Below the pieces are notes generated by a model. It saw only the letters and a list, made by a program, of their open reading frames with translations, made no database searches and had not been told where the DNA came from. A stretch of 64,000 nt of DNA from an uncultured Clostridia bacterium. Its GTDB lineage: Bacteria > Bacillota > Clostridia > UBA1381. Location of the stretch: positions 1 through 64,000 of the forward strand of contig CALXWJ010000037.1 of the NCBI GenBank assembly GCA_944392335.1, in the 5' to 3' direction. Both the position numbers and the translations under genes were made by a program. Of this stretch, positions 1 through 64,000 are shown piece by piece (position 1 is the stretch's first letter; each line of letters opens with the position of its first letter).

Positions 1-123
1 GATAAGATTTCCCATACCAAAAGGTAGTAAGGTCCCATGAAGACTACATGGTTGATAGGCCGGAGGTGGAAGTGCAGTAATGTATGTAGCTGACCGGTAC
101 TAATAGACCGAGGGCTTGACCAA
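1..123 (+). rRNA. 23S ribosomal RNA, 3' end (partial)
   Basis: The window opens inside the last stretch of a 23S rRNA. The segment around 20-75 with AAGACTACATGGTTGATAGG and the terminal GGTACTAATAGACCGAGGGC match the conserved helix 100/101 end of bacterial 23S. The 3' end is estimated near 122-123 from the position of the GGCTTGACC tail; the 5' part lies outside the window. It is followed by a short spacer and 5S rRNA, the usual 23S-5S order. Confidence 0.93.
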
Positions 124-202
124 GAGAGAGAAGGAAGAGAGATTAAGAGAGAAGCTATCAAAAGTAGGCATTGTTTAGTTTTGAGGGTATAACCCTAAAA
201 AG

Positions 203-320
<118 letters not shown>

Positions 321-327
321 TTCATTT

Positions 328-402
328 GGCCCGTTGGTCAAGCGGTTAAGACACCGCCCTTTCACGGCGGTAACGCGGGTTCGATTCCCGCACGGGTCAC
401 CA
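328..402 (+). tRNA. tRNA-Glu (anticodon TTC)
   Basis: A complete cloverleaf can be drawn. The acceptor stem is GGCCCGT with ACGGGTC (one G-T pair), the anticodon stem is CCGCC/GGCGG around the loop CTTTCAC giving anticodon TTC, and the T arm carries GGTTCGATTCC. The 3' CCA is encoded (400-402). It directly follows 5S rRNA, a common place for tRNA genes in Firmicutes rRNA operons. Confidence 0.96.
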
Positions 403-430
403 AAAGTCTTTTATAAGACTTTTATTCTAA

Positions 431-507
431 GGGCCATTAGCTCAGTTGGTTAGAGCATCCGGCTCATAACCGGACGGTCCTAGGTTCGAGTCCTAGATGG
501 CCCACCA
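431..507 (+). tRNA. CAU tRNA, probably tRNA-Ile2 (lysidine type), possibly elongator tRNA-Met
   Basis: The acceptor stem is GGGCCAT/ATGGCCC, the anticodon stem TCCGG/CCGGA with loop CTCATAA (anticodon CAT), the T arm is CTAGGTTCGAGTCCTAG and CCA is encoded. CAU tRNAs can be initiator Met, elongator Met or Ile2 (where TilS converts C34 to lysidine). The body, TTAGCTCAGTTGGTTAGAGC with CGGCTCATAACCG, resembles remembered Bacillus tRNA-Ile2 more than its elongator Met, and the paired first acceptor base excludes the initiator. The Ile2 identity is an inference. Confidence 0.85.
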
Positions 508-512
508 AAGAA

Positions 513-552
513 GAACCGCAATTTTATATCAAAATTGCGGTTCTGTTTTTTT
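513..552 (+). terminator. Rho-independent terminator of the rRNA-tRNA operon
   Basis: A perfect 13-bp stem, GAACCGCAATTTT with AAAATTGCGGTTC, has a 5-base loop and is followed by TGTTTTTTT. It starts 6 bases after the CCA end of the last tRNA and closes the rRNA operon. Confidence 0.95.
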
Positions 553-590
553 GCCCGAAAACCTTGAAGTAGAGGGATTTTTGAAAGAAG
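544..590. repeat. Dispersed ~45-bp repeat, copy A
   Basis: The segment TTTTTTTGCCCGA, then a variable middle (AAACCTTGAAGTAGAG), then GGATTTTTGAAAG is matched at 2352-2396 with the same ends and a diverged middle (CAACACTGAAATATTG). This copy directly abuts the T-tract of the rRNA terminator. Function is unknown; it could be a remnant of a duplicated intergenic or coding sequence. Confidence 0.5.
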
Positions 591-944
591 AAAAGTTTTC
601 GAGTAACACTATTTGAACAGAAATTAAAGCACTTTTACCCGTCACGCTCATTTTCGTGTTCACGCTGAAACTTTTCCTCAAAAAATAATGCACCGCTTTT
701 GACCTAAAATACAGGTAAAAGCGGTATATTTTTATCATATGGAATTTTATTTACAACAACGCTTTCGGCTCGATAACAATACTCATTTACAGATTCATCG
801 CTTGTAAAACAGATTTTCTCTGCGATGCCCCGGATATTAACGGTTCTGCCGGTAAAGTCATCTTCTGTTTATCTTCCGATTAATCGGTTTTTGCCGTCAT
901 ATATATGTTTTATTAATCCGCATTTTTCAGTATGAGTAATCAGA
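591..944. other. Non-coding gap with an inverted repeat at 692-725
   Basis: No credible gene is seen in this stretch between the rRNA operon and the minus-strand LRR gene. The only clear structure is a stem at 692-725, ACCGCTTTT-G-ACCT paired with AGGT-A-AAAGCGGT. Read on the minus strand it is followed by an AT/T-rich run, so it may terminate the LRR gene transcript (stop at 945). Confidence 0.5.
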
Positions 945-2048
945 TTATAAAACATCCATTACTGTTATTTCGGTGGTGTACGGCTCGGAAAGCGGTTTTA
1001 AAAGTGATATGTCTTCCCAAACAAACACTTTAGCTTCATATCCATTACAGATTTCATCTGTATCCAATTCAAGGAGAATTATAAAAGCTTCTGTTCCGAG
1101 AGAATGTGTTTTTAAAGCTTTCAATTTTCCTTTATCATAAATTGCAAGCACCAATATTCCGTTTTGTGTAATATTACCTAATGTTACTTCTGCCCTCAAC
1201 TCAGTGCCGTTAAGGTAACATACTGCCGACCGAATATTTACCGGCCAGTCACTGTAATATATATTCGCATTTGTTAACCATTCATTGTATGACCCGATAC
1301 TGATTTTTTGCCACTCTTCATTGTTACCGCTGTAATATACGGTTGCTAAGCTGTAGCAAAAGGAAAAGGCGCTGTCTTTTATAGTCGTTACACTGTCCGG
1401 TATAGTTACGACTCTTAATCTGTCGCACGAAGTAAACGTATGACTTTCTATACAGGTTATGCTGCTTGGTATTGTTATGCTGTTTAAATCTTCGCACAAA
1501 CAAAATGCATTTTCTCCTATGCTCGTTACGCTGTCCGGTATAATTATATGTGTTAAACTTTCGCAGGAACAAAACGCATACTCCCCTATACTCGATACAC
1601 TGTTACCTATAGTTGCATCTAATAAATTCAGGCACTCGTAAAACGCATGATTTCCTATTGTTATTACACTGTTCGGTATAGTTACCCCTGTTAAACACCA
1701 ACAACCGTAAAATGCAAAGTTTCCTATTGTTGTTACACTGTCCGGTATAGTTACGGCTTTTATGCTGTCGCACTGATAAAATGCATAATTTCCTATGTTT
1801 GTTACGCCGTATTTTATATCGATCGTTTTTATAATATCTTTTTTCGAATACCATGGCGGACGTTTATATTGATAATCCATCATATCTCCCGTACCGCTGA
1901 TGGTAAGCGTGCCGTTGTCGTCAAGCGTCCATGTAAGATTTTCGCTGCAGGTACCGCTTGTCGCCGCACTTACCGTGATCGGCAGAATAATTATCAGTGT
2001 TGATAACACACCGATAACTAACAGCAATCTTAAAAATCCTTTTCTCAT
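945..2048 (-). CDS. Secreted BspA-type leucine-rich repeat protein
   Basis: This 367-residue protein has a clear signal peptide (KGF, then a long hydrophobic run ending VSAA near residue 28). A short N-terminal block (SGTCSENLTWTLDD, ISGTGDMMDY) of the kind that precedes BspA repeats follows. About nine LRR_5 repeats occupy roughly residues 65-265, each with the pattern IGxxAFxxCxxLxxVTIPDSVTxI. The C-terminal ~95 residues form a separate domain with LVLAIYDKGKLKALK and KVFVWEDISLLKPL, also present in the big secreted proteins at 54469-63849. Start: AGGAGG lies 12 bases upstream on the minus strand. LRR_5 proteins are usually surface or secreted binding proteins; the ligand here is unknown. 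Confidence 0.85.
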   Translation of the reverse strand: MRKGFLRLLLVIGVLSTLIIILPITVSAATSGTCSENLTWTLDDNGTLTISGTGDMMDYQYKRPPWYSKKDIIKTIDIKYGVTNIGNYAFYQCDSIKAVTIPDSVTTIGNFAFYGCWCLTGVTIPNSVITIGNHAFYECLNLLDATIGNSVSSIGEYAFCSCESLTHIIIPDSVTSIGENAFCLCEDLNSITIPSSITCIESHTFTSCDRLRVVTIPDSVTTIKDSAFSFCYSLATVYYSGNNEEWQKISIGSYNEWLTNANIYYSDWPVNIRSAVCYLNGTELRAEVTLGNITQNGILVLAIYDKGKLKALKTHSLGTEAFIILLELDTDEICNGYEAKVFVWEDISLLKPLSEPYTTEITVMDVL

Positions 2049-2110
2049 TATAAACTTCCTCCTAAATAAAAAGTGTGAGGTTAATCAAAACCACACACAA
2101 AAAAACGCAC

Positions 2111-2168
2111 GGCTTTGATTATTTTAGCTCAGGTTTTATTCCAACATCAGAATATAATAATCAAAGCC
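2111..2168 (-). terminator. Long-loop inverted repeat, possible minus-strand terminator
   Basis: A perfect 13-bp inverted repeat pairs 2111-2123 (GGCTTTGATTATT) with 2156-2168 (AATAATCAAAGCC). On the minus strand it is followed by GTGCGTTTTTTT. It lies between the PocR/AraC gene (upstream on this strand) and the LRR gene start, so it could end the regulator transcript and insulate the LRR gene. The 32-base loop is unusually large for a terminator. Confidence 0.5.
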
Positions 2169-2351
2169 AATATGTTCACAACTGCAAATCTGAAGCTGAA
2201 AATACAAAATATTATTTATATTTTATCATGAATTTTCCGATTTTGCAATATTTTTCCGCAATATATTTTAATTCGGCTTTTTGAGAACATCTATGTAAAC
2301 ACTTTCTCCGTTTTTAAAGAAAATCTTATACGTTTTATCGTGAGATACTTC

Positions 2352-2396
2352 TGTTTTTTGCCCGACAACACTGAAATATTGGGATTTTTGAAAGTA
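2352..2396. repeat. Dispersed ~45-bp repeat, copy B
   Basis: Second copy of the repeat at 544-590: the outer blocks TTTTTTGCCCGA and GGATTTTTGAAAG are shared and the middle has diverged. On the minus strand both copies would encode a similar peptide (FQKSxYFxVxGQK), so a decayed coding origin is possible. Confidence 0.45.
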
Positions 2397-2460
2397 TTTG
2401 TAAAATATAATTATCATGTATATAACAGGTATATACTCTCACATATATAAGCGGCAGATA

Positions 2461-2505
2461 TGTGGATAATGCGGAAAAGTCAAAAACCAGTCTGTATTAT
2501 CCACA
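2461..2505. promoter_or_regulatory. Inverted pair of consensus DnaA boxes
   Basis: TTATCCACA occurs on the plus strand at 2497-2505 and on the minus strand at 2461-2469, each a perfect match to the bacterial DnaA-box consensus. They form the core of a perfect 13-bp inverted repeat (2458-2470 with 2496-2508). The gap from 2049 to 2668 holds no convincing gene. Confidence 0.45.
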
Positions 2506-2668
2506 TATTTGTGTGTCGTTCAGCTCTTCGGTATAATAGCATATGCAGGATTTATTTTTTGAAATATTCAAATTACGATAGTGCACCTTAATTTTGTTGT
2601 ATGAGCCTTCGCAAAAGCCGTTGAGATATGGGAAATCAAAGAAGTTAAGAATATCTTTTTGCCGTTTT

Positions 2669-3505
2669 TTATGGTCTGATCAGTATTTCGTCTGCGTACT
2701 TGCTCGGCAAAATTCCTGTTTCCTTTTTAAAGATCTCCGAAAAATAATTGTAATCCTCAAAGCCGGAGCTTATTGCCGCATGGGCTACCGTTGAGCCTGA
2801 TTTTAGCAGTGAAGCGGCGTTTTGAACACGTTGCTTTCTTATGTATGCCGCAATGCCCATTCCATAGCTGTCACGTGATATTTTATACAGCTTGTTTCTG
2901 CTTATTTGAAAGTGCGAGCAGAGTGCGTTAACTGATAAATCGGCGGTAAGGTTGTTATTTATATATGTAGAAATCAGTACGGACAAACAGTCCTCATTCA
3001 CTCTTACCAAACGGTTTGCCCACAGATAGCAGGCACACGACTCCATTATATTTGCCGCCGCATCTATCTGTCTTTTACTCTTTGTTATTAGTTTGTCGTA
3101 TTCCTCGGTCAAATCACGGCCTATGTAATCGCGTGTATAGTTTAAAATGTCGTTTTTTTTCTTCTTTTTTTCTGACTTATCTATGATCTGACCGAGCATT
3201 ATATATCCTAAAATAATGCCGTTCATCTTTATGGGCGCTATTGCCTCTGTAAGACCGGCATGGCATGTATATGTATAAATATTGTTTGTATTGCGGCAAA
3301 CGGAACGTGCGTTATTGTTGCATAATTTGCAGCGTTCATTAAGCACTGTATTTTCCTTTAGTGCATTGCAAAATCCACAGTCATTATCAGGTACTGATAC
3401 TATTTGATTGAATTTGTCATCAAATATGACGATGCGTATTTTTGTCAGGATATAAAAATGAGCCATGATTTCATGGAGTTTTTCGGTGTCAAAAGTTACA
3501 TTCAT
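2669..3505 (-). CDS. AraC-family transcriptional regulator with PocR-like sensor domain
   Basis: This 278-residue regulator has two parts. Residues ~5-165 match the PocR sensory domain pattern: paired cysteines (CGFC, CKLC), then CHAGLTEAIAPI and GYIMLGQ. Residues ~180-275 form an AraC double helix-turn-helix ending in the family signature AISSGFEDYNYFSEIFKKE. PocR domains are known from the propanediol-utilisation activator and related sugar or polyol regulators, and bind small ligands. It is divergent from the GH36-isomerase-GH43 genes, 155 bases away, and is the obvious candidate activator for them. Start: minus-strand ATG with AAAGGA about 10 bases upstream; a second ATG overlaps at +4. 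Confidence 0.88.
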   Translation of the reverse strand: MNVTFDTEKLHEIMAHFYILTKIRIVIFDDKFNQIVSVPDNDCGFCNALKENTVLNERCKLCNNNARSVCRNTNNIYTYTCHAGLTEAIAPIKMNGIILGYIMLGQIIDKSEKKKKKNDILNYTRDYIGRDLTEEYDKLITKSKRQIDAAANIMESCACYLWANRLVRVNEDCLSVLISTYINNNLTADLSVNALCSHFQISRNKLYKISRDSYGMGIAAYIRKQRVQNAASLLKSGSTVAHAAISSGFEDYNYFSEIFKKETGILPSKYADEILIRP

Positions 3506-3578
3506 GGCTATTATTCCTTTCGGTACGAATTTCGAGATTTTGGGATGAATATATCTATCCTCACAGCATTAAATATGA

Positions 3579-3614
3579 TATAATCATTATAAAAAAGATT
3601 TGACAATTTGTCAA
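3579..3614 (+). promoter_or_regulatory. -10 element and 15-bp palindrome upstream of the GH36 gene
   Basis: TATAAT at 3579-3584 has no recognisable -35 at the right distance, as expected for a promoter needing an activator. Downstream at 3600-3614 is a perfect 7-1-7 palindrome, TTGACAA-T-TTGTCAA, which falls where a repressor or activator could contact the start region. The assignment is inference from position between the divergent regulator and its presumed target. Confidence 0.5.
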
Positions 3615-3659
3615 TACATTCTCGGATTACAATTTTTAAAAAGGAGGGAAAATATAAGC

Positions 3660-5669
3660 ATGATACTTGATTTTTCGCAGAACAATTTTTTTGTCGTATT
3701 TGAGATAACGGATGACAACAATGTGGTGCTTAAGCATTTTTCAACACTTCCGCAGCCGGATGAAAACAAAAATACAAATGCGTGCCTTATTTCCGATATT
3801 CACATATGCGGCGATATACCCAACGACCGTTTTGGTTCAAAGCACGTCGGAGAATCCGCAAGAATGAGCCTGAAATACGTAAATCACCGCTATTACAAAA
3901 ACGAATACGGAAATAAACTTGAATTTCTGCTGAGTGACGGCAAAATTAACGTTATTGTACACTATCAGTTTTACAGCAATATTCCGGCGGTAAGAGCATG
4001 GAAAACAGTAACCAATATATCGGATGATGCAATAGGTTTGGAATATGTATCATCATTTTCCTATACCGGACTTGACGGTGATGATTTAAGGCTGTCAGTT
4101 CCGAACAATTCGTGGTGTAATGAAGCGGACTGGGAAGAAGTCACCGCATTGCAGCTGAACCGAAAAACACTAACAACCAAAAGGTTTTCGATATCAAATA
4201 CCGATTCCTGGTCGTCAAGGGAATATTTGCCGATGGGCGCAGTGGTAAGCGATAAAGAAACCTTGATGTGGCAGATAGAAAATAATGGTTCCTGGCAGTG
4301 GGAGATAGGCGAAAATGACGGAATGCTCTATCTGAAGATATCCGGGCCAAACGAACAGGATAATTCATGGTATAAAGAGCTTTTGCCCGGAGAAAGCTTT
4401 GAAAGCGTTAAAGCGTGCGTTTGTGCTGGAAATAATTTCAATGCCGCACTGGAAGCAATAACTGCCTACAGAAGAAGAATAATTAATAATAACGGACCAA
4501 GCAAAAGGCTTCCCGTAATATTCAATGATTATATGAATTGTTTGGTAGCAGATCCTACAGAGGAGAAAGTGCTCCCGTTAATAGACCGTGCGGCGGAGCT
4601 TGGCTGTGAATATTACTGTATGGATGCAGGCTGGTATGCAGACGGTACATGGTGGGATACGGTCGGAGAATGGAAAGAAGAGAAAAAGCGTTTTCCACAT
4701 GGTATTAAAAAAGTATTTGATTATATAAAAAGCAAGGGCATGCACCCCGGAATATGGCTCGAGATAGAGGTAATGGGAATAAACAGCCCGAATTTAGATG
4801 AGTTTGACGATGAGTGCTTCTTTGTAAGACACGGCAAAAAAGTGGTAAACAGAGGAAGATACCTGCTTGATTTCAGAAATGAAAGAGTGCGTCGTTTCGC
4901 AACCGATACAGTTGCAAGGGTTGTTGAAGAATACGGCGCGGAATATATAAAATTTGACTACAATACCACACCGGGAGTGGGTACGGAGATAAATTCCGAC
5001 AGTTTCGGCGATGGTCTTTTGGAGCATAACAGGGCATATCTTGCTTGGATAAGAGAGATAAAGGCTAAATACCCAGAGCTGATATTGGAAAACTGTTCAA
5101 GCGGCGGCATGAGAATGGATTATGCAATGCTCAGCGAGCATCATATCCAGTCGGTAACAGACCAGGAGGATTTTAAAAATATGGCATATATTGCGGCTTC
5201 TGCCCCTACTGCAGTATTGCCTGAGCAGTCGGGAATATGGGTATATCCCCTTGCCGAAAGCAGCTGTGATGATGTCGGCGTAAATATTACAAACGGACTT
5301 TTGCAAAGACTGTATCTTGGCGGACAGATAGATAAATTGGATGAAAACAGACAAAGACTTGTTAAAGAGGGAATAGATTTACATAAGAGCATAAGAAATG
5401 AAATTCCCGAGTCGATACCGTTTTATCCGCTTGGATTGGCAAACCGCAGCGATAGCGTGATTTGTGTGGGCTTTAAGTATCCCGCGTGCAGGCGTATCGC
5501 GCTGTGGTGCTTTGACGGTGAAGACCGGGAGATTGCTGTTCCGATTGAGTTTAAGAGTGCAAAAGTATTATTTCCATCCGATACAAAAATCACAATATCC
5601 GATGAAAATAACAAGCTAAACGTAAAAATTCCGGCGGAATGTTCGTCGGCAGTTATAGAATTGATTTAA
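3660..5669 (+). CDS. GH36-family alpha-galactosidase-like glycoside hydrolase
   Basis: A 669-residue cytoplasmic protein with no signal peptide. It shows the GH36 TIM-barrel order: YYCMDAGWYAD, GIWLEIE, YIKFDYN and ENCSSGGMRMD. By comparison with family motifs, D433 (in KFDYN) is the expected nucleophile and D487 (in GGMRMD) the acid/base. The family consensus is closer to KWDMN and SGGGRFD, so this is a divergent member and the exact glycone is uncertain. ATG at 3660 is preferred over an upstream TTG at 3600 because AAGGAGG lies just before it. It heads a group with a FucI-like isomerase and a GH43 enzyme; lack of a signal implies that imported oligosaccharides are its substrates. Confidence 0.85.
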   Translation: MILDFSQNNFFVVFEITDDNNVVLKHFSTLPQPDENKNTNACLISDIHICGDIPNDRFGSKHVGESARMSLKYVNHRYYKNEYGNKLEFLLSDGKINVIVHYQFYSNIPAVRAWKTVTNISDDAIGLEYVSSFSYTGLDGDDLRLSVPNNSWCNEADWEEVTALQLNRKTLTTKRFSISNTDSWSSREYLPMGAVVSDKETLMWQIENNGSWQWEIGENDGMLYLKISGPNEQDNSWYKELLPGESFESVKACVCAGNNFNAALEAITAYRRRIINNNGPSKRLPVIFNDYMNCLVADPTEEKVLPLIDRAAELGCEYYCMDAGWYADGTWWDTVGEWKEEKKRFPHGIKKVFDYIKSKGMHPGIWLEIEVMGINSPNLDEFDDECFFVRHGKKVVNRGRYLLDFRNERVRRFATDTVARVVEEYGAEYIKFDYNTTPGVGTEINSDSFGDGLLEHNRAYLAWIREIKAKYPELILENCSSGGMRMDYAMLSEHHIQSVTDQEDFKNMAYIAASAPTAVLPEQSGIWVYPLAESSCDDVGVNITNGLLQRLYLGGQIDKLDENRQRLVKEGIDLHKSIRNEIPESIPFYPLGLANRSDSVICVGFKYPACRRIALWCFDGEDREIAVPIEFKSAKVLFPSDTKITISDENNKLNVKIPAECSSAVIELI

Positions 5670-5688
5670 AGGAAAAGGAGAGATCAGC

Positions 5689-7083
5689 ATGAAATTTGCT
5701 TTATTTTTTGGAAACAGAGGCTTTATGCCGGCAGAATTGATTGAAGGAGCAAGAGAGGATATGGTAAAGGCTGTAACAAACGCGGGCTATGACTATATCA
5801 TGATGGATAAGGACGCGACACGCTACGGTGCGGTTGAAACACGTGACGAGGGGCGTCTTTATGCGCAGTGGTTAAAATCACATGAGGGAGAGTATGACGG
5901 CGTTATTCTTTGTATGCCGATATTCGTTGATGAAAACGGGGCTGTAGCGGCTCTTCAGGATGCTGGTGTGCCTATCCTGATGCAGGCATATCCTGACGAG
6001 ATAGGAAAAATGGATTTCAATCACCGCCGTGACGCTTTCTGCGGAAAGTTTTCGGTTACCGACGTGTTTGAACAGTATGAGATACCGTATACGGTTATGA
6101 AACCTCATGTCGTGCATCCGCTGTCGGACGCTTTTGAAAAAAATCTGCATGATTTTGCGGCGGTTTGCCGTGTTGTAAACGGTATGAAACGTTTTACGAT
6201 AGGATGTATCGGTGCGAGAACAACAGCTTTTAAGACAGTGCGTTTCGATGAAGTGACAATGCAGCGTCATGGAATAAATGTTGAATGTTTTGATTTGTCG
6301 GAGCTTTTCGGGCTTGTTCGCGCAAAGGCGGACGATGATGAAAAGGTAGTTGCGAAAAAGGCAACACTTGAAGAATATACTGATTTTACAAATGTTCCCG
6401 AGGATAAGAAGATAATGCTTTCAAAAATAAGCGTTGTTATAGATGAATATATAGATACATATCATCTTGATGCAATAGCACTCAGGTGCTGGAACGAGAT
6501 GGAAACATATTTAAGAGTCAGTCCGTGCGTGCTGATTTCTGAGCTTAATGACAGGGGAATAACGGCGTCATGCGAAATAGATATGTGCTCCGCAATCACT
6601 ATGAGAGCGCTGTCATTGGCAACGCAAGGGCCTGCCGCTTGTCTTGACTGGAACAATAACTACGGCGACGATCCCGATAAGGTGATTTTATTCCACTGCG
6701 GCTCAACCGCGCAAAAGCTTATGGCGGGAAAAGGAACGGTAAAATCCCATAAGATGTTTGAAAAGGGCAATCCGGGCTGCGGCTGGGGTACAAACGAGGG
6801 CAGAATCGCGTCATTCCCGATGACCTTCTCTAACTGTAAAACAGAAAACGGTAAGATTACTATATACTTCGGTGAGGGAGAGTTTACCGACGATAATATC
6901 GAAAAGGAATTTTTCGGCTGCGGCGGTGTCGCGAAAATCGATAACCTGCAGAATAAGCTCATAAAACTTGCAAGAGGCGGTTTTAAGCATCATACAACGG
7001 TGGCAAACGGTCATGTAAAGGATGTTTTGGAAGAGGCATTCAAGTATTATTTGGGATATGACGTTGTAAGCATAGAGGATTGA
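5689..7083 (+). CDS. L-fucose/L-arabinose isomerase family protein (FucI-like)
   Basis: A 464-residue protein resembling the fucose/arabinose isomerase fold: N-terminal Rossmann-like half (FALFFGNRGFMP, DGVILCMPIFVDENG) and a C-terminal half with ALRCWNEM, SCEIDMCSAITM, ACLDWNNN and LFHCGSTA, where acidic and histidine residues are expected to bind Mn2+. Such enzymes interconvert an aldose and a ketose. It starts 19 bases after the GH36 stop with GGAAAAGGAG upstream, so it is likely co-transcribed and would act on a sugar released inside the cell. The actual sugar (fucose, arabinose, galactose or other) cannot be told from sequence. Confidence 0.8.
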   Translation: MKFALFFGNRGFMPAELIEGAREDMVKAVTNAGYDYIMMDKDATRYGAVETRDEGRLYAQWLKSHEGEYDGVILCMPIFVDENGAVAALQDAGVPILMQAYPDEIGKMDFNHRRDAFCGKFSVTDVFEQYEIPYTVMKPHVVHPLSDAFEKNLHDFAAVCRVVNGMKRFTIGCIGARTTAFKTVRFDEVTMQRHGINVECFDLSELFGLVRAKADDDEKVVAKKATLEEYTDFTNVPEDKKIMLSKISVVIDEYIDTYHLDAIALRCWNEMETYLRVSPCVLISELNDRGITASCEIDMCSAITMRALSLATQGPAACLDWNNNYGDDPDKVILFHCGSTAQKLMAGKGTVKSHKMFEKGNPGCGWGTNEGRIASFPMTFSNCKTENGKITIYFGEGEFTDDNIEKEFFGCGGVAKIDNLQNKLIKLARGGFKHHTTVANGHVKDVLEEAFKYYLGYDVVSIED

Positions 7084-7117
7084 CACCAAAAAATTATTAA
7101 TGTATAATATTTATAAC

Positions 7118-7253
7118 TGCGGACAGGATGTCTCCCCGCCGTTATCAGCGGCGGGTTCCGTATTTGTAATCGGTGAGAGTACAATATCCCGCTGATTACA
7201 TCGCAGCTTGCGCTCTTGTTCTCGTTAAATGACAGGACAAGTCGTTATTGAAA
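7118..7253 (+). repeat. Structured mobile element, copy 1
   Basis: One of five copies of an intergenic element that begins TGCG just 3' of TATAAC and ends TTATTGAAA. Visible helices: P2 CCCGCCG with CGGCGGG (loop TTATCAG), P3 TGTAATC with GATTACA extended by wobble pairs, an outer TGCG/CGCA closure, and a separate end hairpin CTTGTTC with GGACAAG. It fills the gap between the FucI-like gene and the GH43 gene and ends a few bases before the GH43 ribosome binding site. Orientation is given by the other copies. Confidence 0.8.
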
Positions 7254-7269
7254 TCAGGAGGTACGAATT

Positions 7270-8187
7270 ATGAAACTGAATATCAAAGAAACAGATAAAG
7301 TACAGCCGGATCCTTTTATATTTGATGACGGAGATGGTTTGTATCTATATGTTACCGGGAATGACGGTGTTGAGGCCTATTCAGCAAAAGACCTGTTAGG
7401 CGAATGGAAATATGAAGGGATAGTTACTAAATTTCCGGGATGCTATGAATATTGGGCGCCGTCTGTTATTAAAATAGGAAATACTTATTATATGTATGTA
7501 TCATGCTCTAATGAAAATATGTTTCAATTTTTGCATGTAGCGTCTTCGGACAACCCGCTTGGACCGTTCACCAATGAAAAATGCTTGTATAACTATTTTT
7601 CAATCGATTCACATATGGTCGAGTCGGGAGGAAATCTTTTTTTGTGGTATGCTAAGGACAATTTAGAGAGTGAGCGGATCGGAACAAGGGTATATCTTGA
7701 CCGGTTTATTGATCCGTATACACCTGAAAATGATCCTAAAGAAGTAATTGTTCCCACGTTTGAAGAAGAAAAATTCACTCCCAACTGCAAAGACGGAAAA
7801 AACTGGTATACAATTGAAGGCCCGTTTTGGTTTATGGAGGGAGAATGGCAATATGTCATGTACAGCGGAGGCTGTTTTATGGATGATACATATCATATCG
7901 GATATGCTTGCGCGAAATCTTCGGAGGAAGATTTGAAAAAGGTAGAATTTGTTAAGAAAACCGATAACGGTAAATTTAATCCTGTTATTATAAAAAATGA
8001 TTTTGAGGAAGGCACCGGACATCACAGCGTGATCAAATACAAGGGGGAATATTACGCTATATATCATGCAAGGGACTATGATAATGAAAATAAAAAGGAA
8101 TATGTTGAAAAGCGGACTGCGAGAATCTGCAGGCTTATTGTGAAGGATGGTATAATAACGGCGCAAAGATATAAAGATTCTATTTAA
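7270..8187 (+). CDS. GH43-like five-bladed beta-propeller glycoside hydrolase
   Basis: A 305-residue single-domain protein without a signal peptide. The pattern QPDPFIF (D14, putative base), SIDSHM (D113, pKa modulator) and IEGPFWF (E183, putative acid), with repeated YYMYVS/YVMYSGG strands, is that of the GH43/GH62/GH32 propellers, closest to GH43. Members remove arabinose or xylose from plant polysaccharide side chains. AGGAGG lies 7 bases upstream of the ATG. It follows the GH36 and isomerase genes in the same direction, but structured element copy 1 separates them, so operon membership is plausible and unproven. Confidence 0.85.
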   Translation: MKLNIKETDKVQPDPFIFDDGDGLYLYVTGNDGVEAYSAKDLLGEWKYEGIVTKFPGCYEYWAPSVIKIGNTYYMYVSCSNENMFQFLHVASSDNPLGPFTNEKCLYNYFSIDSHMVESGGNLFLWYAKDNLESERIGTRVYLDRFIDPYTPENDPKEVIVPTFEEEKFTPNCKDGKNWYTIEGPFWFMEGEWQYVMYSGGCFMDDTYHIGYACAKSSEEDLKKVEFVKKTDNGKFNPVIIKNDFEEGTGHHSVIKYKGEYYAIYHARDYDNENKKEYVEKRTARICRLIVKDGIITAQRYKDSI

Positions 8188-8241
8188 TTGGTTATACTAA
8201 GTACAAAAATCACAATAAATTTATTTTAATTAAAAGGGGTG

Positions 8242-8889
8242 TTGAAAATAAAAGAAATAAATCCTAAACAAACAAAGCGCGCGGAGGCTTTTGAATTGTG
8301 GATGAAAGCACCGATGCCGATGGTAACAATTTTTAAAGCTTTGGATATTTCCGATTTAATTAAAATAAGCAGAAAAAATAAGGTGAAGCTTAATATGCTA
8401 ATGTGTTGGTGCATTGGAAAAGCTGCATCATCGATTGAAGAGTTTTATATGCTCCCGGTAGGTGAAAAATTAGTGCAATATGATAAAATCGCGGTCAATA
8501 CGGTTGTAACAACACAAAATGGCGGTATCAGCACTTGTGATATCCCTTTTTCAGATGATATAAAAATATTTAACCGGGATTATCTAAAACTCACGAAACG
8601 GGTATATGATACCTGTAAGCCTTATGATATCAGTGATGAATATATGGTGATAGGAACATCTGCGCTTATAAATCATGATATTGACGGAGTTGTAAATATT
8701 TACGCGGGGACATATAATAATCCGTTTGTTATTTGGGGCAAATACAAAAAGAAATTATTTAAATCGATCCTTAAGTTGTCATTTCAATTTCATCATACCC
8801 AGATGGACGGAGATCACGCGGGAACATTTTTGGATCGTCTGCAAAAAAAGATCAAACACTTAAAAATAATCGGTTGTGACTGTAAGTAA
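8242..8889 (+). CDS. Chloramphenicol acetyltransferase-like (CatA-type) protein
   Basis: About 216 residues with the CatA trimer-fold signature HHTQMDGDH near residues 184-192, where the second His and the Asp-Gly correspond to the catalytic and structural residues of CAT (HHxxxDG). Other CAT-like blocks include MPMVTIF and LMCWCIGKAASS. The start is ambiguous: GTG at 8239 or TTG at 8242, both just behind AAAAGGGG. Many CatA-like genes in gut Clostridia are chromosomal and not proven resistance genes, so the acceptor is unassigned. It is followed by ~235 AT-rich bases with no gene. Confidence 0.75.
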   Translation: MKIKEINPKQTKRAEAFELWMKAPMPMVTIFKALDISDLIKISRKNKVKLNMLMCWCIGKAASSIEEFYMLPVGEKLVQYDKIAVNTVVTTQNGGISTCDIPFSDDIKIFNRDYLKLTKRVYDTCKPYDISDEYMVIGTSALINHDIDGVVNIYAGTYNNPFVIWGKYKKKLFKSILKLSFQFHHTQMDGDHAGTFLDRLQKKIKHLKIIGCDCK

Positions 8890-9124
8890 AGAAGCGATGA
8901 AAATGCAGAAAATAAAGGGAGAAATTAATGCTTGTTTTGCCGGTGTATTAATAATTTTATCCTTAGTAAATTTTATGATTTACAAATTTGATTATTTATA
9001 CAGACCGAAAAATTATATTATTTTCATATGATTTTAATTTTGAGATTGAAAGTTATTTTTTCTGATTATACATTGTCCAATGGATATATTTTTCGTAAAA
9101 CGAAAGCAGAAAGGAAATATTGGA

Positions 9125-9622
9125 ATGAAAACATTAATTGTTATAGACATGCAGAGGGATTTTATAGACGGAAGTCTTGGAACTAAAGAAGCCGTTGCAA
9201 TTGTAGATAGTGTAAAAAAGAAAATAAAAGAATATGAAGAAAACGGTGACGAAATTATTTTTACACGGGATACTCATCAAACAAACTACCTCGAAACATA
9301 TGAAGGAAAGAAGCTTCCGGTTGAGCATTGTATTGAGGGAACGGACGGATGGCAGATCTTTGACGGACTCATAACAGAGGGAGCAAAAATTATTGATAAA
9401 CCAACATTCGGATATACGGGATGGAATAAAAGATCGTTTGAAGAAATTGAAATTGTGGGTTTGTGTACCGATATTTGCGTGGTGTCCAATGCACTGATAT
9501 TAAGAGCATATTTCCCCGAAACAAAAATAAGTGTACAAAGCAGCTGCTGTGCCGGGGTAACGCCAAAAACACATAATGCGGCTCTTGAGGTAATGAAGAT
9601 GTGCCAAATAGATGTTAAGTAG
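9125..9622 (+). CDS. Isochorismatase/nicotinamidase-family cysteine hydrolase
   Basis: A 165-residue protein with the family triad layout: IDMQRDFIDG (Asp), a Lys in DKPTFGY, and TDICVVS (nucleophilic Cys). FTRDTH has the usual metal or substrate loop position. Family members hydrolyse nicotinamide, isochorismate, N-carbamoyl compounds or similar amides; the size and simple core fit a nicotinamidase-like enzyme, but the substrate is not determined. ATG 9125 is chosen over an upstream in-frame ATG at 9080 because AAAGGA precedes it and MKTLIVIDMQ is the normal family N-terminus. Confidence 0.8.
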   Translation: MKTLIVIDMQRDFIDGSLGTKEAVAIVDSVKKKIKEYEENGDEIIFTRDTHQTNYLETYEGKKLPVEHCIEGTDGWQIFDGLITEGAKIIDKPTFGYTGWNKRSFEEIEIVGLCTDICVVSNALILRAYFPETKISVQSSCCAGVTPKTHNAALEVMKMCQIDVK

Positions 9623-9636
9623 GTGAGGCAATAATT

Positions 9637-10008
9637 ATGTTTTTTATAATGGGAATTACCGATGGCAATAAGGAATTGAAATATGACGGCGGAGGAATGA
9701 ATATCTGTAAAAGCTGTGGGGCTTATACAAGATACATTGTTTATATGACATATATGTGTCTTAGTTTGTTTTTTATTCCGACAATAAAATGGGGAAAAAA
9801 ATATTATGTAAGAACATCTTGCTGCGGCAGTGTATATGAACTTAATGAAGAAAAGGGTAAGATGATAGCCCGCGGGGAAAATGTAAATATAACTGATTCT
9901 GACTTGACGCCTGTGAGCGAGAAAAAAAGACACAAAATCTGTAGAATATGCGGATATGAAACAAATGAGGATTTTGAATATTGCCCAAAATGCGGAGGAA
10001 AATTTTAA
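9637..10008 (+). CDS. Small zinc-ribbon protein
   Basis: A 123-residue protein with two cysteine pairs near the N-terminus (CKSC, CC), a hydrophobic stretch (YMTYMCLSLFFIP) that may dip into the membrane, and a C-terminal double-CxxC zinc ribbon (CRICGYETN, then YCPKCGGKF). Such proteins are common in Clostridia and lack a defined role. It begins 15 bases after the isochorismatase-like gene and ends before a bidirectional terminator, so the two genes are probably co-transcribed. Confidence 0.7.
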   Translation: MFFIMGITDGNKELKYDGGGMNICKSCGAYTRYIVYMTYMCLSLFFIPTIKWGKKYYVRTSCCGSVYELNEEKGKMIARGENVNITDSDLTPVSEKKRHKICRICGYETNEDFEYCPKCGGKF

Positions 10009-10061
10009 TAAAAGGATATTATTGTCAAACCGCGGCAAAGGAAAAATATGCAAATTCCAAT

Positions 10062-10105
10062 AAAAATGACGGGGAAATCATAATGATATTCCCTCGTCAT
10101 TTTTT
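10062..10105. terminator. Bidirectional terminator between convergent genes
   Basis: AAAATGACGGGGAA pairs with TTCCCTCGTCATTTT around an 11-12-base loop, with A-runs on one side and T-runs on the other, so it can work on both strands. It sits between the plus-strand zinc-ribbon gene and the minus-strand recR stop codon (10104-10106). Confidence 0.85.
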
Positions 10106-10697
10106 ACATATTTTGTCTTCCTTCCAATGCTTTTATTAAAGTTATTTCATCAGCATATTCAATATCGCCGCCGATAGGAATACCGTTAGCGATTCTTGTC
10201 ACTTTAATACCCATTGGAGAAATAAGCTTTGAAAGATAAACGGCGGTAGCCGTACCGCTTACTGTAGGATTTGTTGCCATTATGACCTCATTAACATCGG
10301 CAGTCAAACGTATAAGCAGTTCTTTTATCTTTAAATCATCAGGGGAAATTCCGTCCATTGGTGACAGTGCCCCGTGAAGAACATGATATAAACCGTTGAA
10401 TTCTTTTGTTTTTTCTATTGCCGTAACGTCTTTTGGGTTCTCAACAACGCATATAATACTTTTGTCACGCTTGTCCGAAGAACATATGCGACAAGGCGAT
10501 ACATCGGTGAGATTTTGGCATATCGGGCAAAAATGTACCTTTTCCTTTGCCTCTGATATACTCTTAATCATATGCTCAACGTCATTTTTTGACATGTTGT
10601 CAAGAACATAAAAGGCAATCCTTTCCGCGCTTTTTCTGCCGATGCCCGGCATTTGCGCAAAGCTTTCAATAAGTGATTCAATTAATGGAGGAAACAT
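10104..10697 (-). CDS. recR: Recombination mediator protein RecR
   Basis: A 197-residue RecR. The N-terminal helix-hairpin-helix region has PGIGRKSAER. A four-cysteine zinc finger (CPICQNLTD, CRICSS) lies at about residues 57-74. A Toprim domain follows (IICVVENPKDV, then LHGALSPMDGI), and the C-terminus has EYADEITL. RecR loads RecA with RecF/RecO in gap repair. It is the last gene of the dnaX-ybaB-recR cluster, a conserved order in Firmicutes, with 22 bases between ybaB and recR. Confidence 0.97.
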   Translation of the reverse strand: MFPPLIESLIESFAQMPGIGRKSAERIAFYVLDNMSKNDVEHMIKSISEAKEKVHFCPICQNLTDVSPCRICSSDKRDKSIICVVENPKDVTAIEKTKEFNGLYHVLHGALSPMDGISPDDLKIKELLIRLTADVNEVIMATNPTVSGTATAVYLSKLISPMGIKVTRIANGIPIGGDIEYADEITLIKALEGRQNM

Positions 10698-10719
10698 TAA
10701 AACTCATACTCCCGTAATC

Positions 10720-11076
10720 TCAGAATAATCCGGGAATGTTGATCCCGCCGGTAACGGCGCTCATTCCTTCGGTCATCATGTCATCTGCTTGTTTAATTGC
10801 ATCATTTACAGCAACAAGGATCAGATCTTCCAAGGTCTCAACATCCTCCGGATCCACTGCCTCAGGTTTGATCTTAATTGAAAGTATTTCCTTTTTACCG
10901 TTGGCGGTAACATTGATAACACCGCCTCCCGCAGTTGCTTCAACGGTTTTATCTTCCAGCTCCGATTGGATCTTTTCCATTTCTTCCTGCATTTTTTGTG
11001 CTTGTTTTAATACGCTGTTCATGTTTTTGCCTGTGTTTAAGCCGGCGCCGCCATGAAAACCCTTGTATTTTCCCAT
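10720..11076 (-). CDS. YbaB/EbfC-family nucleoid-associated protein
   Basis: A 118-residue protein with the family core MLKQAQKMQ-like helix ([14 protein letters not shown]), a glycine-rich strand ([17 protein letters not shown]) and [12 protein letters not shown]. YbaB proteins are dimeric DNA-binding nucleoid proteins, almost always encoded between dnaX and recR as here. ATG 11076 ([10 protein letters not shown]) is preferred to the upstream ATG 11097 because TGGAG lies 7 bases before it and the family starts with a short Gly/Lys-rich tail. Confidence 0.93.
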
Positions 11077-11174
11077 ATTAAATCTCCATTCTGTCATTGA
11101 TGGCTATGACTTTTATGTTTTTATTTATATTACACTGTCCATCATTCAGTGTTTTGTGATATCCTTGCGGATGA

Positions 11175-12983
11175 TCATTCATTTGTTTGTGTTTCTTCAG
11201 TATCTGAATATTGTTTTTCTATTTCATCGGCGTCAAGAAACTCTTCAGTTATTTCCTCATCAGACAATTCCTGCTGCTCGTATGAAGAAGATCCGTCAGC
11301 TGAGCGGTTGTTATCATCTTGAAATTCCACAATATCAGGATATTCGTTTTTTAATTTATCAAAAGGATCGTTACTGTCAAAAGATGATGGATGATCGGCA
11401 TTTATCTTCGTATCGGAATTTGATTCTTCAATATCCCAGACATCTATAATATAATCTTCCATGTCTTTAGCAAAAACAGGCTTGATCATAAAATCAGTGT
11501 TAGAATAGTGACTGAAACTTTTTTGTATCTGCTGCAAATATTTAACTGCAAGGTTTTTTAATGTGATTTCCTTTTCATCAAATAACAGTATTATGCCGTC
11601 GCCGTCAATAGTTATTTTCCTGTTGATCAAAAAATTTAAAAAAGGATACTCGCGGCAAATCGCTCCGGCAATCTTATCCCAATTTCTTGCCGCCGCAACG
11701 ATCGGTGAACCGGAGGTCAAAGCTGATTTATCAATGGGAGTAAAAAGTCTTGCCGGGACTTCAGCTTTTTTTTTACTTTTTTTTTCTTCTTTTACTTCTT
11801 CTTTTTTATCCGATGTGTTTTTTACGACAATACCGTTTTCAGCCTTTTTTTCTACCGAAGCAAGCCTGTCCAAAAGTGCTTCCTGAGATGAATCAAGTTC
11901 GGGCTGAGTGAGTTTTACCAATGACAGCTCATATATTATACGGGGATTTTTTACCCATTTTGCATCGGCTTTTGCCTTTGTTAATATTGTTACCGCGTTT
12001 GAAAGCTTTTCATACGTTATATTTTCAGCCTGTGTTTTTATTTTTAAAAGAATATTATCGGAATATTCAAGAAGATTTTCCGGTTTATTTGAAATTTTAC
12101 ATACAAGAAGATCTCTGAAATGTTTAATGAGTGAATCACAAAATACATTGAGATCTTTTCCTTCTTTTGAGATGTTGTCGATCAATGTCATCACCGAAGC
12201 AGAGTCTGATGATATTACCGAGTTCGTAATGTCAAACAGCATATCATTTGGGACCATACCCAAAATATCGGTAATGGAAGCACGGTCGATTTTATTGCCT
12301 AACGAGGAAACACATCTTTCCAATATACTCAAGCCGTCTCTCATTGAACCGTCTGCAAGCTGTGCCAAAACGGAATAAGCGTCATCCGTAATTTCAATAC
12401 CGTCTGCTGCTGCAATTTCTTTCATTCTTACAATTATATCGGAAGGCGTTATCCGTTTAAAATCAAAACGCTGACATCGTGAGAGAATTGTTTCGGGTAT
12501 TTTGTGGACTTCTGTTGTCGCCAAAATAAAAATAACGTGAGCAGGAGGCTCTTCAAGAGTTTTTAACAGTGCGTTAAAAGCCCCCGTTGAAAGCATATGG
12601 ACCTCATCTATGATATAAACACGGTATTTTGTCTGAGTTGCCACGTAATTTACATCGTCTCTTAATTCTCTTATATTGTCTACACCGTTATTCGAAGCCG
12701 CGTCTATTTCGGTTACATCCATGATACTGCCGTCTTGTATTCCGCGGCATATTTCGCATTCGTTGCATGGAGACCCGTTTTGAGGATTAAGGCAATTTAC
12801 CGCTTTTGCAAAAACCTTTGCGGCAGTGGTTTTACCTGTCCCTCTCGTTCCGCAAAAAAGATATGCATGGGAAATCCTATCAGACATTATTTGTTTTTTA
12901 AGCGTGTTTGTAATATGACTTTGTCCGATTATATCTTCAAATATCTGAGGACGCCATTTTCGATAAATTGCCTGATACGCCAT
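11175..12983 (-). CDS. dnaX: DNA polymerase III subunits gamma/tau
   Basis: A 602-residue clamp-loader ATPase. YRKWRPQIFEDIIGQ begins the AAA+ domain; the Walker A is GTRGTGKTT, the zinc site has CLNPQNG plus CNECEIC, Walker B is IDEVHML, and sensor 1 is FILATTEVHKIP. A Lys/Glu-rich linker near residues 385-405 leads to a tau-type C-terminal region with an acidic tail (EEITEEFLDADEIEK). It loads the sliding clamp and couples polymerases at the fork. It heads the dnaX-ybaB-recR transcript, with AGGAGG upstream of its ATG. Confidence 0.97.
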   Translation of the reverse strand: MAYQAIYRKWRPQIFEDIIGQSHITNTLKKQIMSDRISHAYLFCGTRGTGKTTAAKVFAKAVNCLNPQNGSPCNECEICRGIQDGSIMDVTEIDAASNNGVDNIRELRDDVNYVATQTKYRVYIIDEVHMLSTGAFNALLKTLEEPPAHVIFILATTEVHKIPETILSRCQRFDFKRITPSDIIVRMKEIAAADGIEITDDAYSVLAQLADGSMRDGLSILERCVSSLGNKIDRASITDILGMVPNDMLFDITNSVISSDSASVMTLIDNISKEGKDLNVFCDSLIKHFRDLLVCKISNKPENLLEYSDNILLKIKTQAENITYEKLSNAVTILTKAKADAKWVKNPRIIYELSLVKLTQPELDSSQEALLDRLASVEKKAENGIVVKNTSDKKEEVKEEKKSKKKAEVPARLFTPIDKSALTSGSPIVAAARNWDKIAGAICREYPFLNFLINRKITIDGDGIILLFDEKEITLKNLAVKYLQQIQKSFSHYSNTDFMIKPVFAKDMEDYIIDVWDIEESNSDTKINADHPSSFDSNDPFDKLKNEYPDIVEFQDDNNRSADGSSSYEQQELSDEEITEEFLDADEIEKQYSDTEETQTNE

Positions 12984-13033
12984 TTCTCATACCTCCTTTT
13001 TACATAAATGCTCAGAATACGGATGCTATTATG

Positions 13034-13056
13034 AAAAAACCCCGTTAAAAACAGGG
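13034..13056 (-). terminator. Terminator downstream of the SRP RNA
   Basis: On the minus strand CCCTGTT pairs with AACGGGG around a short loop and is followed by TTTTTT. It lies between the SRP RNA 3' end and the dnaX start, so it separates the two transcription units. Confidence 0.75.
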
Positions 13057-13065
13057 AAATAATCA

Positions 13066-13181
13066 AAAAAAGGCTCCGACCGAGTTATCCATAACACATC
13101 AAAATATCCGCTTATTGCTGCTTGGTTCCCCATCTGACAAGGTTCACGGCTTTCAATCGCACGGGCTCGGCCTTCATCGCC
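13066..13181 (-). ncRNA. ffs: Signal recognition particle RNA, small bacterial type
   Basis: On the minus strand the apical domain reads GTGAACCTTGTCAG then ATGGGGAACCAAGCAGCAA, with the GGAA-type tetraloop and internal loops of the Ffh-binding hairpin. The ends pair (AAGGCCGAG near 13175 with CTCGGTC/GCCTT near 13072), followed by a T-run. SRP RNA with Ffh targets membrane proteins co-translationally. Its length of about 115 nt and lack of an Alu domain make it the small bacterial form. Position just upstream of dnaX is typical of Firmicutes. Confidence 0.93.
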
Positions 13182-13208
13182 CAAAAGTCTTTTATTGACT
13201 GCCTATAT

Positions 13209-13237
13209 ATTATAATACAAAAAAGATAAAACTGCAA
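13209..13237 (-). promoter_or_regulatory. SigmaA promoter of the SRP RNA
   Basis: Minus-strand TTGCAG (13237-13232) and TATAAT (13214-13209) are separated by exactly 17 bases. The -10 lies about 28 bases upstream of the SRP RNA 5' end as drawn, which suggests that the mature end is processed or the RNA starts slightly earlier. Confidence 0.8.
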
Positions 13238-13538
13238 GACTTTTTTTAAAATTTTTTTGTTTACATACGAATTTGTATTATTTTTGTAATAAATCATCTG
13301 CTTAAATATCATTTTTTTTGATATAATCCGACCAAACTTGATTTTAAATTGCATATTATTTGATTCGGGTCGAAGCCTGATGATGAAAATAAGAAATATC
13401 TGTCGTATTATGCGATTTTTTTCTCTTGTATTTACCGTGATTTTGTTTTATAATATGACTGCAGAAAGTTAAAATTCAATAATTAATATATTGGATTGTT
13501 ATCCGATGATTAATATATACATGAAAGGACAGTTTTTA

Positions 13539-13895
13539 ATGAAAAAAGTTCAGTTTGGCACAGAGGTTGTATTACAAAATGAAAAAAATAACGGTTATAT
13601 TATTTTGAAATACTATTTGCTGGAAAGCCCAGTCGGATTCGGATACAGTGAGTTAAAAAGCTACGGTATAGAGATAATGCGAACGGACAGAAAACCGGGC
13701 TTGCAGGATATGAATGAATGTAAGCAGATAGAGGGCGTATTTTTTGATGTTGAAGAAGCCATTGCCTTTATTGCAGAGATCAAAAAACATAAAGTAATGC
13801 CTGCAAAGCTGTGTGGTGCGCTGGAAGGATACATAAAGGAAAAAGTGCGAAAACAACGTGAAAAATGCAGATTCAGTGCAAATAGATTATCATAA
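13539..13895 (+). CDS. Small conserved hypothetical protein (DUF6514-like)
   Basis: A 118-residue cytoplasmic protein with mixed alpha/beta pattern: VQFGTEVVLQNE, IILKYYLLES, then YGIEIMRTD, and a C-terminal helix with VMPAKLCGALEGYIKEK. The middle YGIEI and the C-terminal VxPxxLxxxxxxY pattern recall the clostridial DUF6514 family, but this is by memory only. ATG 13539 is preferred (AAAGGA upstream) over an ORF start at 13491. No functional partner is apparent; a weak terminator follows. Confidence 0.65.
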   Translation: MKKVQFGTEVVLQNEKNNGYIILKYYLLESPVGFGYSELKSYGIEIMRTDRKPGLQDMNECKQIEGVFFDVEEAIAFIAEIKKHKVMPAKLCGALEGYIKEKVRKQREKCRFSANRLS

Positions 13896-13908
13896 CCAAA
13901 GCGTGCTG

Positions 13909-13944
13909 CCGCAAGGAATGTATGTATTTCTTTGCGGTTATTTT
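13909..13944 (+). terminator. Probable terminator after the DUF6514-like gene
   Basis: CCGCAAGGAA pairs with TTTCTTTGCGG around a short loop, followed by an imperfect T-rich tail (TTATTTTA). It begins 14 bases after the stop codon at 13895. Confidence 0.65.
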
Positions 13945-14244
13945 ACGAATAAATGAAGATGGCGCGCAAACCTTTGCCGTCGATTTTCGATTTGTTATTT
14001 AATATGATTACAATATTTTGCAAAAAAACGTTAAACGACGGAGCGTTGACTTTTTTAAAGAAGCTGCGATATTTATTAAGTATATGTTACACTGTATAAT
14101 ATTGACTTGCTTTTTTTTTGTATAAGTGGTATAATGCTATTATTCGGATATTATGTTATTTTTTTGAAATAATTATAAGAGACAGCGGTTTATATTTATT
14201 ATTTTCCGTATGAAAAAATCTGTGCCGACCGATAGGAAGGCGGA
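13945..14244 (+). promoter_or_regulatory. Non-coding gap carrying the promoter of the cross-bridge module
   Basis: No gene is seen. A sigmaA promoter, TTGCTT (14107-14112) and TATAAT (14130-14135) with a 17-base spacer, lies about 100 bases upstream of the D-aspartate ligase gene. A second TATAAT-like box sits near 14095. No riboswitch-like structure was recognised. Confidence 0.65.
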
Positions 14245-15462
14245 ATGGAGATAGCCATGGAATTTGAACAAAGGGAATTTATTCCGGTATTATTTGGAAA
14301 TGATATTAATGTTTACAGCGTAGCAAGAGCTTTTTATGAAGAATACAGAATACCATCGGTTGTTTTTGGAAAAGCCCTGATGGGGACATGCTATAAAAGC
14401 AAAATGGTAAAATTCAAGGAAATAAAAAATCTTGACGACCCTGATGTGATGTTAACACTGTTAAATGATTTTGCATTGGAAAACACGACAAAAAAAATTT
14501 TGGCGATAGGCTGCGGCGACAACTATGTTAAGTGTCTTGCCAAAAATAAAAATCAGCTGAAATCAAACATAATAGTTCCTTATGCCGATTACGATTTTCT
14601 TGAGGAATTGATGGATAAGGAAAAATTTTATAATTTATGTGAAAAATACGGCATAGATTATCCGAAAACATATATATGCACCGTAAGAGATTACGAAAAC
14701 ATAAAGCTGTTTTTTGACGCGCCTTATATTTTAAAGCCGGCAAATCAGGTCGAGTATTATAAACATAAATTTGAAGGGCAAAAAAAGGTGTTTAAATGCA
14801 ATACCAAAAAGCAGCTCAAAGATACGGTAAAAAAGATATATGACGCGGGATATACCGATAATATGATAGTTCAGGATTTTTTGCCGGGTGATGATACATA
14901 CATGAGGGTTTTAACAAGTTATTCCGATAAGCGCGGAAAGGTTAAAATGATGTGTCTTGGGCATGTGCTTTTGGAGGAGCATACCCCTTACGGTATAGGA
15001 AATCATGCTGTGATAATAACGGAATATGAAAAAGAACTGATGGAAAAATTCAAAAACTTTCTTGAAGAAATACATTTTATCGGTTTTTCCAATTTTGATA
15101 TAAAATATGATACCCGTGACAATAAATTTAAAGTGTTTGAAATCAATACAAGACAGGGCAGAAGCAATTTTTATGTGACCGGTTCGGGACATAATATTGC
15201 CAAATTGCTCGTTGAGGATTATATATACAATAATGACCTTGAAGAGGATATTGCAAAGAATGAATATTTATGGATGGTTGTGCCTAAGGGCGTCGCGTTT
15301 AAGTATGCTCCTGAATACAAAGACAGGATGAAGCGTATTATCAAGGAAAAACATTATGTTAATCCGCTTTATTTTGCGCCGGATAATGATATTGAAAGAA
15401 AATACAGGCTGCTCAGATCACAGCTGGGGCACTATGTAAAATTCAAAAGGTATTATAAATAG
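14245..15462 (+). CDS. ATP-grasp D-aspartate ligase homologue (Asl-type)
   Basis: A 405-residue ATP-grasp enzyme. Blocks typical of the Enterococcus faecium D-aspartate ligase family are visible along the whole length: EFIPVLFGNDINVYSVARAF, then KKILAIGCGDNY, YILKPANQVEYYKHKFEG, VQDFLPGDDTYMRVL, MMCLGH, GFSNFDIKYD and FEINTRQGRSNFYVTG. The last blocks carry the Asp/Glu/Asn that bind Mg2+ in ATP-grasp enzymes. The family attaches D-Asp to the side-chain amine of residue 3 of the peptidoglycan stem as the cross-bridge. Next to an aspartate racemase and a MurE ligase, this role is well supported by context. The start is ambiguous: ATG 14245 or ATG 14257. Confidence 0.85.
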   Translation: MEIAMEFEQREFIPVLFGNDINVYSVARAFYEEYRIPSVVFGKALMGTCYKSKMVKFKEIKNLDDPDVMLTLLNDFALENTTKKILAIGCGDNYVKCLAKNKNQLKSNIIVPYADYDFLEELMDKEKFYNLCEKYGIDYPKTYICTVRDYENIKLFFDAPYILKPANQVEYYKHKFEGQKKVFKCNTKKQLKDTVKKIYDAGYTDNMIVQDFLPGDDTYMRVLTSYSDKRGKVKMMCLGHVLLEEHTPYGIGNHAVIITEYEKELMEKFKNFLEEIHFIGFSNFDIKYDTRDNKFKVFEINTRQGRSNFYVTGSGHNIAKLLVEDYIYNNDLEEDIAKNEYLWMVVPKGVAFKYAPEYKDRMKRIIKEKHYVNPLYFAPDNDIERKYRLLRSQLGHYVKFKRYYK

Positions 15463-15571
15463 TTAATATTTGAACTTTATCGAAAAAAGTCTTTTGTATG
15501 TGAAGGACATTGTGCTGCAGGATGTGCTTGATATTGAATAAACAGAATTTTTGAAGAAAGGATGCTGATGT

Positions 15572-16273
15572 ATGGGTAAATTAGGCGTTATCGGAGGAAT
15601 GGGCCCTTTGGCGACTCAGCTTTTATACAGGAAAATAATTGATAAAACAGACGCAAAACGCGATCAGGATCATATTGACATGATCATATTAAGTCATGCA
15701 AGCGTGCCTGACAGAACCGCCGCGATAAAAAGCGGGCATACAAGCAAGGTTTTTCACGCGCTTTTGACAGACGCGCTGATGCTTGAGAAAAACGGGGCGG
15801 ACGCGATCGCGATCCCGTGTAATACATCGCATTTTTTCTGGGAGCCGCTGCAGGCGGAGCTTGAAATCCCTATAGTCAATATGGTAAGGGAAACCGCGAA
15901 AAGAATGAAAAAAATGAACCCGGATATTAAAAGGGCTGGGCTTTTGGCAACAGACGGAACGATTTATACCGGAACATATGCACATGAATGTGAAAAATTG
16001 GGTTATGAATGTATAAATCCGGATGAAGAAACACAAAGGATCGTTATGGACATTATTTATAATCAAATAAAAGTCGGTGAAAAAGGCAATATGGAGGATT
16101 TTTTGAAGATAGAAAATTATCTGAAAAGTGCAGGCTGTGAAGCAGCTATATTGGCATGCACCGAATTTTCCTGTTTCAGGGAAAACCATAAATTAAGTGA
16201 TTTTTATATCGATTCCTTGGATGTGCTATGTGAAGAATCGATATTGCTGTGCGGAGGCAAGCTGAAAAAATAA
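15572..16273 (+). CDS. Aspartate/glutamate racemase family protein
   Basis: A 233-residue PLP-independent racemase. GVIGGMGPLAT is the conserved N-terminus; the two catalytic cysteines lie in IPCNTSHFFW (~residue 85) and LACTEFSCF (~residue 192). The GGMGP and CNTSH form is that of aspartate racemases more than MurI. It would supply D-Asp for the neighbouring ligase; in E. faecium the ligase and racemase genes are likewise adjacent. AGAAAGGATG precedes the ATG; the 109-base gap to the ligase gene has no terminator. Confidence 0.88.
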   Translation: MGKLGVIGGMGPLATQLLYRKIIDKTDAKRDQDHIDMIILSHASVPDRTAAIKSGHTSKVFHALLTDALMLEKNGADAIAIPCNTSHFFWEPLQAELEIPIVNMVRETAKRMKKMNPDIKRAGLLATDGTIYTGTYAHECEKLGYECINPDEETQRIVMDIIYNQIKVGEKGNMEDFLKIENYLKSAGCEAAILACTEFSCFRENHKLSDFYIDSLDVLCEESILLCGGKLKK

Positions 16274-16310
16274 CGTTGTATTTTGCGAAAGGTATTAATG
16301 GTTTTAAAAT

Positions 16311-18665
16311 ATGATTTACAAAATTAATGACTATATTGAATTATTGAAGAAAAATAACCTTTTAAAAGAGACTGACGCCGTAAATGAGACTCAGATTGAA
16401 AATGTCACCTATAATTCAAAGCAGGTTGGAAAAAATACATTATTTATATGTAAGGGAGCACATTTTAAAGACGAATATCTTAAAGAAGCAATAAAAAACG
16501 GTGCAGTGTGTTATGTGGCACAAAAAAGTTATGATGTCGACGGGGGTCGCATTATTGTAAGCGACATAAGACGCGCGATGGCTTTATTGTTTAATATGTA
16601 TTATGACAATGTGTGGAAAAAACTGCATTTGATCGGAATAACCGGGACCAAGGGCAAGTCAACGACAACATATTTTATAAAATATATTCTTGATGAATAT
16701 CTGAAAAGTATAAAAAAACCGGGCAGCGCATATATTTCATCAATTGATACTTATGACGGAGCGGATAAATTTGAATCTCATCTGACAACCCCGGAAGTGG
16801 GAGAATTGATGATGCATTTTAACAATGCGGTCAATTCTGGTATTGAATATCTTACTATGGAGGTTTCCTCGCAGGCCTTAAAATATGACAGGGTTTACGG
16901 CGTCGGTTTTGAAGTTGGAGTATATCTGAACATAGGAGAAGATCATATAAGTGACATTGAGCATCCGGATTTTGATGATTATTTTCATTCAAAAATGAAG
17001 ATATTCAATCATTCAAAAACTGCTTGTGTATCTCTTGATACATTAAGAAAAGAAGAGGTGTTGGAGGCAGCGCGGGTTTGCAAAAGGGTAATAACATTTT
17101 CATCGGAGGATGAGAATGCCGATATTTATGCATATGATGTAAGAAAGGTCGGAAATGATACGGTATTTGATGTAAGGACGCCTGAATATACCGAAACGTT
17201 TACCCTGACTATTCCCGGACTGTTTAATGTTCAGAACGCTTTGGCGGCAATTGCCGTTTGTTATGCTTTGAATATACCTAAGCATTTTGTGTATGTCGGG
17301 CTTATGAAGGCGCGTTCTTCTGGAAGAATGGAAATATATTCAAATTCTGATAATAAGGTAATAGCCATCGTAGATTATGCACATAACAAAATGAGCTTTC
17401 AAAGTCTTTATGATTCGGTTTTAAAAGAATTCCCTAACCGAAGAATAGTAACTGTTTTCGGATGCCCGGGCAAAAAGGCATTTCAGCGACGAAAGGATCT
17501 GGGTGAACTTTCGGGAAAATATTCCGATATGGTATATATAACGGAAGAAGATCCCGGAGAAGAACCTTTGATTGATATTTGCAATGAAATTGCGGGTTTT
17601 GTCAAATCGGCGGGCGGGAATTATGAGATCGAGACCAATCGGGGAGAGGCAATTAAAAAAGCTGTTTTTACTTCGGACAGGGATTCGGTGATCCTAATAA
17701 CCGGAAAAGGAAATGAAACGAGACAAAAACGAGGTACAGAATATATAAACTGCTCGAGTGATGTTGAGTATACAAAAAAATACTTAAAGGAATTCGATGT
17801 ATCAAAAAAAATTGACGCTTCCGAAACCATAAGCACGATCCAGCGTATGCTGCCCGCATTTCGGAAGCTCTATTCAAAAACCATATTAATAAAACTGGGC
17901 GGCAGCATTTTGGAGGATAATTCTCTTATTGAAAACATTTATGAGGATGTCGCGTTGCTTACAATGGTAGGAGCAAGAGTTATTATTGTTCACGGCGGAG
18001 GGAAAAATATTTCGAAAAGTCTCGGTATAAATAACATAAAAGCGGAATTTATCGGAGGATACCGTGTTACTACAAGTGAGGCTGTTGAAATAGTTGAACA
18101 GGTATTGTCGGGCGGCGTAAATAAAAAAATTGTTCAGGGTTTAAAAAATGAGAAACTGAATGCATGCGGAATTTCGGGAAAAGACGCAGGGTTGATCACG
18201 GCAAGAAAAAAGATTATATCCGAGGGGGATATAGGATTTGTGGGTGAGGTTGAAAAGGTTGACACAAAAATCCTTGAATTACTGATCGAAAACGGATATA
18301 TTCCGGTGATATCACCCGTCTCAGCTTCGGAAAACGGTGATACGTTAAATATAAATGCCGACGATGCCGCATTTGCGGTTGCAGAGGCGTTAAAGGCCGA
18401 TACGCTGGTATTTCTTACCGATGTTGACGGCATATTGCTTGATATTGCAAACAATAAAACAATTATTAATAATATTACTTTGGAAAAAGGCAGAGAGCTG
18501 CTTAAAAACGGATTTATCGGAGGAGGAATGCTTCCGAAGCTTAAAAACTGTATAAATTCGGTGGAAAACGGCGTTAATGAAGTCGCGATCATAAACGGCA
18601 GGGAAAAATATAACCTTGTATCTTATTTTATAACAAAAAATAAGATAGGAACAACAATAAAATAA
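16311..18665 (+). CDS. MurE-type Mur ligase fused to an N-acetylglutamate kinase domain
   Basis: A 784-residue fusion in one uninterrupted frame. Residues ~1-505 are a MurE ligase: N-terminal UDP-binding domain (VTYNSKQV), P-loop GTKGKSTTT (112-120), TMEVSSQAL, and the C-terminal domain with IVDYAHN and GCPGKKAFQRR. The specificity loop reads EEDPGEE (412-418) instead of the DNPR of diaminopimelate-adding enzymes, which points to a non-DAP residue such as Lys or Orn. Residues ~524-784 are an ArgB-like amino-acid kinase: IKLGGS (K528), VIIVHGGGKNIS, IGGYRVTTSEAVEIV, GISGKDAG, LTDVDGILLD and GGMLPKLKNC. Both halves keep key residues. MurE is normally ~480-500 residues alone, so the kinase is an added domain. 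Co-linear with D-Asp ligase and racemase genes. How the kinase half contributes is unknown. Confidence 0.88.
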   Translation: MIYKINDYIELLKKNNLLKETDAVNETQIENVTYNSKQVGKNTLFICKGAHFKDEYLKEAIKNGAVCYVAQKSYDVDGGRIIVSDIRRAMALLFNMYYDNVWKKLHLIGITGTKGKSTTTYFIKYILDEYLKSIKKPGSAYISSIDTYDGADKFESHLTTPEVGELMMHFNNAVNSGIEYLTMEVSSQALKYDRVYGVGFEVGVYLNIGEDHISDIEHPDFDDYFHSKMKIFNHSKTACVSLDTLRKEEVLEAARVCKRVITFSSEDENADIYAYDVRKVGNDTVFDVRTPEYTETFTLTIPGLFNVQNALAAIAVCYALNIPKHFVYVGLMKARSSGRMEIYSNSDNKVIAIVDYAHNKMSFQSLYDSVLKEFPNRRIVTVFGCPGKKAFQRRKDLGELSGKYSDMVYITEEDPGEEPLIDICNEIAGFVKSAGGNYEIETNRGEAIKKAVFTSDRDSVILITGKGNETRQKRGTEYINCSSDVEYTKKYLKEFDVSKKIDASETISTIQRMLPAFRKLYSKTILIKLGGSILEDNSLIENIYEDVALLTMVGARVIIVHGGGKNISKSLGINNIKAEFIGGYRVTTSEAVEIVEQVLSGGVNKKIVQGLKNEKLNACGISGKDAGLITARKKIISEGDIGFVGEVEKVDTKILELLIENGYIPVISPVSASENGDTLNINADDAAFAVAEALKADTLVFLTDVDGILLDIANNKTIINNITLEKGRELLKNGFIGGGMLPKLKNCINSVENGVNEVAIINGREKYNLVSYFITKNKIGTTIK

Positions 18666-18829
18666 TATTTATTATATGGAGCGATCAAAAAATGGTGCAT
18701 ATGTACAAAATAGGCAAAAGAAAGTTTTGGTTGCTCTTTAATTTTATGTGAAAATAATCTTTATATTTGTTGAAATTTGTGATAAAATAATATGGTTATT
18801 GAATTTGATAGTTTGGAGAGGATATTACG

Positions 18830-20656
18830 ATGACAGACCGTAAAAATATAAGAAACATAGCCATAATTGCCCATGTTGACCATGGAAAGACAACCTTGGT
18901 TGACGCCATGCTCAAACAGAGCGGAATATTCCGTGAAAATGAACAGGTTGACGAAAGAGCAATGGATTCAAATGATCTCGAACGTGAAAGAGGCATTACG
19001 ATTTTGGCTAAAAATACATCTTTATGGTATAACGGTGTAAAAATCAATATTATAGATACTCCGGGCCATGCCGATTTCGGAGGAGAGGTGGAACGCGGTC
19101 TTGAAATGGTAGACGGGGTCTTGCTTTTGGTCGATGCATTCGAAGGATGTATGCCGCAGACAAGATTTGTTTTATCAAAGGCATTCGCGATGAATTTAAA
19201 ACCGATCATAGTAGTAAATAAAGTAGACAGACCTAACGCAAGACCTTATGAGGTCGTTGATGAAGTTTTAGATTTGTTTATAGACCTGGGCGCGACAGAA
19301 GAACAGCTCGATACGCCCGTTATATATGCATCGGGACGTGACGGCTGGGCAACGGCGGAATATAATCCGGAGCGACCCAACAGCGATCTTAAAGAATTGT
19401 TTGAACTTATCGTTAACGAAATACCTTGTCCTGATGGAGAGGATGACAAACCTTTTCAGATGCTTGTTTCAAACATAGATTACGATGATTATACGGGCAG
19501 GATCGCCGTAGGTAAAATTCAGAGAGGTAAAATAAATACCGGTATGGCGCTTTCTGTCTGCCGGAGCGACGGGACTGTTAAAAAGAGTAAGACTACAAAG
19601 CTTTACATGTTTGAAGGGCTTGGAAAAACCGTTGTTGAAGACGCGGGCGCCGGAGATGTTGTTGCAATATCGGGGATCGCCGATATTAATATAGGAGATA
19701 CTATATGTGATGCTGAAATGCCTGAAGCTTTACCCTTTGTAAAAATCGATGATCCGGTACTGTCAATGACATTTAGTGTAAATGACAGCCCGTTTGCAGG
19801 ACAGGACGGTCAATTTGTAACATCAAGACATTTAAGAGACAGACTGTTCAGAGAGCTTGATTCAAATATTGCATTAAGGGTCAGTGAGTCCGATTCCACA
19901 GAAGCATTTGTTGTATCGGGCAGAGGAGAACTTCACTTATCTGTGTTGATTGAAAATATGCGCCGTGAAGGTTACGAATTTCAGGTTTCAAACCCTGTTG
20001 TAATATATAAGGAGATAGACGGCGTGAAATGCGAACCTGTTGAAAGACTGACAATTGATGTTCCGGAAGAATATACCGGAACGGTAATGGACGGCGTCAT
20101 AAAGAGAATGGGACAATTGGTAAATATGTCACCTACGGCACAGAGTTATACAAGACTTGAATTTTTGATCCCGTCAAGAGGATTGATCGGTTACAGAAGT
20201 GAATTGCTTACAGCTACCAAGGGTACAGGTGTTATCAATAGTATTTTGGATGGTTATGAGCCGTATAAGGGTGATTTCCAGACCCGTTCGAGAGGAACGC
20301 TTATTGCGTGGGAAAACGGCGTTTCGGTAACTTACGGTTTATATAATGCTCAGGAAAGAGGAACATTGTTTATAGGACCGGGTGTTAATGTTTACGAAGG
20401 AATGATTGTAGGTGAAAATTCAAGACTTGAGGATATAGTCGTCAATGTTTGTAAGAAAAAGCATGCAACAAATACCAGAGCTTCAGGTTCGGACGATGCT
20501 TTAAAGCTTGTACCGCCGAGGGAAATGAGCCTGGAACAGTGTTTGGAATTTATTTCGGATGATGAATTGCTGGAAGTAACGCCGAAGCATCTGAGAATGC
20601 GGAAGAAGATATTAAAAACCGATTTGAGGGCAAAGGCAAGAAACAGAGCACAATAA
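18830..20656 (+). CDS. typA: Translational GTPase TypA/BipA
   Basis: A 608-residue GTPase with G1 AHVDHGKT, G2 region ERERGITI, G3 DTPGHADFGGEVER, G4 NKVDRP and G5 ASGRDG. An EF-G-like domain 2 follows, and the BipA-specific C-terminal region has LIPSRGLIGYRSE, TRGTGV-like KGTGVIN, and NTRASGSDDALKL. BipA binds the ribosome and helps in 50S assembly and stress growth. The length is typical. AGAGGA lies 9 bases before the ATG. Confidence 0.97.
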   Translation: MTDRKNIRNIAIIAHVDHGKTTLVDAMLKQSGIFRENEQVDERAMDSNDLERERGITILAKNTSLWYNGVKINIIDTPGHADFGGEVERGLEMVDGVLLLVDAFEGCMPQTRFVLSKAFAMNLKPIIVVNKVDRPNARPYEVVDEVLDLFIDLGATEEQLDTPVIYASGRDGWATAEYNPERPNSDLKELFELIVNEIPCPDGEDDKPFQMLVSNIDYDDYTGRIAVGKIQRGKINTGMALSVCRSDGTVKKSKTTKLYMFEGLGKTVVEDAGAGDVVAISGIADINIGDTICDAEMPEALPFVKIDDPVLSMTFSVNDSPFAGQDGQFVTSRHLRDRLFRELDSNIALRVSESDSTEAFVVSGRGELHLSVLIENMRREGYEFQVSNPVVIYKEIDGVKCEPVERLTIDVPEEYTGTVMDGVIKRMGQLVNMSPTAQSYTRLEFLIPSRGLIGYRSELLTATKGTGVINSILDGYEPYKGDFQTRSRGTLIAWENGVSVTYGLYNAQERGTLFIGPGVNVYEGMIVGENSRLEDIVVNVCKKKHATNTRASGSDDALKLVPPREMSLEQCLEFISDDELLEVTPKHLRMRKKILKTDLRAKARNRAQ

Positions 20657-20693
20657 ATTTGAAAAATATTCATATAAAAAGGGTGTGTCAGTT

Positions 20694-21641
20694 ATGAAGA
20701 TAGGTATTTTGGATGTCGGGACATTGGGTGATGATATTGATTTGAGATCGATAGAAAATCTCGGTGAAGTTACCATACATCAATTGACCTTTGCTGAAGA
20801 TGTGATCGACAGAATAAAAGACAAAGAAGTACTGATACTCAATAAGGTTAAACTTAATGAGAGCAATATAAAATATGCCGAAAACTTAAAATTGATCTGT
20901 ATAACAGCTACGGGTTATGACAATGTGGATATAGAATACTGTAAAAAACACGGCATTGCCGTTTGCAATATCGCCGGATATTCCACCGACAGCGTTGTTC
21001 AGGTCACTTTGTCGATGGCTCTTGCATTATCAACAAACCTGATACAGTATAACCAATATGTAAAATCCAACAGTTACACAAAAAGCGGGATATTTAACTG
21101 CCTGAAGCCGGTGTTCCATGAAATAGCCGGAAAAACCTGGGGAATCGTGGGATTGGGCAATATCGGAAGAAAGGTCGCAAAGGCTGCTGAGGCAATGGGA
21201 TGTAAGGTTATTGCATATAAGAGAAATCCCGTTGAGGATTTTGAGTGTGTGGATATTGATACATTGTGCCGCAGAGCGGATATCATTTCACTTCATACCC
21301 CTCTGAATGATCAGACAAAAGGGCTGATAAATAAAGACAGGCTTGGACTTATGAAAAAGGATACCATTCTTATAAATGCGGCAAGAGGAGCCGTTGTTGA
21401 TGAAGAGGCAGTGGCATGTGCTTTGGAAAAGGGTGAAATCGGCGGTTTCGGAACTGATGTTTACAGTATCGAACCAATGCAGCAAAACAGTCCTTATCAA
21501 CGAATTTTAAATATGGAAAATACAATATTTACACCACACATGGCATGGGGCGCATATGAGGCAAGACAAAGATGTGTTGAAGAAGTAAGTAAAAATATCA
21601 AAAGTTTTTATAACGGTGAAAAAAGAAACAGAATTGTTTGA
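20694..21641 (+). CDS. D-isomer-specific 2-hydroxyacid dehydrogenase
   Basis: A 315-residue NAD-dependent dehydrogenase: substrate-binding part with ITATGYDNVDIEYC, Rossmann motif GLGNIGRKVAKAAEAMG, and catalytic Arg (NAARGAVVDEEA), Glu (DVYSIEPM) and His (FTPHMAWG). The family includes hydroxypyruvate/glyoxylate reductases, D-lactate and phosphoglycerate dehydrogenases; the form resembles glycerate dehydrogenase, but the substrate is not fixed by motifs. ATG 20694 is chosen because AAAAAGGG is 10 bases upstream; a GTG at 20685 is too close to it. Confidence 0.85.
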   Translation: MKIGILDVGTLGDDIDLRSIENLGEVTIHQLTFAEDVIDRIKDKEVLILNKVKLNESNIKYAENLKLICITATGYDNVDIEYCKKHGIAVCNIAGYSTDSVVQVTLSMALALSTNLIQYNQYVKSNSYTKSGIFNCLKPVFHEIAGKTWGIVGLGNIGRKVAKAAEAMGCKVIAYKRNPVEDFECVDIDTLCRRADIISLHTPLNDQTKGLINKDRLGLMKKDTILINAARGAVVDEEAVACALEKGEIGGFGTDVYSIEPMQQNSPYQRILNMENTIFTPHMAWGAYEARQRCVEEVSKNIKSFYNGEKRNRIV

Positions 21642-21719
21642 TTAAGAGATTATTTTATTGACAAAGAAATCCATATGATATACAATTTATTTATATCATT
21701 AAAGATGGGGGTTGTACAA

Positions 21720-22985
21720 ATGAAAAGTGTGGAAATAAAAGAAACGATACCTTGTGCGGGGGAATATGACGTTATAGTTGCAGGAGGCGGTGTCGCCGGC
21801 GCCGCGGCTGCGCTGGCGGCAAAAAGAAACGGCAAAAATGTTTGTCTTATCGAGAAAACAATTGCTCTCGGAGGTCTTGCGACGATCGGGCTTGTTAATT
21901 TGTTTGTGCCTATGTGCAACGGCAGAGGAACACAGATCATAAAGGGAATGGCGGAGGAATTTTTAAGACTATCGATAAAACACGGATTTGACACGATCCC
22001 CGACGAATGGAAAAGCGGTGAGCCGGGTGAAGGCGCAAAAACAAGATATGTTACAAGATTTTCGGCTCCCATATTTATTGCCGAATTGACGGAGCTTATG
22101 CATAAAAACGGGATAAAACTGCTGTTTGATACCATAATCACAAGGCCCGTTATGGAGGACGGCCATTGCAGGGGAGTAATAGTTGAAAATAAGTCGGGAC
22201 GAGAATTTTACGCAGCCAAGATTATTATTGATACTACCGGCGATGCCGATGTCTTATACCGTGCCGGAGTGCCCACCGTTCAGGGGAAAAATTATCATAC
22301 ATTTTACGGATACGGAGCAACCTTGAAAAACTGTGAGGAAGCATTGAAAACAGGGGATATTTCAAAGCTGACGAGGGCTTATTTCGGCGGATGCGCCGAT
22401 CTATACGGAAGAAATCATCCGGAAGGCATGGAATATTATAAAGGTACAAATGTTGAGGATATAACAAAATATGTAATAGATAATCATATTGAGTTACTGA
22501 ATAAAATAAAAAATGATGACAGAATGACAAGAGATGTGTTAGTTATACCTTCAATGTGCCAGTTCAGAACAACAAGACATATTGACGGGGATTATACCTT
22601 GAAGGTTGAGGATGCATATAAGCATTTCGATAATTCAGTTGCAGCGATATGTGATTTTGACAGAAGGGATTATCTTTTTGAAATACCTTATGGAACAATG
22701 GTAAAAACCGGGTATGACAATATAATAACGGCCGGAAGATGTGTTGCAGGTGATGGTTATGCGTGGGATGTTTTAAGAGTTATTCCGCCTGCAATAATAA
22801 CAGGTCAGGCAGCAGGTGCTGCTGCGGCCATATCCATAGATACCGATAAACCTATTTATGGAATTGATGTTAATATACTGCAGGATAATCTTTCAAAAGC
22901 TGATGTAATGATTCATTTTGATGATAAATTGATTCCGGTTGATAAAGAACAATCGGGAGAAAAATATGATATTGGTCATATTTGA
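21720..22985 (+). CDS. FAD-dependent oxidoreductase (FAD_oxidored/PF12831-like)
   Basis: A 421-residue flavoprotein. It opens with the dinucleotide-binding motif DVIVAGGGVAGAAAALAA and EKTIALGG, followed by FVPMCNGRG, and ends with TAGRCVAGDGYAWDVLRVIPP and TGQAAGAAAA, the C-terminal FAD-binding pattern of this family. Members are found in plant-polysaccharide users, mostly without assigned substrates. Start ATG 21720 follows GATGGGGG; the upstream ATG at 21675 lacks a ribosome site. It is 78 bases after the hydroxyacid dehydrogenase and 22 bases before ymdB-like, so an operon is likely. Confidence 0.82.
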   Translation: MKSVEIKETIPCAGEYDVIVAGGGVAGAAAALAAKRNGKNVCLIEKTIALGGLATIGLVNLFVPMCNGRGTQIIKGMAEEFLRLSIKHGFDTIPDEWKSGEPGEGAKTRYVTRFSAPIFIAELTELMHKNGIKLLFDTIITRPVMEDGHCRGVIVENKSGREFYAAKIIIDTTGDADVLYRAGVPTVQGKNYHTFYGYGATLKNCEEALKTGDISKLTRAYFGGCADLYGRNHPEGMEYYKGTNVEDITKYVIDNHIELLNKIKNDDRMTRDVLVIPSMCQFRTTRHIDGDYTLKVEDAYKHFDNSVAAICDFDRRDYLFEIPYGTMVKTGYDNIITAGRCVAGDGYAWDVLRVIPPAIITGQAAGAAAAISIDTDKPIYGIDVNILQDNLSKADVMIHFDDKLIPVDKEQSGEKYDIGHI

Positions 22986-23007
22986 TATAATATAAAAGGA
23001 TAGATAT

Positions 23008-23781
23008 ATGAAAATTTTATGTATTGGAGATATAGTTGCAAGACCTGGCAGAGATATTGTTTTTTCGTATCTTGACAGCCACCGCTACGATTATGATTTG
23101 ATTATTGCAAACGGAGAAAATGCAGCCCATGGCCGTGGAATAACGATGCCTGTATATGAAGAATTGAAAAGAGCGGGAATTGATGCTGTGACGATGGGAA
23201 ATCATACTTGGGGCTGCGGTGACGGAGCAAAGGTTTTGGAATATAATGATGATATAATAAGACCGTTAAATTTTGACAAAGGCTGTCCGGGAGAGGGCAG
23301 TATGGTGATAAAGGCAAGAAACGGTGTAAATGTCGGGATTATAAACCTTATCGGAAGAGTATATATGCAGCCGGCTGACTCACCTTTTACAATGGTGGAA
23401 GCTGAAATAGAAAAGCTGAAAAAAAAGACAGATATTATTATTGTTGATTTTCATGCCGAAGCAACCAGCGAAAAGATCGCTATGGGTTTTTTTCTTGACT
23501 CAAAAGTATCGGCGGTTTTTGGAACTCATACTCATGTTCAAACCGCAGATGAAAGAATTCTTCCTGGCGGCACGGGATATATGACCGATTTGGGAATGAC
23601 AGGGGTTATTGATTCAGTTCTTGGAATGGATAAAGATATTATTGTAAAAAAATTTTTGGATAATATGCCGTCTAAATTTGAAGTGGCACAAGGAAAGAGC
23701 AGATTATGCGGCTGTGTTTTTGAAATAGATGAAAAGACGGCAAAAACCGTAAGCGTTGAACGTATTTGTTATACTGAATAA
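23008..23781 (+). CDS. YmdB-family metallophosphoesterase (TIGR00282)
   Basis: A 257-residue phosphoesterase with the metal-site series CIGDIVARPG (Asp), ANGENAAHGRG (Glu/Asn), MGNHTWG (Asn/His), VDFHAEATSEK (His) and GTHTHVQTADE (two His). In Bacillus YmdB hydrolyses 2',3'-cyclic nucleotides and affects biofilm and sporulation choices. The length agrees with the family (~260). It is the last gene before a terminator at 23781. Confidence 0.92.
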   Translation: MKILCIGDIVARPGRDIVFSYLDSHRYDYDLIIANGENAAHGRGITMPVYEELKRAGIDAVTMGNHTWGCGDGAKVLEYNDDIIRPLNFDKGCPGEGSMVIKARNGVNVGIINLIGRVYMQPADSPFTMVEAEIEKLKKKTDIIIVDFHAEATSEKIAMGFFLDSKVSAVFGTHTHVQTADERILPGGTGYMTDLGMTGVIDSVLGMDKDIIVKKFLDNMPSKFEVAQGKSRLCGCVFEIDEKTAKTVSVERICYTE

Positions 23782-23804
23782 AACGGCAGATTATTGCCGT
23801 TTTT
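23781..23804 (+). terminator. Rho-independent terminator after the ymdB-like gene
   Basis: AAACGGCA pairs with TGCCGTTT around a 6-base loop and runs into TTTTTG. The stem begins at the last base of the stop codon. Confidence 0.88.
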
Positions 23805-23887
23805 GCGTTTTAGTAAAAATGTATAAATAATTAAATATAAAAACAATAAATTTTGTCAAAATTTTTTTATAAAATTTTCAAAAAAAC

Positions 23888-23916
23888 TTGCAAAAAATGT
23901 ATAAATGGTGTATAAT
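23888..23916 (+). promoter_or_regulatory. SigmaA promoter of the S10-spc-alpha supercluster
   Basis: TTGCAA (23888-23893) and TATAAT (23911-23916) are 17 bases apart, giving a start near 23923 and a leader of about 365 bases before rpsJ. A further TTGACA-like box at 23933 has no matching -10. Confidence 0.8.
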
Positions 23917-23922
23917 ATTAAT

Positions 23923-24287
23923 GTTGTGACACTTGACAAACGATGAAGCGGGAGGTTGCGAACATTAGGTTCGGTTTTTCCGTGGAGAATGTCCGATTCA
24001 TGAAACCGGGCGGCAGGTCACGCTGTATTTAATATGCGTATACAAAAGATACCCGATGTTGGGATTTTTATGCCCTGAATTGGGGTATAGTTATGTGCTT
24101 TTAACAGCGTAAAAGACTTCCCGGAGTGCGTTATTGCAATTCGGGTTTTTATTTACCGGGCGATGGAAACACCCGGAAGTGTGTAAACATAACGAGCTGT
24201 CGTGCGAGAAACACAATGATTATGGTTGTCTGAAAATACCCAATGATTTCAGATCACCGGAGAAAAAATTATATAGGAGGGAAAAAC
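23923..24287 (+). promoter_or_regulatory. S10 operon leader with an attenuator
   Basis: The ~365-base untranslated leader is GC-richer and more structured than the flanks. A hairpin at 24120-24145 (CCCGGAGTGC with GCAATTCGGG, including wobble pairs) runs straight into TTTTT (24146-24150), an intrinsic terminator inside the leader. A second hairpin at 24156-24176 (CCGGG/CCCGG) follows. S10 operons of Firmicutes and enterics are known to be controlled through leader structures bound by L4; here the L4 contact is inferred, the terminator is seen. Confidence 0.65.
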
Positions 24288-24608
24288 ATGGCAGCAAAGC
24301 AAAAAATCAGAATCAAGCTTAAAGCTTATGACCACGCTGTTCTTGATCAATCGGCAGAAAAGATTGTTGAGATAGCAAAAAAGAGCGGAGCTAAGGTTTC
24401 AGGACCTATTCCTCTTCCGACAGAAAAGGAAGTAATCACAATCTTAAGAGCTGTTCATAAGTATAAGGATTCACGTGAGCAATTTGAAAGAAGAACTCAC
24501 AAAAGATTGATTGACATTGTGGTTCCTGGTGCAAAAACAATGGAAGCACTTGTTAAAATCGACTTGCCTGCAGGCGTTGAAATCAACGTAACGCAAAGCA
24601 AGAAATAA
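24288..24608 (+). CDS. rpsJ: 30S ribosomal protein S10
   Basis: A 106-residue S10, with [11 protein letters not shown] at the N-terminus, GPIPLPT and [14 protein letters not shown]. It binds the head of 30S and is NusE in transcription antitermination. ATG 24288 is preceded by TAGGAGGG, whereas the longer in-frame start at 24243 lies within the leader. It is first in the S10 group, before rplC. Confidence 0.97.
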
Positions 24609-24712
24609 GAAAAGCTCATTTTATGAGTGGCAGTAGCATGAAAATGCTATGATGCAGGTCAATGTTCCCGTGCTTTGAGGGAACCAATAACTGTTATGAA
24701 AGGAAGAGAAGT

Positions 24713-25342
24713 ATGAACAAAGCAATTTTGGGTACAAAAGTCGGCATGACGCAGATTTTTGACGAAAACGGTAAAGTTACTCCCGTAACCGTTATCCTGG
24801 CAGGACCGTGTACTGTAGTTCAGAAGAAAACAGTGGAAACAGACGGTTATGACGCTGTAAAAGTCGGATACGGTGAAGTAAAAGAAAAGAATGTAAATAA
24901 ACCTGACAAGGGACAATTTGCAAAGGCTGATGTTGCAGTAAAGAAATATCTCAGAGAATTCAGATTGGACGATTGTTCGGCATTGAACGTAGGCGATGAA
25001 ATCAAAGCAGATATATTTGCTGCAGGTGATAAAATCGATGTTTGCGGCATAAGCAAAGGTAAAGGTTTTGCAGGTCCTATGAAGAGATGGGGATTGCACA
25101 GAGGTCCTATGGCTCACGGTTCAGGATATCATAGAGGTTCAGGTTCTATGGGAGCTTGCTCAAACCCGGGTCGTGTTATGAAGGGTAAGAAGCTTCCGGG
25201 ACATAAGGGTGTTGTAAGAGTAACAGTACAGAATCTGGAAGTTGTTAAAGTTGATGCGGAAAACAATTTGATTTTGTTGAAGGGTGCTGTACCCGGAAAC
25301 AAGGGTGGACTTGTTACGATAACAAACAGTAAAAAAGCATAA
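24713..25342 (+). CDS. rplC: 50S ribosomal protein L3
   Basis: A 209-residue L3, with [13 protein letters not shown] at the N-terminus and the [19 protein letters not shown] loop that reaches the peptidyl-transferase centre. It is an early assembly protein of 50S. ATG 24713 follows AAAGGAAGAGAAGT; the upstream ATG at 24662 gives a non-homologous extension. Confidence 0.97.
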
Positions 25343-25372
25343 GAGGGTTTTTGAAGAAAGGAGGAATAAACT

Positions 25373-25996
25373 ATGTCTATAGTAGCTGTATATAACATGG
25401 AAGGTGCTAAAGTCGGAACAATGGAAGTAAACGATTCGATATTTGCAGCTGAAGTGAACAAAGCTGTTTTGCATGAAGTTGTTGTTAACTATCTTGCAAA
25501 TCAGAGACAAGGTACTCAAAGTACAAAAACTCGTACGGAAGTATCGGGAGGCGGAATTAAGCCTTGGAGACAAAAAGGAACAGGTCGTGCAAGACAGGGA
25601 AGTATCCGTGCTCCGCAATGGACAGGCGGTGGCGTTGCACTTGGACCGAAACCACGTGATTACAGATATAATGTAAACAGAAAACTTAAGAAGATTGCTT
25701 TAAGATCTGCTTTATCAGCTAAATATGCTGCATATGAAGTATATGTAATCGAAGGTCTTAAGATGGATGAAATTAAGACTTCGGTAATTGCAAAAATGCT
25801 TAAAGGTCTTGAAATAGATCAGAAGGCTTTAATTGTTACTGCCGACTATGATAATACAATTTATAAATCAGCAAGAAACATTAAAAATGTTAAGCCGACA
25901 TATGTTGGAGTATTGAACACATACGATGTTTTAAAGTATGATAAGTTTATTATATCAAAAGAAGCAATCGAAAAGATTGAGGAGGTGCTTGCATAA
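25373..25996 (+). CDS. rplD: 50S ribosomal protein L4
   Basis: A 207-residue L4, with the exit-tunnel loop region [21 protein letters not shown]-type arginine/glycine sequence around residues 57-75 and a globular C-terminal half. In many bacteria L4 also represses its own S10 operon through the leader, which fits the leader at 23923. The TAA stop overlaps the rplW ATG by one base, so the two are translationally coupled. Confidence 0.97.
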
Positions 25997-26301
25997 TGAA
26001 ATTTGCACATGATATTATCAGAAGACCAATCATCTCCGAACGCAGTATGGAAACCGTATTTGACAAAGAAGGAAATGAAATCAAAAAGTATACATTCGAA
26101 GTTCCCGTTACTGCTAACAAAGTCGAAATTAAAAAGGCTTGTGAAGATATTTTTGGAGTGAAGGTTGCAAAGGTCAACACAATGCACGTTATGGGAAAAA
26201 TTAAGAGAATGGGCAGATTCCAGGGCAGAAGAGCTTCTTGGAAGAAAGCGATAGTTACATTGACAAAGGACAGCAAGTCAATCGAATTCTTTGAAATGTA
26301 A
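25996..26301 (+). CDS. rplW: 50S ribosomal protein L23
   Basis: A 101-residue L23: [13 protein letters not shown] at the N-terminus and [16 protein letters not shown] toward the C-terminus. It lines the tunnel exit and docks SRP and trigger factor. The start overlaps the rplD stop, and GAGGAGG lies inside the end of rplD. Confidence 0.97.
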
Positions 26302-26336
26302 TAACTTTTTAAATTCAGATTAAGGAGTGAAACAAA

Positions 26337-27170
26337 ATGGCTATAAAAAAGTATAAGCCTACCTCTCCTGCGAGAAGATTTATGACTGTTTCGGATTTTG
26401 CTGAAATTACAAAGACATCTCCGGAGCGTTCGTTGATGACTTCTTTAAAGAAAAATGCAGGAAGAAATTCATACGGAAGAATTACCGTACGTCATAGAGG
26501 CGGCGGCAACAGAAGAAAATACAGAATTATTGATTTTAAAAGACAAAAGGACGGAATGCCTGCTACCGTTATCGGAATAGAATACGATCCTAACAGATCG
26601 GCAAACATTGCTCTTATTCAATATGAAGACGGCACAAAGTCATATATAATTGCACCTGTTGGTTTAACAGACGGAGCTACCGTTGTATCGGGAGAAGGCG
26701 CTGACATTCAGCCTGGTAATGCATTGTTTATAAAAGATATTCCGGTTGGTACATTAATACACAATATTGAATTATATCCCGGAAAGGGCGGACAGCTTGT
26801 ACGTTCTGCAGGCGGTTTTGCTCAGCTTATGGCAAAAGAAAACGGATATGCACAGGTAAGACTTCCTTCAGGTGAAGTAAGAATGATCCGTCTTGATTGT
26901 AAAGCTACAATCGGTATGGTTGGAAACCAGCAGCATGAAAATATTTCTATCGGTAAAGCCGGAAGAAAACGTCATATGGGTTGGAGACCGACAGTTCGTG
27001 GTGTTGTAATGAATCCTAACGATCACCCTCACGGCGGTGGTGAAGGTAAATCACCTATCGGACGTGCTGCTCCTGTTACTCCATGGGGTAAACCTGCTCT
27101 TGGATTAAAGACAAGAAAGCATAAGAACAGAACAGATAAGTTCATCGTAAAGAGAAGAAATGATAAATAA
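26337..27170 (+). CDS. rplB: 50S ribosomal protein L2
   Basis: A 277-residue L2, with [18 protein letters not shown] and the C-terminal [14 protein letters not shown] motif, whose histidine region is near the peptidyl-transferase centre. Full normal length. AAGGAG precedes the ATG. Confidence 0.98.
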
Positions 27171-27204
27171 TTATCGTTACAATCCGGAAGGAGGAAATAA
27201 ATAA

Positions 27205-27477
27205 ATGGGTAGATCACTTAAAAAAGGACCTTTCGTTGAAGAGCGTTTAATGAGCAGAATAGATGCTATGAACGCTGCAAATGAAAAAAAGGTTATAAAG
27301 ACCTGGTCAAGAGCTTCCACTATTTTCCCTGAAATGGTCGGACATACTATTGCTGTTCATGACGGCAGAAAACATGTTCCGGTATTTATCAGCGAGGACA
27401 TGGTTGGACACAGATTGGGTGAGTTTGCTCCCACAAGAACCTTTAAAGGTCATGCAGGAGCTAAAACATCTAAATAA
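27205..27477 (+). CDS. rpsS: 30S ribosomal protein S19
   Basis: A 90-residue S19, with [13 protein letters not shown] at the N-terminus, then [16 protein letters not shown] and [13 protein letters not shown]. It sits in the 30S head near S13. Normal length; GGAGGAAAT precedes the ATG. Confidence 0.98.
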
Positions 27478-27529
27478 TATTAAGATAAATCATTAGTTCG
27501 GATATATTAATGAGAGGAGGATTTCCGTA

Positions 27530-27865
27530 ATGGAAGCACGCGCAACTGTAAGTTATGCTCGTATTTCACCGAGAAAGGTAAGAATTGTTCTTGATCTTAT
27601 AAGAAATAAGCCTGTCGGTGTTGCTATGGGCATTATAAAGAATACTCCGAAAGCTGCAAGCGAGTATTTGGAAAAACTTTTGAAATCAGCTATGGCTAAT
27701 GCTGAAAATAATCATAATATGGATATTAACAAGTTATATATAGCAGAGTGTTATGCAAATCAAGGTCCTGTATTAAAGAGAGTAAGACCGAGAGCTCAGG
27801 GAAGAGCGTTCAGAATTTTAAAGAGAACAAGTCATATCACTTTGGTTTTAAAAGAAGTAGAATAA
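27530..27865 (+). CDS. rplV: 50S ribosomal protein L22
   Basis: A 111-residue L22, with [16 protein letters not shown] and the hairpin [21 protein letters not shown] that lines the exit tunnel and is a macrolide-resistance hot spot. AGGAGG lies upstream of the ATG. Confidence 0.98.
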
Positions 27866-27887
27866 TTGAAGAAGGAGGTAATTCCTA

Positions 27888-28559
27888 ATGGGTCAAAAGG
27901 TTAATCCCCACGGACTTAGAGTCGGAGTTATAAAAGATTGGGATTCTAAGTGGATTGCAGGTAAAAAAGATTTCGGAGACCAGTTGGTTGAAGATTATAA
28001 TATCAGAAAGTTTGTTAAGAAGGCTTGTTATGATGCCGGAATAGCAAAAGTTGTAATTGAAAGAAAACAGAATAAAGCATATGTTACGATTCATGCTGCA
28101 AGACCGGGCATAATAATCGGAAGACAGGGTGCTGAAATAGATAAGTTGAAAAAGCAGCTTGAAAAGATGATTAAAGAATCGGTTAACATTAATATTATGG
28201 AAGTAAAACAACCTGATACAAATGCTCAGCTTGTTGCGGAAAACATTGCAGCACAGCTCGAAAAGAGAATATCTTTCAGACGTGCTATGAAGCAGGTTAT
28301 GGGAAGAGCAATGAGAATGGGTATAAAAGGTATTAAGACAAGCGTTTCAGGCCGTGTCGGCGGAGCGGAAATCGCAAGAACAGAACAGTATCATGAGGGA
28401 ACAATCCCACTGCAGACATTGAGAGCAGATATTGATTACGGTTTTGCTGAAGCTTTGACAACATACGGTATTTTAGGTGTTAAAGTCTGGATTTATAAGG
28501 GCGAAGTTCTTCATGATAACAAGAAGGCTGAGCGTAAACCGAGAGGAGGAAGACAATAA
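27888..28559 (+). CDS. rpsC: 30S ribosomal protein S3
   Basis: A 223-residue S3, with [12 protein letters not shown] at the N-terminus, the KH-domain motif [17 protein letters not shown], and the C-terminal [11 protein letters not shown]. It shapes the mRNA entry channel with S4 and S5. AAGGAGG precedes the ATG; the TAA stop shares its last A with the rplP start. Confidence 0.98.
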
Positions 28560-28981
28560 TGTTGTTACCTAAAAGAGTTAAATACAGAAAAGTTATGCGC
28601 GGAAGAATGAAAGGTAAGGCAACACGCGGTAACGTTGTATCTAACGGTGAATACGGTTTACAGGCATTGGAGCCTTGCTGGATCACTTCAAGACAAATTG
28701 AGGCTGCCCGTATTGCTATGACAAGATACACAAAAAGAGGCGGTCAGGTTTGGATTAAAATATTCCCTGACAAGCCAATCACACAAAAACCTGCCGAAAC
28801 TCGAATGGGTTCAGGTAAAGGAAGTCCCGAATACTGGGTTGCAGTTGTTAAACCGGGCAGAGTTATGTTTGAAATCGGCGGTGTCAGTGAAGAAATAGCA
28901 CGTGAGGCTCTTCGTCTTGCAATGCATAAGCTGCCGATCAAGTGTAAATTCGTTAAGCGTGAAACAGAGGATGGTGAATAA
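28559..28981 (+). CDS. rplP: 50S ribosomal protein L16
   Basis: A 140-residue L16: [18 protein letters not shown] at the N-terminus and [19 protein letters not shown] in the middle, the segment close to the A-site tRNA. The start overlaps the rpsC stop by one base, and AGGAGG is embedded in the end of rpsC. Confidence 0.98.
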
Positions 28982-28983
28982 GA

Positions 28984-29187
28984 ATGAAAGTGACAGAGCT
29001 GAGAGAATTATCAACAGAGGAATTAACTCAAAAGCTTGCTGATTCAAAGCAGGAGTTATTTAACTTAAGATTTCAAAATGCTATAAACCAATTGGAAAAC
29101 CCGCAAAGAATCGGTGATGTTAAAAAGACTATTGCTCGTATTAAAACCATCATTCGTGAAAGAGAATTAGAAGATTCCGCAATTTGA
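28984..29187 (+). CDS. rpmC: 50S ribosomal protein L29
   Basis: A 67-residue two-helix protein with [14 protein letters not shown] and [24 protein letters not shown], the L29 signature. It sits at the tunnel exit beside L23. It begins 2 bases after the rplP stop, in the standard L16-L29-S17 order. Confidence 0.97.
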
Positions 29188-29252
29188 TGAGCAAAGCAAG
29201 AACATCAATACAGTATATACAACATTGATTGTATGAAAGGAGGCACACTAAC

Positions 29253-29510
29253 GTGGCAGAAAGAAACAGCCGTAAGGTAAAAATCGGTAAAGTTGTCAGC
29301 AATAAAATGGATAAGACCATAGTTGTTGCTATTGAATACAGTGTAAAGCATCCGCTTTACGGAAAAGTTGTTAAAAGAACCTATAAGCTGAAGGCACACG
29401 ATGAAGAGAATATTTGTGCTAAGGGCGATAAGGTAAAGGTAATGGAAACAAGACCTCTGTCAAAAGATAAGAGATGGAGATTGGTTGAAATTGTAGAAAA
29501 GGCACAGTAA
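29253..29510 (+). CDS. rpsQ: 30S ribosomal protein S17
   Basis: An 85-residue S17 with the OB-fold motif [17 protein letters not shown] and [17 protein letters not shown]. Translation most likely begins at GTG 29253, which follows AAAGGAGG at a good distance; the ATG at 29229 overlaps that site and adds an unrelated peptide. Confidence 0.95.
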
Positions 29511-29541
29511 TTAATGTGTCAGCCGGAAAGGAGATATAGAC

Positions 29542-29910
29542 ATGATACAACCACAAACACGCTTGAAAGTTGCTGATAATACAGGCGCGAAAGAAGTTAT
29601 GTGTATTCGTGTAATGGGCGGCTCCAAAAAAAGATATGCAGCTGTTGGTGATGAAATCATCTGTTCTGTTAAGAAGGCAACACCGGGAGGCGTTGTAAAA
29701 AAAGGTGACGTAGTTAAAGCTGTTGTTGTTAGAACTGTAAAGGAAACAAGACGTCCTGACGGATCATATATAAGATTTGATGAAAATGCAGCAGTTATTG
29801 TAAGAGATGATAAAAACCCAAGAGGTACCCGTATATTCGGACCTGTTGCAAGAGAGTTAAGAGACAAGGAATACATGAAGATATTGTCACTTGCTCCCGA
29901 AGTACTGTAA
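29542..29910 (+). CDS. rplN: 50S ribosomal protein L14
   Basis: A 122-residue L14, [18 protein letters not shown] at the N-terminus and [15 protein letters not shown] toward the end. It forms an intersubunit bridge and is the docking place for RsfS. Exact family length; AAAGGAGA precedes the ATG. Confidence 0.98.
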
Positions 29911-29923
29911 GGAGGTGCCCGAT

Positions 29924-30247
29924 ATGAAAAAAATGCATGTAAAACGCGGTGATACCGTTAAGGTAATCTCCGGTAAAGATAAGGGTAAAGAAGGAAAAAT
30001 TATCACTGCTATTCCTGAGGCAGGAAAAGTTATTGTTGAAGGTATTTCTGTTGTTAAAAAGCATCAGAAGGCAAGAAGACAAGGACAGGAAAGCGGAATT
30101 ATTCATATGGAAGCGGCTATTGATGCATCAAACGTATTAAGAGTATGTCCAAGCTGCGGTAAAGCTGCAAGAACCGGTATAAAGATTTTGGACGACGGTT
30201 CAAAAGTAAGATATTGTAAGAAATGTCAAGAAATATTTAATGACTAA
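29924..30247 (+). CDS. rplX: 50S ribosomal protein L24 with a C-terminal zinc ribbon
   Basis: A 107-residue L24. The KOW motif is GDTVKVISGKDKGKEG; the C-terminus carries two CxxC pairs (CPSCGKAAR, CKKC), making a zinc ribbon as seen in some bacterial L24 forms. It is an assembly initiator of 50S. ATG 29924 follows AAGGAGGTG; the longer start at 29891 lies inside rplN. Confidence 0.97.
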   Translation: MKKMHVKRGDTVKVISGKDKGKEGKIITAIPEAGKVIVEGISVVKKHQKARRQGQESGIIHMEAAIDASNVLRVCPSCGKAARTGIKILDDGSKVRYCKKCQEIFND

Positions 30248-30273
30248 TTTTTGAGAGGAGGTAATTTCATACT

Positions 30274-30816
30274 ATGTCAAGAATGCAAGAAAAATATACT
30301 AAAGAAGTAGCTCCTGCTCTTATGACAAAATTTGGTTATAAAAGCCCGATGCAAATTCCGAAGTTAGAAAAAATTGTTATCAACATCGGTATGGGTGATG
30401 CTAAAGATAACGCAAAAGCTATTGACGCAGCCTGCAACGATTTGGCGCTTATAACAGGTCAGAAGCCGGTTGTTACCAAGGCAAGAAAATCAGTTGCTAA
30501 CTTTAAGTTAAGAGAAGGTATGAACATAGGCTGTAAGGTTACATTAAGATCTGATAAAATGTATGAATTCTTAGATAGATTATTTAATGTTGCATTGCCT
30601 CGTGTACGTGATTTCAGAGGAATCAGTGCAAATTCTTTTGACGGCAGAGGAAACTATGCCCTCGGAGTAAAAGAACAGTTAATATTCCCGGAAATTGACT
30701 ATGATAAGATTGATCAAATCAGAGGTATGGATATTATCATTGTTACAACCGCAAAAACAGATGAGGAAGCTCGTGAATTATTGGATTTAATGGGCGCTCC
30801 GTTCATTCGCGGTTAA
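30274..30816 (+). CDS. rplE: 50S ribosomal protein L5
   Basis: A 180-residue L5, with [26 protein letters not shown] and RDFRGIS. It links 5S rRNA to 50S and touches the P-site tRNA. Normal length; GAGGAGG lies upstream of the ATG. Confidence 0.98.
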
Positions 30817-30831
30817 TAAGGAGGATAAATT

Positions 30832-31017
30832 ATGGCTAAAAAATCTATGATTATAAAGCAACAGAGAAAGCCAAGACATTCTACACAAGCTTACACAAGA
30901 TGTAAGATTTGCGGAAGACCTCACGCTTATCTGAGAAAATTCGGTATCTGCCGTATTTGTTTCAGAGAATTGGCTTATAAAGGTCAGATTCCGGGTGTTA
31001 GAAAAGCAAGTTGGTAA
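30832..31017 (+). CDS. rpsZ: 30S ribosomal protein S14, zinc-binding short form
   Basis: A 61-residue type-Z S14 with [10 protein letters not shown] and [10 protein letters not shown], i.e. two CxxC pairs binding zinc. Firmicutes often carry this form in the spc operon and a longer zinc-free paralogue elsewhere, used when zinc is short. The start follows AAGGAGG. Confidence 0.97.
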
Positions 31018-31067
31018 AATATAGATAGATTCGAACTCATTATGGGTTTGGAAGGAGGTAAATTTTA

Positions 31068-31466
31068 ATGCAAATAACTGATCCTATCGCAGATATGCTT
31101 ACACGCATCAGAAACGCGAATACTGCTAAACATGAAACGGTTGATGTTCCTGCTTCAAACATGAAGAAATCAATTGCTGAAATTCTGAATGAAGAAGGAT
31201 ATATTGCCGGATATCAGATTATAGAAGACGGAAAGCAAGGAATTATCAGAATCGCTTTAAAGTACGGACCTAACAGGGAAAAGGTTATAAGCGGTTTAAA
31301 GAGAGTGTCAAAGCCCGGTTTGAGAAAGTATGCCGGTGCCGAAGAATTGCCGAAGGTATTGAAAGGTCTTGGTATTGCCATAGTTTCCACATCAAAGGGT
31401 ATTATGACTGACAAAAAGGCAAGAAAAGAAAATATCGGCGGAGAAGTTCTGGCATTTGTATGGTAA
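31068..31466 (+). CDS. rpsH: 30S ribosomal protein S8
   Basis: A 132-residue S8, with [14 protein letters not shown] and the C-terminal [22 protein letters not shown]. It nucleates the central domain of 16S rRNA, and in enterics represses the spc operon. AAGGAGG precedes the ATG. Confidence 0.98.
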
Positions 31467-31538
31467 ACCATAATAGAAAATATAGAACTGAAAACCTGCA
31501 TATGCAGAGTAAATTTAAGTTAAAGGAGGACATTGTAA

Positions 31539-32087
31539 ATGTCAAGAATTGGTAAACTGCCGATTACGGTTCCTTCCGGAGTTGATGTAAAAATCGGAGC
31601 CGAAAACGAAATTACCGTAAAGGGCAAAAACGGAACATTGACAAGAAAACTTCATAAAGATATGATTATCAAAAACGAAAACGGAGTTATTGTTGTTGAA
31701 CGTCCGTCAGAGGATAAAATGCATAAAGCATTGCACGGTCTTACAAGAACATTGATTAACAATATGGTAATCGGTGTTACTGAAGGCTTTGTAAAAGAGC
31801 TTGAGGTCAATGGTGTTGGTTACAGAGCACAAATGCAGGGTAAAACCTTGGTATTAAGCCTTGGTTATTCTCATCCTGTAGAATATACACCTGTTGAGGG
31901 AATTACAATTGAAGTTCCTCAGCCAAACAAAATCATTGTTAAAGGTGCTAATAAGGAAGTTGTTGGAGAAACAGCTGCTAAAATCAGAGAATACAGATTG
32001 CCGGAACCTTACAAGGGTAAAGGTATTAAGTATATTGATGAAGTTATCAGACGTAAAGAAGGTAAAGCAGGAGCTAAGAAGAAATAA
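31539..32087 (+). CDS. rplF: 50S ribosomal protein L6
   Basis: A 182-residue L6, with [27 protein letters not shown] and [13 protein letters not shown]. It sits near the sarcin-ricin loop and the GTPase centre. AAAGGAGG is upstream of the ATG. Confidence 0.98.
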
Positions 32088-32106
32088 TAGAAAGGAGTGT
32101 TCTTAA

Positions 32107-32466
32107 ATGATAAACAAAAAAGATAGTAATGCTGCAAGAATTAAGCGTCACAGAAGAATTAGAAAGAACATCTCCGGTACTGCGGAGAGACCTCGTTTGA
32201 ATGTGTACAGAAGCTTAAATCATATATATGCACAAATAATTGATGATACTAAAGGTGTTACATTAGTAAGCGCTTCAAGTATGGATAAAGAATTTAATCA
32301 ATACGGCGGAAACTGCGAAGCAGCTAAAGCTGTAGGAAAAGCTGTTGCCGCTAAAGCACTTGAAAAAGGAATTAAAGCGGTGGTATTTGACAGAGGCGGA
32401 TATATATATCACGGCAGAGTTGCATCTCTTGCAGAAGGCGCAAGAGAAGGCGGCTTAGATTTCTAA
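32107..32466 (+). CDS. rplR: 50S ribosomal protein L18
   Basis: A 119-residue L18, with [21 protein letters not shown] and the C-terminal [21 protein letters not shown]. It binds 5S rRNA. AAAGGAG lies upstream of the ATG, and rpsE follows after 16 bases. Confidence 0.98.
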
Positions 32467-32482
32467 GAAGGAGGTAGACATT

Positions 32483-32986
32483 GTGACTGAGAGAATAGAT
32501 GCATCAACACTTGATCTTCAAGAAAAGTTGGTTGAAGTAAACCGTGTTGCTAAGGTTGTAAAAGGTGGTAGAACCTTCAGATTTAGCGCATTGATGGTAG
32601 TAGGCGACGGAAACGGACATGTAGGCTGCGGAACCGGTAAAGCTGCGGAAATTCCTGATGCAATCAGAAAAGGAATTGAAGATGCCAAAAAGAATATGAT
32701 AAGTGTTCCGTTGGTAGGTACAACAATACCTCATGAAGTTATCGGTGAGTTTGGCGCCGGAAGAGTATTGATTAAGCCGGCTAAAGAAGGTACCGGCGTT
32801 ATCGCAGGCGGTGCGGCAAGAGCTGTATTGGAGCTTGCAGGTGTTAAAGATATTCGTACAAAGTGCTTACGTTCAAACAACAAAAAGAATGTTGTTAAAG
32901 CTACAATGGCAGGTCTTGCAGAATTAAAGCAGGCTGATGAAGTAGCTAAGCTCAGAGGTAAGACCATTGATGAAATCAAGGGTTAA
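32483..32986 (+). CDS. rpsE: 30S ribosomal protein S5
   Basis: A 167-residue S5: [19 protein letters not shown] and the glycine-rich [16 protein letters not shown]. It helps form the mRNA entry and decoding accuracy region. The start is GTG 32483, with AAGGAGG at the right distance. Confidence 0.97.
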
Positions 32987-33000
32987 GGAGGCAGCGAATA

Positions 33001-33180
33001 ATGGCTAAAATTAAAGTAAAGCTTATTAAGAGCACAATCGGTTGCAAGAAAGATCAGATTGCAACGGTTAAGGCTTTGGGTTTAAAGAAAATCAGATACG
33101 TTGTAGAACATAACGATACTCCGCAAATCAGAGGTATGATCAACAAGGTATCACATCTGGTAGAAGTTGAAGAAAACTAA
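33001..33180 (+). CDS. rpmD: 50S ribosomal protein L30
   Basis: A 59-residue L30 between rpsE and rplO. The translation opens [19 protein letters not shown], has [16 protein letters not shown] in the middle and [15 protein letters not shown] at the end. ATG 33001 follows AAGGAGG and the TAA ends at 33180. The short length is normal for the family. Confidence 0.97.
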
Positions 33181-33202
33181 TTTACAAAAGGAGGTGTAGC
33201 AA

Positions 33203-33643
33203 ATGAGATTGGATGAACTACAGCCTGCTGAAGGTTCTAAATTTGCTCCGAAAAGAGTGGGCAGAGGTATCGGTTCAGGTACAGGTAAAACTTCCGGCAA
33301 AGGTCACAAAGGACAAAATGCCCGTTCGGGCGGAGGAGTAAGACCGGGATTTGAAGGCGGACAAATGCCTTTATACAGACGTTTGCCCAAGAGAGGATTC
33401 ACAAATATATTTGCTAAACAATATGTTACTATAAATGTTTCGGAATTAGAGAGATTTGAAAACGGCACTGAGGTTACTGCTGATCTTTTGAAGGAAACAG
33501 GAGTTATAAGCAAAACTCTGGATGGAGTAAAAATCCTGGGCAGAGGCGAGCTTACAAAGAAATTAACGGTAAAGGTGGCAAAATACTCAGCATCGGCTGC
33601 TGAAAAGATTGAAAAAGCCGGTGGAAAGGCAGAGGTGATTTAA
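33203..33643 (+). CDS. rplO: 50S ribosomal protein L15
   Basis: A 146-residue L15 with the N-terminal [19 protein letters not shown] extension and [17 protein letters not shown]. It is a late-assembly 50S protein. AAGGAGG precedes the ATG; its stop abuts the secY ATG, as in most spc operons. Confidence 0.98.
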
Positions 33644-34981
33644 ATGTTTTCAACTATTAAAAATGCATTTAAAATCCCGGACCTTAGAAGAAGAATATTT
33701 TTCACTTTGATGATGTTGATTGTATTCAGATTCGGAGCACATATTCCCGTTCCGTATCTTGATCCGTCGGCTATGAAAGAATTTCTTGGAGGCGGCGGAT
33801 TGGACTTGTTCTCAATGTTTGATGTATTTACAGGTGGCGCATTTTCAAACGCAACGGTAATGGCAATGGGTGTATCTCCTTATATCAACGCGTCAATCAT
33901 AGTACAGCTTCTTACTGTTGCAATCCCCGCTTTGGAAAGATTGGCAAAAGAAGGCGTTGAGGGCAGAAAGAAGATAAATAAAATAACAAGATATTTGGGT
34001 ATTGTACTGGCTTTTGTGCAAGGCGCCGGCCTTTATGTAACACTTCACAATATCGGTGTTGAAAACAATATGACAACGATCGCAAACGAATCGGTTTTAT
34101 CATTCTTCGTAATTGTTCTTACATTTACAGCCGGTACCGCATTCATTGTATGGCTGGGTGAATTGATTACCGAAAAAGGATTGGGAAACGGTGTATCGAT
34201 GATAATTTATGCCGGTATCGTTTCGGCAATACCATCAGGAGCTTATTCAATATATAAGCAGTATCTTGATCCGGGTGTAATTTCCGTAAAGGGAGTTATT
34301 ATATCGGCTGCAATATTGATTGTTGCTATTTTGGCAATTGTATTGGTTGTATTATTTAATACCGCAGAAAGAAAAATACCTGTTCAATACGCAAAGCGTG
34401 TTGTAGGCAGAAAGATGTACGGTGGTCAAAATACAAACATTCCTATTAAAGTAGTTATGGGCGGAGTTATGCCGATCATCTTCGCATCGAGTATTATGGC
34501 ATTCCCGGCAACAATTGTCAGATTTGTTACGGGAGGTAATATGCCGCAGACCGGTATATGGAATGATATTTTGGGATGTTTATCTGCAGGATTAAGTACT
34601 GCATGGTGGACATATGTTGTATATTCGGTATTATACTTCCTGCTGATAATATTTTTCACTTATTTTTATTCGTCAATACAGTTCAATCCTATAGAATTGG
34701 CAAATAATATGAAAAAATCCGGCGGATATATTCCGGGTTACAGACCGGGTAAACCGACAAGTGATTTCATATCAAAGGTTTCATCAAGGCTTAATTTTGC
34801 AGGTGCTATATTCCTTGGGATCATTGCGGTAATGCCGATTGTTGTAGGCGCGATATTCGGAATACAGGGTCTGCAGATAGGCGGTACATCGCTTCTTATT
34901 ATGGAAGGTGTTGCACTTGAGACTGTACAGCAAATTGAATCACAGATGGTAATGCGTCATTATAAAGGATTCCTTGAATAA
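33644..34981 (+). CDS. secY: Protein translocase subunit SecY
   Basis: A 445-residue integral membrane protein with about ten hydrophobic segments. FRFGAHIPVP near the N-terminus, AMGVSPYINASIIVQLL, and IPVQYAKR with GGYIPGYRPGKPT on the cytoplasmic loops are SecY signatures. It forms the Sec channel with SecE and SecG; it is the only transport-related membrane protein in the window. AGAGGTGA lies at the end of rplO. Confidence 0.98.
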   Translation: MFSTIKNAFKIPDLRRRIFFTLMMLIVFRFGAHIPVPYLDPSAMKEFLGGGGLDLFSMFDVFTGGAFSNATVMAMGVSPYINASIIVQLLTVAIPALERLAKEGVEGRKKINKITRYLGIVLAFVQGAGLYVTLHNIGVENNMTTIANESVLSFFVIVLTFTAGTAFIVWLGELITEKGLGNGVSMIIYAGIVSAIPSGAYSIYKQYLDPGVISVKGVIISAAILIVAILAIVLVVLFNTAERKIPVQYAKRVVGRKMYGGQNTNIPIKVVMGGVMPIIFASSIMAFPATIVRFVTGGNMPQTGIWNDILGCLSAGLSTAWWTYVVYSVLYFLLIIFFTYFYSSIQFNPIELANNMKKSGGYIPGYRPGKPTSDFISKVSSRLNFAGAIFLGIIAVMPIVVGAIFGIQGLQIGGTSLLIMEGVALETVQQIESQMVMRHYKGFLE

Positions 34982-35015
34982 GACGTTGATTGAGAAAAAG
35001 AAAGGTGGCATTCAT

Positions 35016-35651
35016 ATGAAATTAATTCTGTTAGGACCTCCGGGAGCCGGAAAGGGAACACAAGCAGAAATACTATCAAAGAGATTAGGTATTGACACAA
35101 TATCGACCGGCGTTATGTTAAGGACTGCCATCAGAGAAAAGACGGAGCTGGGCAAGCTTGCTCAAAGCTATATGAATGAAGGTAAGCTTGTTCCGGATGA
35201 AGTTGTTGTCGGAATAGTTAAGGAACGTTTGCAGCAGGAAGACTGTAAAAAAGGTTTTATTCTTGACGGTTTCCCCAGAACTACGGCACAGGCACAGGCC
35301 CTTACCGAAACGGGCATTGAAATTGACAAGGTATTATCTTTGGAAGTTTCCGATGAAACGATAATTGAAAGATTATCCGGCAGACGTGAGTGTAAAGAAT
35401 GCGGAACACCGTATCATGTGGTTTACAAACCCTCATCAAAGGGTGATGTATGCGACGTGTGCGGAGGAAAACTTATTCAAAGAGCGGACGATAACGAAGA
35501 AACCGTCAGAAATCGTATTAAAGTATATCACGATCAGACAGAGCCTATAAAAGAATATTATCAGAAAACAGGAAAACTGGTTATAGCATATGGCAAGGAA
35601 GAGCTTGAAGAGACAACTAAAGAAGTTGCTCATGCACTCGGATTGGAATAA
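35016..35651 (+). CDS. adk: Adenylate kinase
   Basis: A 211-residue kinase interconverting AMP, ATP and ADP. P-loop GPPGAGKGTQ, AMP site STGVMLRTAI, and DGFPRTTAQA. The long lid carries CKECGTPYH and CDVCGG, the four-cysteine zinc lid usual in Gram-positive enzymes. ATG 35016 follows AAAGGTGG; an earlier in-frame ATG at 34974 lies inside secY. Confidence 0.98.
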   Translation: MKLILLGPPGAGKGTQAEILSKRLGIDTISTGVMLRTAIREKTELGKLAQSYMNEGKLVPDEVVVGIVKERLQQEDCKKGFILDGFPRTTAQAQALTETGIEIDKVLSLEVSDETIIERLSGRRECKECGTPYHVVYKPSSKGDVCDVCGGKLIQRADDNEETVRNRIKVYHDQTEPIKEYYQKTGKLVIAYGKEELEETTKEVAHALGLE

Positions 35652-35665
35652 ACGGTGATTGTTAT

Positions 35666-36412
35666 ATGATTACAATTAAGTCAAGAACAGAAATTGAAAA
35701 GATGCGTGCGGCGGGAAAGATAACCGGAGATGTTTTAAAAGTAATTGAACAGCATATAAAGCCGGGAGTATCCACTGCCTATCTTGATAAAATAGCACGT
35801 GATTATATAGCTTCACACGGAGCAACGCCATCCTTCCTTCATTATAACGGCTTTCCTGCCGGAATATGTGCTTCCCCAAATGATTGGGTTGTGCATGGTA
35901 TTCCTTCAAAGGATATAATATTGGCTGACGGAGATATAATCAGTATTGACGTCGGTGCATGTAAGGATGGTTATCACGGTGATGCTGCGAGAACCTATCC
36001 TGTCGGAAAAATTTCGGCTGAGGCACAGCGTTTGATCGATGTTACAAAACAAAGTTTTTTTGAAGGAATAAAATATGCTGTGCATGGAGCAAAGCTCGGA
36101 GATGTTTCAGCAGCAATTCAGGAATATGTTGAATCTAATGGCTATTCCGTTGTCAGAGATCTTGTGGGACACGGAATAGGAAAGAATATGCATGAAGACC
36201 CTAATGTGCCGAATTTCGGACATAAGGGAAGAGGTTTGAAACTCGCGTCGGGTATGACATTGGCGATTGAACCTATGGTTAATGCCGGAGGGTATGAAGT
36301 TTGTGTTTTGGATGATGACTGGACTGTTGTAACAGAAGACGGCAGTTTATCTGCACATTATGAAAATACAATATTAATCAAACAAGGTGAATGTGAAATA
36401 TTGACACTGTGA
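35666..36412 (+). CDS. map: Type I methionine aminopeptidase
   Basis: A 248-residue peptidase that trims the initiator Met from nascent chains. The five metal ligands are visible: Asp in SIDVGACKDG, Asp in YHGDAART, His in VGHGIGKNMHE, Glu in LAIEPMVN, and Glu in HYENTILI. The secY-adk-map-infA order is standard for Firmicutes. Confidence 0.97.
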   Translation: MITIKSRTEIEKMRAAGKITGDVLKVIEQHIKPGVSTAYLDKIARDYIASHGATPSFLHYNGFPAGICASPNDWVVHGIPSKDIILADGDIISIDVGACKDGYHGDAARTYPVGKISAEAQRLIDVTKQSFFEGIKYAVHGAKLGDVSAAIQEYVESNGYSVVRDLVGHGIGKNMHEDPNVPNFGHKGRGLKLASGMTLAIEPMVNAGGYEVCVLDDDWTVVTEDGSLSAHYENTILIKQGECEILTL

Positions 36413-36422
36413 GGTGAATATT

Positions 36423-36674
36423 GTGGAAATAACTGCAGGATCCGTCGTTTATTCAAAAGCCGGACGAGATAAAGGAAAAAAATTTTTGGTGTTATCTTTG
36501 GAAAATAACTTTGCTTATATTGCCGATGGTGATTTAAGAAAGGTTGCAAAGGCCAAAAAGAAAAAATTAATGCATCTGCAAAAAACCAATTGTGTTTTTG
36601 AAATCGAAGATGATATAACCGATTCCGGGGTTCGTAAATTATTGGCACGGTATAAACCGGTTCAGAAAAGTTGA
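36423..36674 (+). CDS. KOW-domain RNA-binding protein
   Basis: An 83-residue small basic protein with a KOW-like start ([19 protein letters not shown]) related to the L14e/L27e group, and a basic Lys-rich segment ([15 protein letters not shown]). Genes of this kind are commonly found between map and infA in Clostridia; a ribosome-associated role is presumed. GTG 36423 is preferred, with GAGGTG six bases upstream; the track-style GTG at 36414 overlaps that site. Confidence 0.85.
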
Positions 36675-36688
36675 AGGAGGGTATTTCT

Positions 36689-37034
<346 letters not shown>

Positions 37035-37191
37035 TGTTTACCGGATTGGGTATCAGACACACTTAATCAGTTAATTACTTATCAAAGGTGCGGCTGCCGT
37101 GAAATTTGCTCATTCACGGTTCTTGGGTAAGTTTTAAATATTATAAACAAAAGTTTTAACAGTTTGATATTTTATATACGGAGGTGTAAGA
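37035..37191 (+). promoter_or_regulatory. Leader-like spacer before rpsM with a hairpin
   Basis: The 157-base gap between rpmJ and rpsM is the longest inside the supercluster. It holds a perfect 7-bp stem, CCGTGAA (37097-37103) with TTCACGG (37113-37119), without a T-tract. It could be a processing or autoregulatory site for the alpha-type part (S13-S11-S4-alpha); no clear promoter was seen. Confidence 0.4.
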
Positions 37192-37560
37192 ATGGCAAGA
37201 ATCGCAGGTATTGATTTACCGAGAGAAAAAAGAGTTGAAGTTGGCTTGACCTATATATATGGTATCGGTTTACCGAGCTCTCAGAAGATTTTGGCTAAAA
37301 CAGGTATAAATCCTGATACAAGAGTCAAGGATTTAACCGATGATGAAATTAATAAATTAAGAGAAGTTATCGACTCTGAATTTACCGTTGAAGGTGATTT
37401 AAGACGTCAAATTGCTTTGGACATCAAGAGATTGATGGAAATCGGCTGTTACAGAGGAGTTCGTCACAGAAAAGGACTTCCTGTAAGAGGTCAAAATACC
37501 AAAAATAATGCAAGAACCAGAAAAGGTCCTGCAAAGACAATGGCTAATAAGAAAAAATAA
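37192..37560 (+). CDS. rpsM: 30S ribosomal protein S13
   Basis: A 122-residue S13, with [25 protein letters not shown]-type N-terminus and the C-terminal tail [18 protein letters not shown] that reaches the P-site tRNA. GGAGGTG is upstream of the ATG. Confidence 0.98.
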
Positions 37561-37581
37561 TAAAGGAGGTACTGAACTCAA

Positions 37582-37980
37582 ATGGCAAAAGTAGCAAAGA
37601 AAACGACTCGTACAAGACGTCGTGACAGAAAAAATATTGAGAAGGGTGCGGCACACATTCGCTCAACATTTAATAACACAATAGTTACTATCACAGATAC
37701 AGCAGGAAATGCTTTATCATGGGCCAGTGCCGGTGGTTTAGGCTTCCGTGGTTCAAGAAAAAGCACACCGTTTGCAGCACAGACTGCAGCAGAAACAGCT
37801 GCAAAAGCTGCTATGGAACATGGCTTAAAAACTGTTGAAGTATATGTAAAAGGCCCTGGCGCAGGCAGAGAAGCTGCAATCAGAGCATTACAGGTAGCAG
37901 GTCTTGAAGTTAGCATGATTAAAGATGTTACTCCGATTCCTCATAACGGATGCAGACCGCCGAAAAGAAGACGTGTTTGA
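37582..37980 (+). CDS. rpsK: 30S ribosomal protein S11
   Basis: A 132-residue S11, with [32 protein letters not shown], and the C-terminal [16 protein letters not shown], all strictly conserved blocks. It lines the platform near the mRNA exit. AAAGGAGG precedes the ATG. Confidence 0.98.
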
Positions 37981-38022
37981 TTGTTATACTATTATGTTTT
38001 AGTTGAAGGAGGTTAATTTAGC

Positions 38023-38616
38023 ATGGCTAAAAATATGCAGCCCATTTTAAAAAGATGCAGAACTTTAGGCATTGAACCCGGTACTATGGGTGTTGACAAA
38101 AAGTCAAACAAAAACCCAAAGCAAAGCAGAAAGAAAATGTCTGAGTACGGCTTGCAGTTAAATGAGAAGCAAAAGGTTAAATTTATTTACGGTGTACTTG
38201 AAAAACAATTCCGTAAATATTATGTTATGGCGACAAAGAAAAATGGTATTACTGGTGAAATGTTATTACAAATACTTGAAACCAGACTTGATAACGTAAT
38301 ATTCAGATTGGGACTTGCAAACACAAGACGTGAAGCAAGACAAATAGTAAACCATGGACATATTCTTGTTAATGGTAAAAAAGTTGATATCCCATCATAT
38401 TTAGTTAAACCCGGAGAAGTTATATCTGTAAGGGAAAAATCAAAATCATCACCAAGAATAAAGGAAATTGTTGAAACAAACGCATCAAGAATTGTTCCTG
38501 ATTGGCTGGATATGGATAAAAATACGCTTACAGGTAAGGTTGTAGCTTTACCGAACAGAGATCACATTGATTACGAAGTAGAAGAACATTTGATCGTCGA
38601 ATTGTATTCTAAGTAA
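38023..38616 (+). CDS. rpsD: 30S ribosomal protein S4, zinc-free form
   Basis: A 197-residue S4. The N-terminal part lacks the four-cysteine zinc site ([17 protein letters not shown] instead), so it is the C-minus type. The S4 domain has [27 protein letters not shown]. It nucleates 16S assembly. AAGGAGG lies upstream of the ATG. Confidence 0.97.
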
Positions 38617-38676
38617 TAATGTTATCACCCTCGGTAAGTGGAATGGTTGCATGAATATGTTAAGGAGGGTTTCAAA

Positions 38677-39621
38677 ATGATAGAGATGGAAAAGCCCAAT
38701 ATTGAATGTACACAATTAACAGGTAATTACGGAAAATTTGTTGTTACCCCGCTTGAACGCGGATATGGTACAACTTTAGGCAATTCATTGCGCAGAATAT
38801 TATTGTCATCTTTACCGGGAGCTGCGGCTACCTCGGTAAAGATAGACGGTGTTTTGCATGAGTTTTCTACAATTCCGGGAGTCAAAGAGGATGTAACTGA
38901 GATTATTCTCAATATAAAGAAGTTATCTTTAAAATTACACTCTGATTTACCGAAGACTGTTTATATTGAAGCTAAGGGTGCCTGCGAAATTACCGCAGGA
39001 GATATTAAAGCGGATGCAGATGTAGAAATATTTAATCCGGATTTACACATTGCAACGTTAAATGAAGATGCAAACTTGTATATGGAGATTACTTTATCCG
39101 GCGGAAGGGGTTATGTATCGGCTGAGAGAAATAAGCAGTATATGCAGCCGCCTGTAGGAGTTATCGCAATAGATTCTATTTATACACCCGTAACAAAGGT
39201 TAATTACTCCGTAGAAAATACTCGTGTCGGACAATATATTGACAGAGAAACACTCTCTGTTGAGGTTTGGACAAACGGAACAATAAAACCGGATGAAGCA
39301 ATCAGCTTATCCGCTAAGGTTATGAATGATTTATTAAGGTTGTTTGTAGATCTTTCGGATGAAGCTAAAAATACGGAAATAATCGTTGAAAAAGAAGAAA
39401 GTAAGAAGGAAAAGGTATTGGAAATGACCATAGAAGAATTGGATCTTTCCGTTCGTTCTTACAATTGTTTAAAGCGTGCCGGTATTAACACGGTTGAAGA
39501 TCTTATCAATAATTCCGAAGAAGATATGATGAAGGTCAGAAATCTCGGAAGAAAGTCGCTTGAAGAAGTTATTAACAAGTTACATGGATTAGGACTTGCC
39601 CTTAAAAAGGAAGAAGAATAA
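38677..39621 (+). CDS. rpoA: RNA polymerase alpha subunit
   Basis: A 314-residue alpha subunit. The N-terminal dimer domain has [23 protein letters not shown]; the C-terminal domain has [20 protein letters not shown] and [12 protein letters not shown], the UP-element and activator contact surface. ATG 38677 follows AAGGAGG; the ATG at 38638 lies upstream of it. Confidence 0.98.
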
Positions 39622-39652
39622 TTCTTTGCATTATGAAAGGAGGTAATGTATA

Positions 39653-39994
39653 ATGCCGGGAACAAGAAAATTAAATCTCCCAACAGACCAAAGAATGGCT
39701 CTTTTGAGAAATATGGTAACAAGTTTGTTGGAAAACGGTAAAATAGAAACAACAGAAACAAGAGCAAAGGAAGCAAGAAGTTTGGCTGAAAAGATGATCA
39801 CTCTTGGTAAGACAAATACACTGCATTCACGCCGTCAGGCTTTGGCATTTATTACAAAGGAAGATGTTGTAACAAAATTATTTGCTGAAATTGCTCCAAA
39901 GTATGCTGACAGAAACGGCGGATATACAAGAATAATTAAAACAGGACCTCGTCGTGGTGACGCAGCTCCCATGGCTATAGTTGAATTGGTTTGA
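39653..39994 (+). CDS. rplQ: 50S ribosomal protein L17
   Basis: A 113-residue L17: [21 protein letters not shown] and the C-terminal [23 protein letters not shown]. It ends the supercluster. No ordinary terminator follows; the structured element copy 2 begins about 30 bases after its stop. Confidence 0.98.
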
Positions 39995-40027
39995 TTTATT
40001 TAAATTAACAAGAAATTAATTTATAAC

Positions 40028-40219
40028 TGCGGACAAGATGTTCCCTCCTATGTAGGCGGGTTCATATCGGAAAGGGGCTGTTGCAAATGAGCATCAGAAA
40101 ATGATCATTTGCAACAGCCCTATATTTGTAATCGGTGAGAGTACAATCTTTCACTGATTGCATCGCAGCACAACTAGCTTTTTTGTCCTCGCTCAAGATG
40201 GGATAAGCCTTTATTGAAC
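40028..40219 (+). repeat. Structured mobile element, copy 2, with a nested hairpin insert
   Basis: Same element as at 7118: begins TGCGGACAAGATG after TTTATAAC and ends TTATTGAAC. P2 here is CCCTCCTA with TAGGCGGG, a different sequence that still pairs. P3 is TGTAATCGGTGAGAG with CTTTCACTGATTGCA, held by three wobble pairs. Between P2 and P3 an extra ~50-base palindrome (40070-40123) is inserted. Confidence 0.8.
40075..40120. repeat. Palindromic insert inside element copy 2
   Basis: A perfect 16-bp inverted repeat, GGGCTGTTGCAAATGA (40075-40090) with TCATTTGCAACAGCCC (40105-40120), around a 14-base loop. Copies 1, 3, 4 and 5 lack it. ATAT-like bases flank it on both sides, a possible short target duplication. 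The end sequence resembles terminal repeats of small MITE-like elements. Confidence 0.7.
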
Positions 40220-40774
40220 ATGTCAAAGTACAAAAGTTATAAACCTTATGCAGTAAATTATACGAGTAATATGTGAAAAGTTCAGCGTCTTACCTAAAAA
40301 CGATCAAATATTAGGTGTTCATTTGTTGTGTATTTATATTATAAAAAATCTTTAAACGTAAATTTTTTATGGATTTGGATAAAACTTGTGTTTAATAACT
40401 AACGTTAGAAGTGATGGCAAAAGGTTTAGTGCAGTCATTATAAAGATGTATATGATGAGCTGGTGAATCGAGGAGTATTATAGATTTAAAAATTTGCGTG
40501 TGTATTCGCTTGCTTAAATAATAATTGTTGAAATGCTGCTTACAATAGCAATTGGGTTTAGCCCGATATACTTAAGCAAAAATCAAAATCCATACAATTG
40601 TCCTTGTTCATTGATATTGGTTTTGGTTGGTGCTGAAAAATAGGAAAATTCAAAAGATTTGAATTGTTGACAGAAGGGAACTATTATGGTAAAATTATAA
40701 CGATAAAATTATATCAAAAACATATTGATAACAACGATGATACTTTGACTGAAAAGAAAGAGAGTGATCTGATT
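40220..40774 (+). promoter_or_regulatory. AT-rich non-coding gap with a promoter for the GLUG gene
   Basis: No convincing gene is seen in this stretch. Near its end TTGACA (40667-40672) and TAAAAT (40690-40695) are 17 bases apart, a good sigmaA promoter about 75 bases upstream of the GLUG-gene ATG. Nothing else was recognised. Confidence 0.6.
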
Positions 40775-42060
40775 ATGAAACACAAATTAAGAATAGCAAT
40801 GTTGGTCGTATCTATTTTGCTTATGATACTGCCGACCGGGATATTTGCCTCCGACACGGCGGCTGAAGCCGATCTGGTTATCACTACAGCGGAGGAGCTG
40901 GCGGCGTTCAGGGATGATGTTAACAGCGGAAATCATTATATAGGAATGACGGTCGTGCTTGCGGCGGATATCGATCTTGAAGAGAGCGGTGTAAATACGT
41001 GGCAGCCGATAGGCATAAACAGCAATTATGCTTTTGCGGCGTATTTGACGGCGGCGGGCATGAAATAAGCGGAATGAACGCGAATAACGGGGGTTTATTC
41101 GGTTATCTGGGTGCAAATATCAATTGGAGCAATAAATTCGGAGAAATCAGAAACCTCGGCGTTTCGGGGACAGTTTCGGGAGGCGCTAACAGGGGCGGAA
41201 TAGTTGCCCGGATCAATTTCGGCACAGTGGAAAATTGTTACAGCAACTGCAGCGTTACCGGTTCAACGAATGGAACAGGCGGAGTTGCCGGCTACAGCGG
41301 AAGTGACGGTTCGGTGATCGGCTGCTATAATATGGGCAGTGTTACAGGCAGCGGAAACGTAGGCGGCATTGTGGGTCAAGGCTACGGAGTGATAGAAAAT
41401 TGCTATAATATGGGCAATGTCAAAGGAACGGGCAGCAACATAGGCGGAATTGTCGGGAATGGTTCTACAATAACGAATTGCTACAGCACAGGCTCTGTAA
41501 CCGGAGGAACTTCTGTGGGAGGAGCTGTGGGAAAGACCAGCGGAACGGTTATAGCTTGTTATTACCTATCCGACGGCAGTATGACAGATTCATATGCAGT
41601 TGCCCTGACGGCAGACCAAATGAAGCTGCAATCCTCATATGAAGGCTTTGATTTTGAGACGGTATGGGGAATCGATGAGGGTATAAATAACGGATTCCCA
41701 TATCTGCGTTCATTTGTGGCAACCGAGCCGGTCGGAGAAATGACCGCGCAGGTCACATCCGAGCCTGTCTATGACAGTGAAAGCGGTTCATATAAAATCA
41801 ACGTTTCTGCCGATAATGGTACAAGTGCTGCCGTTACCACAAATGTTTTTGTTGCTACATATGACGAGGACGGAAGGATGACGGGCGTTTATATGCAGGC
41901 TTTGACCGGGCTTGAGCCTGGAGCGGCATTTGATATACCAGCCGAGATAACCGCAGAGCAAACGGCTTTTGAAATCAAAATTATCTGTATGGGTGAAGAT
42001 ATGATCCCCGATATGAGTGAATCGGTATCATACACACTTAACGGCAGCTCGATGCAGTGA
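40775..42060 (+). pseudogene. Secreted GLUG-repeat protein, broken by a one-base frameshift
   Basis: ATG 40775 starts a good signal peptide (LMILPTGIFAS). The first frame runs NSNYAF and then leaves frame to stop at 41068; the second frame picks up at once as CGVFDGGGHEISGM and continues to 42060. The homologous AFCGNFDADGHEI in the gene at 43266 shows that the two frames belong together and that one T is missing in the TTTT run at 41032-41035. Downstream are about five GLUG-type repeats (GGIVGxGxxIxNCYxxGSVTG) and a C-terminal beta-domain with VFVATYDEDGRMTGVYMQAL. GLUG repeats occur in surface and adhesin-like proteins. No anchor is seen. A sequencing error is not excluded. Confidence 0.75.
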
Positions 42061-42124
42061 TATAAAAAGCTTCGGGAAGGTTTTATATCCTGTAATACAG
42101 AAAAAAATAAAGGATGTAGTGTTT

Positions 42125-43033
42125 ATGAAGCGAAGATCATATGCTATAATTCTGATCATATGCCTTTTGTCAGCGTTGATGCCTACTGGGATTTTTGCAT
42201 CCGACGCGGCTAATGAAGCCGATTTGGTGATCAATACGGCGGAGGATTTGGAGGAATTCCGTGACAGTGTCAACAGCGGTGCGGATTACAGCGGCAAGAC
42301 CGTAATACTCGGCGCGGATATTGATCTGGGCGGAAGCCAATATGACACATGGAAGCCGATAGGAACCGAAGCATCGAATTATTTTAATGGTGTATTTGAC
42401 GGCTGCGGACATAGGATCAGCGGAATATATCTCAAAGGATCATTCAGTGCAACAGCGGCTTTCTTTATGGGTATCGGCGAGGATGGCGTCGTTAAAAACC
42501 TTATTGCCAAGGGTACAGCGCTTGCGGCAGAAACCGCAGAAAATAAAAGCGGCGGAGGTATTGCGGCGGAAAACTACGGTATAATAGAAAACTGCCTGAG
42601 CGATATTTTGATCAGCGTTAATGTACTGAATAAGGTTGTATATGTAGGCGGAATTGTCGGTACCAACAGCGGGATTGTCAGAAATTGCTGCCAGGTTAAT
42701 TATATTTATAATGCTTACGATCCGATCAATATCGGCGGGATTGTCGGCAGGAACGTAGGCTCGGGCATTATAGAAAATTGCTATTATAACAGCGGAAGAC
42801 GCGGCAGCAATCAGCTTGAGGGCGCAGAGGGAAAAACCACAGAGCAGATGAAATCCGGAGAGGTCGCCTATCTGCTCCGGGCAGGTCAGGATGAGCAGCA
42901 GACAGGGACTCCTATGTGGGGACAGAACATACTGACCGACCCTAAGGATGAGTTCCCCGTGCCGACATATGATACAACAAAAGATGTATGTAAAGTCAGC
43001 TTTATAGTAAACGGCGAAGAGTATGCGGCATAA
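42125..43033 (+). pseudogene. 5' part of a GLUG/SLH surface-protein gene, ended by an in-frame TAA
   Basis: ATG 42125 (AAAGGATG upstream) encodes a signal peptide (LMPTGIFAS) nearly identical in layout to the gene at 40775, so the two are tandem paralogues. GLUG-type repeats follow (VGGIVGTNSGIVRNC, IGGIVGRNVGSGIIENCYY). The frame stops at TAA 43031-43033 after EEYAA, but the same frame continues with YTNYGGNVTLPEPPS, matching FTNINSTVSLPEEPE in the gene below, so TAA is probably a nonsense change. The open frame then reaches an AAAA run at 43226-43229, where one extra A shifts it out of the downstream frame. This and the next entry were therefore probably one gene of about 1,490 codons. Confidence 0.75.
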
Positions 43034-43265
43034 TATACAAACTACGGCGGAAATGTCACCCTTCCTGAGCCACCGTCCATCGAAAACGGGGAACTGGCTT
43101 ATTGGACTTCGGATTCTCAGACTGAAGATATATTTGACGAAAACTCGAATGTTAATGGGGATATGACCGTTTACGCTGTGTTCGGGAGACAGTTTGAAAC
43201 GGTTTTATCGGCAGTGATCGCCGCCAAAAGCCGGTAACACGGCCGAGATAGACCTGTATGATTAT

Positions 43266-46200
43266 GTGGAATTTACAGACAACTATGATAAAGCGGGTCG
43301 GTTTGTTTTTGAGGCGAAAGATCCTCTTCCGGCGGAGATTACGCTTGACGGCAGCAGGGTCGTATGGAGTCCGACAGACGATACCCAGGATCGGATCGAC
43401 GTAACATTCACCGTTACTGACATTGATCCCTATATCCCGGCTGTAAGCTCAAACAGCCTGTCAGCGGCTGTAGGCTCGGCCGAACTTACTGTTACATTTG
43501 TAAAGACGCCTGATTTATCGGAGTATTTTAAAAAGGACGAAACAGACCCATACGGCAATACCTATCTTATACAAAACAAAGAGGAGCTGACTCTTCTTGC
43601 CGAAGGCGTCAATTACGGCGTGCCTACAACAGGGATCACATTTATCCAAACGGCGGATATAGACCTGGGCGGCAGTGAGGAAAATATATGGACGCCGATA
43701 GGTTCTTATGATTATCAATTCCAAGGAACCTTTGACGGCGGCGGATATGAGATAAGCGGTCTTTACACAGACGGAAGATTTTGGCAGGGTCTGTTCGGAT
43801 ATACAGGCGAACTTGCCGTCCTTCGCAATATCAGCGTTTTGGGCTCTGTTGCGGGTGATTCCGGCGTCGGAGGAATAGTGGACTGGAATTTGGGAAGGGT
43901 CGAAAATTGCACAAACGCGTCTTCTGTCTGGTCAAGCGGCGCGGCCTGCGGGGGAATAACAGGCTACAATGAAGGCTCGGTAACAGACTGTCGCAATATC
44001 GGAGATATTACCGGGGATAACAGTCATGTCGGCGGGATCGTCGGTCAAAACCTCGGCAAATCAGTTACAAATTGCCGCAATGACGGATCGGTCACAAGCA
44101 ACGCGTCGACCACAAGCAATGCAGGCGGGATAGTCGGCAGAAGTGCGCAGGGTTCCATAGTCAACTGCTGCAATACAGGCAGGATATACGGACGCAATCA
44201 GGCGGGCGGAGTGGTAGGCTCTGCACAGAACTGCACTGTTGCGCGCTGCTATAATATCGGCAGCGTTGAAGGCTCTGTGGTAGTCGGCGGTGTGAGCGGC
44301 AATAACAGCGAAAATGTTCGGATCGAGGATTGCTATAATGCCGGAGCGGTCAACGCCTACATGGGGATTGGCGGCGTGGCAGGATATATTTCGGACGGCA
44401 ATGCCATTGTTAACTGTTACAATGCTGCTGTCCTGACGGCTGTCGAGGACGATGATATCGTCGTGGTAAATACGGGGAGCGATCCCGAGGAACCGGTTGA
44501 TCCCACATACAGATACATGGGAAGCATAGCGGGAATGATTGAACGTTCCGCTTTGATACAAAGCTGTTTTTACAACCAAGAGATCGCATCATCACAAGAG
44601 GAAAATGGGATCGGCGATGTGACGGGGATCACAACGGCGGAATCTGCCGATCAAAGCATATTTGAGGCTGCAGGATGGGATTTTAACGACGTTTGGATGA
44701 TAGGGATATTTGTGGACAGACCTGTCCTTCGTGACATCCCGGAGGACGGCGAAGGCTCGGAGCAGTTTGCCTATCTCATACCTGACCTTGAAACTCTCGA
44801 GAAATTCAGGGAAATGGTAAACGGCGGACGATCGTTTGAAAATGAGTATATCAAGCTTACAAATGATATTGATATCGGAGCAAATGATGAAAATCAATGG
44901 ATACCTATCGGTGCGGACGAAGCAAATGCCTTTTGCGGAAATTTTGACGCGGACGGTCATGAAATAATTGGTCTGTACATAAATGACGCCGACTCTGCCG
45001 CGGCGGGTCTGTTTGGTTATGTCGCCGAAGGCGGCAGGGTTGAAAATCTTGGTGTTGCGGGAATTGTCACGGGCGGCGATCTTGTCGGTGGTGTAACCGC
45101 ATATAACAAAGGAATATTGTCGAATTGCCACAGCTTGGTTTCCGTTTCGGGAGTCACCGACGTCGGAGGGTTGACCGGGCGAAATTCGGGCACTGTGGAA
45201 AATTGTTATAATACAGGCTCTGCCGAAGGCACACAAAATATCGGAGGCATAACCGGAAATAACGAAAGTACAGGGATGGTCGCAAACTGTTATAATACAG
45301 GTGCTGTCACAGGTGAAAGCAATGTCGCAGATTTGGTCGGATTAAAATCAGGCTTGATTAAAAACAGCTACTTTCTCGCAGAGGAGGAGACCGAAGCGCA
45401 AAATGGTGAGACGGGTAAAACGCAGACGCAGTTTGAATCGGGCGAAGTTGCATATCTTCTTCAGCAGGGACAGACATACGACGGCTCGGGAACAATTATT
45501 CAAGTATGGGGACAGGAAATTACAAATGAACCTAAAGATATTTTTCCGTTACTGACAGACGATCCGGAAAAGACGGTGCTTCGGGTAACGTTCATGGTAG
45601 AAGACAGCGTGTATGCGCAAAGGTTTACCAACATAAATTCCACCGTCAGTTTGCCTGAGGAGCCGGAATTAGGAAGAGGCTTTGATAAGTGGTCTCTGAC
45701 AAACAGCCGCGACGGTATAAAGTTCACATCGGACACCCCTGTGACAGAGGATATTACGGTCTATGCTATTGAACGCAGGAGATCAGGCGGTTCCTTGATA
45801 TCGGCAACGACATATTATACCGTGACCTTTGACACACTCGGAGGCAGTGAGATAAGCAGTCTGCGTGTGGCGAAAAATACAACTGCAGACATGCCGCAGT
45901 CGCCTGTCAGAGAGGGATATGTTTTTGACGGCTGGTATACCGATAAAGAATGTACTGAAAATTATGACTTTAATACCCCGGTGACAGAAAATATTACTCT
46001 TTATGCAAAATGGACTCAAGAATCCTCAGAGATTGAAGAACCGTCCGGATGGGAAAATCCGTTTACCGACGTCGATGAGAGTGACTGGTACTACGGCGCT
46101 GTGCAGTATGCGGAGCAAAACGGATTGTTTAACGGCATTACGGAAGATACCTTTGCGCCGAATATGGCTATTACAAGAGGTATGCTGGTCACAGTTCTCT

Positions 46201-46598
46201 GGAGGATCGAAAACGAACCGGTAGTAAATTATTTAATGACCTTTGAAGATGTTGACGAGGCTGAATATTACGGCGAGGCGGTACGCTGGGCGGCAAGTGA
46301 GAAGATCGTCAGGGGCTATTCCGAAACCGAATTTGCACCCGAACGCCTGATTACACGTGAAGAAATGGCAGCGATAATAAACCGCTATGCGGAATTTAAA
46401 GGTATCGGGTCGGACGCAAGCGGAGATCTTTCGCAGTTTGAAGATGAGTCTTTGATCTCCGACTGGGCAAGAAATAATGTCTCCTGGGCAGTGGGCGAGG
46501 GAATTCTCGCAGGCAAGGGCGACGGCATGCTTGACCCGCAGGGCAATACCACACGTGCACAAGCAGCGCTGATATTGCAGCGCTTGTTGGAGCAATAA
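43266..46598 (+). CDS. GLUG-repeat surface protein with InlB-type repeat and three SLH domains (probable 3' part of a broken gene)
   Basis: A 1,110-residue open frame without its own signal peptide; the coding sense extends upstream to about 43230 (AGNTAEIDLYDY). Order: an Ig/cadherin-like part (~1-80), two blocks of GLUG repeats each opened by a DIDLGG/WTPIG unit (~110-480 and ~500-720), an InlB/Listeria-Bacteroides repeat (VTFDTLGGSEISSL to TLYAKW, ~851-918), and three S-layer homology domains (~931-1110, with FTDVDESDWY, FEDVDEAEYYGEAVRW, NNVSWAVGEG). SLH domains bind secondary wall polymers, so it would be cell-wall attached. GTG 43266 has no ribosome site, which supports a broken 5' end. 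Confidence 0.8.
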   Translation: MEFTDNYDKAGRFVFEAKDPLPAEITLDGSRVVWSPTDDTQDRIDVTFTVTDIDPYIPAVSSNSLSAAVGSAELTVTFVKTPDLSEYFKKDETDPYGNTYLIQNKEELTLLAEGVNYGVPTTGITFIQTADIDLGGSEENIWTPIGSYDYQFQGTFDGGGYEISGLYTDGRFWQGLFGYTGELAVLRNISVLGSVAGDSGVGGIVDWNLGRVENCTNASSVWSSGAACGGITGYNEGSVTDCRNIGDITGDNSHVGGIVGQNLGKSVTNCRNDGSVTSNASTTSNAGGIVGRSAQGSIVNCCNTGRIYGRNQAGGVVGSAQNCTVARCYNIGSVEGSVVVGGVSGNNSENVRIEDCYNAGAVNAYMGIGGVAGYISDGNAIVNCYNAAVLTAVEDDDIVVVNTGSDPEEPVDPTYRYMGSIAGMIERSALIQSCFYNQEIASSQEENGIGDVTGITTAESADQSIFEAAGWDFNDVWMIGIFVDRPVLRDIPEDGEGSEQFAYLIPDLETLEKFREMVNGGRSFENEYIKLTNDIDIGANDENQWIPIGADEANAFCGNFDADGHEIIGLYINDADSAAAGLFGYVAEGGRVENLGVAGIVTGGDLVGGVTAYNKGILSNCHSLVSVSGVTDVGGLTGRNSGTVENCYNTGSAEGTQNIGGITGNNESTGMVANCYNTGAVTGESNVADLVGLKSGLIKNSYFLAEEETEAQNGETGKTQTQFESGEVAYLLQQGQTYDGSGTIIQVWGQEITNEPKDIFPLLTDDPEKTVLRVTFMVEDSVYAQRFTNINSTVSLPEEPELGRGFDKWSLTNSRDGIKFTSDTPVTEDITVYAIERRRSGGSLISATTYYTVTFDTLGGSEISSLRVAKNTTADMPQSPVREGYVFDGWYTDKECTENYDFNTPVTENITLYAKWTQESSEIEEPSGWENPFTDVDESDWYYGAVQYAEQNGLFNGITEDTFAPNMAITRGMLVTVLWRIENEPVVNYLMTFEDVDEAEYYGEAVRWAASEKIVRGYSETEFAPERLITREEMAAIINRYAEFKGIGSDASGDLSQFEDESLISDWARNNVSWAVGEGILAGKGDGMLDPQGNTTRAQAALILQRLLEQ

Positions 46599-46732
46599 TA
46601 CGCAATACGGATGTAAACTGAGCAGACGGAGGAATTTGACCTTTCATCTGGATGCCCACAAATTTGCGCTATCGCGCATATTAAAGCAAGCATAAAATGA
46701 TACTGTCGGGTTAATTAATGATATAACCTCCT

Positions 46733-47400
46733 TAGAGTGGACACACGAAATAACAAAAATATTTCAATCTATTCTAAGGGGGTTTTTCTATGCAAATTAA
46801 AAACATATTGATTATGAACAAAAATTGCAAGCGGTGACAGAATATTTACAGGGACAAACAAGCTAATCAAAAGTTGCAGCCAAATATGGTGTTAAACAGT
46901 CCGGCTTTCAAACTTGGTTAAGGAAATACAACTCAGAGGGAGCGGATGGGCTAAAGAAATCAAATAAATGTAAGCAGTATTCTGTTGAACTTAAATATGC
47001 TGCAGTAATTGAATATCTTTCGGGATGTATGAGTCAACAAGAGATATGTAAAAAATATAACTGCGCACATGTTGTCCCCGGCCGTAATCGGCGGCGGGTC
47101 CCATATCTGTAATCATTGTGAGAATATTATCTTCCGCCGATTACAGCGCGGCGTCGTAGGGGCGATTCACGAATCGCCCGTTTCGCTCTTGTCCTCGCCC
47201 AAGACGGGACAAGCCCTTATTGAAAATTTCAAGTAAAACTCAACTACAACGCTGGATTTTATGGTATAATGGTCATAAGGAATTGAAATCTACCGGTTCA
47301 GGAGGAAACAGACTTATGACTAAAGGACATAAAGTAACATTTGATGAGAAAGTTGAGATCATGTAGTATTGTATAGCACATGGCAGAGATTATTATGCCG
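46733..47400 (+). pseudogene. IS3-family (IS150-like) transposase orfA relic, split by element copy 3
   Basis: A TAGAGTGGACAC end (46733-46744) of IS3-family type is followed by a decayed orfA. Fragments of two helix-turn-helix units are readable: QKLQAVTEYLQGQ, SKVAAKYGVKQSGFQTWLRKYNSEGADGL, and YSVELKYAAVIEYLSG with SQQEICKKYN. Reading then resumes after the structured element as SSKTQLQRWILWYNGHKELK and VTFDEKVEI. Lesions include a frameshift near 46815, TAA at 46864, TAG at 47364, the inserted element at 47062-47225, and loss of everything after about 47400. No orfB or right end is seen. 46599-46732 and 47401-47499 hold nothing recognised. Confidence 0.8.
47062..47225 (+). repeat. Structured mobile element, copy 3, inside a transposase relic
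   Basis: Begins TGCGCACATG after AATATAAC and ends TTATTGAAA. P2 is CGGCCG/CGGCGG-like, P3 is closed by TGTAATC and GATTACA, and the end hairpin is a perfect CTTGTCC with GGACAAG. Between them is a perfect 9-bp palindrome (GGGCGATTC, AC, GAATCGCCC; 47160-47179), shared with copy 4. It interrupts the orfA frame exactly between a Tyr-Asn codon pair and Ile-Ser-Ser. Confidence 0.82.
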
Positions 47401-47499
47401 TATTTCGAAGTTCCGACATTGCAACGGATGCTGCCAGTCAGTACTTTAAAGTCATATCCGGTATAAGGCATTATCATTTGTATGTATGGCGGTATGATA

Positions 47500-48591
47500 T
47501 CACATATCCTCAAAATTGATTTTTTGTTTGAGCTTCCATGGCTTTAACATATTTTCATCGGCAGACATGGGTTCATGCTCCGGGAATTTGTCAAGGGGCC
47601 CGAATTCTTTATCGGTGCACAGCTTGTTATTTTTGAACACGGCCGTATCTGTTTTACATAACAAATTACACATGTCATAAGACCTTTTTGTCCTGAAAGC
47701 GACAACATTGTCTTCAATAATGTTTTCGCCGTAAAACGGCGAGCCATAGCATTCGATCTGCAAGCCTCTGCCATCCATACGGTCTTCCCATGAAAGGCAT
47801 TTGTCCTGATATATCTTATTTCCGCGGACTACGCTTCCTGTCCCTCCGCTGATACCGATACCGCAGTTTTCTGTATAGTACACCTTATTGTCTATCACAT
47901 GAAAATACTCTCCGCCTCCGTCAGCGACCATGATCCCGGAATTGCTGGTGCTTGAGCTTCCTCCGTAAAGATAGTTGTTTTTGATAATAATAGGAGATTC
48001 TTTACAGCCATAGCATTGATAGAAATTGATGTGATCTTCTCCGCCTTGTCTGCCGTTTGTCATAAAGGAACGCTGCAAAGGTAATTTGCCGTCAATATAA
48101 GAAAAATTATTTTCCACACGTATTGAGGTGTTGGGTGTTGTATTGCATGCAAACATTTGGCAGATCTGCCCTCTCGGAAAGGGCCCGAACTGATTTTTGC
48201 AGTAATTCCCGTCAACTGTGAGATTTCCCGCAGCCTGTACAAGATAAACTCCCGATGGCACATTTTCAAAGTAATTACCCTTAACCAATACATTTTCAGC
48301 ACCAAGCTCAAAAGAGGCAAACTCACCTGCTGCTTCCGTTGTGGTGACCCCTGTTATCTGGCTTGCTGTAAGGGAATCACAGTCCGGCTTTATATCATGG
48401 ATATAATTGTTGACAATAACAGTATCTTTGACCTTTCCGCAAAGGTATATCCCTCCGCAAAGGTCACATTCCTTCACCGTCACATTATTCGCCTTTATAA
48501 TAATTGCAAATCCCGTTGGATTATATATTTTCAGCTTTTCCACTACGGTATTGTCTGTTGTAACTATCAATGGTTTTGAATCTTTTAGCAT
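47500..48591 (-). CDS. Right-handed parallel beta-helix protein without signal peptide
   Basis: A 363-residue protein made of short beta-helix rungs: IIIKANNVTVKECDLCGGIY, VIVNNYIHDI, VLVKGNYFENVPSGVYLV, IIIKNNYLYGG, FHVIDNKVYY and SVVRGNKIYQD. This fold is typical of pectate lyases, polygalacturonases, GH28-like and related enzymes, but no catalytic motif was recognised. ATG 48591 is preferred because GAGGAG lies 6 bases upstream; an in-frame ATG at 48618 lacks a site. There is no secretion signal, so it would act in the cytoplasm on imported oligosaccharides. It is divergent from the lacI-type gene, which probably shares its control. Confidence 0.78.
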   Translation of the reverse strand: MLKDSKPLIVTTDNTVVEKLKIYNPTGFAIIIKANNVTVKECDLCGGIYLCGKVKDTVIVNNYIHDIKPDCDSLTASQITGVTTTEAAGEFASFELGAENVLVKGNYFENVPSGVYLVQAAGNLTVDGNYCKNQFGPFPRGQICQMFACNTTPNTSIRVENNFSYIDGKLPLQRSFMTNGRQGGEDHINFYQCYGCKESPIIIKNNYLYGGSSSTSNSGIMVADGGGEYFHVIDNKVYYTENCGIGISGGTGSVVRGNKIYQDKCLSWEDRMDGRGLQIECYGSPFYGENIIEDNVVAFRTKRSYDMCNLLCKTDTAVFKNNKLCTDKEFGPLDKFPEHEPMSADENMLKPWKLKQKINFEDM

Positions 48592-48706
48592 ATCATTCTC
48601 CTCTTTCTTAAAAATCATCAGATAAAGATCATCTCGTTATACTTTAACATAATTGAAGAATCATGTCAATATATTTATGTTTGATCCGGCTCTTTTTATA
48701 ATTTAT

Positions 48707-48735
48707 TTGACAATCTAAAAAAAATATGGTAAAAT
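48707..48735 (+). promoter_or_regulatory. SigmaA promoter of the LacI-type regulator gene
   Basis: TTGACA (48707-48712) and TAAAAT (48730-48735) are 17 bases apart; the regulator ATG is 24 bases further on. No copy of the CG-centred operator found upstream of the aldolase gene is present here, so autoregulation is not evident. Confidence 0.8.
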
Positions 48736-48758
48736 TTGATTTAATATGAGGTGAGTAT

Positions 48759-49745
48759 ATGGCAAATATAAAACAAGTGGCAAATATGGCGGGCGTTTCG
48801 ACGGCAACGGTTTCCAAATATTTGAACGGGATAAGGGTCAAGGATTTTAACAAGGAAGCAATTGAGAATGCGATAACAAAGTTGGAATATAAACGTAATC
48901 CTACCGCACGCAGTTTAAGGATACATAAAAGCATGACAATAGGAGTCCTTATACCCGAATTGGATAATCTGTTTTCCACATCGATCATATCGATCATAGA
49001 AAATATCATAATAAAAAAAGGCTACAGTACAATTATCTGCGACTATAAATCGGATAGGGAGTTGGAGATAAAAAAGCTTAACTTTTTATTGGACAAATTG
49101 GTTGACGGTATTATTATAATGCCCATATATCTTACAAAGAAGGATATTGAAAATATAGATATCCCCATAGTTTTCATAGACAGAAGGATCAACGATGTCG
49201 ACGCGAATTGTGTAATTATCGATAATGAAAAGGCCGCGTTTGACGCAACAAAATATCTGATAAATAACGGACATAAGGATATAGGCGTCATTCTTGGACC
49301 GAGAAATGTATATACATCAAAGGAAAGATTTAAAGGCTATGAAAAGGCCATGAAAGAACATGATATCGAAATAAAGGAGCAATATGTTATACATGGCGAT
49401 TATGATATAAAAACGGGACATGATGCTGCTATCAGTATGATGAAAATGAACAAAATACCCACTGCCATCTTTGCAACCAATTATGAGATAACCTTGGGTG
49501 TTATCATAGCTCTTAATGAGATGAATATAAACGTACCGGAGGAGGTATCGCTGGTCGGATTTGACAATCTTGAAATGGCAAGGGTCGTAAGACCAAAGGT
49601 CACAATTGTAACCCAGCCAATCGAGGAGATCGGCAAACGTATTGCACAGACGATATTGAGAGCAATAGAAACACAAAACAGAGAAAAGCAGTGTATAAAA
49701 TTGGATACAGAGCTTGTGATCCAGGATTCGGTAAAGAAAATATAA
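48759..49745 (+). CDS. LacI-family transcriptional regulator
   Basis: A 328-residue regulator. The N-terminal helix-turn-helix and hinge read IKQVANMAGVSTATVSKYLNG (~3-24), followed by KRNPTARSLR. The rest is a periplasmic-binding-like sensor, with TIGVLIPELDNLFS, IPIVFIDRR, GHKDIGVILGP, PTAIFATNYE and EEVSLVGFDNLEMARV. Such proteins release DNA on binding a sugar or sugar phosphate. The gene lies directly upstream of the aldolase operon, whose promoter carries two near-perfect LacI-type operators, so it is the likely repressor. GAGGTG lies upstream of the ATG. The TAA stop falls within the TATAAC just before element copy 4. Confidence 0.93.
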   Translation: MANIKQVANMAGVSTATVSKYLNGIRVKDFNKEAIENAITKLEYKRNPTARSLRIHKSMTIGVLIPELDNLFSTSIISIIENIIIKKGYSTIICDYKSDRELEIKKLNFLLDKLVDGIIIMPIYLTKKDIENIDIPIVFIDRRINDVDANCVIIDNEKAAFDATKYLINNGHKDIGVILGPRNVYTSKERFKGYEKAMKEHDIEIKEQYVIHGDYDIKTGHDAAISMMKMNKIPTAIFATNYEITLGVIIALNEMNINVPEEVSLVGFDNLEMARVVRPKVTIVTQPIEEIGKRIAQTILRAIETQNREKQCIKLDTELVIQDSVKKI

Positions 49746-49746
49746 C

Positions 49747-49908
49747 CTACGTGCAGATGTCCCCCGCCGTTTTCGGCGGCGGGTTTCATATTGTAATCAG
49801 TGAGAGTTCAATCTCTCACTGATTACAGCGCAGAACCGCAGGGGCGATTCACGAATCGCCTGTTTCGCTCTTGTCCTCGCTGAATAACGGTACAAGTTTT
49901 TATTGAAA
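49747..49908 (+). repeat. Structured mobile element, copy 4
   Basis: Inserted directly after TATAAC that contains the regulator stop codon, and ends TTATTGAAA. This copy has the best P3: TGTAATCAGTGAGAG pairs perfectly (15 bp) with CTCTCACTGATTACA. P2 is CCCGCCG with CGGCGGG. It shares the GGGCGATTC palindrome (49842-49860) with copy 3, with one mismatch. The end hairpin is CTTGTCC/GGTACAAG with a bulge. It sits 11 bases upstream of the first operator of the aldolase promoter. Confidence 0.82.
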
Positions 49909-49918
49909 TTTTTGCATA

Positions 49919-50004
49919 AAAATAAATCGATTTACTTTTTTGTAAAAATTATTGACAATATGTCGAATCTATGATATTATATAGAAAGTAAAACGATTTA
50001 CTTT
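49919..50004 (+). promoter_or_regulatory. Aldolase-operon promoter with two LacI-type operators
   Basis: TTGACA (49952-49957) and TATTAT (49975-49980) are exactly 17 bases apart. Two 20-bp CG-centred near-palindromes flank them: AAAATAAATCGATTTACTTT at 49919-49938 (core TAAATCGATTTA perfect) and AAAGTAAAACGATTTACTTT at 49985-50004, each with a single mismatched pair. The first lies just upstream of -35, the second covers the start site; centres are 66 bp apart (about 6.3 helical turns), suited to loop-type repression by the adjacent LacI protein. Confidence 0.88.
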
Positions 50005-50024
50005 TTTAATCGGGAGGTCTTGAT

Positions 50025-50888
50025 ATGGCTTTGGTAAACCCAATGTACTTTATAAAAAAAGCACAGGAATGCGGCATTGCGATTGCATCCTTCAATGTAC
50101 ATAATCTGGAAACGATACAGGCGGTCGTTGAGGGGGCTGCGGAGGAGAATTGCCCGGTAATTATACAGACGACGCCGGGAACGTTGAAGCACGCGGGGAT
50201 CCCTTATATAGGTGCAATGGTAAAAGCGGCGTCGGAGCAAGTGGATATTCCCATCGCCCTGCATGTGGATCACTGCAAAAGTTTTGAAACCATAATGCAG
50301 TGCATAAGATACGGTTATACATCGGTAATGATAGACAGCGCGCATCTTCCGTATGAGGAAAATATAGAAATGGTAAAAAAGGTCGTTGAATGTGCGCGCA
50401 GCGTCGGGGTCGCGGTAGAGGGCGAACTCGGACGCATAGGAGGCGTTGAGGAAGATCTTACGGTGGATGAGAAAACGGCAAGTTTTACAGTGCCTTCCCA
50501 GGCAAAGGATTTTGTTGAAAAAACGGGACTGGATACATTGGCTGTTGCGATAGGAACGGCACACGGGGAATATAAAGGAGTTCCTGATCTTGATTTTGAA
50601 AGATTGGAGAAAATAAGAGAGCTTGTAGCATTGCCTTTGGTTCTTCACGGCGCCTCGGGCGTCCCGGATCATCAGATAAAGGCAAGTCTTGAACGGGGGA
50701 TATCAAAGATAAATATTGCTACAGAATTAAAGATCCCGATGGCAAGAGCCATACAGGAAGTATTTAAAAACAATCCCAAAGAAAATGATCCGAGAAACTA
50801 TATGGGCGCGGCAAGGTCGGCAGTAAAAGAAGTAGTCAGACAGAAAATAAGGCTGTGTAACGGAACAGACTTTGCAAGCAGACTGTAG
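50025..50888 (+). CDS. Class II fructose/tagatose-bisphosphate-type aldolase (GatY/KbaY-like)
   Basis: A 287-residue zinc aldolase. SFNVHNLETIQAVVEGA, LHVDHCKSFE (Asp-His at the active site), EGELGRIGG, GTAHGEYKG and LHGASGVPD are the family blocks, with zinc-binding His and the phosphate-binding Gly/Ser loop. The form is that of ketose-bisphosphate or ketose-1-phosphate aldolases, which yield dihydroxyacetone phosphate and an aldehyde. First gene of a LacI-controlled operon with a FGGY kinase, zinc dehydrogenase and aldo/keto reductase; it is therefore more likely catabolic than glycolytic. GGGAGG precedes the ATG. Confidence 0.9.
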   Translation: MALVNPMYFIKKAQECGIAIASFNVHNLETIQAVVEGAAEENCPVIIQTTPGTLKHAGIPYIGAMVKAASEQVDIPIALHVDHCKSFETIMQCIRYGYTSVMIDSAHLPYEENIEMVKKVVECARSVGVAVEGELGRIGGVEEDLTVDEKTASFTVPSQAKDFVEKTGLDTLAVAIGTAHGEYKGVPDLDFERLEKIRELVALPLVLHGASGVPDHQIKASLERGISKINIATELKIPMARAIQEVFKNNPKENDPRNYMGAARSAVKEVVRQKIRLCNGTDFASRL

Positions 50889-50911
50889 TTGTTTTGCAGG
50901 GAGGTCGTAAG

Positions 50912-52387
50912 ATGCTTTTAGGAATAGATATAGGAACATCAGCTTGCAAGGTCGCATTGTTTGATTATGAAGGGAAAATTCTTGCAGAGCGGTCTCAAAG
51001 TTATCCGGTATATTATCCAAAGCCCGGATGGGCGCAACAAAACCCTGACGAATGGTATAAGGCTGTTTGCGACGCGCTTTTGTATATCTCGTCAAAGATC
51101 GATTTAAAGGACGTAAAGGCGGTAGGGGTCGGCGGACAAAGCTGGTCATGTATACCGGTGGATCAAAACGGAAGGGTTTTATACAATACACCGATATGGT
51201 TTGATGTCCGCGCGAAACAAGAGTGTGAGATGTTAAAAAAAGCGGTAGGAGAAAACAAGATTTTCGATTTATGCAAAAATCCGGTCGAACCTTCTTATAC
51301 CACACCTAAAGCCTTGTGGTTTAAAAGAAATCTACCTGATATCTATAAAAATACAAGATATTTTTTACAAAGCAATTCATTTATTGTATATAAGCTTACC
51401 GGAAAATTTTCGCAGGACAGATCCCAGGGCTACGGTCATTTTTTTTACGATATGGATAAAGGCTGTTATAATGATGATATGGCGGAAATCATGGGTTTGG
51501 ACATTAATAAATTCCCAAAGATATTTGATTGCAGCGATATAGTCGGACATATTACAAAAAATGCGAGTACCGAGACCGGTATCCCGGAGGGGATTCCTGT
51601 TGCCGCCGGAGGACTTGACGCCGCGTGTGCCACACTCGGCGCCGGAGTTATAGAAAACGGACAGACCCAGGAGCAGGGCGGACAGGCAGGCGGAATGAGT
51701 ATTTGCATGGATCAGCCCATAGCGGACAGAAAACTTATTGTCGGAAATCATGTTGTCCCGGGCAAATGGCTTTTGCAGGGAGGTACAGTTGCCGGCGGCG
51801 CGTCGATGGAATGGTTTTCAAGAGAATTCGGCAGATGTTTTGGTGAAGATGAAATATTTAAAAAAATTGATAAAACTGTATCAGATGTTCCGTGCGGAAG
51901 CGACGGGCTTATATTCCTTCCCTATCTGAACGGAGAACGCTCCCCGATATGGGATACCAACGCAAAGGGCGTATATTACGGCATAACATTTTCAACAACA
52001 AAAGCGCATTTTGCCCGTTCGGTGATGGAGGGAGTTGCGTATTCGCTGCGTCATAATCTTGAAACCGCATACAATGCCGGGGCGGAATGCGATACCCTTT
52101 ATGCTGTAGGCGGAAGCTGCAACAGTGATATATGGATGCAGATCAAGGCGGATGTAACGAAAAAAAATATAGAAATACCCGACTCATATAATGCGGCAGC
52201 ATTGGGGGTGGCAATCCTTGCAGGGGTCGGCGTAGGGAAATATGAGGATTTTGATGACGCCGTGAGAAAAACAATAAATATAAAAAAGCGGTTTTCACCA
52301 GATGATAGAAATGTGAAAATTTATGATGAGGGATATGAAAAATATTTAAGAATATATGAAAATCTAAAGGGGGTCATGTCGGAATGA
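50912..52387 (+). CDS. FGGY-family carbohydrate kinase (xylulokinase-like)
   Basis: A 491-residue sugar kinase. N-terminal GIDIGTSACKVALFD is the phosphate-binding loop; YPKPGWAQQNPDEWY, GGQSWSCIPVD, and VAAGGLDAACATLGAG (general-base Asp in GGLDA) follow; the C-terminal ATPase half has GLIFLPYLNGERSPIWD and YAVGGSCNSDIWMQIKADV. The GERSP and GGS blocks resemble xylulokinases, but FGGY kinases change substrate easily, so ketose identity is open. Start ATG 50912 has GGGAGG upstream. Its end overlaps the dehydrogenase start (ATGA). Confidence 0.88.
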   Translation: MLLGIDIGTSACKVALFDYEGKILAERSQSYPVYYPKPGWAQQNPDEWYKAVCDALLYISSKIDLKDVKAVGVGGQSWSCIPVDQNGRVLYNTPIWFDVRAKQECEMLKKAVGENKIFDLCKNPVEPSYTTPKALWFKRNLPDIYKNTRYFLQSNSFIVYKLTGKFSQDRSQGYGHFFYDMDKGCYNDDMAEIMGLDINKFPKIFDCSDIVGHITKNASTETGIPEGIPVAAGGLDAACATLGAGVIENGQTQEQGGQAGGMSICMDQPIADRKLIVGNHVVPGKWLLQGGTVAGGASMEWFSREFGRCFGEDEIFKKIDKTVSDVPCGSDGLIFLPYLNGERSPIWDTNAKGVYYGITFSTTKAHFARSVMEGVAYSLRHNLETAYNAGAECDTLYAVGGSCNSDIWMQIKADVTKKNIEIPDSYNAAALGVAILAGVGVGKYEDFDDAVRKTINIKKRFSPDDRNVKIYDEGYEKYLRIYENLKGVMSE

Positions 52388-53406
52388 AGGCAGGCATACT
52401 GTATAAAAATGAGGACATAAGATATGAAGAAACAGATAAGCCCGTTATATCCGATAACGAAGTTTTGGTGAAGGTGAGGATGACGGGAATATGCGGCAGT
52501 GATGTGCCGAGAGTATTATATAACGGCGCCCATTATTATCCTATCATACTCGGACATGAATTTTCGGGAGAAATAGCGCAGATAGGAGCCAAAGTCGAAG
52601 GCTTTGAAATAGGGGACCGCGTTTCGGGTGCGCCGCTTATCCCTTGCATGAAATGCGAAGACTGCCAAAACGGAAATTTTTCATTGTGCAAAAATTATAC
52701 TTTTATCGGATCGAGAATACAGGGCAGCTTTGCGGAATATGTAAAAATGCCGGCAGTAAACGCGATCAAGTTTGACAAATCGATATCTTTTGAGCAGGGC
52801 GCTTTTTTTGAACCGGCAACGGTAGCGCTTCATGGTATCAAATGCGCCGAATATACGGGCGGAAAGGACGTCGCGGTTCTCGGAGGAGGAACGATCGGGC
52901 TGTTTACCATGCAATGGGCAAAAATTTTCGGCGCGAAATCAGTTACGGTTTTTGATATATCGGACAGCAGACTGGAATTGGCAAAAAAACTCGGAGCCGA
53001 TCATACGGTAAACACATCAAATGAGAAGACTGTGCAGAGCAAATATGGTTTTGTTTTTGAAACGGCAGGTCAGCCGCAGACGACCAAGCTTGCCTTTGAG
53101 CTTGCCAGGAACAAAGCAAGCGTCTGTTATATAGGAACGCCGCATGATAATGTGACATTTACACCGAGGGAGTGGGAAAACGTAAACAGGAAGGAATTCA
53201 AGCTGACAGGATCATGGATGAGTTATTCCGCACCGTTTCCGGGTGATGAATGGACGCTGACTGCTCATTATTTTAAAACTGGAAGCCTTAAATTTGACGA
53301 GAGCCTTATTTTCAGAAAGTATCCCATGAAGGATATAAAGGAAGCATTTATGCTGTATAAGGATCCTAAGTCTGTGGGCGGAAAAATTATGTTGTATAAT
53401 GATTAA
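52384..53406 (+). CDS. Zinc-dependent medium-chain dehydrogenase (polyol / galactitol-1-phosphate dehydrogenase-like)
   Basis: A 340-residue MDR enzyme. The catalytic zinc site has GICGSDVP and GHEFSGE; the structural zinc site has CMKCEDCQNGNFSLC; the coenzyme motif is VLGGGTIGLF followed by FDISDSRLELAKKLGAD, indicating NAD. The stretch GSRIQGSFAEYVKMP and FEPATVALHG is of the kind seen in GatD-type and sorbitol dehydrogenases, which oxidise a polyol (or its phosphate) to a ketose. The start overlaps the kinase stop, so expression is coupled. Confidence 0.88.
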   Translation: MKAGILYKNEDIRYEETDKPVISDNEVLVKVRMTGICGSDVPRVLYNGAHYYPIILGHEFSGEIAQIGAKVEGFEIGDRVSGAPLIPCMKCEDCQNGNFSLCKNYTFIGSRIQGSFAEYVKMPAVNAIKFDKSISFEQGAFFEPATVALHGIKCAEYTGGKDVAVLGGGTIGLFTMQWAKIFGAKSVTVFDISDSRLELAKKLGADHTVNTSNEKTVQSKYGFVFETAGQPQTTKLAFELARNKASVCYIGTPHDNVTFTPREWENVNRKEFKLTGSWMSYSAPFPGDEWTLTAHYFKTGSLKFDESLIFRKYPMKDIKEAFMLYKDPKSVGGKIMLYND

Positions 53407-53428
53407 TGTAAAAAAGAGGGGTATTAAT

Positions 53429-54436
53429 ATGGAAGCTATAGAACAGAGTAAAATTTTCAGAAGAAAGCTATATAACGGATATGAAATTCCCTGTATCGGA
53501 ATGGGGACTTTCGGAAGCGATCATTTTTCAAATGATGATATCGCATCGGCTGTTGAGGGGGCTGCAAGGCTGGGATACAGATTATTCGACTGCGCCTCTG
53601 TATACGGTAATGAGGACCTGATAGGCATTTCGCTAAAAAGGATCATGGACAGCGGAATAAAAAGGGAAGAGCTGTTTATTCAGTCAAAGGTATGGAATGA
53701 TAAGCATGACGACGTAATAAATTCATGCAAGAAATCTCTTAAGGATTTAGGGCTTGATTATCTTGACACATATTTCGTTCACTGGCCCTTCCCCAATTAC
53801 CATGCACCGGGCTGCAGTGTTGACAGCCGTGCTGAGGACGCGACTCCCTATATACATGAAAAATTCATGAACACATGGGCACAGATGGAAGAATTGGTAG
53901 ATATGGGACTGGTAAGATCGATAGGAACGTCAAATGTAACGATACCAAAATTAAAATTGATCTTAAGGGATTGCAGGATAAAGCCCGCGATCAATGAGAT
54001 GGAGCTTCATCCATCCTTCCAGCAGCCTGAGCTGTTTGATTTTTGCTTGGAAAACGGTATTCAGCCTATCGGTTTTTGCCCGTTGGGTTCGCCTACAAGA
54101 CCGGACAGAGATAAAAGCCCGGATGATGTTGCTGATATGAAGATGCCGGAAATCGTAGAGCTTGCAAAAAAACATAATGTACATCCGGCGATCATTTGTC
54201 TGAAATGGGCTGTGCAAAGAGGTCAGATACCTATTCCGTTTTCGATCCATGAAAGCGAATATTACAGTAATCTTCTTTCTGTTACACAAGACCCCTTAAC
54301 AGATGATGAAATGAAAATCATGAAATCGGTAGATAAAAACTGCAGATTTATAAAGGGACATGTATTTTTGTGGAAGGGCGCAAAAGACTGGCGCGATCTG
54401 TGGGATTTGGACGGAACCATTACAAAGGTCAAATAA
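53429..54436 (+). CDS. Aldo/keto reductase
   Basis: A 335-residue AKR barrel. The catalytic tetrad is seen as Asp and Tyr in FDCASVYGNE, Lys in FIQSKVWN, and His in YFVHWPFPN. SIGTSNVTIPKL and NEMELHPSFQQPEL are family blocks, and the C-terminal NADPH loop is PIPFSIHESEYYSNL. It would reduce an aldose to an alditol, or the reverse. ATG 53429 is preferred, with GAGGGG upstream, over the ORF start at 53399 that overlaps the dehydrogenase end. It precedes the secreted protein gene by 32 bases without a terminator. Confidence 0.9.
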   Translation: MEAIEQSKIFRRKLYNGYEIPCIGMGTFGSDHFSNDDIASAVEGAARLGYRLFDCASVYGNEDLIGISLKRIMDSGIKREELFIQSKVWNDKHDDVINSCKKSLKDLGLDYLDTYFVHWPFPNYHAPGCSVDSRAEDATPYIHEKFMNTWAQMEELVDMGLVRSIGTSNVTIPKLKLILRDCRIKPAINEMELHPSFQQPELFDFCLENGIQPIGFCPLGSPTRPDRDKSPDDVADMKMPEIVELAKKHNVHPAIICLKWAVQRGQIPIPFSIHESEYYSNLLSVTQDPLTDDEMKIMKSVDKNCRFIKGHVFLWKGAKDWRDLWDLDGTITKVK

Positions 54437-54468
54437 TAAAAAAATTGAAATTCGGAAAGAGGCGATGG

Positions 54469-57456
54469 ATGTTGATTAAAATTATAACAAAATGTACTGC
54501 GCTGACAGCGGCAGCGGCTATGTTGTCCGTACTTATTCCGCAGGGTATATCAGCAGCGGCCGATATTGTCTATACACAATATGATATGACATCTATATAT
54601 AATACGGGCAATATATATACAAGCAGACAAGGCGCCCAGGGAAATGCCGGATACGCGGGAGCATTTGATTACGACTCGTTTATAGGAGATTCCTATAATA
54701 CCTGGCAGAATGAATGGGAATCCGGCATGACGGACAATGTTTTAACGATAGGCGATATACCTTTTGCCATGAGAGTTATAGATCACGGCGACTGGATGGT
54801 GAACACACCGTGTGTATGGTGGAATACGGGATATAATACCCCGTATACAAATTTTGATATTGAGGATAGTTATTATACATCACTTGAAATACTTGCAAAT
54901 TCAGATAGGCCCACACAACCGCAGCTTACTGTAAGGCTCAATTATGCGGACGGGTCAGTGGAGGCATATAACTATACTCTTGCATACTTTTTCAACGGCT
55001 TCGGGGATGCCGAAGACGGAATAGAGTCCCCTGACTGCACGATGGACATGAACGGATATGTGGGACATTTCAGCGTGAGCGTTGACCCTTTGAAGATTCT
55101 TGAAAGCTTTGACATTGTGAATGACAGATTTAATCTCACGTCAGGTTCGGACGGGCAGCCGGTAAAAAATGAAAATGGACAATATACCGCAAACGAAGAA
55201 GCAGTGTCAAACAGAGGAAGATATTCACACACCGCGGCAGTTTATGCCATGACATTGGTGCAGGATGAAGAACAGATAGAACAAGCTCAAAATGAAAAGA
55301 TCGAAAAGGAGATCGAAGAGATTGAAAACGCCATCGACAGTCTTGGGGAAATATCGGAATTGACCTATGACAGAAAAGATGAGGTAGACAGGATCACAGA
55401 GCTTTTGGAAACAGCAGAACAGGACGGAATAGATGCAGAGACACAGATTTCAAATTATTCAAAGTATCTTGAAGCGGTCGAGAGGATGAATCAGCTGTAT
55501 GAGCAGCAGGTCTACACATCAATTATAGACGCCATCGACGGTCTCGGAAATATTGCCGATCTGACATACGATCAAAAGGATGACGTAGATAACATAACAA
55601 AGCTGATACAAGAGGCAAATGCCGCGGGATATACAGTCACTGAGGAAACAGTTCCAAATTATTCCAATTATCTTGAAGCGGTGGAAAAAATCAATGAATT
55701 GTATGCTGAGACGGTATATAAGGAAATAGAAGACGCGATCGCCGCGTTGGGAGATGTGGATGAGATCACATATGAGGACAAAGAAAAGGTAGATCACATA
55801 ACAGCGCTTATAGAAAACGCGCAGGCGCAAGGCTTGAATATATCTGAAGAGACCGTTAAAAATTATCCGGACTATGTTCAGGCAAAAAACACGATAAAAG
55901 GTCTTACATCAGTATCGATAACCGTTGATATGTCGCAAATGTATAATCAGGGAACGATCTATACAAGTGTAAATCAATTGGGAAGCGCCGGATATGCAGG
56001 ATCGATCTATTATCCTTATTTTATAAGCAGTGAATATCATGACTGGAAAAAACCATGGAGTGAAGGTATGCAGACAAATACCATGACTGTAGACGGAATA
56101 GATTTTCTGTTTAAAGTAGTTGATTTCGGAGATTATGAAGATTCCACAAGCTGTGTATTCTGGAATACCAATGCAGACAGTGCATACACAAATGTCGACA
56201 TAGAAGACAATTATTATACATATGTTAACATTATGGCAAATAACGACAGGCCGATAAATAACTCCAAGTTAGCCGTAAGGCTTAATTATGAGGACGGAAG
56301 CGAACAGGTGTATGAGTATGGTCAGGCATATATTTTCAACGGTTTCGGCGAAAGCGGCAGTGGTATAACGGTGAATATGATAAATAATACCGGTTCAACA
56401 GCGGAAACAGGATATATAACCCGCTACAGGATACCTGTTGATCAGGATAAAAGGCTTGTAAGCTATGATATTTTAAACGAAAGCTATGAATTTGTAAAGG
56501 ATGATTCCGGGAATTATATCCTTGACGATAACGGGAAAGTCCAGACGAAAGCATCCCCATATTCGGGAAGAGATAATTATACTTATGCCACTGCGGTATA
56601 TTCTATGACATTGGAAATGCTTTACAGGGATTATGAAGTAATGATCGAAAAGGTCATAAATGAGCTGGAAAACGAGCTGACCTTGAGAATGGAAGTTGTT
56701 GATAACAGACCGGTGAGCATTACCGATACCGGAAAGCAGACATACTGGGAGCTTGATAATTATATCCAAATGCTCGGAGATTACGATAATGTCGGCGAGC
56801 TTGAAAACTACAGCATGTTAAAAGAGGTAATGCCTGTTTATGATGGCTCGGGAGTTGAGGTAAAATATGACAATGTTATCATAAGCATGGATTTTGATAA
56901 GGAAATGAAAGATCCCGAAGGTCTTGTAACTGTGACAAGAAACGGAGAAAACGTCCAGAACTTTATAACAAAAACCGAGGGAAACAGTGTTTTTGTATCG
57001 ATCCAAAATGATTTTGACACCGATGCGAAATATGATTTGAGGATTTCTTCAAATGCGGCTTCGATCTACGGGGATACATTCACTCTCGAAAGCGACGCGG
57101 TATTTTCATTTACCATCCCTCAGACAAATATAATAACCGACTTTAAGATAGTCGGCAGTGACGGAAATGAGATCACCGATATGAGTACATACACAGGCAG
57201 CGAAATAACCGTAACGGGAGAGCTTAAAAATGTTTCGGTATCGGAAGGACAGCAATATTTAATTTTGGTTTGTCTTTATAACAACGCGGGACAGCTTATC
57301 GATATGGATAGGATATACGGTGATTTGCCAATGGGCGCGGCCGCTGATATAAACAAAACGCTTACAACTGATGGCAATAGTGGATGCAGCTTGATTGCAT
57401 ATTCACTTGATGACATACTTACAATGAGAACGATCTATAAAACCATAATAAAATAA
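54469..57456 (+). CDS. Secreted modular protein P1: two aromatic modules, FIVAR-like helical repeats, Ig-like and C-terminal domains
   Basis: A 995-residue secreted protein. Signal peptide 1-31 (LTAAAAMLSVLIPQGISAAA). Residues ~32-265 and ~482-719 are two copies of a module with (Y)NxGxIYTS, NAGYAGAFDY, VIDHGDW, CVWWN, DIEDSYYTSLEILANSDRP and AVYAMTL. Between them are three ~68-residue FIVAR-like helical units, each with LTYDxKDxVDxIT and NYSxYLEAVExxNxLY. Later come an SbsA/Ig-like domain (~787-884: ISMDFDKEM, YDLRISSNA, YGDTFTLES) and the shared C-terminal domain (~884-995, LILVCLYNNAGQLIDM). No anchor motif. It is co-directional with, and only 32 bases after, the reductase gene, so it probably belongs to the sugar operon. 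ATG 54469 follows AAAGAGG; the module has no known function. Confidence 0.82.
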   Translation: MLIKIITKCTALTAAAAMLSVLIPQGISAAADIVYTQYDMTSIYNTGNIYTSRQGAQGNAGYAGAFDYDSFIGDSYNTWQNEWESGMTDNVLTIGDIPFAMRVIDHGDWMVNTPCVWWNTGYNTPYTNFDIEDSYYTSLEILANSDRPTQPQLTVRLNYADGSVEAYNYTLAYFFNGFGDAEDGIESPDCTMDMNGYVGHFSVSVDPLKILESFDIVNDRFNLTSGSDGQPVKNENGQYTANEEAVSNRGRYSHTAAVYAMTLVQDEEQIEQAQNEKIEKEIEEIENAIDSLGEISELTYDRKDEVDRITELLETAEQDGIDAETQISNYSKYLEAVERMNQLYEQQVYTSIIDAIDGLGNIADLTYDQKDDVDNITKLIQEANAAGYTVTEETVPNYSNYLEAVEKINELYAETVYKEIEDAIAALGDVDEITYEDKEKVDHITALIENAQAQGLNISEETVKNYPDYVQAKNTIKGLTSVSITVDMSQMYNQGTIYTSVNQLGSAGYAGSIYYPYFISSEYHDWKKPWSEGMQTNTMTVDGIDFLFKVVDFGDYEDSTSCVFWNTNADSAYTNVDIEDNYYTYVNIMANNDRPINNSKLAVRLNYEDGSEQVYEYGQAYIFNGFGESGSGITVNMINNTGSTAETGYITRYRIPVDQDKRLVSYDILNESYEFVKDDSGNYILDDNGKVQTKASPYSGRDNYTYATAVYSMTLEMLYRDYEVMIEKVINELENELTLRMEVVDNRPVSITDTGKQTYWELDNYIQMLGDYDNVGELENYSMLKEVMPVYDGSGVEVKYDNVIISMDFDKEMKDPEGLVTVTRNGENVQNFITKTEGNSVFVSIQNDFDTDAKYDLRISSNAASIYGDTFTLESDAVFSFTIPQTNIITDFKIVGSDGNEITDMSTYTGSEITVTGELKNVSVSEGQQYLILVCLYNNAGQLIDMDRIYGDLPMGAAADINKTLTTDGNSGCSLIAYSLDDILTMRTIYKTIIK

Positions 57457-57483
57457 TTTGTACCTTATGCGCTGCAATATAAC

Positions 57484-57622
57484 TGCGCTAAAGCTGTCCG
57501 CCGCTTTACGGCGGCGGGCTCCATAGCTGTAATCAGTGAAAGAGTAAAATCTCTCTCTGATTGCATCTATGCCATAGAGCGCTCTTGTCTTTGCTGAATA
57601 ACGGGGCAGGCCCTTATTGTAC
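57484..57622 (+). repeat. Structured mobile element, copy 5
   Basis: Begins TGCGCTAAAGCTGTCC after AATATAAC and ends TTATTGTAC. P2 is CCGCCG with CGGCGG, P3 TGTAATCAG with CTGATTGCA (wobble), and the last hairpin is CTTGTCT.../GGGCAGG, weaker than in other copies. It lacks the GGGCGATTC palindrome. It occupies the P1-P2 intergenic region, starting 27 bases after the P1 stop. Confidence 0.78.
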
Positions 57623-57738
57623 GCATTTAAATATTAAAGTAAATAACGTTTAAATATTTTGCTTCAGGTATGAAGTTATATAATATTTTACGTTACAATT
57701 TATGCCGTCTGCAATAGGCGGCAGAACGGAGGATTTTT

Positions 57739-60483
57739 ATGAAAAAGGTATTGTCATGTATTATTGCAGGCTCAATGCTTGCGGCGTGTGTGAACTTGCC
57801 GATATCGGCACAGGAACAAAACGAAGATCCGATAAGCAGTATTATTGATCTGTCGGGAGTGTATAATCAGCACGGTATTTATTCAAGTGTGGAAAATGAA
57901 ACAGGAAGCATCGGTAATGCGGGAGCTTTTGATTATGACGCATTTTTGAATGACATTGCATGGGAAGCTCCATGGGATGACGGACAAACAGATAATACTC
58001 TCATATTGGACGGCGTACGGTTTGAAATGCGTGTGATCGACCATGGTGCATGGGAGAATAAGGAATCTTGTGTATGGTGGAATAACGGGGCAGGATCATA
58101 TACAAATTTTGACGTTGAGGATAACATTTATTCTTCCCTTGACATTTTAGCAAACGCGTATGCCGGAGAACGTCCGTATCTATCGGTAAAGCTTAATTAT
58201 TCCGACGGGTCGATACAGGAGGAAACAATAAGAGTATATTTTGTATACCATAATTACGGAGAAACGGGACCTGTAATAAGAGCAAAGCTGACAGATGCGG
58301 CAGCAGGCGACGGAGGATATGCGTATATAGGAAAATATTCCATACCGGTAGACTCTTCAAAAACGCTGATAAGCGTTGATATTGCAAATGATAACTACAA
58401 GCCGGAGGGAACAGAGCTTGAGTATAATGCGCCGGTAGCCGTATACGCGATGACGCTGACTCAGACAAGAGAAGTCTATAACGAAACGGTCCTTTCGGTA
58501 ATAGAGGATAAAATAAATGCTCTGCCCGCCGATATCACATATGAAAACAAAGCGCAGGTAGATGAAATAACAAAACTGATAACCGATGCGCAAGCCAACG
58601 GTATAGATGTTGCCGGTGAGCTTTCAAATTATTCGGTATATCTTGACGTGGTAGAAACGGTGGAAAAATTAACACCCGTATACAACATTATTGATATGTC
58701 AAGCGTATATAATCAGCATGGTATATATTCAAAGACAGCAAATGATACCGGAAGCATAGGCGGCGAAGCTGCTTTTGATTATAACGCATTTATAAGCGAC
58801 GGCACTGTTGCATGGAAAAGCGCGTGGACGGATGATCAGACAGTAAACACACTTACATTGGATGGTGTGGAATTTGATTTAAAGGTAATAGATCATAATT
58901 CATGGCAGAATAAGGAATCCTGTGTATGGTGGAATAACGCACAGGAGGATTATGTAAATTTTGATGTTGAAGACGGATATTATACATCATATGAAATTCT
59001 TGCAAATGCATATGATCTTGTTCGGCCGTATCTGTCAGTAAAGCTCAATTATGAGGGCGGAACAGTTTCTGAAGAAACGGTACAATTGTATTATGTATTC
59101 CATAACTACGGAGAAAGGGGCCCTGTGATCAGAGCAAAACTGACAAATGCAACAGCGGGTGACGGAGGTTACGCATATATAGGAAAGTATTCTATTCCCG
59201 TTGATCCTTCAAAGAAACTTATAAGTATAGATATTGCAAGTGATAAATATAAACCGGAGGATACACAAGACGAATATAACGCTCATGCGGCGATCTATGC
59301 CATGACGTTGGTACAGACCAAGGAAATGGCAGACAGGCTGATCATTACCGCAATAGAGGACGCGATCGACAGCCTGCCGATGAATATCACATATGAAAAC
59401 AAAGCACAGGTCGATGCGATAACAGAAATGATCGAAGCTGCCGAAGCGCAGGGCATTAATGTAGCCGAAGAGGCATACAACTACTCAAGATACACATTTG
59501 CGGTAAACAGAGTTGACGGTTTAACCCCTGTCAGCATGATCGTGGATATGTCCGGTATATACAATCAGCACGGTATATATTCAAGTGCGGAAAATGATAC
59601 CGGAAGTGTAGGCAACGAGGTCGCTTTCGATTATAATTATTTTAAAAATCCTGACAATATCCCATGGAACAGCGCGTGGGAGGATGCACAGATAGACAAT
59701 ACGCTTACTCTTGGCGGCGTTGAGTTTGATATGCGTGTGATCGACCACAACGGATGGACTAACAGCACTCCGGATGTATGGTGGAATAATGCCCAGGAGG
59801 ATTATATAAATTTTGATGTTGACGACGGTTATTATACATCATATGAAATCCTTGCAAACGCATATGATCTTGTTCGTCCGTATCTGTCAATAAAACTTAA
59901 TTATGATGATAACTCGACGACAGAAGAAATAATACAGCTGTATTTTGCACATCACAATTACGCAGAGACCAATAACCCCGTAATTAGGACAAAACTGACA
60001 AACGCAACAGCAGGTGACGGAGGATACGCATATATAGGAAAGTATTCTATCCCCGTAGATCCTACAAAGAAATTGGTAAGTATAGATATTGCAAGCGATA
60101 AATATAAGCCGGAAGAGACACAAGACGAATATAACGCTCATGCAGCTATCTATGCCATGACGCTTATGACAACAAAATCAATGCTCGAAGAAGAAAAGGA
60201 TCCTTATACCTTTGAAAACGCGTCGATGAATTATGACGGGGGCAATGTTACCGTGACCGGAACGCTTACAAAAAATGCCGACGTTGATTATGAGGGCGTA
60301 TTGGTAATAGCAATAGAGGACAGCAATGGAAAGGTACTCGATATCAAAGCGGTTACGCCTTCGGGAGAAGAAACAAGTGTGTCGGAGAGTTTTGCGGCGG
60401 ATGAAAATTGCAGGGTATATTATTATATCTGGGAATCGTTTGATAATATGAGACCTGTATGTAATAAAACAGAAATAAAGTAA
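57739..60483 (+). CDS. Secreted modular protein P2: three aromatic modules alternating with FIVAR-like units
   Basis: A 914-residue protein with a signal peptide (KKVLSCIIAGSMLAAC). LAAC fits a lipobox and would make it a lipoprotein; cleavage at ISA-Q by signal peptidase I is the alternative. Three copies of the module seen in P1 lie at ~31-244, ~314-529 and ~599-811, each with YNQHGIYS, TGSxGxxxAFDY, CVWWNN (DVWWNN in the third), FDVEDxYYTS, RPYLSVKLNY and GDGGYAYIGKYSIPVD. Two ~68-residue helical units (ITYENKAQVDxIT) separate them. The last ~95 residues are the shared C-terminal domain (VLVIAIEDSNGKVLDIKA, YYYIWESFDNMRPV). GGAGG precedes the ATG. Likely a polysaccharide-binding protein, by inference. 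Confidence 0.82.
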   Translation: MKKVLSCIIAGSMLAACVNLPISAQEQNEDPISSIIDLSGVYNQHGIYSSVENETGSIGNAGAFDYDAFLNDIAWEAPWDDGQTDNTLILDGVRFEMRVIDHGAWENKESCVWWNNGAGSYTNFDVEDNIYSSLDILANAYAGERPYLSVKLNYSDGSIQEETIRVYFVYHNYGETGPVIRAKLTDAAAGDGGYAYIGKYSIPVDSSKTLISVDIANDNYKPEGTELEYNAPVAVYAMTLTQTREVYNETVLSVIEDKINALPADITYENKAQVDEITKLITDAQANGIDVAGELSNYSVYLDVVETVEKLTPVYNIIDMSSVYNQHGIYSKTANDTGSIGGEAAFDYNAFISDGTVAWKSAWTDDQTVNTLTLDGVEFDLKVIDHNSWQNKESCVWWNNAQEDYVNFDVEDGYYTSYEILANAYDLVRPYLSVKLNYEGGTVSEETVQLYYVFHNYGERGPVIRAKLTNATAGDGGYAYIGKYSIPVDPSKKLISIDIASDKYKPEDTQDEYNAHAAIYAMTLVQTKEMADRLIITAIEDAIDSLPMNITYENKAQVDAITEMIEAAEAQGINVAEEAYNYSRYTFAVNRVDGLTPVSMIVDMSGIYNQHGIYSSAENDTGSVGNEVAFDYNYFKNPDNIPWNSAWEDAQIDNTLTLGGVEFDMRVIDHNGWTNSTPDVWWNNAQEDYINFDVDDGYYTSYEILANAYDLVRPYLSIKLNYDDNSTTEEIIQLYFAHHNYAETNNPVIRTKLTNATAGDGGYAYIGKYSIPVDPTKKLVSIDIASDKYKPEETQDEYNAHAAIYAMTLMTTKSMLEEEKDPYTFENASMNYDGGNVTVTGTLTKNADVDYEGVLVIAIEDSNGKVLDIKAVTPSGEETSVSESFAADENCRVYYYIWESFDNMRPVCNKTEIK

Positions 60484-60648
60484 GTGATTTTCACATGTTG
60501 AAAAAACGAAGGAAACACAATTATTGAAAATGACAACTTATCGGAAGGAACGTTATGTTCCTTCCGGTAGATGAGTTTTTAATTAAGGGTAAAAGGTATT
60601 TTATTTTCAGTTAAAGATTCAGCTATTTTGTCAGTAAGAGGTGATTAT

Positions 60649-63600
60649 GTGAAAAAGATAGTTTCGTTAATAATTGTTTTGGCAATGGTATGCCCATATC
60701 ATGTGGGATATACGCAGGATAACGCGCTGTCGATTTACGTTTCGGCAAACGGATCGGACAGCAATAACGGACTGTCTGACAGCAAGCCTTTAAAAACACT
60801 CAGCGCCGTTACCGAGAAAATTTCCGATTGTAAAAAGGGTGATCCGACACGGGATATAAATGTATATTTTGCGCAAGGGACATATTATGTCGATGAGATA
60901 TGCAATCTTGACAATGCCGAGGGTATAACATATCAGGCCGCCGAAGGCGATGAGGTCATATTCAAGGGATCGACAATACTTGACGCTAATGAATTTACCC
61001 TAGTTACAGATACGCAAATGTTAAACAGACTCCCCGAATCGGCAAGGGGAAAGGTTTACAAAATGGATCTTGGCGATAAGTTTACCGCTTTTTGTGAACC
61101 GGAGATCGCGGATCATGGGAATGATAATAAATCGTATTATCAGCTGTATAAAAACAATGAAGAACAGGTGCTGGCAAGATATCCGAATACAGGATATATG
61201 TCGGCAGAAGCTGTGGGTGCGGATGAAATAAAAATACCGGCGCAAAAAGCAGAGTTATGGTCGGGCGCGCAGCAGACAATACGTTTAAACGGATTTCTCT
61301 GCTGGGATTGGTGTTATATAAGAAACTACATAAAAGATATCGATACCGATAAATCGACAATAAAATTTGATATTGCAAGAACATGTTCCCAAAGCGTGAG
61401 TAAAACAAATAAATTTTTTGTAAACGATCTGCTGGAGGAGCTTGATATACCGGGAGAATGGTATATCGACAGAAATAATAAAATCTTGTATTATTATCCG
61501 GAAAATGAAACAGACCTTGATGATATATATGAAATTTCTTCTCTGCAAACAGAAATGATGAGATTTTACAATGCAAAAAACATCACCTTCAAAAATTTGA
61601 AATTTGAGAATACATGTGAGTGCGCGGTAAATATTTTAAGCTCGTCAGATATCCTATTTGAAAATTGTACATTTAAAAATATAGGAAGGACTGCGATTGA
61701 GACGAACAGTGTTTCAAATATGACGGTAAACGGCTGTGATTTTTACAATATGGGGGTAAGAGGTATAACGGTTGACGGCGGTGATTCAGACACACTTACT
61801 GCAAGTAATAATAAAATAATAAACAATTCCTTTGAAAAGATGGGACAGGTGCAGCGCTCGTATGCGGGAGCGGTAAACATTATCGGAGACGGGAATACAG
61901 TTGCAAACAACAGGATAACCGATATGCCTCATCTGGCGATCCAGTTTGTGGGAACAAACAATAAAATAATTTATAACGACATTTCAAGAGTATGCCGGGA
62001 ATCGGGGGATATGGGTGCCGTTTATTCGGGACGAAGCCTTGTGTATCGGGGAAATTCTATTGCGTATAACTATATACATGACGTTGTTTCCGAATGGTCG
62101 GACTATGAGGTAAGACCGGGAATCTATCTTGACGACAGATTGTCTGGGATATCGGTACATCACAATGTCATCAAAAATGCCGAACAGGGGATTTTTGTCG
62201 GCGCCGGAAGCGACAACAATATACATGATAACATTTTTATTGATTGTAAAAGCGCTGTGACGCTTATTTCGGGCGGAAACAGCGATACGGGAGCCGCGCA
62301 TTTATTTGAGGAGGCGCTGGATTTTTTAAAGCTGCATGAAAATTATATTTCCACATTCCCGACCCTTAGCTACATTGACCCAAAAGGTACATTTCCGCGG
62401 GGCAACTTTATATATGATAACCTTGCGGTAAATTCCGGCTTTGAAGTATACAATGATGAGATGTATCCGTATGTCAGCTACGGCACGGGAGAAAGAAAAA
62501 ACAGAAGGTTCAATAATACCATCGTTGATGATTTTGAAGGCTTTATGGATGAAGAAAATGAAAACTACGGTATTAAAAAAAGCGATCCGATATTGGAAAC
62601 GTCCCCCTATTTATCCGATATAGATTTTTCAAAAATAGGTATGGGAAAAGACAGCAGCCAAGAGTATTACATTCTTGACAATGAATATAAAGCGGATATA
62701 ATACAAAATGCTTCCGATAAATTAAACGGTATGAGTGATACTGTGATAAATGACGATTTTACGGAGTTTTTGGAGCTCAACGAGCTTTTGGCAAAGGCGG
62801 AGGTAAATGATATCATCGTCAGTGAATATAAAAATACTGAAAAATACCGTTATTATCTTGAAGAATATGAAAAATACAGCAAAGTGGAATGTATCCCTGT
62901 TGATCTGTCACAATTGTATAACACGGGCTGTATCTATACAAGCAGGGAGGATGTTACCGGCAATGCCGGATATCCGGGAGCTTTCGCCTACAATGATTTT
63001 ATAAATAATCCCAATATACCCTGGGACAGCGAATGGGAGAACGGTCAGACGGAAAATACGCTTACATTAAATGGAGTTACTTTCAAAATGAGGGTTGTAG
63101 ACCATGGCAATTGGGAAAATAGGACAAATTGTGTGCTATACAACTCAAATGAGACAGAGTATACAAATATTGATATTGATGACGGATATTATACCTCTCT
63201 TGAAATACTTGCAAACTCCCATAAACCGACACGGCCTTATCTTGTGGTAAGATTGAATTACAATGATAAAACGGAAGAGGTACAAAGGATATTGTGGTAT
63301 GTATATCACGGAAACGGTGACGCGGACGGGGGAATCTCATCAAGAATGACCTCTGCCAATCCGGGCGAGGGCTTGGGATATATAGGTCATTATTCAATAC
63401 CGGTGGATGAAAAAAGAAAACTCAAAAGTATAGATATTTTAAATGATAATTATACCGAACCCGGAAATGACAAATATCCGAGCACTGCCGCGATATACGC
63501 GATGACGCTTATGACAAACGGTAAAATAAAAAATTCGCAACTTTCATACACTTTCGGAGATATAACATATTATGATGAAAATATGATAAAAACAGATAAT

Positions 63601-63849
63601 TTTTATGATTCTCCCAATGGGAAATTTTATGTGGAGGCCCAGATCATCAAAAATTGCGAAGGTGACGATCAGCCCGAAATAATATGGGCGTTATATGATG
63701 ATAACGGACGTATGATAGATATGCAGGCTGCAAAATACGATACAAAGGTAATAATGGCATTTGACGCGAAAATGCCTATTAATCAGAAATGGAGCTTAAA
63801 AGGGTTTATATGGAGCTCCTTTGATATGATGCAGCCGATTTTCAAATAA
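60649..63849 (+). CDS. Secreted modular protein P3: beta-helix enzyme-like domain plus aromatic module
   Basis: A 1,066-residue secreted protein starting at GTG 60649 (AAGAGGTG upstream); signal peptide ~1-23. Residues ~25-617 are a right-handed beta-helix opened by LSIYVSANGSDSNNGLSDSKPLKTL-type sequence and containing GDMGAVYSGRSLVYRGN, PGIYLDDRLSGISVHHNV and GIFVGAGSDNNIHDN. These blocks recall beta-helix glycoside hydrolases such as GH141 or GH120, but that assignment needs a search. A helical unit (~678-747) and one copy of the P1/P2 module (~749-956; YNTGCIYTSRED, RVVDHGNWENRTNC, DIDDGYYTSLEILAN) follow, then the shared C-terminal domain (~963-1066; IIWALYDDNGRMIDMQA, KGFIWSSFDMMQPIF). 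Same direction as P1 and P2. Confidence 0.82.
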   Translation: MKKIVSLIIVLAMVCPYHVGYTQDNALSIYVSANGSDSNNGLSDSKPLKTLSAVTEKISDCKKGDPTRDINVYFAQGTYYVDEICNLDNAEGITYQAAEGDEVIFKGSTILDANEFTLVTDTQMLNRLPESARGKVYKMDLGDKFTAFCEPEIADHGNDNKSYYQLYKNNEEQVLARYPNTGYMSAEAVGADEIKIPAQKAELWSGAQQTIRLNGFLCWDWCYIRNYIKDIDTDKSTIKFDIARTCSQSVSKTNKFFVNDLLEELDIPGEWYIDRNNKILYYYPENETDLDDIYEISSLQTEMMRFYNAKNITFKNLKFENTCECAVNILSSSDILFENCTFKNIGRTAIETNSVSNMTVNGCDFYNMGVRGITVDGGDSDTLTASNNKIINNSFEKMGQVQRSYAGAVNIIGDGNTVANNRITDMPHLAIQFVGTNNKIIYNDISRVCRESGDMGAVYSGRSLVYRGNSIAYNYIHDVVSEWSDYEVRPGIYLDDRLSGISVHHNVIKNAEQGIFVGAGSDNNIHDNIFIDCKSAVTLISGGNSDTGAAHLFEEALDFLKLHENYISTFPTLSYIDPKGTFPRGNFIYDNLAVNSGFEVYNDEMYPYVSYGTGERKNRRFNNTIVDDFEGFMDEENENYGIKKSDPILETSPYLSDIDFSKIGMGKDSSQEYYILDNEYKADIIQNASDKLNGMSDTVINDDFTEFLELNELLAKAEVNDIIVSEYKNTEKYRYYLEEYEKYSKVECIPVDLSQLYNTGCIYTSREDVTGNAGYPGAFAYNDFINNPNIPWDSEWENGQTENTLTLNGVTFKMRVVDHGNWENRTNCVLYNSNETEYTNIDIDDGYYTSLEILANSHKPTRPYLVVRLNYNDKTEEVQRILWYVYHGNGDADGGISSRMTSANPGEGLGYIGHYSIPVDEKRKLKSIDILNDNYTEPGNDKYPSTAAIYAMTLMTNGKIKNSQLSYTFGDITYYDENMIKTDNFYDSPNGKFYVEAQIIKNCEGDDQPEIIWALYDDNGRMIDMQAAKYDTKVIMAFDAKMPINQKWSLKGFIWSSFDMMQPIFK

Positions 63850-63876
63850 AAAATAATAAAAAAGGAGAAAACCTAA

Positions 63877-64000
63877 ATGAAAAAAATGATCCCTGTGATT
63901 ATTATAGCTATTTTGACACAGTTATTTTCAGCGCTTGGTGTCTGTGCACAGGAGAATGATATATTGGAATTGTATGTATCGCCAAACGGTTCCGATATAA
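63877..64000 (+). CDS. Start of a further secreted beta-helix-type protein (partial, runs off the end)
   Basis: ATG 63877 with AAGGAG upstream encodes a signal peptide (KKMIPVIIIAILTQLFSA, then VCAQ) followed by LELYVSPNGSD, the same opening as the beta-helix domain of P3 (LSIYVSANGSD). It begins 27 bases after the P3 stop. Only 41 codons are in the window, so the class is a strong hint and not a full assignment. Confidence 0.75.
   Translation, partial: MKKMIPVIIIAILTQLFSALGVCAQENDILELYVSPNGSDI

What the first reader, a model, noticed from the sequence alone, without database searches (positions are those of the whole stretch)
7118..57622. Five-copy structured non-coding element with covarying stems, always 3' of TATAAC
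Copies at 7118-7253, 40028-40219, 47062-47225, 49747-49908 and 57484-57622 share 5' TGCG, P2 (GC-rich), P3 (TGTAATC...GATTACA), an end hairpin CTTGTCC/GGACAAG and the 3' end TTATTGAAA. Stems are kept by wobble or compensatory change: P2 is CCCGCCG/CGGCGGG in one copy and CCCTCCTA/TAGGCGGG in another, and P3 in copy 2 keeps pairing through three G-T pairs. All five lie just after (T/A)ATAAC or TATAAC, all in plus orientation, with no open frame inside. A fixed 5' target, sub-terminal hairpins and no target duplication resemble non-autonomous IS200/IS605-type elements; a functional RNA (omega-RNA-like or regulatory) is the alternative. I know of no named family matching it.
Basis: seen in the sequence. 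Interest (0 to 1): 0.88.

Follow-up and report, generated by a model that had tools for sequence, protein, structure and literature searches.

The report
Small jumping element with folded stems
The five repeats belong to a large family of short, gene-less jumping DNA elements, present in at least 150 copies in this uncultured bacterium and in scattered other Clostridia, that land just after the letters ATAA without leaving the usual duplication, and whose moving enzyme is still unknown.

Summary
The five copies exist, all on the plus strand, with sharp ends. They are a small sample: the host genome holds at least 150 full-length copies, on both strands. The element occurs in 22 of 95 genomes of the order (own included), all in one family, and in 15 genomes of ten other families among 391 of the class. 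Four filled/empty-site pairs and five head-to-tail joints show that it runs from C to TTATTGAA (or GATTTAAA), inserts exactly 3' of (T)ATAA, duplicates nothing and loses nothing. It encodes no protein. Stem covariation is not above chance within this genome, but is strong in a short subfamily from relatives. Copies lie mostly between genes, tend to share a strand with neighbouring copies and tend to follow GC skew. This fits IS200/IS605-type single-strand transposition. However, Y1 (or Y2) genes do not co-occur, none of the Y1 loci examined carries these ends, and no autonomous copy was found. Best reading: a new, unusually structured kind of non-autonomous, ssDNA-type mobile element, moved in trans by an unidentified enzyme. 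No Rfam family matches.

The parts
7117..7252 (+). Copy 1 of the element (C...TTATTGAA), 17 bases before the start codon of a GH43-like gene (7270-8187)
40027..40218 (+). Copy 2 of the element, with a 47-base inverted repeat (40074-40120) between P2 and P3
47061..47224 (+). Copy 3 of the element, with a GTAG-REP hairpin inside P4; sits in a broken IS3-like transposase gene; empty site known
49746..49907 (+). Copy 4 of the element (5' variant CCTACGTGC), with a REP-like hairpin inside P4; its target TATAA supplies the stop codon of the LacI-like gene 48759-49745
57483..57621 (+). Copy 5 of the element (ends TTATTGTA)
7112..7116 (+). Target TATAA left of copy 1
40022..40026 (+). Target TATAA left of copy 2
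47056..47060 (+). Target TATAA left of copy 3 (present in the empty paralogue)
49741..49745 (+). Target TATAA left of copy 4
57478..57482 (+). Target TATAA left of copy 5
46718..47393 (+). IS3-like sequence interrupted by copy 3; uninterrupted paralogue at G000:C19:19408-19920 (in L168), whose 446-aa frame carries HTH_Tnp_1, HTH_21 and rve

Best explanation
The repeats are a family of 110-200 bp non-autonomous mobile elements. Shown: one strand carries the target (T)ATAA; the element (C...TTATTGAA, or C...GATTTAAA in a longer subfamily) is inserted exactly 3' of it, with no duplication and no loss; copies nest in each other and join head to tail; ends and architecture are shared across several families of Clostridia. 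Inferred: it moves as folded single-stranded DNA by an IS200/IS605-like peel-and-paste reaction. The subterminal hairpins mark the ends, the strand is cut after ATAA on the left and after TTGAA/TTAAA on the right, and the excised strand is joined 3' of ATAA in exposed lagging-strand template, by a transposase supplied in trans that I could not identify. A possible guide is ATGT near the 5' foot of P2, which could pair with ATAA plus the first element base by the IS608/ISDra2 pairing scheme.
For: Empty sites: copy 3 against its IS3-like paralogue; a long-type copy in G009 against another locus of G009, 55 and 97 bases on the two sides; two own-type copies nested in the P3 loop of long-type elements (L027, L280). 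Head-to-tail joints in L220, L229, L235, L236 and L289. ATAA at -4..-1 in 103 of 119 copies and C at +1 in 106 of 119. Flanks not conserved outside the ends (anchored on the 47 of 62 copies with exact TATAAC and the 49 with TTATTGA). Copies cluster by strand: 76 of 102 neighbouring pairs on the same strand, 0 of 20,000 shuffles as high; still 44 of 63 for neighbours at least 5 kb apart. Flank skew read on the element strand is positive in 41 of 58 own and 38 of 56 relatives' copies, against 365 of 663 (55%) intergenic TATAA sites. In a second set of 20 stretches, 33 of 46 copies agree with the sign of the GC skew. More G-T than A-C in stems of own copies, 76 against 16. ATGT lies at +8..+16 in 50 of 59 and 54 of 60 copies. 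The IS608/ISDra2 scheme and the lagging-strand preference are from passages of PMC5934647 and PMC5371812.
Against: Y1 genes do not go with the element; none of the 41 Y1 loci carries the ends; no autonomous copy found. A right-end guide matching TTGAA by the IS608 scheme was not found (by eye). Of nine copies read from the class-wide search, five lack ATGT near the left end and only five have exact ATAA before the element (by eye). In 16 of 35 own copies the tetranucleotide at the hairpin foot is TTGT. GC-skew agreement in the second set (72%) is no higher than that of genes (71%). Four copies on contig C97, and all copies sampled on C67, C65, C18, C55 and C63, run against local skew, though skew on C65 and C63 is close to zero. 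The G-T excess is absent in the short subfamily: 60 against 34 with one nearly constant G-T pair, 29 against 34 without it (subtraction by hand).
Confidence: 0.6

Rival explanations
1. It is a mobile element moved without duplication by an enzyme that is not a Y1/Y2 HUH transposase, possibly guided by an RNA copy of the element (the stem that in some subfamilies closes around P2-P4 and the conserved 3' hairpin would then be RNA features).
For: Copies in genomes without a Y1 match, including the single-contig genomes G237 and G240 and the 98%-complete G028 with 11 copies. Multi-stem architecture kept from family to class level (class level by eye). A G-T pair in P6 in 31 of 33 copies.
Against: No candidate enzyme; no transcription data; within-genome covariation not above chance. 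A missing Y1 can also mean loss of the mover from genomes with relic copies; G237 and G240 show only 1 and 2 matches.
Confidence: 0.2
2. It is a functional RNA gene or cis-regulatory RNA that happens to be repeated.
For: Strong covariation in the short subfamily; strand-biased wobble pairs in own copies; excess of copies downstream of a co-oriented gene, 34 of 47 against 283 of 655 (43%) for intergenic TATAA sites.
Against: At least 150 copies in one genome, both strands; all gene contexts; exact empty sites; no Rfam match; no conserved promoter-like sequence upstream of TATAA in the flank counts.
Confidence: 0.08
3. It is moved by the co-resident REP-associated Y1 proteins (RAYT) as a large relative of REP/REPIN repeats.
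For: Two Y1_Tnp genes in the genome; a GTAG-REP is found inside copies 3 and 4.
Against: The 176-aa RAYT is flanked by GTAG-REPs, not by this element. The second (281 aa) has a degenerate HUH motif, read by eye. Y1 matches of any kind occur in 6 of 19 family genomes with copies. The ends differ from a GTAG tag plus hairpin.
Confidence: 0.07
4. It is an IS91/Helitron-like rolling-circle derivative.
For: Subterminal 3' hairpin and head-to-tail joints.
Against: Y2_Tnp (PF04986) matches in 1 of 20 genomes tested (16 with copies, 4 without), a short stretch in G002; the fixed target is at the 5' end.
Confidence: 0.03

Closest known systems
Non-autonomous IS200/IS605 elements (palindrome-associated transposable elements, PATEs)
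   Same: Ends-only, no protein, subterminal hairpins, insertion 3' of a short fixed target, no duplication (PMC7290912 passages).
   Different: No TnpA relative with these ends; up to five stems, in some subfamilies with one closing around the inner stems; very high copy number without a co-resident Y1 partner of its own.
REP / REPIN repeats with RAYT (TnpA_REP)
   Same: Short folded repeats at high copy number, thought to be moved by a Y1 enzyme in trans (PMC3116915, PMC8266576: start of abstracts in search listings).
   Different: Not 20-40 bp GTAG/CGTC-tagged palindromes (PMC3733652, start of abstract in a listing); 110-200 bp, asymmetric ends, ATAA target. A GTAG-REP with its RAYT exists separately in this genome.
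bcr1-type repeats of the Bacillus cereus group
   Same: Interspersed mobile repeats of 100-400 bp, bcr1 at 11-130 copies per genome, mobility linked to a TTTAT motif (PMC6542083 passages).
   Different: Sequence identity was not tested (bcr1 sequence not fetched); TTTAT repeats are described there as a possible site-specific recombination mechanism, whereas here only the 5' side has the target.
IS608 / ISDra2 (IS200/IS605 family)
   Same: Insertion precisely 3' of a fixed tetra/pentanucleotide kept in the left flank; cleavage sites on both ends; lagging-strand preference (PMC5934647 and PMC5371812 passages).
   Different: Target TTAC/TTGAT there, ATAA here; right-end guide not recognisable here.

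Membership tests
IS200/IS605 (non-autonomous derivative) | Insertion 3' of a fixed short target with no duplication or loss | tested here: met
   Four empty sites and five tandem joints; ATAA in 103 of 119 copies, but exact ATAA in only five of nine class-level copies read by eye
IS200/IS605 (non-autonomous derivative) | Subterminal hairpin at both ends | tested here: met
   P2 at the left and P6 at the right, folds and pair counts
IS200/IS605 (non-autonomous derivative) | A Y1 TnpA whose own element has the same ends | tested here: not met
   41 Y1 loci: no convincing R2 match (best E 0.017, a weak match in L307), no right end with CC(C/T)TTATTGAA; GTTGAATGACGG with up to 2 mismatches in four loci, none with that end. 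Some loci are cut short by contig ends
IS200/IS605 (non-autonomous derivative) | Y1 gene present where the element is active | tested here: inconclusive
   6 of 19 family genomes and 8 of 15 class genomes with copies have a Y1 match at E 0.001; most are incomplete assemblies, copies may be relics
IS200/IS605 (non-autonomous derivative) | Guide tetranucleotides next to the hairpins pair with the cleavage sites | tested here: inconclusive
   Left: ATGT near the left end in 104 of 119 family copies, absent in five of nine class-level copies; right: not found by eye
IS200/IS605 (non-autonomous derivative) | Orientation follows replication (lagging-strand template) | tested here: inconclusive
   Strong strand clustering, skew agreement above the TATAA null but not above genes in the second set; clear exceptions
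REP/REPIN | GTAG or CGTC tag followed by a 20-40 bp palindrome, linked to a RAYT | tested here: not met
   No such tag at the ends (by eye); the RAYT locus carries a different repeat
IS91 / rolling-circle | Y2 transposase in the same genomes | tested here: not met
   1 of 20 genomes, a 40-position stretch of the family in G002
Any Rfam 15 RNA family | Match at or above gathering score | tested here: not met
   Window; seven further loci searched with E up to 1 gave only one match, below its gathering score and outside the copy
DDE-type MITE | Terminal inverted repeats and target duplication | tested here: not met
   Empty sites without duplication; no inverted match of the two ends seen in the alignments (by eye)

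The most novel reading that the evidence does not exclude
A new superfamily of mobile elements scattered across Clostridia and at least one phage that inserts at ATAA without duplication, uses no known HUH transposase, and relies on its own conserved fold (as ssDNA or as a guide RNA) to be recognised and targeted by an enzyme not yet recognised as a transposase.
Probability: 0.2. Interest if true: 0.85.

Novelty: new variant of a known kind. Interest (0 to 1): 0.55.

Why it matters
It accounts for at least 150 mostly intergenic repeats of this genome and gives exact ends, target and empty sites for a family missing from Rfam. The near-identical copies in genomes G009 and G022 suggest recent movement, so the mover may still be present there. 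If the mover is not a Y1 enzyme, it would be a new duplication-free, target-specific transposition route. If it is, the element is a compact, highly folded substrate for testing how ssDNA guides choose targets.

Tried and rejected
Rfam at gathering and at permissive thresholds: nothing useful. RNAalifold on the own copies gave a poor structure with a covariation term of only -0.51, so I imposed the stems by hand; P4 is poorly aligned. IS200-type TnpA loci of the family have their own, different ends (by eye). A first viral-contig pattern gave five hits that the model does not support and a second none; a third gave one contig, with two copies by model R2. Plasmid and phage collections: no match for the short-type consensus. 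None of 80 rplB-bearing loci of related Clostridia holds a copy by model R2 at E 0.01; they cover only the ribosomal region. G002 as a source of orthologous empty sites failed: 1.5 kb of 20 kb aligned, plus a 141-base match elsewhere. Insertion into stop codons was considered: 1 of 53 own and 10 of 52 relatives' TAA end a long frame, against 6 and 9 for the two other frames together, so not a rule. Search for a left and a right end separated by a gene: one pair 5.3 kb apart in L280, whose left end is the host of a nested copy; of 20 right ends fetched for lack of a left-end match, 17 had a left end close by and three did not (L244, L254, L259, by eye). Integron attC and IS110 bridge-RNA readings were weighed from recalled knowledge and set aside because the empty sites keep no copied core. 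The spanning match L009/L114 was dropped as a self-match, and L312 there is only approximate. The L288 copy was sliced wrongly and not used. The 119 copies left out hits lacking a 5' end or enough flank. The 11 comparison genomes without copies were picked by me from those listed without a match, so that contrast is not a random sample. One passage speaks against orientation as a sure sign: PMC7290912 reports no apparent lagging-strand preference for its IS605 copies.

Full report
What is there. The five copies are real and end sharply. All five lie on the plus strand of the window, and a profile search with three consensus elements finds no sixth copy. They are a small sample. A consensus BLAST of the host genome (3.64 Mb, 99 contigs) returns 40 near-full-length copies among 287 first-look candidates, of which only 40 were scored. 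A covariance model from 35 copies returns 150 full-length matches, the scoring limit, the weakest at E 5e-20. Strands are 72 + and 78 -. Forty stretches totalling 721 kb, most of them chosen because they hold copies, contain 123 hits. The genome belongs to an uncultured Clostridia lineage. The nearest fetched named record is an uncultured Firmicutes MAG with 97.4% DNA identity over 10.6 kb; further ones include Candidatus Ornithomonoglobus, 88% in RplB protein.

Ends and target. Three kinds of evidence fix the ends. First, copy 3 interrupts an IS3-like transposase gene whose uninterrupted paralogue lies on contig C19. The empty site reads AAAATATAA|AATTTC and the filled one TATAA[C...TTATTGAA]AATTTC. 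Second, three more pairs give the same kind of exact junction: a long-type copy in G009 against another G009 locus (91.5% over 153 bases), and two own-type copies nested in the P3 loop of long-type elements (L027, L280). A fifth candidate (L312) is only approximate. Third, head-to-tail pairs join as TTGAA|C, TTTAAA|C or, in L289, TTGAA|T: L229, L235 and L236, L220, L289. ATAA stands directly before the element in 103 of 119 copies, preceded mostly by T, and the first element base is C in 106 of 119. Bases outside the ends are not conserved. There is no target duplication and no loss. Of nine copies read from the class-wide search, five have exact ATAA; the others have near variants such as ACAA or ATAG (by eye).

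Architecture. The own type (135 bases in the consensus, plus inserts) has P2, P3, a variable P4 and a 3' hairpin. The short type of relatives (113 bases) has P1 around P2, then P3, then a terminal hairpin P6 of the form AATGAC-GGGGC...GCCCC-TTATT. The long type (171 bases in the consensus) ends GATTTAAA. GTTGAATGAC...CTTATTGAA is among the most constant stretches in own and short types. In the own type (predicted fold), in a phage copy (by eye) and in the long type (by eye; not the predicted fold) a stem can close around the inner hairpins. Mosaics of long-type 5' ends with short-type 3' ends occur. Covariation is not above shuffles among 35 own copies but is strong among 33 short-type copies: 11 pairs with double changes against 4.8, 0 of 500 shuffles (the tool warns that related sequences can exceed shuffles, but its slid controls are also far lower). 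Copies in other families change whole stems and keep pairing (by eye). G-T exceeds A-C in own stems, 76 to 16, or 41 to 16 without P4 and one subfamily pair. In the short type there is no such excess, 60 to 34, or 29 to 34 without one nearly constant pair (subtraction by hand).

Spread. 19 of 101 genomes (own included) and 22 of 95 genomes of the order (own included) have it at the thresholds used. All are in the host's family; 0 of 25 genomes of the other families of the order have it. With the short-type model R2, 18 of 391 genomes of the class match at E 1e-6 (own included), 15 of them in ten other families (several single matches near 50 bits were not read as sequence). I read nine of the ten fetched loci: eight are from outside the family. 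A viral contig holds two copies. G009 and G022 carry many near-identical copies, which suggests recent movement. The pattern TATAAC-gap-AGATGTCCCC gave 0 matches when read backwards as control in all 19 genomes.

Context and orientation. Of 59 own copies, 3 are overlapped by a frame of 90 aa or more. Of 47 with both neighbours, 21 lie in tandem genes of the same direction, 8 in tandem genes of the opposite direction, 13 between convergent and 5 between divergent genes (mechanical frames). Neighbouring copies share a strand in 76 of 102 adjacent pairs, 0 of 20,000 shuffles as high, and in 44 of 63 pairs at least 5 kb apart. Flank GC skew read on the element strand is positive in 41 of 58 own copies and 38 of 56 from relatives; the null of 663 intergenic TATAA sites is 55%. 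I then fetched 20 further stretches: 33 of 46 copies agree with the sign of the local skew, which is no more than genes do (71%). Contig C97 is a clear exception, with four minus copies on a contig whose eight stretches all have plus skew. The orientation evidence is therefore supportive, not decisive. The first 20 stretches were picked after seeing the strand pattern.

Mechanism. The exact, duplication-free insertion 3' of a fixed short target, cleavage after AA on both sides, subterminal hairpins and small size match IS200/IS605 transposition as described in passages of PMC5934647, PMC7290912 and PMC5371812. By the IS608/ISDra2 pairing scheme, a left guide A-T-G-T would pair with A(-4), T(-3), A(-1) and C(+1). 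ATGT lies at +8..+16 in 50 of 59 own and 54 of 60 relatives' copies. But in 16 of 35 own copies the tetranucleotide at the hairpin foot is TTGT (there ATGT mostly sits three bases upstream, by eye), ATGT is missing in five of nine class-level copies, and I found no matching right guide. I treat the guide as a lead.

What is missing. The mover. Y1_Tnp matches occur in 6 of 19 family genomes with copies and 8 of 11 picked genomes without, and in 8 of 15 class genomes with copies. The single-contig genomes G237 and G240 have one and two model matches and no Y1. None of 41 Y1 loci bears the element's right end, and the best R2 match there is a weak one in L307 (E 0.017). The two own Y1 genes are a RAYT with its own GTAG-REPs and a 281-aa protein with a degenerate HUH motif. 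Y2 has no match in 19 of 20 genomes. No copy with a gene between its ends was seen in 1.44 Mb of fetched DNA, overlapping loci included, or behind 20 right ends.

Verdict. A real, large family of non-autonomous mobile elements without an Rfam model, most likely of the ssDNA peel-and-paste kind, mover unknown. Four literature searches listed no description of it (listings only, open-access papers only; ISfinder and subscription journals were not searched).

Noticed in passing
L112 (around G000:C49:36349-36660), 1447-2340, minus strand: A 176-aa RAYT-like Y1 gene with three GTAGGGGCGATTCACGAATCGCCC-type repeats upstream and a REP-like hairpin inside its own frame; the same REP core is in window copies 3 (47159-47178) and 4 (49841-49860).
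   Followed up: partly
40074-40120: A 47-base inverted repeat (GGGGCTGTTGCAAATGA...TCATTTGCAACAGCCC) inside copy 2, possibly with a short ATAT duplication; a similar repeat stands upstream of the TnpA gene of L196.
   Followed up: no
L111 (around G000:C66:51511-51795) and L202 (G002): Y1_Tnp proteins in frames of 283 and 272 aa in two genomes of the genus; the G000 copy has K-V-H in place of the HUH motif, perhaps a domesticated protein.
   Followed up: no
L308:832-967 and 9194-9331: A viral contig (IMGVR_UViG_3300037400_003070) carries two copies of the element, both on the same strand; the one read has a stem that can close around P2-P4.
   Followed up: partly
L289 (G240, single-contig genome) 1501-1702: Two copies in head-to-tail tandem, suggesting that the right end can itself serve as a target.
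   Followed up: partly
23935-24016: S10-Clostridia ribosomal protein leader (Rfam RF03136) in the ribosomal protein gene region.
   Followed up: no
G000:C97:80132-147173: Four copies all run against the plus GC skew of the contig; a recent inversion, misassembly or an exception to the orientation rule.
   Followed up: partly

Follow-up and report, generated by a model that had tools for sequence, protein, structure and literature searches.

A single open reading frame of 784 amino acids encodes a MurE-type ligase and, behind it, an N-acetylglutamate kinase (NAGK) that is complete. It lies at positions 16311–18665 (+) of the window, by which we mean the whole 64,000-nucleotide stretch of Clostridia DNA that was analyzed. 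The fusion gene is the third and closing gene of a cassette, in which it is preceded by an ATP-grasp ligase and a racemase (Table 1). Herein, we describe the evidence that the fusion is real, that its MurE half is not of the diaminopimelate (DAP) type, and that its kinase half has kept its catalytic residues and lost most of the arginine site of its stand-alone relatives.

Table 1 Coordinates of the cassette genes and of features within the fusion protein
Feature	Position in the window	Strand	Basis
ATP-grasp ligase, D-aspartate-ligase (Asl) like, first cassette gene	14245..15462	+	predicted fold, lactobacillar homology, conserved place in many Clostridia
Aspartate/glutamate-type racemase, second cassette gene	15572..16273	+	TIGR00035, 216 bits vs cut-off 93
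MurE-type Mur ligase domain, aa 1-495	16311..17795	+	Pfam, TIGR01085; predicted fold matches MurE structures
TEEDPG, aa 411-416, non-DAP form of the diaminopimelate-binding DNPR motif	17541..17558	+	alignment of 54 Mur ligases
N-acetylglutamate kinase domain (aa 501-784), stop included	17811..18665	+	TIGR00761; ~40% identity to solved NAGKs, TM (target) 0.9
NAGK N-helix, aa 503-518, join to MurE; conserved Tyr replaced by Ala516	17817..17864	+	predicted helix 503-518; residue counts
C-terminal stretch, aa 758-784, part of the arginine site in ArgB; degenerate (A759, Y772, K778)	18582..18662	+	column counts, fused vs stand-alone

The fusion gene and its spread

Pfam assigns Mur_ligase_M and Mur_ligase_C to the 784-amino-acid protein, and then AA_kinase at residues 523–762. 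The same protein scores 290.5 bits against the NCBIfam model murE (TIGR01085, curated cut-off 257.3) and 234.7 bits against argB (TIGR00761, curated cut-off 151.3), and thus belongs to both families. The P-loop and the Mur motifs are aligned in the MurE half, as in a member of the MurE family. The predicted model of the protein matches MurE structures and NAGK structures, with a mean pLDDT of 89 and both domains confident; its pTM of 0.58 means that the orientation of the domains to each other is not fixed. Selection is purifying on both halves (dN/dS 0.04–0.12, with dS near saturation). The initial annotation of this DNA had described a MurE–NAGK fusion in one frame, and the open frame, the two curated cut-offs, and the relatives described below bear this out; every sequence motif that it had quoted from the two halves was found present.

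The junction was read through without an in-frame stop at 17 loci besides the window, two of them near-identical (L174 and L175), which gives an uninterrupted fusion in 18 genomes that span two lineages of gut Clostridia. Since these 17 other loci carry the uninterrupted frame, the fusion is not an assembly artefact, and assembly error was ruled out as its source. An 18th other locus, L012 (1895–4227), has a frame change within the MurE–kinase linker; this copy is either split into separate MurE and kinase proteins or the result of a sequence error or misassembly. How widely the fusion occurs, a check that had been proposed at the outset, can be given in numbers: within the window's own family, nine genomes have relatives with the fusion, some of them cut into pieces by contig ends; in its order, the fusion is carried by 9 of 95 genomes, and in a second family by 13 of 150 sampled genomes. 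Both families gave matches over the full length of the protein.

A search of open papers, to which most subscription journals do not belong, gave no description of a MurE–NAGK fusion, and none had been known to the initial annotation either. There are precedents for each half joined to another enzyme, namely a MurE–MurF fusion (8f5d) and the bifunctional NAGS/K of Maricaulis and Xanthomonas (PMC3236213, PMC1865377). In both, the partners catalyze adjoining steps of the same pathway, whereas the partner in MurE–NAGK comes from a different pathway.

The cassette and a second MurE in the genome

The ATP-grasp ligase that opens the cassette has a predicted ATP-grasp fold (pLDDT 91.5), which in the PDB is matched best by amino-acid ligases and PylC. 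It shows 37–42% identity, over 96–99% of its length, to lactobacillar homologues, one of which adjoins an amino acid racemase and one asnB. Its fold and neighborhood make it a candidate D-aspartate ligase (Asl), its homology being to these uncharacterized lactobacillar proteins. The racemase keeps its two catalytic cysteines, Cys83 and Cys196, across relatives and passes the TIGR00035 cut-off, as a RacD should; it also exceeds the cut-off of the cysteate racemase CuyB, so that aspartate is a putative substrate.

Many Clostridia have the trio of ATP-grasp ligase, racemase, and MurE in conserved form, and in most of them the MurE has no kinase attached. On a contig from Coriobacteriia (L039, 3072–9315), the order is murF, ATP-grasp ligase, murE (non-DAP), murD, and murG, that is, inside a mur cluster. 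Lactic acid bacteria form the D-Asp cross-bridge with the products of such a pair of ligase and racemase genes, and the D-Asp is amidated by AsnH (PMC4155827). At L029, L031, L036, L037, L038, and L052, an asparagine synthase gene separates the MurE of the cassette from the ligase. Such a gene beside MurE and the ligase is what would be expected if D-Asp is amidated, as by AsnH (PMC4155827), and these loci are likely a D-Asp amidation variant. The aslA–racD genes of lactic acid bacteria (Aslfm of Enterococcus faecium) likewise combine an ATP-grasp ligase and a racemase in one operon, and the likeness extends to the asparagine synthase near some relatives and to the ligase homologues in Latilactobacillus and L. 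crispatus (PMC4155827). The cassette described here differs in that it adds a dedicated MurE, which may carry a kinase, and has a ligase that is known from sequence, at the 37–42% identity given above. Because of the fold and homology of the ligase, the racemase and asnB neighbors, the mur cluster of L039, and the parallel in lactic acid bacteria, we assign the cassette with good confidence to peptidoglycan cross-bridge synthesis.

In an alignment of 54 Mur ligases, all cassette MurEs were without DNPR, while the canonical dcw MurEs carry it. With TEEDPG in its place, the fusion does not have the signature of a DAP-adding MurE, and the earlier view that it is not of the DAP type was correct. 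The genome from which the window comes has a second, ordinary MurE with DNPR (DAP-type), separate from the cassette, in the gene order spoVD-like penicillin-binding protein, murE, murF, mraY, ftsW/spoVE-like, and murG, the names having been assigned by reading the sequences. In raw counts over 21 genomes, uncontrolled for kinship, SpoIVA was present in 15 genomes with both MurEs. In four others (G078, G080, G081, and G082), the cassette MurE was the sole long MurE found, and all four were without SpoIVA; the MurE count in G080 is uncertain, since one of its contigs ends in a further, short stretch that resembles murE. The exceptions were G079 and the incomplete G053, with two MurEs and without SpoIVA. 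This pattern fits a DAP spore cortex combined with a non-DAP vegetative wall, a split that is known from Lysinibacillus sphaericus. A tandem pair of cassette-type MurE genes was observed in a Clostridiales contig (L040, 5980–9055).

The TEED-G pocket does not differ between fused and unfused cassette MurEs, and no sequence marker is known to us by which an ornithine-adding MurE could be told from a lysine-adding one. Since the two groups have the same pocket, ornithine and lysine are not readable from the sequence, and telling them apart by a MurE motif was rejected. Lysine synthesis does not decide between the two either: the fused genomes do not lack lysA, which is clear in the window's own lineage and is found, itself or as a close homologue, in most second-family fused genomes. 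No analysis of wall composition was found in the open literature for any carrier, and nothing usable on the walls of Anaerovorax or Monoglobus. A MurE tree built by a quick method divides the fused MurEs between two clades, one of which has MurEs without a kinase nested inside it. In the second family, the kinase domain thus seems, from the sequences, to have been lost several times with no visible change in MurE.

The L-lysine-adding MurE of S. aureus (4c12/4c13) shares the fold and the Mur motifs and is likewise without the arginine of DNPR (PMC3829189). It has DNPA where the fusion has TEEDPG, and the fusion differs further by its kinase domain and by the second MurE in its genome. S. aureus MurE picks lysine largely via the amino acid pool, in which lysine is abundant (PMC3829189).

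A kinase half that has lost the arginine site

In a tree of 62 kinases, including three reference NAGKs, the fused kinases form a single, long-branched clade with a support of 100/100, apart from the stand-alone ArgBs and from the three references. The simplest reading of these sequences is that the fusion may have arisen once. Lys528, HGGG, Arg585, Asn680, Asn682, Asp684, and Lys743, which serve catalysis and substrate binding, are invariant in 21 of 21 fused kinases, and the earlier statement that both halves keep their catalytic motifs holds. The ArgBs of T. maritima (2bty) and P. aeruginosa (2buf) have the same full kinase domain, N-helix, and catalytic and substrate residues; the fused kinase differs from them in being joined to MurE, in forming its own clade, and in the loss of the arginine-site residues.

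The extent of this loss is evident from the residue counts. Out of four arginine-site residues, the 21 fused kinases keep a mean of 0.29, versus 3.66 in 38 stand-alone ArgBs. The tyrosine of the N-helix (38/38 in the stand-alone ArgBs), the glycine (37/38), and the C-terminal histidine (26/38) occur in none of the 21 fused kinases, and the glutamate in 6/21 versus 38/38. The N-helix itself is present; in NAGKs that respond to arginine, it joins dimers into a hexamer by interlacing them (PMC3329491). With most arginine-site residues lost, the protein does not conform to an arginine-inhibited NAGK. The mutations H268N and G287D are reported to relieve arginine inhibition of the NAGK of C. glutamicum (PMC10464499, PMC6962107). 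The histidine and glycine counted here are spaced by 19, as are H268 and G287, to which they are probably equivalent, judging by this spacing. The sequences suggest that the fused kinase is an ArgB paralogue freed from arginine feedback. The initial annotation had also considered the kinase half as an arginine sensor; the near-total loss of the four residues in the fused kinases, against their retention in stand-alone ArgBs, does not support such a role.

Whether a separate argB exists had been proposed as a further check, and one was found: the genome of the window has argD, argF, argC, and argB in one run, with an ordinary ArgB apart from the fusion. This argB, the DNPR MurE, and the ligase and racemase genes beside the fusion had escaped the initial annotation. 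A stand-alone ArgB occurs in all nine first-lineage fused genomes and in 12 of 13 of the second family, for which the fused kinase is therefore excluded as the sole NAGK of the cell. In G146 (L166, L200), a genome of 1.6 Mb that may be incomplete, no ArgB-family match other than the fused kinase exceeds the cut-off. G237 (L201, L213), which has a kinase-less cassette MurE, has two different stand-alone ArgBs, one of them in an apparent full arg operon. The window's own genome has no ArgJ. Among the carriers, ArgJ is absent from G000, G054, G006, and G057 and present in others, which means that they do not all share one route to ornithine. The candidate for the deacetylation step in the own genome is one M20 amidohydrolase.

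A possible role for the fusion

We propose, with roughly even confidence, that the fusion is a second MurE, for the vegetative wall, which adds L-ornithine (or L-lysine) in a wall with a D-Asp cross-bridge, and that its arginine-insensitive NAGK half supplies the ornithine. The racemase would make D-Asp, and the MurE half would extend UDP-MurNAc-L-Ala-D-Glu by a basic diamino acid, L-Orn or L-Lys in place of DAP. The ATP-grasp ligase would then put D-Asp on the side-chain amine of that diamino acid, giving an A4-type wall. Precursors with DAP would come from the DNPR MurE encoded elsewhere in the genome and plausibly serve the spore cortex. The kinase half would phosphorylate N-acetylglutamate without arginine feedback; even with arginine in excess and the ordinary ArgB inhibited, it would keep ornithine flowing to the wall. 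Being one chain, kinase and MurE would be produced in equal number. Since S. aureus MurE selects via the pool, supply can decide which residue is added (PMC3829189), and if the cassette MurEs are similarly permissive, a steadier or higher ornithine pool would decide the third residue.

The link to ornithine supply, drawn already in the initial annotation, is still the best reading of the kinase half; ornithine at position 3, the D-Asp bridge, and the kinase activity are what we infer. Several points speak against the proposal. The MurE pocket does not favor ornithine over lysine, carriers have lysA, the own genome is without ArgJ, the kinase domain seems to have been lost repeatedly with MurE visibly unchanged, and the SpoIVA pattern is uncorrected for kinship and has an exception. 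The product of the kinase still needs ArgC and ArgD, so that there is no direct channel to MurE, and kinase-less relatives do without the fused kinase, which is a weak point. If the proposal is true, wall chemistry is set by the MurE pocket plus a feedback-free supply enzyme that is part of the same protein. The proposal leads one to expect walls with ornithine and D-Asp in particular gut Clostridia, among them the window's own lineage and the second, broad family, and it makes testable how ornithine-walled cells keep making ornithine under abundant arginine. The identity of the third residue affects the recognition of the wall by host receptors and lytic enzymes.

Most cassette MurEs have the same pocket without any kinase, and all nine fused genomes of the first family and 12 of 13 of the second have kept a separate ArgB. 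Both facts would also suit a MurE half that adds L-lysine, with the kinase kept as a regulator or scaffold and its output secondary, which we consider unlikely. In this explanation, the binding of N-acetylglutamate or ATP, or hexamers formed through the N-helix, would couple MurE activity or assembly to nitrogen status; the N-helix is retained while the arginine contacts are gone, and it has a role in hexamers (PMC3329491). However, a mere scaffold would not need the catalytic residues that are invariant in 21 kinases, and arginine, the usual signal, is the very ligand whose site was lost.

A changed substrate is somewhat less probable still. The kinase would then act on another N-acyl amino acid, possibly on the D-Glu carboxylate of UDP-MurNAc-L-Ala-D-Glu or on another wall precursor, to form an activated intermediate. 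UDP-MurNAc-L-Ala-D-Glu is itself an N-acyl glutamate, and the distinct, long-branched clade has fixed changes around the substrate site: Tyr584 precedes the substrate arginine in 21/21 fused kinases (Leu in ArgB), Ser follows KxGG in 21/21 (Asn in ArgB), and Lys or Arg follows HGGG in 20/21 (Pro in ArgB). Yet some of these positions vary in the true NAGKs of T. maritima and P. aeruginosa too (His or Met for Leu, Ser for Asn), the arginine, both asparagines, the aspartate, and both lysines of the acetylglutamate and ATP sites are retained, and the cassette is without a partner enzyme for such a phosphate. The more specific form, in which the fused kinase works next to the MurE site and phosphorylates a carboxylate, either that of UDP-MurNAc-L-Ala-D-Glu or that of a precursor with D-Asp, is improbable; if true, precursor phosphorylation would be a new activation step in wall synthesis.

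That the cassette makes a non-wall peptide, as a secondary metabolite or storage peptide, from Mur-ligase, ATP-grasp, and racemase parts is very improbable: Mur ligases and ATP-grasp enzymes do also make peptides that are not part of the wall (PMC2922099) and the cassette of the window lies outside the mur cluster, but ligase and MurE are within one in L039, four genomes have no other long MurE that was found, and the genes around the cassette at the various loci include no recurring transporter or tailoring gene.

Elsewhere in the window, a 1110-amino-acid protein (43266–46598) has GLUG repeats, a Listeria-Bacteroides repeat, and three S-layer homology domains, and is adjoined by two further GLUG proteins (40999–43033). 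Two large proteins of 1028 and 914 amino acids, without a confident Pfam match, are encoded at 54370–60483.
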